Below, one piece after another: positions 1-34,765 of a stretch of DNA of 34,765 nucleotides (position 1 is the first letter of the stretch; every line of letters starts with the position of its first letter). The translations under genes and the position numbers were made by a program. A model generated the notes under the pieces. The model had not been told where the DNA came from, made no database searches, and worked only from the letters and a program-made list of their open reading frames with translations. The DNA is from Candidatus Omnitrophota bacterium (GTDB taxonomy: Bacteria; Omnitrophota; Gorgyraeia; 2-01-FULL-45-10), in assembly GCA_018823705.1 (NCBI GenBank), contig JAHJHP010000089.1, positions 1 to 34,765 on the forward strand, read 5' to 3'.

Positions 1-500
1 TATGGGCTCTATCGCACGCTTATCGCCTATTTTAACCAACGCCTCAACAGCAGGAACTCCGATTCTATTTAAGCTGCCTATAAGCGGTTCCACAGCTCTC
101 AAATCACCTAAGTCCCCTAAGACTAAAGCTGCTTTTTCTGCTATATAGTAATGCCTACCATACATATGGCTGCTGTAATTCCCCAGTCCTTTGATCCATG
201 CTGTTACAATCTGTTCTTTTGTTGCACCGAGTTTATTCAAAACATTAATTATTGTATCGGCATCGTGCTTGTATTTCATACACTCTATAAGCGGTTCTAT
301 CGCGCGCTTATCGCCTAATTTGCCTAACGACACTACTGCCTCAATGGCGGTTACACCCAAATGGTCTATTAATGGCTCTACCGCCCTATCGTCTCCTATA
401 TCACCCAGTATTTTCGCAGCCGTTCTTGCATTGTCTTCTTTATTAACATTTATAATTGATATATTCAGGCACTTTGTACAAGCTTCTATCATTTGTTCAT
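1..500 (-). other. HEAT-like repeats at the window edge
   Basis: Residues about 10000-10166. Repeats of the PBS-lyase HEAT type are clear: ILGDIGDDRAVEPLIDHL, LGKLGDKRAIEPLIECM, LGDLGDLRAVEPLIGSL and a partial IGDKRAIEP at the edge. They also show in DNA, for example near-identical words at 7-28 and 296-316. HEAT repeats form protein-binding solenoids. The array continues outside the window. Confidence 0.85.
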
Positions 501-3500
501 TTGTCGCCCCGAATTTTTTTAATGCTGCTGTTGTCTCCTGTATCGACATATCTTCTGTTCTGTGCGCATTTTCTAGCAAGCCCTTTATTGCATATTTTCT
601 AAATCCTAACATTCCCATCAAGAAATACCGACCCCCAGGCGACGACAATAAAACCATCAAACCTACGAGAGATACTAATATCGGTATTGATAGTATTAGC
701 AACGTCAACTCCCACCATGGTGATACCGTAGCCCCTCCCAGGGAGCATCCTGTCAGTATTAGGGTGGTGGCTAATAGAACCATATTGGCTATTTTCCCAC
801 GTGATAACTTCGAGAATATATCCTTAAACGACCTACGCTGAGAAGGCGCAAGTTTAGGGACGATGTCGTTTTTAACGAAATCGTTTAAAACCGTTGTCTC
901 ATCTTTGGTAAGTTTAGATTTTGCCGCTATCTCTTTAACCAGCTCTTCTTTATTAAAATCGGGATCTTTTTGCTTTCTTTCTAGGATTTGAAGATCCAGC
1001 TCAAATATCGCTTTTTCCAGATCATTGCTTACAATACCAAAGGCATCCCGTAATGATGCTGTGCCGGCTGTATCCAATTTATAGTGCCCTACTAAGTGCC
1101 TGAATACCGCCAACTTATCACTCCACATCATGTTCTTAAAAGTGGTGGCTGCTTCAATTACCCCTTCTTTAACAAGCCTATCCACAAGCGACACATCCTG
1201 CATAAAGCCCGGCTGCTGCAGTTCAATGAGGTCATTAACGGCTTTATACAGAACTGGCGTGTTATCAAGCTGTGTAAGCTTAACTTTTCCTATTGAATTA
1301 AAACTATAGAACGTTGCGATTAAATCAAATATCGGTTTTTGTCCCGTAGCAAAACTCGTTATATTCATAGCCTCGCTTACCAGATCTTCAAATTTAAATA
1401 TCTCTTGTTCCTTCTTCTTAATCATCTCTATGTCGCTTGTTTTTTTTAGTTCTTCCAGCTCTTCTCTATTAACTTCAAGAACCTTCCTTGCCTTCCCCAA
1501 AACAATATCCCGCAAGCCCATAAATTCGTCGTATGTGGTAGCCTCCTTTAATTTAAGATATAGAATGCTACCCCTATCCGCATCAAGGACAAGCGCATTT
1601 TCATAGATTGCCCATATGAACTTTCGCCCATCTTCTGATAATTCGTGCTTGGACACTAATGCCTTCACTTCCGCTAATTTCACGTTATACGACTTATCGT
1701 CATAATGCGGCGATTTAATAATGTCCGATAATTCCTTCATGGCATTTCGTATCTTATCAGGCTGTTCGACAGACAGGTCTTTTTCAACGGCAGTTAAATA
1801 GACCAATATCCTTTCGTAAGGCTCAAGCTTGCATCTGGATAGAATCCTACCAATGATAGCAATGCTTTCCTCTCTAATTTTGTCCGCGTTCACACTGGGA
1901 TTTTTATCAATAAACTCTTGCTTCTCTTTATCATAATATGATTGCCACCATCTTTCTGACAGTTTTATCCTCCTGCCTATAAGGGGCTTTACATAGTTTT
2001 TAAAAAATTCGGCATCGTAATCTGTCGCCCCGCTCAAGTACTTTTTTATAATACGGTCCCTATCGCGCTCATAGGTTTTTACTATTGTAAGTAGCTCATT
2101 GAGGGCCTGGATTAAATCTTTATTTGCGGATGTCTTGGGAACCTTTTCGAGCGCGCTCTCTACCGCTGCCGCGCCATAGCCATTAGATAATTGTTTAAGC
2201 ACGCCTTTGAAATACCCGCTAAACTCCTGTTTCATTGAAAACCAATCCGCGAAATCCGCGCCGACCCCGAATCCATAGTTAATAAGTAGGCTTCTCTCTT
2301 TTATTTGGCCACTCGATTCGTGCTGCTCGCTAAAGGCGATTTTTTGTAATGACACGAGCAGCGCGCGTAATTTCTTTACCTCTAGCTCCTCTATATTTTT
2401 CGAATTGGGCAGCTTGCTTAAAAGCAGATTTAGTGTTTCTAAGCCTTGCGGTTTATCAATTATCTTCTTTACCGTCTTTTTCCCATCCTTTGTTTCTTCA
2501 TATGTGAGATTATATGTGTCTTTAAATTTCGCTATGGCGCTATCTATCTCCGCATATGTTTTCAGGTCCAACAGATCTTTAAATGTGAGCCAGTTCAGCA
2601 GTTTCGCTCGAGCGTTTGGTAAATTTCTGAATTTAAACCATATTTCGCCAATCTTACGTTGCCCATTCGAGAGCGTGCCCATCCATTCTTTTTCTTCTGG
2701 CGAAAGATTATTTGAATCCGTTATTTTATCAAGCCGCTGCCAGATAGCCGCGTTTTTACGCTGGTCCTCGGATAATCTGCCAACCCGAAGTAGCTCGTCC
2801 TCGGTTGGATTGAGCCAATCAATATTAATAGTTGTGTAAATTTTAAGCCCATCTATCGCGGCTTTAGTTTCTTTATCGGATTCATCCATTGAATTAATAG
2901 CATCCTTTAAATCGCTTTCCACGCCTATCTCCTCAAGCACAAAATCTCTCTTCTCTTCTTCGGTCAGCTCAACAGGCCAGAATTTTTCTCCCGGTTTCCT
3001 CGGGCCTATGCGCTTGGCAATCATTGAAACAATTTTAATACGATCCCATCTGGATTGACCTATCTTGTCCAGCAATAATTTCTTGCCGGTCTCAGTACTG
3101 CTCAATTTATTAAGGACCTCTACGCGCCTTATGTCCGGTATTTGATCCCATAGCGACTTCCATTCCACGTCGGTCCACGACCTGATCTGCTCGTCTTCCA
3201 GTCGCACACCTTTTAACCTCATAGCCCTGAGAAGCCTTAGTATCTCGTCCGTCGGGTTGAGGTCCGTCAGATAGTATAAGTATAATCTCGCGGCATCTCT
3301 ATCTCTAGCAACATCTTCATCACCTTTTACTAAATCGATGATCTTCCCTATCACCTCGTCATCGGCCGGCGTATTCCTCTCTGTTTTCCAGCGGCGTAAT
3401 TCTTCTGTCATCTGAATCAGAGGAAGCGGCACGTAATCCTGCGTACCACCGTACATGGCGGTTCGCCAGGCCAGATATGGGCCAAATATCCACGAGATTA

Positions 3501-6500
3501 TAAATATAGGGAACCCCTTAAAGGCAAGCGCGGGATCTATCATCCTCAGGAGCGGAAAAACGTTGCCACCGGCCACATAGAGAATGGTAGTTAACAGGAA
3601 TAAACTTCCAAATAAAGGCGCAATCCAGAATTGCTTATACGCGTCTATCAGTCGAATGCCTTTCGCGAATGAAGCCTCAACCATGGTAAGGTTCTTCCAG
3701 ATAAATTCTGTACCGGTTTTTACGATTTTAATGCCCCTCAGTACCTCTATCGGCCTATAGATCAGGTTCATCATAAGTATGGTCGTCAGATATATGGTCT
3801 CTAAAACGGCTCTTCTGGCTATCTGCACGGCTTCATAATCGATCGTTAGAATATCACCTATCTTTTGCACTTTTTGAAACTTGCTCTTAATAAGCGTGTC
3901 GGCGAGGACGCTTCCTATCGCGGTGAATACCGCCAGAGGAATGATTATACACGGCAATATACTGCTGCCTAAATTCTGCCCTACCCATAACAACCAACTT
4001 GCCGCAGGAACGCTCCTTAAGCTCAGCTCTATGCTGGGTATAGCTAAATTAAATAAATAGAGAGCCCCGGCAGCGACGACGATTTTAGCAGTAGCCGTTA
4101 TCGCTTCTTTCACTGACATACCCTTTATCTTATTAATGATGGGCTTTGCCGCAAAGATCAACGACGCAGTCGCCATTATAGCCAGCGATGTCATTGGCGA
4201 TAGAGTAGCAAGCAGGGGCAAAACAATTATTATCCCAAGGTACGATAATCCTGCACTTAGAAAAATCATTTCTAGTTTGAGCCGACTCGTGAAATCTCTT
4301 ATGCCTCCCTCGAAGACCTCTCTAAAAAGCGGCATTGCGAACTTCTGGCCTATCAAGATAACCATGATGGTACCGAATATCCAGTTTGATATGCTGGACG
4401 CAGTAGCCGTTATAAGCCCCGGCATCTGAAGAGCCATCAGCCCTAAACCTATTAGCCAAACAGCGAATATCGGTTCCGCTATCATACCAGACATAATACC
4501 CTTTATATGCCCCGCGCCTTCGGGCGTAATATGCGACCTGCCCGTAATATCTCTCCATATACCGGACACTAACGTCTTCCACGCCGTACCGGGCTTACCC
4601 TGGGACAATTCCAGCAGAGCGCGGGTCGGGGCATGTTCATATTTCAGCGCAATAACATCGCCCGGTATCCATCGCCCGCTTCTCTCTATCATAACGAAGA
4701 AGCTTGTAGAGGTATTCTCAAATACCTTGATCTTTTCCGCAGGCGTGCCGATCAAGAATCCGGTAGGGGTCCACATGGCCTCCCAGAAGTCATGGCTCCG
4801 GACATCCCACGGTATAACTTTCTTCTTCATGACGTCATTTTCATATATTTTAAGATTGAACGTCATCTTCCCGATCGCTGATCCTTCGCCATACAACCAA
4901 AATCTGACCACATTTATATAGGGAAGTATCCCTTGAGCCCAAAACTGCGTCCTCGTGAATGTGCTCGCGCCGGCATTTGGATAGTCAGCACTGGGCTGGT
5001 ACATTCCGAACTTTTCCTCATCACCTCTATCATATACGGCTCTTGCTATAATACGTTTGGCGGCGTGAGCAACGATTTCGTTTTTATTATCGGTCTGCAC
5101 GGGATACTGTATGGAGACATCCGGCTCAACCTCATGCCTGAGCCTGTCCCGGACTATTGCGCCATCCTGCATTACGAAAGTCCCCACCCTTACTTTTAAA
5201 GTTTTAGCATCTTTCTGATACTCGGCATAGCCTTCCTTGTCTATAGAAAATTCGTGTTTTTCAGCCAAGGTTCTGCTTATAATGAGATCTCCGGATTTGC
5301 TATCTATGGTAACTGCGCCTTTGCCGAAAGTGGCCTCAAGCGGAATATTTCTTCCTGTATCGCCCTTAATTCGCAACTGATTATCTTCATCAAGGACAGC
5401 TCTACCTGACTCTATGCGCGCCTTCGAATCATTCTTCTTTACGAAATAAGACTTCTCATCTTCAGGATCATGCTCCTGATAAACATCATTATAATTCGCG
5501 AATATTTTTCTTTCGCCATATATATCGAATAATTTTCTTTCGCCATATGCATCATCATCATTTATATCATGACCGGTGATTTCATAAGTATCGTGCTTCG
5601 CGAGGCGCTGCCACTGTATTAAGCTTCCTGTTTCATGATCGATAACCACATTATCCTGAATAACGCGTCTGACGCTCGGAAATTTTGCTATAGGATCGTT
5701 GTCATATCTTATAACGCTTCCGTCGACAGGATACTGCAGAAGCCTCTCGATTCCTGCGTCATCCTTACTCACCAAAAACCCGTCTTTTTCATTAGCAAGA
5801 TATCCGCCCTCAACCTCTCTTAAGCGCAATGAGCTTGGATCTTGTACTAAATTCCCGGATTCATCTCTTGTAAGAGAATGTTCTGCGTCAGGGACAAAAT
5901 ACACAGCTTCTCTGCCTGTCTTACCTATGCCAAGGTCAAATATATCGGCAATACAGCCTTCCTGGCTGTACACGCGGGCCTCTTCCTCCGTTATGCCGCC
6001 GACATACAAAGCGCCGTCTTCGTCCCGCCTCCATGTTCCATGCTTGGCCAGGATCTGTCCATCATTTGCGATCGCATCACCGGTATCCTGATATATATAC
6101 CATTCTTTGTCATTCGCGATCCGCTGTGTATTCCCGCTTGCCTTTGTCAGATACCCTTTGGAATCTACTTTATCAACAAACTTTTTCAGCAGCTCAAGCG
6201 ATATATAGTTATTGCGCTGGACCTCAAATTGCCTTCCGTCACGAGATTGATCTACAGCGATTCTCGGCAACTCTTCACCCGTCGCCTGCAATACGCCGTT
6301 CTCGTCCGACTTATAAACGGTATATTTTACTTCAAACTCTTTCGAGAAATTTTTGCCTTTTGTTTCCTGTAGATCATCTATAGTCATCACTACTTTGCCG
6401 GGAGTCGTTATATTTATTAATTTACCGTCTTTCGTGAGTTGGAACGTCCTGGCAACATTACCATCTACATCTTTCTCATAAACGAACTGCTCATAAACCG

Positions 6501-9500
6501 TGGAGACTCTCCTGGGAAGCGGCTTACCGTTTAAGCCCATAATATGTATCTCTTTGCCTGCGCTGCGCCTATTGTGCAGATAACCAAATCTATCTTCCTC
6601 ATACATATCTTTTGTGGCAACGAGCTGTCCGGTCCGGTCATCATATAAGTCGCCCTGAAGCATCCTATATCTCTGCGAAGGATTTTCTGTATCGATATAA
6701 TATAACTCCGAATCAAAAGAGACTTCTTTCTTCTGGCCTTCTATAGTCATAAACCTGCGTTCCCGCGCAAATTTATTACTGCCGAGCGGAATAACATAAT
6801 CGTTAACAAGGTAAAAGCCTTTTTCTTTTTTGTCATATTTATAGTCTCTGACAAACTCGCCCCTCTTATATACCTGCTCTTTCCCATCCCTATCGATTAC
6901 TTTGGCTTCACCGGTTTTTGGATCTATCCCGTAAGTATATGGTTTGGCTAAAGCGCCTATGGCAAAATGGCCATCTCTATTTAAGGTTATCGAGAACATG
7001 TCTCTGGCGTCATCGGTTCTTTGGACGTATAGATGCGGATGCGTCCAACCATCCATAAAATATTCAAAGTCACGCCTGTAAGCGCCCGGTTTCGTCATTT
7101 GGCCCTTAGGGTGAGAAACTCCGTCTTGACCGTTGGGATGAAAATAGATTATCCTATCTCTGCCATATTTTCTTCGCGCATCAAGTAATTGCTTTAGGTC
7201 CTCCGCATACATAGCCCCGAATACGTAACTATGCAATATCGCCCCGATATTATCTTCCGGGTCGAATCTGTATTTTTTACCATCTGAGCTCTTATAATCG
7301 TATGGCCCTTCTTTCGCCTCTAACATTTTTATATTTGTTAAGAACGACCTAAGCAAAGCGCCGTAGGTGAGCCTCATGTCGGCCTGAGTTAACTGAGGGC
7401 CAAGGCTGAACAAAAATGTCCTGTATTTACGAGGGATTCTATCTGTTTTGTCTATTACAGGATTTTTAGGCAGATCAAAAACGCTCCGTTTCGTGAATAA
7501 GCTGCAGACCAACCCTGCCACATACCCCATAGCGGCAGTGGTTATTAACGCTACGCAGTTATAATTACAATATGTATAAAACGCTATGGCCAGCGCAACA
7601 AGAGCCGGCACCGAACTGGCCCAGCTCATCGTATGTATCCCATAAATGTAGGTGAGGCCTATACCTACCGCTAAGACACCGGACGAGAATAACGTACCCA
7701 TAAATTCGTTGCGGACCTCTCTTCTTAAAACCTTATCTTTTGTCAGCCAACCTTGGATTGAAAATACCGAGAACTTTGAGAAACTTACGACAAGATTCAC
7801 TGCTGAACTTGCCGATATATAGACCAGGCCGGTAGCAACCATAGCGACTATGACATTATTTACCGCGAAATACGTAAATGCTCCTGAATAATACATAAGA
7901 GCTGCCGCAGATAACATCTTTATCAATGTGCCCGTAATGCCCTTGATATTTATTGCTTTGAAAGAAACGGTATACAAAAGAACCAGGGATATTGCAGTAG
8001 CTGCTATCAGTAGCGCGCTTGACATCGTAAATAACAGCTGGAATTTTGTTACATCGTTAAATATCCATAGCACGGCCCCGCTTATACCCAGTTTGACGAG
8101 GAACATCACGACGTTGAATATAACTCTGGGCTCGGTCGTGCCGGGGCTGGGGCTCTTTGCCTTGGCGGCTACCGTAGCGGAGATAGCGGGTTTTGCGGGA
8201 GGTGCGCCGGGAGGAGCCGGTTGTCCGCTAAGAGCCGCCTGCGCGGCCTTCTTAGCGAACCTCTCTATTATACGCTCTATAGCGCGAGCTATTGCCCTAA
8301 ATCCGAGGGCCGCAAACACAGCGCCGACGAGCGCCATTGACCGTAAAAAGGATATAGGATCGCCCCATTTAAGAGCCTTTTCTTCGCGCAGAAGATTTTC
8401 CACGATCGCCTTTATTTTCGCGGTTATTTCCGCGTTGATAACCTCAGGACTTGCAGTCTCAAAGCCTGCTTCCACCACTTTCTCTGTCACTTTTCCATCG
8501 ACTTCTATATGCTGCAACCTTAACAGATTCTTCGCTATGATCTGATCCGCGGCCCTGCCTAACATATCGCCGGATAATCCTTTGCCATATATCCTCTGTA
8601 CTCTTTCTTTCGCGGCCGTGCGCAGCACTTTATATTCTCCCTCGATATGTGACTTTATAAGTCCTGCCCAATAGGCATCCACGGAGGCTTTAACATTTAG
8701 AGCTAATAACTTATACGCCGGAGAGTTAAGGTCCATACCGATCTCGGGTATTTCGGCGATACCTATGATCTTATTTCTGTCGAGCTTATCTTGATCAAAG
8801 AATACCAACATCTCAAAGGCGCTTCTGGTGAGCTTCATATTTTCGCGCTGCGCGATATCATCCGAAGTATAGTCGCCTTCTCTGGCCAGTTCTTTCGTGA
8901 TCCTATTTCTTATATCGATGACCGTATCTATCAGCATAACGAGCGCGCTCGGATGAATGTTCCTTTCGTTCATATTGTTTACTATACCTTTTATTATCTT
9001 GTCAACTCCGGCCTTTTCTTTAAGATCTGCCGAGGCGCCAAAGCCTACTCTAAGGAGCTGGCCCCTTACCACTTCTGCTTCTTTTTTCTTAGCTTCATCA
9101 GTAAGCTTTATTTCGCTCACCTTAGGCGGTTCGACCAGGTTTGTATCGAGCGTAAGTCCGAGCGTATAAAGGATACCTTTTATATCGACCTTATACCTCT
9201 TCTGGATAAGGTCGATATATATCTTTAGAGTCAGGTTGATAACTCTGTTTACGGGCAGATCCGTTTTATCAGCTAAATCGCTGACTATCTTCTCTTTACT
9301 GCCTTTCATATCTATGCCGATATCTTCAGGATTGACCGGCATTATTCCATTCACTATCATGTGATTTGCCAGTATCTCAGCTTGCAGATCAGTAAGTTCC
9401 TTGGGTCCGCTTTCAGTTTTAGCTAATATCTTATTCATCTGGTTGCGGATATAATCGCTATAAGCCAGTTGCGTCTTTATATAATCGGGCGTCCATCCGT

Positions 9501-12500
9501 CAAGATCCATCTTCATGACATAATACTTTATCTTTGCCTCAGCGGCTTCGTTTATCGGGATACCCAGCTCTCTGTAGACTTCTCTGATCTCTTCCGGTTT
9601 TTTATACGCTTCCTGCAATATATCTTCGGCCGTCATGCCGGATGCAAGCATAACCTTCTGAAAGTACCAGATAAGTTCCGAATCGGCAGGATCTATCTTC
9701 TTACCGGCAGGAAGCGTGGCGTTGACCACGGTAATCTCATCCTCGATCTCTTTTTTGAATTTCTCCATGTAATCTTTTATTTGTGATACGGCTCTGGCTA
9801 GCTCTGCAGGGGTATCGTTTTTCGACTTAACCTGCGTGGCATAATTTATCGCTTTGGATCTCCTAGCGTCTTTTTTATCCTTTTGCTCCGCTATCCAGTT
9901 ATCAAGCTGGGCCCTGTTCTTCTTGACCCAGAGCTCGTTTCTGCCTGCCATACCTCTCTCACTGCCTCCTTTGCCGTTATCGGTCATAATAGCCATATTT
10001 TCGACAATTAACGGGAGAACTAGCCTATCCAGCGCGACTATATCGTTCTGTATGCGGGTCCTTACGGAAGCTTCATCTCCGAGATTACCTTTTAAATAAT
10101 CGGCCTGCTCCCAGTCGTAAGCCGACTTGGATAACATATACAAGAGCTCGTTATGGAAACCACTTAAAGTTTCCACCGTCTCGCCTCTTGCTTTTACCGA
10201 CTCTCCTAATTTGTCCAGGACAATCTTCCCGAGGCCTCTCTGCAGAACGGCACTCCTCGAACTCTCCAGAGCGCCAAATACCGTCCTCTCATTCCATAAA
10301 TCGTTTTTTTCGGCTTCAAGATCGGCTCCGATATTCTTATACGCCACTGTCTGCCCGACGTAAGTATTTATGAAATTGGCTCTCGCCCTGTCTTTGTTAT
10401 TATAAAGAACAGGCAGTCCGAAATCTTTTCTCATAGTATTTATCGCGTTTTCCAGCATCGGATTGCCGAGATAATAGCCGAGATACTCTTTAGCCCAGCC
10501 CTGGATTAAAGTAGCGTCAGCAAACCAGCTCTTGATTTCCGCGGCCTCTTCCTCCGATGATAGGTTTTTGCCCATCAGGCTCTCATATCTTCCTACCATC
10601 TGGCCTTTGGTTAACCTGGTTACTTCGTCAGGGTTCTTCGCCAAGAAGCTCTTTATAAGCTTTTCCTGGAGGTCATTTATAAGCGCTTCATGTCTTATGT
10701 TCTTCGCTATTAAATTTCTTATATACCACTCACCCGCCTCTTTGCATTCGGCTTCGCTCATACCCTGCTTCTTAAGCCGCTCCACATATCTCTCTTTTGC
10801 CAGCCTGATGTCGGTCCCGAGAGTTATGCGAGTTTGTATGAACCCCATCTCGCCGACCTGAAGCTCGCTTCCGTTGGTCCTGAATACAGAATTAAGATAG
10901 GCTCCGTTCACCATCTCACCCAGAGCCGTCTTCTGGCGGCCTTTGAGCAACTCTTTTATGCGCGCAATGCGTTTATGGACTAATTCCGGCCCGGGAAGTC
11001 CTGAGTCAGGATCCGGGCTTTCGGCTCTGACCTGGGCGTCTAACTCTTCATACAGGCGCTGTGCTTCCGATGTAGCCTTCTCATCCGCAAGCTTTTCTCT
11101 GTATAGGTCGAGATTATATAATAATCGCGCCCTTAGCATGGTTCTTTGAAGTTCATCCAAATTCTTCCTGTTCTTATTCAAATCGCGCAATGTCCACCAC
11201 CCGCTCACTCTCTGCCATATCTTACCGGCGTAATTTCTCTTAAACTCAGATTCCGCGGCCTCTTTTTTGTCAAAAGTTTCTCTTAGCTCTTTCTCTTTCT
11301 TAGCAATCACATCATTGAGCTCTCTCCGATAACCCGGTATCTCCTTACCGTCTTTATCTTTTCCTATCGACTTAAGCTCTGCTTTTCTGGCATCGGCCAT
11401 TGTCTCGATGATCAGATCGATCCTCTTTAAGAGGCCATCCACCAGGTCAAGAGACATTTTGTTGGGTTCGGCTTTTTTAAACTCTTCGCGGTCTGCCCTG
11501 CCGGCATTATCTATAAGCGCCGGAAGCTCGCTGAATATTTTGATAAGCTCTTTTCGTAAAGCCGGATCTTTTATAGCTTCTACAACTTTAAATCCACCCT
11601 TATATTCCTTATTAAGCTCTGTTGCGGCTTCTATCGCCTTTTTCAAAAGCCCGGGTTTTTTGGTAAAATCGGCTTCCATCAGAAATCTATCTTTTGCTCT
11701 TTCAACATTCTCGACTTCAGCGCGGATAGACTTCCAGGATTTGAACCTGGCGCCTTTTATAATCTCCATTAACTCCTTTATGCGGCCGTTAAAGACTCCC
11801 GCTTGATTCAGGGCTTTGGAGAGATCAGTAATCGCCGCTTCGTCCGTTAGACGCTCTTGTTCAGATTTGACTAAATACTTCTTCGTCAGGTCTACAGCTA
11901 TTATCTGCCCATCCTGTTCAAATCTGATAAGTTTGAATATATCGGCTATCGCCTGTGCGGCTTCCTTCACTCTTCCTTCTACCGCTCTCCATTCTTTAAT
12001 ATCGGATTTGGCCAGACGCTCATCTATAAGTTTCTCTTTTCTGGCCACTTCCAAATTCCTTTCAGCGCGGTCAAGATATGCCCTCTCCATCATGACATTT
12101 ACCCAGTTATCTACTTCACCGGCCGTTAGCTGCCGCCAGTTGGCTTTAGCCGCCTTATCAACGACATCGCTCGCTCTGAGGATGGCTTCGATCTTCCCTG
12201 CGTCTTTTATCTTTCTCTCGTAGAACGATTTCACCCTCGAATTGACAACACCCTGACGATATATGCCGCTAAAATTCTCTCCGCACTTTTCACGGTAATT
12301 ATCGATCTCGTATTTACTGAACGTAACGTTGGCCTTCTTGGCTTTTGCCTGAAGTTGCTCTACGCGCTTATCGACGTATCTGGCCTTTTCCATGTCGTAC
12401 TCTATTCCTTTGGACGCGACGGCGACCACTCCTTGATCGACAAGTTCGTCCACCAATCTTCTTAGGTCCAGAATTATTTCGACATCGTTTATATTTACAA

Positions 12501-15500
12501 TTTTTTGCGGTGGAAGCGGCGCATACTTATTATCGACTATAAATTCATCGGCTATCACGGAGATCTCTCCGGATCTATACATGCCGCCAAAGATAGCGGT
12601 TGCCTCTTTCCTTACGCGCGCTTCTTCAACCGGTGTTATAGGTCTGCCATAAGCCCTGGATTTTTTCTTCAGTTCTATAGCTATGTATGCCTCCAGATCC
12701 GCCACCTTAAGTTTCTCAGCCTGACTGACTATCTGAGGCGCGGTGAGCCCTTTGGCAGGCTTTGCTCTTAAAGCGTCCATCTTTTCGCGAACTCTTTTCC
12801 TGTATTGCAAGTGTTTTTCAAGCTGTTGCATCGCATTCTCATGCCCCGGCTGTCCGTCCTTAAGCTCCTCTTGCAGAAACCTATCCAGGCTAAGCAGCCC
12901 GCCGATATAGGCGCTTATATCGGATTCCGGAGCATTCTCATCGAACTTTATTCCGTTATAGAATTCATACTTGGGTTTCAGTTCACGTATCCTGCTCATC
13001 CTGTCCTTAAGACCCTCCGTCTCTTCCCACCCGTCCTTTATTCTGGATAAAGTGTAACCGAATAAGAACCCTACGCTCTTATTGCCCAGTGGATCATTGG
13101 CATTCGATGGATCGGGCCCGAACTTCACGCTTGAAGGATCGGCCTTGTCACGAAGTATAGCCAAAAATTGCCTCGCCTCTTCTTCAACCTTCACCACTCT
13201 GTTCAAGATATACGTCGCCTCAGCAGTAGTCCATTTATTGGTCTTCGCCAGATCGTAGAAACTCATCAGACGACCCATATGATCCGCATTGTCGACATTA
13301 AATTGCCTCGGCTTACCGCTTGCATCGGTAAGATCGTACACGTTCTCTATATACGGTTTTATCACTGTAAGATAATCGAACAGGTCTTTTATTGAGCCCG
13401 TTACCTGTTTCATTTCATCGCTGGTGAGAGGCCTCTCTTTGATCGCCTTTTTTATCTCTGCGTTCTTTGGCAGCCCCAGCGCGTATTTCACGAAGTATAT
13501 GCCGTTACCGTACAACTGTCCTTCTCTTAATAATTTAACCTCTTTGGCTATCTCGTTATTCACATCCGCCAGCTTATCACCTGTCTCTTGAGACACAACT
13601 ATCTGTATCTCGGCCATATAACCGTCGCGCCGGCTTATCAGGTCCCGTAACCTGGCTCCTGTCGGCAGATCCGCTAATCGCTTCTCAGTATAGTCACCGT
13701 AGAACTTGCCAAATCCCGCTTCGTCCTTTTCGCTTATTCTACTTAAGATCGCCAGGAAGTTATCAAATCCCGTATATGTGTTTCGACCCTCCGAATATAT
13801 ATCCCCCGTAAGAGACCTGAATATGTTCCATGTTTCGATCTTTCCGCGTTCTTTCTGGTCGCCGAATATGGTTAGGCCTTCCCCGAAACGGCTCTCTATT
13901 ATCTTTTTCACTTCATGTATAGCGTCTATGCGCTCATCCGAAGTGATCTTATAAAACTCTTTTTCATCCAGATCTATTCCGGCCTCTATTATCCATTTGA
14001 AATAAGCTTTAAGCTCATCGGCTCCGGGCCTGTTCTTTCCTAAGACTTGACCCATCCTTTCGCTCTCGCCGATCTTCTCGTATTTATCTATATCGTCAAG
14101 AACACTCTTAATATTTACCTGTGGATTAGCCATCTTACGGCTTGCCGCGTAGCTAAGCATGCCTATAAGCGAGAGGTTAACTTTATCTCCCGCGGATTCC
14201 ATCTTGCCGTCTTTGCTAATATCGTTAAGATAACTCAGCTGATCTATCGTCAGATATCCTTCATAGTGCTTGCCCCACCTTATTACCTGTTCTATCCTCT
14301 TAGCTATAGGAGCCGCCATATCCCCACCCTGGTCATAAGCCTGTGACATGAGCCCTAACTTGGCCGTCATCTCTTCGACAGAAAGTTTATGAGCGCTCCT
14401 ATGCGCTTCAAAGAGAGCTATCCAGTCGCTTAAGTTCAAAGCGCGGTTATTGTCTTTATACTCTATGCCGAGCTTATCAAGTAGAGACGTAATAGCTTTC
14501 TCATAGCTATTTGGTATAGCTATGCGCGCGGCATGAACAGGTTTCCAGAAAGGTTTCTCTATGCTGTCAGCTAACTGGACTATCCGCGCTTCTTCTATTT
14601 TCGGCGCGGCGGCTTTTTTGACCGCCATTTCCAACTTATCTTTATTAGCTTGTTCCAGCTCCGCCTCTGCCATCGTCCGGGCTTTCAATAATTTATTCAG
14701 GTCGTCTCTCTGCCGCGCAAGCCTGACATTCTCTTTCCCGGATGGAGCCTGGGCGCTTACCTTAGCCGTGGCTCTGATTTGCTCTCTCTCGAGGCCTTCA
14801 AGCTTTTCGGGTGTGAGTCCGTATAATTTGAGCTGCGCGCTCACTAAAGCGTAGATCTTCATATAACCATTCTTCGCGCTCACATACTCTATCTGCGCCA
14901 GCTCGGATCTCTCGATCGCTTCCCTATACCACGGTTTTCTGCCATCCTTGAAGTCTTCCTTGTCCTTATCGAGCTCCCTCTTGCTGTATAAAAGCGCTTC
15001 TTCGGCGCTCTCCAATACTTCGTATGCGCGCGAAAGATTGGCATGCAGGGCGCTAAGCTGATGTTTCACTTCCAGGATCGCGGCTTCAGTCTGCTCCCGG
15101 ACAAGCTCGCTCTTTAAGCTATCGGAGATACTCTGGGCTTTGAGTTTTCCTCCGTCGAATATGGCCTTTCTGGCTTCGATGCCTATATTCTGGGTCATCA
15201 ATCCGAGTATACTGACGACCTTTACCTTCGGCAGTATCCTGTCTAATCTGCTGTCTTCGAGCCTGAAACTGGCTTTCACCTTCTCCAGCTCCATAGCTTT
15301 TAATCTTGCATCCTCAGGCAATGAATCTACAAGAAGCTTATTGACGCGATCCGCAAATACGGGAATATCTCTCTGTATGATTTCGGATGCTACTTCCACA
15401 TCAGGACTGATGGTCCTGTTAAGTGTCTGCAGGTTGAATGTGGCTATCCTCAGCTCATCCTGCGACAGCGCTAAAAATGAATCCGCCTCTTTCAGGGCGT

Positions 15501-18500
15501 CTTCGGGACCGACCAATTGACGGGGATCGGACAGGAATGCGGACCGGACTGTCTTCAGATCGTTCTCCCGGTTTCTCTTCATCTCTTCCGCTAACACTAC
15601 CATCTCTTTTGCCCGTAGTAAGTCATACGCCGCGGCCCTCACTGTAAGGGTCGCCATGAAGTCCGCCTGACGCTTCCGGTATTCGGCTATCCTTTCATCG
15701 GCGCTGGCTATATGCATGCTGTTTCTGAATAATTCGTTGAACAGATACTCGAACCTTAGCCCTACATCGAGCTGATATGTGGTCATTGTGGTAGAGCTTA
15801 TGATGTTTGACGCGGCAGCGCCTGTCGACTCTCGATTAAAGCTGCCCATCGCGTAAGTGCCTACGGTCAATCCGTTCCAGATGAAACTACTACTCTCAAT
15901 CTGCCTTATCCTTTTGGCCATATCAAGATCGACAGACGCGTTCACGTCTTCGGAAGTCACCGTCGCCGGGTCTTTTATCAATACACGCTGCCTGTGCTTA
16001 TCCGTCAGCTCAACATTTAATCTGTCAAGCATCTTATCCCCGCCCAACTCATTAAATGTAAGGCTCGCTTCGAGCTCTTCCCTGCGCGCTTCCTGTAATT
16101 CATACGTCAGTTTCGCTATATCATGCTGAACATATAATACATCCAGGGTACCCTCGAGCTCGGTTTTTTCAACTTGTTCCTTTGTCATCCTATCTAAGTC
16201 CGCCTTGGCTTCTTCCAATTTTTTGCTGATGAGATCGGCGCTCTGCGAGCTTATCTTCATTTTTACCTTGGAGACCCTTATGCCGTTATAAAGACCAATC
16301 TTAGCGTCATCGTGTACGCGTTCGCTCTTCTTTACGAGCCCCGCGGCGCTCGCTTTGTCTACGCTTATACTGCGATCTTTCTGCATATTGAGAAGCTCCG
16401 CGTACATATAGAGGCCTCCGGTATCAACAGCTACATCTATCGGGATCCCATAACCACCGTCAGCCATATATTGTACGGCTCTGGCTATTCTGAGATCATT
16501 ATTCACGCCGTCTATCATCTGTTGAACGTTGTAGCTACCATTTATACTCTCATTTAGAAAAACTTCGAACTGCCCGTCATCACCGGACAGTATGCCAGAC
16601 CAGTCGAACTCGGATTCTGGAACGATACCAAGCGCCATCTTATACCCGGTTATATGCTCCTGCAGCGCGGAATCGAGCCCGTCTATCCTGCCCTTTGCCT
16701 GAGCGATCAAAAGCTCTATTTTTTTAAGTCTCTCCGCGTTTCTGGGGTCGACAGCTACCGCTGCGGTTAACTTATACGCTATCTCTCCCAATACCTTAAG
16801 TCCGTCGGCCTCCTGTTTCTTTTTAAGCTCCACAGACCTGATAGCGATCTGCAGCCTGGTAAGGCCGTCCGCAACCGAATTCTTAACGCCCGTTTGACGT
16901 ATAACGGCTTTTGAGTAAGCCTCTCTGAACAATTTCACTTCACCAAAATAGTCCTTACCCACTCTTATCTTTACGGTCGCACCTATCGATAAAGGATACG
17001 CGCCGTCTACATTGACGCCTTCTATATCCAGAGTGCTCCTCACCGGGAAGAGCCCGAGAATCTTTTCCTGCACAAAATCATTCGCCTTGTCTATCAGCTC
17101 ATTAAGCCTGATCACTTCTTCGTCTATACTCCTCTGTACCGTTTTATATTGCTTCGCGCGATCCTGGAAATTCTTTATAGTGCCGGCGGGATCCTTCTTA
17201 AACTCTTTCTGGAAGCCGTTTTCTATAGCGGTGCGCTCTTTCAAAAGGCCTTTCAGCCTGTCGGCCCCGTCTATCTCCACCAGTTTCTGTTCAAGCGCCC
17301 TTTTTGAAGCTTCGATTTCATTCTGAGATCTCTGTATGCCGGAGGAATGCTGTAAAGCGTACGATATATCTCCTGCAAGCGTCGTCGATACGTACCTGGA
17401 CTCCGCTCCCGGGGCTTTAGACAACTGGCCTGTAGTCTCCAGAGCTTTCACAAAATCCTGATTGATCCTGAACTTAGCGTCCAAGGCCGTTGTTTCAGAG
17501 GTCAGCCCTTTAGTGATAGACGCTATCTGTGCCATCAGGCCCTGGAAGTTTGACCGTTCGAATATGATGGAGTCCTGGATAGAATGGTACTCTCTTAAAG
17601 CGGTCTCGACATCGCTTAAAGGTATCTTCTGCTTATCTTCCGCGTACGCCCTCTTCTTGGCCTCCAATATCTGCCGGGCGTTATTAGAATCCCTGTCCAA
17701 ATTTCCAATTCTTTTGATGGATTCGTCGATCTTTCTCTCAAGTTCTTTCTTTGTAACATTGGACTTGTAGACAAAATCCTCATATTCGTTCATAGCGTTC
17801 AACGCCCTGAGCATCAATATTCTCGAGTCGGTCTTATCGTCCTTGCGCAGTTCAAGGGCTACTCTCGAACCGAATATCAAATCCGTCCCGAACATAATCT
17901 TGAGCATGAACTTTATAGTGAGTTTCTTATTTGCTTCCGCCAGGGCGTAGTTCAATTGCTCAAGTTCCGTCAGCTTCTCACGGAGAAGCTCGGAGGTGCT
18001 GTTAAGCGTCTCGACAAGCCCGAAGCTTTCCTTAATGTCTTTCTGGACCGCTTCCTCGATACTGATAACGTTCTTATCCAACTTTCTCCAGGCTGTGAAG
18101 TCTCCATTCAATGTAATTGCATCGCCGGGTTCCAGGCTCATCAACTTCTTTAACTCGCCGATGGCCTCATTTATGACATATTGCTGGCTTCTTATTATAT
18201 TTTCGAGACCTTTGACGGCGGCCCGGCGCTTCGCCTTGGTGTGTTCGACGCCCCCTTTCTCGCTGGCCGCGGCTCTGGCCTCTATCCATTTACGGTAGGC
18301 TTCAAGCTTGCTCTCGGTATTCTTCTTAAGCTCGGAAGCCTTAATATACTTCGTCTGTAACGCGTATATCCTATTCAGAAGCCCCTGAACTTCCTGCGCC
18401 TGCAATAACTTCTGGAGAGCCTCTCTCTGTCTGGCCATCTCTTCTTTAACCGGACCTGTCGGATTTTTTATATAGAACCTTATCTCTCCACCCGCCCTTA

Positions 18501-21500
18501 CTCCGCCCAACAATCCGGCTTCTATTATAACGTCGAATTGGAAGTTGCTGTCCGAAGTAAGCACGATACCTTCCTGCCTGCCTATCTCGTTCAACAGATT
18601 ATAGCCGCCTATGCTGCCGATAGATCTTGAGAATATGCCTCCAAATGTCAGATCGGAGTAACCGGTCTCTCTCATGTCCGAGAATAACCAGCCTTTTTGC
18701 CGCAATGTGGCAAAATCGCTATACTTGTCGATAATCCTTATCTTATTGCCGTCGATGCTTCTCATAATGGCGTAAGGTACGCTTTTAGGCTCGAAACCGC
18801 TGGCCGGAGAAGTCCCTACGTCTTTCTTATCAAACACTCCGGATGAGAGTCCATAAGAAGTCCACCAGGCGCCGTTACCATTGGTATAATAGAGTTTCTT
18901 GGCTTCGTTGTAGTTTATATCGAACGTCTCGCCCTTCGGGCTTGTAGCGCGGTACTCTCTTCTGATGACGATCCCAGCCTGCTCGGGAGCTTCGGCTGAA
19001 AGTCGGGTGGCTTCGAGAATTACGGCTTCTGACAGTCCAGCAACCGGCGCAACGGTCATAGGCGAGGTCGGCCTGAATTCGGCCAGTAAGTATTCCGAGG
19101 CTTTCTCCAGGGCGCTCCGTATAATGGGCTCTGCGGAAACGCTCGGTGCCGGCCGCATCTCATTTATAGCCTTCTCCACGGCGGTGTTCACATCGTCAAT
19201 GCTCACCGTCTGCGCCCTGCCTTTCAACGAAGCGTAAATGCTTTCGGCGAGATGGTCGGAGAGGAAATTGCTCTCGAGATAGTTCTTCGACTCGGCGCTT
19301 AACTTGTTATCGCCGTAAATGGCGTATTTAAGCGCGCCGTTTATTATGGTGGCCAGTATAGATATCTTCTGCCTTATTATGTCGTCGGATATTCTTGTGA
19401 TTTTAGCGTCGGCTATGCCTACCCCGTCGACTTCATTTATCAGAATCGGTTTAGGCGTGTATGGAATGGCCTGTATAAACGGAGCCGGTGCCATGGGCAC
19501 GGTATGCGGCGGAGCGAGGCTTTCGCGCGGCTCGACCGAAACGGGCATTGCTTTGTCATCGAGCGATAACAACTCTCTTATTAAAGAGGTGATCGTCTCA
19601 CGGCCGACTTTTCCATCTATTTTCGCGAGGCCGCGATCTTTCTGAAATTTTATAACAGCCGCTTCAGTCTCCGGTCCGAACCTTCCGTCAACTTTATACC
19701 TTGGCAGTTCATAACCGAGAGAGGTCAAGGCGCTTTGGATAATTTTGGTCTTCGGATCAAAGGCAGGGCCCCTGACCTTCTTTATGACATTACCCTGATT
19801 TATAAAGTTTGCTACCGCTGATATGCGGCTCGCGACGGCGGTATTATTCTCCCGGGCGTATTTTAAAGCATCCGCGAGGTCCGCGAACTGCGGCATCTCT
19901 CTCTTTACGTGCGCAGGCAGCGTTTCTGCTTTGGCCTGTTGAATTTGCGGCGGCGCGCGCGCATCGAGGCCTTTTGCGAAATACTTCTGCAAAAACACAT
20001 ACATGGCGTCTTGTTTAGCGTAACCGTTCGGTGAGAAGACCCTGTTATTTACATAAAGATTAGGCATGAGCCCCTCGAACATACTGCCATCCCACGAGGG
20101 GATGAAGTAGGCGGTCTTGACGCCTTCTGTTGTATCGATATGATGCTTGTAGTAAGGGCCGTCCGGCTTCTGCGCCTGCCAATCCCGTTCTTCAGGCAAA
20201 GTCTTGGGTGTATTCGCCCAGGCCTCTTTACCTATGTCGCCTTTACCTATAGCTATTAAGAGCGTGGGGCGGATTTCGGTATATATAAGGCCGTAGTGCG
20301 ATTTTGTCAGTCCGGTATTTTCGTCATACCCGTTGGCAAATTTCCGTTCATTCCTGTCGTACAGGCTGTCAAACTTCATATCCGCTACGATCGCGTCCGC
20401 GGTACTTTTGAATTCCGGAAATGTCTCACCGGCGACTATGAGGCCCGCGGCAAGCCATCCGTTATCTACGGTGGAAATATGCCTGTCCCCTTTCGTCACG
20501 GATTCCAGATCGTCGGTATGATAATAATTCCGGAACAGCCCGTTCCACTTATCCAGTTTCTTAAGGGTATTTATCGTGTTGGCTATCCTTGTCTTCGCTT
20601 CGGCTTCGGTAATAAAGCCCATCTCTTTTGCGCCGACGACACTGGTGAGGTATAGTCCGATATCCGTTACCGAAGTATAAGTGGCTGCAACGCCCGAATC
20701 TATCTTATTAGGCGGCAGCCAATTCGTCCCGGCATTAACGTTATCTCTGAAGTAGCCCCAGGTTTTCTCGGCGATCCCGTTAAGCCTCTTCCTGTCCTTA
20801 TCAGAGATGTCTCTGTCAAGTGATAGTCCAGAGGGATCATCTATCTTTTCAAATTTTTCGCCTAACAGGCCAAGTGACTTTGAGACCCTGGCATTCGAGG
20901 CAAAACGGTCCTGGATCGTCCCATCTTTTATATAATTGACCATAGCTATGAAACTCATAGCCTGGTTAACCGCGACATACTGGGAAGAGACGGCCCCGGT
21001 CTTTGCATTAACGGAATCATAAGCGCCGTATTTACCGAAGATCTGAGGATAGAGCCTGAGCATCTCATTTATGTTGCTCATCGCCTCGGAAGGGGCAACG
21101 TCGAGAGCCAGGAAGATAGCGTGAGGAGCCATTACTCCGTTTCTCGCGAAAGCGTAGCCCTCGTCATTCTTATTCTTACTGCCGAGAGGCGCGCCCGCCC
21201 TTAAATATTTTGTTGCGTCCGAAGGATCGTTTACCACTGAAGTTCCCCATACAGGGAATCCCATCGGGATCAATGTCGGCTTAAGGGCAGCCGCCTCCTG
21301 CGCAGTAACTTTAGCTTTTATAGCCTCGACTTCTGCTTTAACTTTAACTTCATCTGCCTGTTCCGCAGCAAGTTTAGCTTTAAACTTCTCGAACTCTGCC
21401 CGTTGCGCAGCAAGTCGATCCGCTATAACCTCGGCTTCGACAATTTTAACAGCGGGCTGTGCCACCTCAGCAATAGTCGCGATATGCCCGTCCATAACAT

Positions 21501-24500
21501 CATTGACTACATTTCCGATATTCCTGCCCAGTCTTTCAAACCCCGCGAACTGTTGCGAAGAATACGCGCTTATGGACTTGTTGGCCGCTACGGTAGCCTG
21601 GCTCACAGCGCCTTCACGAAGGGCCGCTTTTGCATTCTGGGCTTGCGCTGAATAAGCGGCCTGTGGATAGACCACCATCGGCGTAATTCCGGCCGATAGC
21701 ATCAGCGCCTGAGAGCTCATTCCTGAGATGGTTTCAGACACCCTGCGGCCCGTGGCCTTCTCTATGTTAACACTGTATCTATTCACGAGGAACGTGCCGA
21801 TCGATACCGCTGCCACAAACACCAACGACGGCATCAATCCTCCGAATAATATAAATGCGGCCGGTAATGACATGGAATACATCATGATATTGCGCGAACT
21901 CGGCACAAACGACTCCGCGAATGTTCTCCAATAACTCTGGCCGGCGCGCTTAGCCTCCAAAGCTATCTTCCTGGCTTGGACCACCTGCAGTATGATCATC
22001 GCAATACCGATAACCGCGATCGGAGCAGATATGAGCGGCATTATTATACTCATGGAAAACATGGAAGGAGCTCCGAATATAGCCGACAAGGTCATGAGGC
22101 CCAGTCCTGCAAGGATACCCAGGGCTCCTCCTGCGTATACCGGCCAACGTTCCCTATATGATTTCTTTTCGATGCTTCTGGCTGCTATACCGGCGCCTAT
22201 TCCGGTTGCGATTATAACGCCGAGCGATATCAGGGTCGCTGCGATAGCTCCGCCGCCAACCTGAAGGGCAAATGCGAGGCCTATCGAGACGGCTATCGCG
22301 CGCACAAATGTATTGAGTCCTGCCTGGAAACGCGTTGGCGTTATATCCCTCACGGTATCGAGTTTCGATTTGAATATCATCAGAAGGGCAACGTTAGCTA
22401 TAAGGGCAAGGGTTACGGTAGCCAGAGCCAGCGGAAGCGCGGGCACCGCCAACGATCCTATAGTAAGTATCGGATGCGCTATCGCGGCTATCAGCGTGCC
22501 GCCGCCGACAAAAAGGCCGGGGCCCGCCAGTATCTGTAAAGCGATTATGCCTGCCCATCGGCCGAAAGTTTTGAAAAATTCGCCTCTACCAACGCCTACC
22601 GTAAATCTCATGAAGTCGGTATTGGACCTGTCGATCGCCCCTATCTTCTTACCGTAGAGCTGCCTTAAATAGACAGCGGCTATGAGCATCATCGCGGCGG
22701 CGACTCCGGTCAACAGCGGCTGCGCCGCAAGCGCAGTGATCAAAGGTTGAAGTATATCGCCTGCCAGAGATGAGATACCAAACTTAGCCACCAGAAAACC
22801 TGTTCCCAAAACCATAGTTATCGCGGCGACAGTCTTCACGAAATTCTCCGAAACGACATCGCGTAATTTTCTCTTCGGACTCTCCGCGACATTTGTAACT
22901 TCATCTCCCATATTCTGCGATATGATGGCTGTGATGAAGGCCTTGGCGTCGTCCATTCTCGAGTCGAACGTCCTGGCAAGTAACGCCAGGTTAGCGATCT
23001 CCTTGTCGAACTGTATGAGCGCCGCGCGGAATCCCAGCCTCGCCTCGCGGGCCAGGTAATCGAGCCTCTTTCTGATAGCCTGCTGTTCTGTTTGGAACCT
23101 GCTCAGCTCATCCGTCAAATTTTGCACGGCTAACTGTCTCAAGATGTCTATCTTCTCATTTAGAAGATTTATATTCTCATCATCACTAAGTGCTTTACCC
23201 TCTTTAATAGTGTTAATCACGATGCCGTCATAAGCGCCAATCGCCTTAAGGAAACTTATAAACCCTTCGCGCGTGGCCATAACATTAAGAAGGTTCAGTA
23301 TCTTTTCCTGGTATGCGAATACCTCATCCTCATATTCACGGCGCCTCTCATCGCTACGGTTCCTCTCGCTCACGATCCTGTCTCTGATCTCAGATATCAG
23401 GCCTGGCTTAATCACTTTTCCATCTGATGCCACAATGCCTTCTATGGCGATCGTATCGTCTGTTGCCACCGCTTTGCGCAGCCCTACGATTTGCTGATCC
23501 AGAAGCGTCGAATGCTCCTTAAATATAGCTTCGTCAAAAGAGAAAAATCCTTCCCACGAACCCTCATTGGCGCCTCTATCGGCGCGGCCCTGCGTCTGTA
23601 TTTCAAACGCCTCCGCTTCATCAAGATAGGTCGATATGACATGCAAACCAGGCGCATCCTTGTCCAGCGGAGGGACCTGCGGGCCTTCAGTACCGTCGTT
23701 ATTGAGGATACAACCTTTTACCTCTATGTCTATGCCGCGGTGGGCTATATTCGTGACTATCGTTATGACGTTGGCGTAACCGGCCTTCGCTATATTTGCG
23801 GAGAACTCGTCCGCGTTCCTACCGCTGGCGAGGTTTATAATGATCTTCTTTTCGTCAATCAGCTCCGCAAGATTAGACTTTATATACTCCCTCAGATATT
23901 CCATATCGGTATCGGATTCGACTTTTATAAGGATGGGCTGGTTAGCGTTGATCCTCGCAGGAAGCGCTGCGACCAACCCTTCCCACTTCCCTTTCTTCGT
24001 ATCGAATCCCTTGTGACCAGCCGACTTATCAAGTCTTCTGGATTCGCCCTGTATCTCCGTCACGGTCTTCTTATTCCCGGACTTATCCTTATATATGGCC
24101 TCAAAACGATCTCTCTCCATCGTGCCGCTGGCGCCGGCATAATCTGTGATCATATCTCCCGAGAGGAACTGGCTTATCGTCATAGACATCGAGGTATATG
24201 TCTCCCGGGTCAAGTCCGCGTCATCGATGCCGGCGGCTATCTCTACGGCCTGTTGCAAGCCTTCGCCGAAGGACATACCGGTCTTTCTCGCGTTCGTATT
24301 TTCATCGCGGATATCGATGCCGACAAGTTTTCCGCGGGCGTCAAGGCGCTGGAAATACTGCTCGCCCTCTCTATAGAAGAGATTTGCGTTCAGCGCGTCG
24401 ATAGCAAAAGCCTTCCAGTTCTTCATCGCCATTTTGGCAAGCTCAGCATCGTCTTTGAATAATTCCCCGATCGCTTTTCGGACCGAGCGTTCTCCGCCAT

Positions 24501-27500
24501 CCGTCAGATACGCTTCCCTGGTTCCCTCCGGAGCATAATACAGGCCTTTATCTTCCAGTATCACGCTCTTTACGATATCGTTTATCGCCCTCCGCATGGC
24601 CAGACGATTCAGGGCGTCGGTCATCTCATTACCGGATATGATACACGGCGTCGCGCTTCCGAAGACGAGCGTGAGATCCGCTTCATCGAATAATGCAAAA
24701 TACTTATTTTTATTCATCGTCGGAGTATCAGCGCCTATCTTCTCCTTCATATGACGATGAACGAACCTGTCCCATTTGCCGTATATGATATCGCAACGAG
24801 TGAACACTTCCTCTACGGTAGCTTCTCTCCCCGATCCATTCTCGAATATCACGCCGCTCTCCGCAATGCTTCCGTCGGGCATAGCCCTTGGAACTATAAA
24901 TCCGGCAATGGCGCCGCATCTGGACAATATAACTCCCATCTTATCCTGCGACATAGCCTGCTCGGTAAGATTGTCTTCATGAGTCATTATCAGGACTTTT
25001 TTACCTTCTTCTCTGGCTTTTCTGTATTTTTCAACCATCTCAAGCGCCGTTCCGGCCAGCATCAATGTCTTGCCTCCGCCTGTCCTTAGTTCGGCAAAAC
25101 TACCCGCTTCCATCGCCTTAAGCGCTTCCAGCTGGCCTTTCCTGTAACTCAGTCTATCAGCGGGTATACCGCGGACTTCTCCGAACGCTCGGAGCATCTT
25201 CTCTTGTATATCTGTCATGATTACAGGCGCCGGCGCAGTCAGAACTTCCGGTGGTTGAACAATAACGACCTCGACAGGCATTACCGGCAAAGCAGCTTCA
25301 AGTTCACCCGATAAGGCATCTCTCTTCGCCTTAAATCCGGCTAAAATCTTTTCCCTCACGTCCTTCCTGCGAAGATCCAGTGAGAGTTTTTTCAGTTCAG
25401 CTCCCCAGTCACGGGCGTAGGCGCGCTTCGCGTATTTGGCAACCAGGAGCGGTATCTTTCTCTGTAATATCTCCGGGCTTTCGCCTTTTGCAAGAAGGGC
25501 TTCATATTCCGCGGCCATGCGTTTAAAATTAGCGTTATTTATTGCGGGTTCTCTTTCGAGGAAATCGAGATAGGCTATTCTCTCTTCCGGGGATACTTTA
25601 TCGCTGCACAGGTACTCCAATGTTTTACTTACTACAAATATCTCCTCATATAATTCATCATAGAGCTCAGTTTCTCGCGAAGGCAAGGCGTCACGGGCCC
25701 TGTGGCCGCGTAATAGATCGTGCAGCTTTTCGTGGTAAACCGATAACGCCACAGCCATCTGGCTTCCAAGTGACGGCTGTTCCGCGGCGGCACGCCCCAA
25801 TATCTTGACCGATAGCTGGATGCCCTGTTCCTCTAGCGCGGCTAGCTCTGATATGTTTTCATAGACCTCTACGTTTACGGGCGCCGCGCCAAGCTCTGTA
25901 TCTAATATTCCATTTGCTTTGTTCAGGCCCTTATCCAGGTTCTCTCTCTGGATCTCTTTAAGGTCAGCTGTATCGATCACGATCGGCGCTATCTCTTTGC
26001 TCTTAACCGGAGCCTTCACCTTAATGAGCTCCCGGCGTCGCCTATCGGCAACTCTGCGGTTCTGCCGCCTGTTGTTTTCGAGGTATTTTTTCGCTAACCT
26101 TATGGCAAATGCTATGGGTATGATTGTGTATATCCATGTCGCCAAACTCAGCAACCCGAATACCCAGCGCTGACCGAGGTAAGCTACGCTCAAGCTTTCG
26201 AGAGACACGTCCATGCGCAGTATCTTTTTAAAGAACTCCTTCTCGGCATTAAACGTGTCTATCTCGTATGAAGGTACATCCTGAAAAATAATATTTAAAA
26301 TATTTTTTATGTGCCCCAGCGTCTTGAGGTAAAGCCCGAAATATCCCCTGGCAACATCACCTTTCTTGTGGTGGACGGCCTCATGGACGAGCGTCCAGAC
26401 TTTACTGATAGTGTTATTCTGCTCTTTAAGCTCTATACTTGCCCCGCGGGGGGTACGCGCTATCATGCCAAAGAAATTTTCACCCTTTGTGGAGCCGGAA
26501 AACCAGTTGGTCTCCACAATCGTGATGCGCACGTTATTGTCTTCAAGATATTTATAAGTGGCCGGGTCGAGCGCGGATAGCGCGAAGAGCGTCTTCTGCA
26601 GGTCTTCGACCGGCATCGATCGCCCGGTCTTCTTATCCGTCATCGCCTTACTGCGTATATATTGCGGCAGGCTCGTCTTATCAACGGACGCCCACATTTC
26701 ATCGATGATCTTATTTATCTCCTTGATCCTTCTGTCCGGCATAGACCTATTACCGTGACCGTCATCCGGAGCGTTAAGCACAAGCTTGCCTCTGTCAACG
26801 TACGCGTCAAGGAGGAGGGGATCCTCTCCGGTGGTGAGGTTCGATGCAATGTTCTTGAAATATGTATACGAGGCCATCTTTTCAAAATAACTGCCGATGG
26901 CCCCCCGGAGCTTCTCCTGGTCGAGCGAAAATCGCTTCGCGCCTTGCGTAGATGTAGACACGGCAAGCTGAGCCGGCGGGGCGGCTTTTACCGGAAGAGC
27001 GATCGTTACCGGAGCGACAAGCTGAGCCTTTTCTATCCGGAGTGTTACAGGCGAAATTTGCGCCGGAGCGGCCATCGAAGGAATGACGCTTGATATGAGC
27101 ATGTATAGCGAAAGGACGAAGAGCAATAAGGCCTTAATGAAAACGGGGCCAACTTTCCTGCTAACTTCATCCGTAAGTCTTTGGGTGTCCAGTCCAGCTT
27201 TGCCGGTTTTGGTTATTTCATAAAATTCTACCGTGCCGGCACCTTTTGACTTTACCACTTTGAAGGATTCTCCCTCGAACACCTCTTTAAGCACAGGGTT
27301 TGCCATAGAGCCGATTATATAGAGTTTTCCGCCGGCTTTTAACATTCTGCGAATTTCTTTCGCAATTCTGGTGTAATATTCGCCTTCCGAAAACGGAGTC
27401 TGGCCCGCCGCAAGTTTGGAGTCCCCTTCATACATGTCATAGCATTCCGTGTTGAAGAAGTTTACGGATATTATAGTGTCAACAGAGCCATCGGCTATCT

Positions 27501-30498: not shown

Positions 30499-30777
30499 CC
30501 GGATTTACCCCATTTAAACTAATTACTGTATACCGTTATAATAGAGAATTATGTCTTGGTGCCGTTTCTATTCATCATTACTAGTATTTCGTAGCTACCT
30601 TTTCGTTCGTGTTTACATATAAAGTATATCATAGTCGCCACCTTTGTCAATACTTAATATCTACCTTTTTTATGCTTTAATTTATAGGTGTGAAAAATGA
30701 GATAGCCCCATTCAGCACGAAAAATAGGGACAGCGCCCATTTTCCTGTAATCATTCTTCGGAAAATGGGCGCTGTCC
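30499..30777. other. AT-rich intergenic region between the RND gene and the giant gene
   Basis: This 279-base stretch has no gene. It contains most of the inverted repeat at 30719-30786, the minus-strand promoter at 30623-30650, and an untranslated leader of about 117 bases (30499-30615). I see no recognisable riboswitch or small RNA in the leader. Confidence 0.7.
30623..30650 (-). promoter_or_regulatory. Sigma-70-type promoter driving the giant gene
   Basis: On the minus strand, TTGACA (30650-30645) is followed after 16 bases by TATACT (30628-30623), one mismatch from the full consensus. Transcription would start near 30615. The giant gene therefore likely has its own constitutive-type promoter rather than depending on the RND operon. 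No operator is evident. Confidence 0.7.
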
Positions 30778-30786
30778 CTATTTTTC
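30719..30786. repeat. 27-bp perfect inverted repeat with 14-base loop; REP-like element or terminator
   Basis: Arms at 30719-30745 and 30760-30786 are exact reverse complements (core AGGGACAGCGCCCATTTT); the loop is 30746-30759. The stem starts with an A-run and ends with a T-run on either strand, so it could end transcription from the RND genes. The right arm overlaps the last codons and TAG stop (30778-30780) of the RND gene, suggesting that the element inserted there or that the gene end was remade. GGGACAG-type palindromes are common as dispersed REP-like elements, often linked to Y1 (IS200-type) transposases, but none is in this window. Confidence 0.85.
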
Positions 30787-33700
30787 ACCACGCGGCTTGA
30801 AGATATGGATATTTGCTAATAAAGCTTTGAGGCGGATTCCAGCATTTTCAGATACTACATATATGCTCGGTATTATAAGAAGCGTAAGGACCGTGGAACT
30901 GATCAGCCCTCCCCCGACGGTTATTGCCAGCGGACTCCATAGGTTAGACCCTTCCGTAGTGCTCATAGCCATCGGCAATAATCCGAGAAGAGTGGTTATC
31001 GTCGTCATGAGTATCGGCCTGAGCCTGTCTCTGGATGCCGCTATTGCCGCTTTTATGTAATTGGCCTTCTTTTTGCGCAGTTGGTTTATGTGATCTATCA
31101 AAAGTATCGCGTTATTCACCACGATACCTCCGAGCATCATGATCCCTACCAGAACGCCCATCCCAACCGACTTGCCGGTTAAATATAGGGCTATCGCAAC
31201 ACCTACAAGCGCCAGCGGCACAGAAACCATTATTATGAAGGGCTGGTAATAAGACTCAAATAGAGACGCCAGCACAAGATATATAAGCACCACTATGAGC
31301 CATATTATTATCTTGAACTGTTTCTGGGTGGCCATCATAGTAGGGTAGTTTCCGCCAATCCTGTAGTAATAACCATCCGGGAGCCTCAGGTCTCCGAAAG
31401 CCTCTTTCGTGAGATCGGCCGCTTTTGAGAGCGGATACTTACCGACATTGGCGCTAACCTGTATCATCCTTGTCTTGTTCTTACGCCATATTTCACTTGG
31501 CCCCAGGCCGTATTTGAAATCGGCTACCTGATCAAGGTATACCCTGTCATCGTTCTTATTCGTGAATATAAGCTTATGGAGATCTTTAAACGTTTTTCTG
31601 TACTTCTCGTCAAGCCTGGCTATCGTCTCGACCTCGCTCGCAGACGTATGGTAAAGGGTGGCGCGCAATCCTCGCATCTGGGCATGTACGGCATCAGCCA
31701 CGTCGGTGACCGTCATATTAAATATATCTGCCTTCTTCTTGTCGATCTTAAGTCCAAGCTCGGGGCGGCCTTCTCTCATCCTTATCTTAGTATCCGTGAA
31801 CCCTTTTACCGATCCGAGCCTGGTGGCCATCGATATCGCCACTTCACGCATAGTATCGTATTCGTAACCAAATAACTCTATTATAATCTCTTTCGTGCCC
31901 ACCTCCTGCGCTTCCTCAAAATATATGAACGCCGGCTTCAGTTTTTCAACTTTCGGGCGCAATGTTTCGATGACTTCAGCAACAGACCGGCGACGCTTCA
32001 AAAGGCTCACGAGCTCCACATACACCTTGCTCGACCAGGGTTCGACGCGGGCGGAAAACGTCTTGACTTCGGGGATCTCCTTAACTATCGCCTCCACCTT
32101 TTTTACTATCACGTCCGTGGCGTCAAGTTTTGCGCCCGTAGGCAATTCTATAAATATTGTAAATCTGTTCTGCTCGGTCGTTCCCATAAATTCCATACCC
32201 AGCCTGCCAAGCCCGAATATCGCTATTATAAATGCTACAAAAGCTATAATATAAATGTTTCGGGCATTCCGTAAGACATAGATAACTCCTTTTCGCTGGG
32301 CCTTATACAGCATCCTCATAAAACCTACGACGTTGGCCTTACCGTATCCTTTTGGTATATCTTTGATCGAAAAGCGTATTCTTGAGGATAGGAGCGGCAC
32401 AACCGTTATGGAAACGAAAAGCGATACGACGAGCGAGATAGTGACAGTCCAGGCGACTCCGCCGTAAAGCAGCTTGATCTCCTCCCCTACGAATACCATC
32501 GGTAAAAATACGACTATTGTCGTCAGAGTAGAAGCCCATATCGCTACCCATACTTCCTCCGCGCCCGCTATGCTTGCCGGCATTCCCGCCATGCCGTCCT
32601 CATTCTTCTTCAGGATGTTTTCGAAAACGACTATCGAATTATCGACAAGCATTCCCACTCCCAGCGCCAGGCCGAATAACGTCATGAAATTTATAGATAA
32701 CTTCATCGACCACATAAATATGAAGGTGATGATGACCGATATGGGAATAGCCGAGCTCACTATCAGCACCGGCCTTACTTTTTTCAGTATCATCGCCGCA
32801 ATGATCATCGCCCCCAGAATGGGGTATAAAAAATTGGGCGGGATGAATAGTATTACCAGTAAAAGCGCCGTGACAAGCACTATCATCTTCCTGTTCAGTT
32901 TTACCAGGAAATATAACAGCACGATTATTATCAGCCCCGCTCCCTGTAACAGCGCCACCTTAAGGTTCTCTATCGACTTCTGTATAAAGTCCGCCTGGTT
33001 GCTCGTTATGACAAGTTGCAGATCTTTGGGCAATGTCGCGCGTAAACGGTCTATCTCATCCACGACTGATTTCGCCACAAGGATGGTATTGGCGGTCGAC
33101 TCCTTCTGCACGTATATTGAGACGACGGGGCGCACATTGACACGCGCATAACCTGTGGGATCCAGGTAAGAATCAAGCACTGTGGCAACATCTTTAAGGC
33201 GCACTATCGTTCCGTCCGGCGTGGCCGTTACCGGAATATTCTTTATGTCGTCCACCGACAAATAAAAGCCGATCGTCCGTATTATATATTTATCTTTAGC
33301 GCGCTCTATGTCTCCGGATAGCAGGTTCAGGTTATTGGCGCCGATCATAGCTATTATACGATCCAGCGAAAGATTATACGCCGCCATCCTCCGCTGATCG
33401 GCCTCTACGAGGATCTTTCGCTCTCTTCCGCCGGCAACCTCCGCGTCAGCCACTCCCGATATGCGTTTTATCGCCTCACGTACATTCTCGTCCACGATCT
33501 TCCGTATCTCTTCCGTTGTGCGCTTTAAACTTGTGATAGAAATGATGACTATCGGGACGTCCGACCGCTTGAATTGGGCTATAATGGGTTTTTCGATCTC
33601 TTTGGGAAGTTTGTTCTTCACGCGCGCGAACTTTTCGCGCACTTCCAGCGCGGCGAACTCCATCGGTATGCCCGGTTCGAAGCTCAGGACTACCGTGGAT

Positions 33701-33966
33701 TCTCCTTCCTTGGATATCGACAGCATCTCTTCCAGGTGCGTGACCGTACCTACGCCCTCTTCGACGATCTTAGTCACCATGGACTCCACTTCCGTAGGAG
33801 GAATGCCGCCGCGCACCTCGATTATTATGCTTATCTCACCGAAGCTTATATTGGGGTATAGTTCGACCGGCAGCTGCATGAGGCATACGACGCCCAAAAG
33901 AAGGAGCATCGAATAGATCATCAGCATCGTGACGGGTCTATTGATGGAAAAAGACGGCAGGCTCAT
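30778..33966 (-). CDS. RND-family efflux transporter permease (HAE1/AcrB type)
   Basis: A 1,062-residue inner-membrane proton-driven exporter of hydrophobic compounds that normally works as a trimer with a periplasmic adaptor and a TolC-type channel. It starts MSLPSFSINRPVTMLM, the usual HAE1 N terminus and first helix, followed by LPVELYPNI, two porter domains and the C-terminal six-helix block with LASLFESYYQP, GGIVVNNAILLID and RLRPILMTT. In helix 4 the AcrB Asp pair is D442-N443 (LVDNSIVV), and the helix-10 Lys is N (N951-N952), so the proton relay differs from AcrB, as in many HAE1 relatives. About 36-40 extra hydrophobic residues (about 361-396) sit between the usual helices 2 and 3. 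The start overlaps the stop of the upstream RND gene (ATGA), implying coupled translation. The stop lies inside the inverted repeat. Substrate unknown. Confidence 0.93.
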   Translation of the reverse strand: MSLPSFSINRPVTMLMIYSMLLLLGVVCLMQLPVELYPNISFGEISIIIEVRGGIPPTEVESMVTKIVEEGVGTVTHLEEMLSISKEGESTVVLSFEPGIPMEFAALEVREKFARVKNKLPKEIEKPIIAQFKRSDVPIVIISITSLKRTTEEIRKIVDENVREAIKRISGVADAEVAGGRERKILVEADQRRMAAYNLSLDRIIAMIGANNLNLLSGDIERAKDKYIIRTIGFYLSVDDIKNIPVTATPDGTIVRLKDVATVLDSYLDPTGYARVNVRPVVSIYVQKESTANTILVAKSVVDEIDRLRATLPKDLQLVITSNQADFIQKSIENLKVALLQGAGLIIIVLLYFLVKLNRKMIVLVTALLLVILFIPPNFLYPILGAMIIAAMILKKVRPVLIVSSAIPISVIITFIFMWSMKLSINFMTLFGLALGVGMLVDNSIVVFENILKKNEDGMAGMPASIAGAEEVWVAIWASTLTTIVVFLPMVFVGEEIKLLYGGVAWTVTISLVVSLFVSITVVPLLSSRIRFSIKDIPKGYGKANVVGFMRMLYKAQRKGVIYVLRNARNIYIIAFVAFIIAIFGLGRLGMEFMGTTEQNRFTIFIELPTGAKLDATDVIVKKVEAIVKEIPEVKTFSARVEPWSSKVYVELVSLLKRRRSVAEVIETLRPKVEKLKPAFIYFEEAQEVGTKEIIIELFGYEYDTMREVAISMATRLGSVKGFTDTKIRMREGRPELGLKIDKKKADIFNMTVTDVADAVHAQMRGLRATLYHTSASEVETIARLDEKYRKTFKDLHKLIFTNKNDDRVYLDQVADFKYGLGPSEIWRKNKTRMIQVSANVGKYPLSKAADLTKEAFGDLRLPDGYYYRIGGNYPTMMATQKQFKIIIWLIVVLIYLVLASLFESYYQPFIIMVSVPLALVGVAIALYLTGKSVGMGVLVGIMMLGGIVVNNAILLIDHINQLRKKKANYIKAAIAASRDRLRPILMTTITTLLGLLPMAMSTTEGSNLWSPLAITVGGGLISSTVLTLLIIPSIYVVSENAGIRLKALLANIHIFKPRGEK

Positions 33967-34765
33967 TGTTTTTTCTTAAATATCTTTTTGGTGATGTCGT
34001 GAACGCCTAAATATACGGTGGGTATGACGATGAGAGTTAAGAATGTGGCTACCGCAAGCCCTCCCATTACTGTTATAGCCATCGGAGAGCGCAGCTCCGA
34101 TCCCTCACCTTTTATAAACGCCATGGGCGCGAGGCCGAGGATGGTTGTCAGCGCGGTCATCAGGATCGGCCTGAGACGCACTTTACTGGAGTATATCGCG
34201 GCATCCTTTGCGCTCATCCCCTTTGACCTGGATTGATTTATATAATCTATCAGCACGATGGCGTTGTTTACGACTATTCCTCCCAGGATCCCGACACCCA
34301 TAAACACATAAGCGCTTATGCTCGTTCCGGTAAAGAAGAGCCCGAGAGACACTCCTATCAGCGAAAGCGGTATCGTGAACATGATTATCAAAGGCTGCCA
34401 TAAGCTTTCGAATAATGCGGCCATTATCATATAGACCAGCAGGAAAGCCGCTATTATGGCGTTCTGCATGCTGTTGAACGATGCTTTCATGTCCTCAGTC
34501 TCACCGGTAAGCTTCACAATATAATTCTTAGGAACATTGAGGCCCGTTATCATCTGGTTCACATCGCTGATCACGTCTTTGATCGGCCTGTCATAAACAT
34601 TTGCGGAGACAGTAACCACCCTCTCCTGATTAAGCCTTCGTATCTCGCTTGGGCCCTTACCGCGGGAGAAAGTGGCGACGCTGGAGAGCTGCACGCTCAC
34701 TCCTGAGGGGGATAGTATGTCCAGCCTTGAGAGCTTGCTAAAATTATCGCGATCCTGCTTTCTCA
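33963..34765 (-). CDS. RND-family efflux transporter permease, C-terminal part (5' end outside window)
   Basis: The frame is open to the right window edge, giving 266 complete residues before the stop; the GTG near 34700 is not a real start because homologous sequence (SRLDILSPSGVSVQL) continues upstream of it. Seen here: the end of the second porter domain (SRGKGPSEIRRLNQERV, the typical substrate-domain strand) and the last membrane helices with AALFESLWQPL, GGIVVNNAIVLID, VRLRPILMTAL and the C-terminal basic tail KKIFKKKQ. It is a close paralogue of the next gene, with the same NN in helix 10. Tandem RND permease genes often form heteromeric pumps. Stop and next start share ATGA. Confidence 0.92.
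   Translation of the reverse strand, partial: RKQDRDNFSKLSRLDILSPSGVSVQLSSVATFSRGKGPSEIRRLNQERVVTVSANVYDRPIKDVISDVNQMITGLNVPKNYIVKLTGETEDMKASFNSMQNAIIAAFLLVYMIMAALFESLWQPLIIMFTIPLSLIGVSLGLFFTGTSISAYVFMGVGILGGIVVNNAIVLIDYINQSRSKGMSAKDAAIYSSKVRLRPILMTALTTILGLAPMAFIKGEGSELRSPMAITVMGGLAVATFLTLIVIPTVYLGVHDITKKIFKKKQ

Follow-up and report, generated by a model that had tools for sequence, protein, structure and literature searches.

In the window, a 34,765-nucleotide stretch that comprises the whole of contig C89 of the Omnitrophota genome G000 (1.70 Mb in 97 contigs, 99% complete), we confirmed that the minus strand carries most of a genuine bacterial gene that runs unbroken for about 12,900 codons. 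The predicted protein has a start module and an end tail, shared with other such giants, around a fast-changing middle, together with a SecA-type motor, and this arrangement appears to be new.

A single reading frame of 12,902 codons

The frame starts with an ATG at position 30498 and covers positions 30498 to 1 of the minus strand (codons 1-10,166), on which all parts of the protein given below also lie; it is open at the contig edge, breaking off at base 1 because contig C89 ends there. Its translation contains 0 stops, the letters are A, C, G, and T only, with no Ns, and each of the other five frames is interrupted by 255-812 stops over that length. At such base composition, a stop-free frame of this kind would be expected by chance with a probability of about 10^-258. 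An earlier note on this DNA had described a single minus-strand frame of more than 10,000 codons and proposed extending it to the left as far as a stop codon; the description was borne out, and the stop was reached. Contig C37, taken in the reading direction, opens with 111 bases that match bases 1-111 of the window exactly; through this overlap the frame passes onto C37 and closes at C37:8322, which gives a protein of 12,902 aa, or about 1.4 MDa. The junction falls within HEAT/PBS-lyase repeats (aa ~10,021-10,166, positions 1-438) that adjoin the break and are a plausible cause of it.

The note had also suggested looking for full-length homologs in Omnitrophota genomes, and we found collinear ones in two congeneric genomes, of 11,305 aa on a single 251-kb contig (G003) and of 10,021 aa on a single 82-kb contig (G001). 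Both have the N-terminus and the final ~368 residues as in G000, each within one frame, and the join between C89 and C37 is therefore independently supported. Over the last 368 aa, G000 and G003 share 73% identity and stop at the same residue. Across six aligned blocks of these two genes, dN/dS is about 0.09-0.23 (dN 0.15-0.36 versus dS 1.4-2.0), which points to purifying selection on the giant frame. Over aa ~3,690-10,270, the frame has the support of the G000 assembly alone, together with a coding-like GC content by codon position.

A conserved start module and an exact C-terminal tail

The protein opens with a signal-anchor-like hydrophobic helix (aa ~29-54, positions 30337-30414) that is evident in the sequence and is also a helix in the structure model. 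This helix begins a region of aa ~29-566 (positions 28801-30414) that is conserved across Omnitrophota giants, here called the N-module, with the near-invariant motifs IQDAH, EG..G..DTS, and GG.H. A profile of the N-module matched 197 of the 384 genomes of the class and 123 of 237 genomes across the phylum, other classes included. It often heads frames of 5,000-13,000 aa and exists as a stand-alone protein of 530-660 aa as well. Among the best 80 of 500 relatives, all 79 named ones were from Omnitrophota, in agreement with the suggestion that this is an Omnitrophota-type giant. The structure model of the module (pLDDT 84) may bear a weak resemblance to the EreA/TIKI-like fold; the structural matches listed include EreC, 3b55, 2rad, and HopBA1, but all with E > 0.08, and a search of its profile against the PDB gave only chance EF-hand matches.

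At the other end, aa 12,536-12,902 form a C-module. We detected it in 13 of 197 genomes, most of them from this family and order. In all 12 of the independent ORFs checked, the residue just before the stop is also the last one of the match, leaving 0 residues over, and these family members finish in Ala-Ala. In several C-module ORFs, the next N-module starts within a few hundred bases. The last 110 residues of the tail are distributed more widely than the C-module, and the terminal Ala is invariant. Tail and N-module occur together (p = 2e-8 at E 0.001 among 396 complete ORFs from the fetched loci; with the four seeds removed and E 0.1, the tail is in 8 of 27 N-module ORFs versus 2 of 365 others, p = 7e-9), these p-values being optimistic owing to profile circularity and related sequences. 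Both tail-bearing exceptions that lack an N-module lie immediately downstream of the giant, one in G000 and one in G003. A terminal Ala was present in 14 of 16 further giant ends versus 23 of 365 background ORFs. Six of the 14 come from outside the class (G403, G398, G414, G397, G395, and G388), and all six close with a tail that differs from the C-module and ends in Ser-Ala. One further frame, reported at 35,113 aa on contig C37 of G413, was unusable, as its end region contains 3,000 Ns and its length is inflated.

A second giant follows the first on contig C37 (12012-21308) and runs off the contig end, so that its length is at least 3,099 aa; its N-module is ~35% identical, and one part resembles phosphoglucomutase. 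Between the two lies a gene for a 1,111-aa HEAT/GNAT protein with the tail and without the N-module.

A SecA-type motor within the giant chain

After the N-module comes a conserved block (aa 906-1466, positions 26101-27783) with a sub-threshold methyltransferase-like match, a transmembrane (TM) helix, and an HExxH motif (aa 1372) shared with G003 and G001. It is followed by a SecA-type motor (aa ~1790-2400, positions 23299-25131), which keeps the motifs RTGGGKT (Walker A), FALFDEADL, GASGTM, NIAHRGIDI, and QTQGRADRG. A profile of twelve such segments from giants matched SecA structures in the PDB over the motor at E 7e-74, and the top Foldseek matches of the predicted motor model are all SecA (the first at E 6e-19). 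The motor motifs of NBD1 and NBD2 and the preprotein cross-linking domain of SecA, the preprotein translocase ATPase, are recognizable in the giant. In contrast to SecA, a free-standing partner of SecYEG of ~900 aa, this motor is embedded in a 12,902-aa frame, is ~25-30% identical to SecA, and is joined to ~10 TM helices. An ordinary secA of 922 aa is present elsewhere in the genome, and in a FastTree analysis of 33 sequences, effectively unrooted, canonical SecAs cluster apart from all those of giants.

The fused helices form a polytopic membrane domain (aa ~2550-2945, positions 21664-22851) that is conserved alongside the motor. Full or near-full matches to a 1,196-position model of the motor and membrane unit were found in about 13 loci, all of them frames of more than 1,500 aa, several being cut by contig ends. 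We also looked for likeness of the ~10 helices to a SecY-like channel, and among the Foldseek matches listed there were only SecA and helicases (model pLDDT 65, pTM 0.45). The homolog on contig C56 of G014 is in two frames of 1,923 and 2,713 aa, with the frame change just past the SecA Walker A; this is either a broken gene or an assembly error.

Glucan, peptidoglycan, and outer membrane parts

Downstream of the membrane domain, a Glycoamylase plus DUF3131 (Pfam) region (aa ~3080-3540, positions 19879-21261) is homologous to the cyclization domain of cyclic beta-1,2-glucan synthase (NdvB/CGS; PDB 8wy1, 8rf9, 8rf0) at E 5.5e-43. Unlike NdvB/CGS, the giant has the cyclization domain alone, with its matched halves in a rearranged order relative to 8wy1, and no glycosyltransferase was detected with it. 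A GT84 glycosyltransferase at aa 7690-8640, considered from the appearance of motifs, was rejected, as it had no PDB match and no paralog in its own genome. Elsewhere in G000, there are three more Glycoamylase-domain genes (C90, 23423-42669, frames of 429-776 aa) and another such domain in a 1,033-aa frame on C43.

The glucan domain is followed by PG_binding_1 (aa 3583-3639, positions 19582-19752; Pfam, E 3.9e-14) and by an outer membrane efflux protein (OEP), or TolC-like, stretch at aa ~5089-5217 (positions 14848-15234). The order of motor, membrane domain, glucan domain, PG-binding domain, and OEP is kept in G000 and G003, and the glucan/OEP part was not detectable in the G001 giant. As for the domain content claimed in the earlier note, the SecA-like motor, the glucan enzymes, and TolC/OEP-like segments are present, but the proposed TolC-like array stands only in part: Pfam OEP matches two stretches (30.9 bits, 2.9e-7), whereas our own three-sequence TolC profile had no significant match in the giant and phmmer against the PDB returned nothing for TolC likeness. 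This domain content agrees with the view that the protein is unlike the usual giant adhesins and polyketide synthases.

A variable middle and exchanged enzymes

Same-frame domain homology from end to end had been claimed as well, and this applies to the flanking parts but not to aa ~3,690-10,270, where there are few recognizable domains (OEP and HEAT) and almost no similarity to G003. By blastp, the middle has a single weak stretch of 24.5% identity with G003, compared with 66-76% in the blocks that flank it. Hydropathy of the whole 12,902-aa chain gives 35 peaks, corresponding to multiple predicted TM helices, including a second membrane cluster (aa ~7382-7667, positions 7498-8355), a third (aa ~8672-8984, positions 3547-4485), and a pair of TM segments at aa 9903-9951 (positions 646-792). 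The first of this pair carries a lipobox-like sequence, LILTGCS, deep within the chain. We infer that large parts of the protein are extracytoplasmic.

Beyond the HEAT repeats, in the part encoded on C37, there are weak 2'-5' RNA ligase and UDPGP matches, and an HExxH-containing module is duplicated (aa 10,272-10,467 and 12,300-12,537). The duplicated module is also present in the G003 giant and in the gene downstream of it. A CBM48-like domain and a GT5 glycogen synthase, which retains the motifs KxGGLGD and EPCG, precede the C-module in G000, whereas the enzymes toward the C-terminus are a PPDK nucleotide-binding domain in G003 and HD plus RelA/SpoT-like domains in G001. Among these congeners, both ends and the SecA-membrane unit are kept, and the enzymes are swapped.

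Gene neighborhood

Upstream of the giant, on the same strand, lie a gene for an RND (AcrB-family) pump (positions 30778-33966) and a second RND (AcrB-family) gene that is cut by the window edge (positions 33963-34763). A promoter-like match at 30650-30623 is a consensus match only. RND-type operon genes are upstream of the giant in four genomes (G000, G003, G014, and G031): G003 has OEP and HlyD genes plus two more ~1,060-aa frames, and the neighborhoods in G014 and G031 contain OEP, HlyD, and two RND genes. In G001, the gene immediately upstream encodes an EngA-type GTPase. The adjoining RND genes and the internal OEP-like stretch recall RND efflux operons with TolC (AcrB/HlyD/OEP), but the giant is not an OEP protein, and a full OEP gene stands apart from it in the operons of G003, G014, and G031.

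A putative trans-envelope machine and its alternatives

We tentatively favor, as an account that falls somewhat short of probable, the view that the giant may act as a single-chain trans-envelope machine, a mechanism read from sequence features. The chain would be inserted through the inner membrane, which the membrane domain would cross, with the SecA-type motor in the cytoplasm, where we place it because a basic stretch follows the helix at aa 1446-1464, and with the glucan/peptidoglycan/OEP part facing the periplasm. ATP would be spent on moving or remodeling a glucan or protein at the surface, in the context of the neighboring RND genes. Sorting, anchoring, or quality control would be the role of the two ends, N-module and C-tail, which would mark a complete product, and the middle would diverge quickly through domain exchange, as expected for contact with other cells. 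We favor this reading because there is one closed frame with collinear congeners and dN well below dS, because the SecA motor is intact and co-occurs with the membrane domain, because there is glucan synthase and PG_binding homology with RND operon genes upstream, and because the C-module ends at the stop, the tail goes with the N-module, further giant ends are mostly Ala, and the glycogen synthase domain retains its GT5 motifs. Against it, a simple topology drawn from hydropathy is inconsistent, as the methyltransferase-like, GT5, PPDK, and RelA/HD parts need cytoplasmic nucleotides; the membrane domain was matched to no known channel; and G001 has different genes immediately upstream and no detectable glucan/OEP part.

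C-terminal tags that end in Ala, of the SsrA type, are linked to ClpXP-like quality control, and the Ala-terminated tail may be an end of that kind, a sorting signal, or an anchor. We know of no export machinery for the tail, and a SprA probe for a T9SS link gave no match, with control genomes equally silent.

The main rival is a processed polyprotein, with which the internal signal-peptide-like and lipobox-like helices and the HExxH motifs would be just as compatible; here one chain would be cut at such segments, by an HExxH metallopeptidase-like or N-module activity, to release enzymes, a motor, and parts of a pump. Cleavage is consistent with the signal-like helices (aa 1121-1139 and ~2925-2945), with the lipobox (aa 9915), with the four HExxH motifs, of which two lie within the duplicated modules, and with the mixture in one chain of domains that require different compartments. 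However, HExxH is not universal among the homologs (there is none in G031 or G091), no conserved cleavage site was seen, and the C-module is always at the very end, which is not required of a cleaved chain, so that we consider processing possible but rather unlikely.

The near-complete replacement of the middle between congeners, the differing C-terminal enzymes (GT5, PPDK, and RelA/HD), and the stand-alone forms of the N-module could instead reflect operon genes for ordinary secreted and metabolic proteins that became fused in frame, in a lineage that tolerates giant genes, with each domain acting for itself and no joint function. The conserved N-module and C-tail that bracket the chain, as well as the order of parts kept from motor to OEP in G000 and G003, make this quite unlikely. 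Even less probable is a delivered effector or predation device, in which another cell would receive the whole chain or its variable middle with the enzymes, the conserved ends serving as delivery signals; conserved ends around a hypervariable middle, a cargo that includes nucleotide-using enzymes, and the enrichment of peptides of a Velamenicoccus archaeovorus giant in cells attached to others (PMC10066038) are in line with it, but no delivery apparatus was identified, and several membrane clusters within the chain make wholesale transfer awkward. An assembly artefact or chimera is highly improbable, since the absence of Ns, the uniform coding signal, and the same two ends joined on single contigs in G003 and G001 argue against it, although the genome is in 97 contigs with a break inside HEAT repeats, the middle has no close homolog, and the related G014 gene is split.

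Relation to known giants

Giant ORFs are established in Omnitrophota (PMC10066038, PMC12057145, PMC11573180), with ORFs of more than 20 kb reported in most classes of the phylum (PMC10066038), and the G000 gene, one uninterrupted frame above that length, belongs with them. It resembles the published giants (PMC10066038) in phylum, extreme length, several TM helices, polysaccharide-related domains, and poor annotation. The suggestion that it is one of the largest bacterial proteins did not hold, as its 12,902 aa compare with 39,678 aa in V. archaeovorus (PMC10066038) and with the about 85,800 aa cited for Omnitrophota in the West-Roberts preprint, as quoted in PMC12057145. In the parts of the literature we consulted, Omnitrophota giants are described as having few domains and poor conservation, whereas here the N-module is shared, the C-tail is exact, and there is a SecA-membrane module. 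We found no report of these three features in our search; the preprint 10.1101/2023.11.21.568195 lay outside it, and priority is therefore uncertain.

A bolder idea, which we regard as unlikely, is that Omnitrophota giants form one phylum-wide two-ended system, in which whatever chain lies between the leader module and the Ala-terminated tail would be directed by them to a common route of export, anchoring, or quality control, and some of the giants would be self-powered translocation machines by virtue of the SecA-membrane module. Giants were previously called poorly conserved and hard to interpret, and the conserved ends give a handle on them: the start module and exact tail define gene ends in fragmented assemblies, let the family be counted and aligned, and, along with the SecA-type Walker A and the invariant residues of the N-module, point to testable regions. 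A SecA-type motor that carries its own membrane domain, covalently attached, would be unexpected as a device for export or remodeling.
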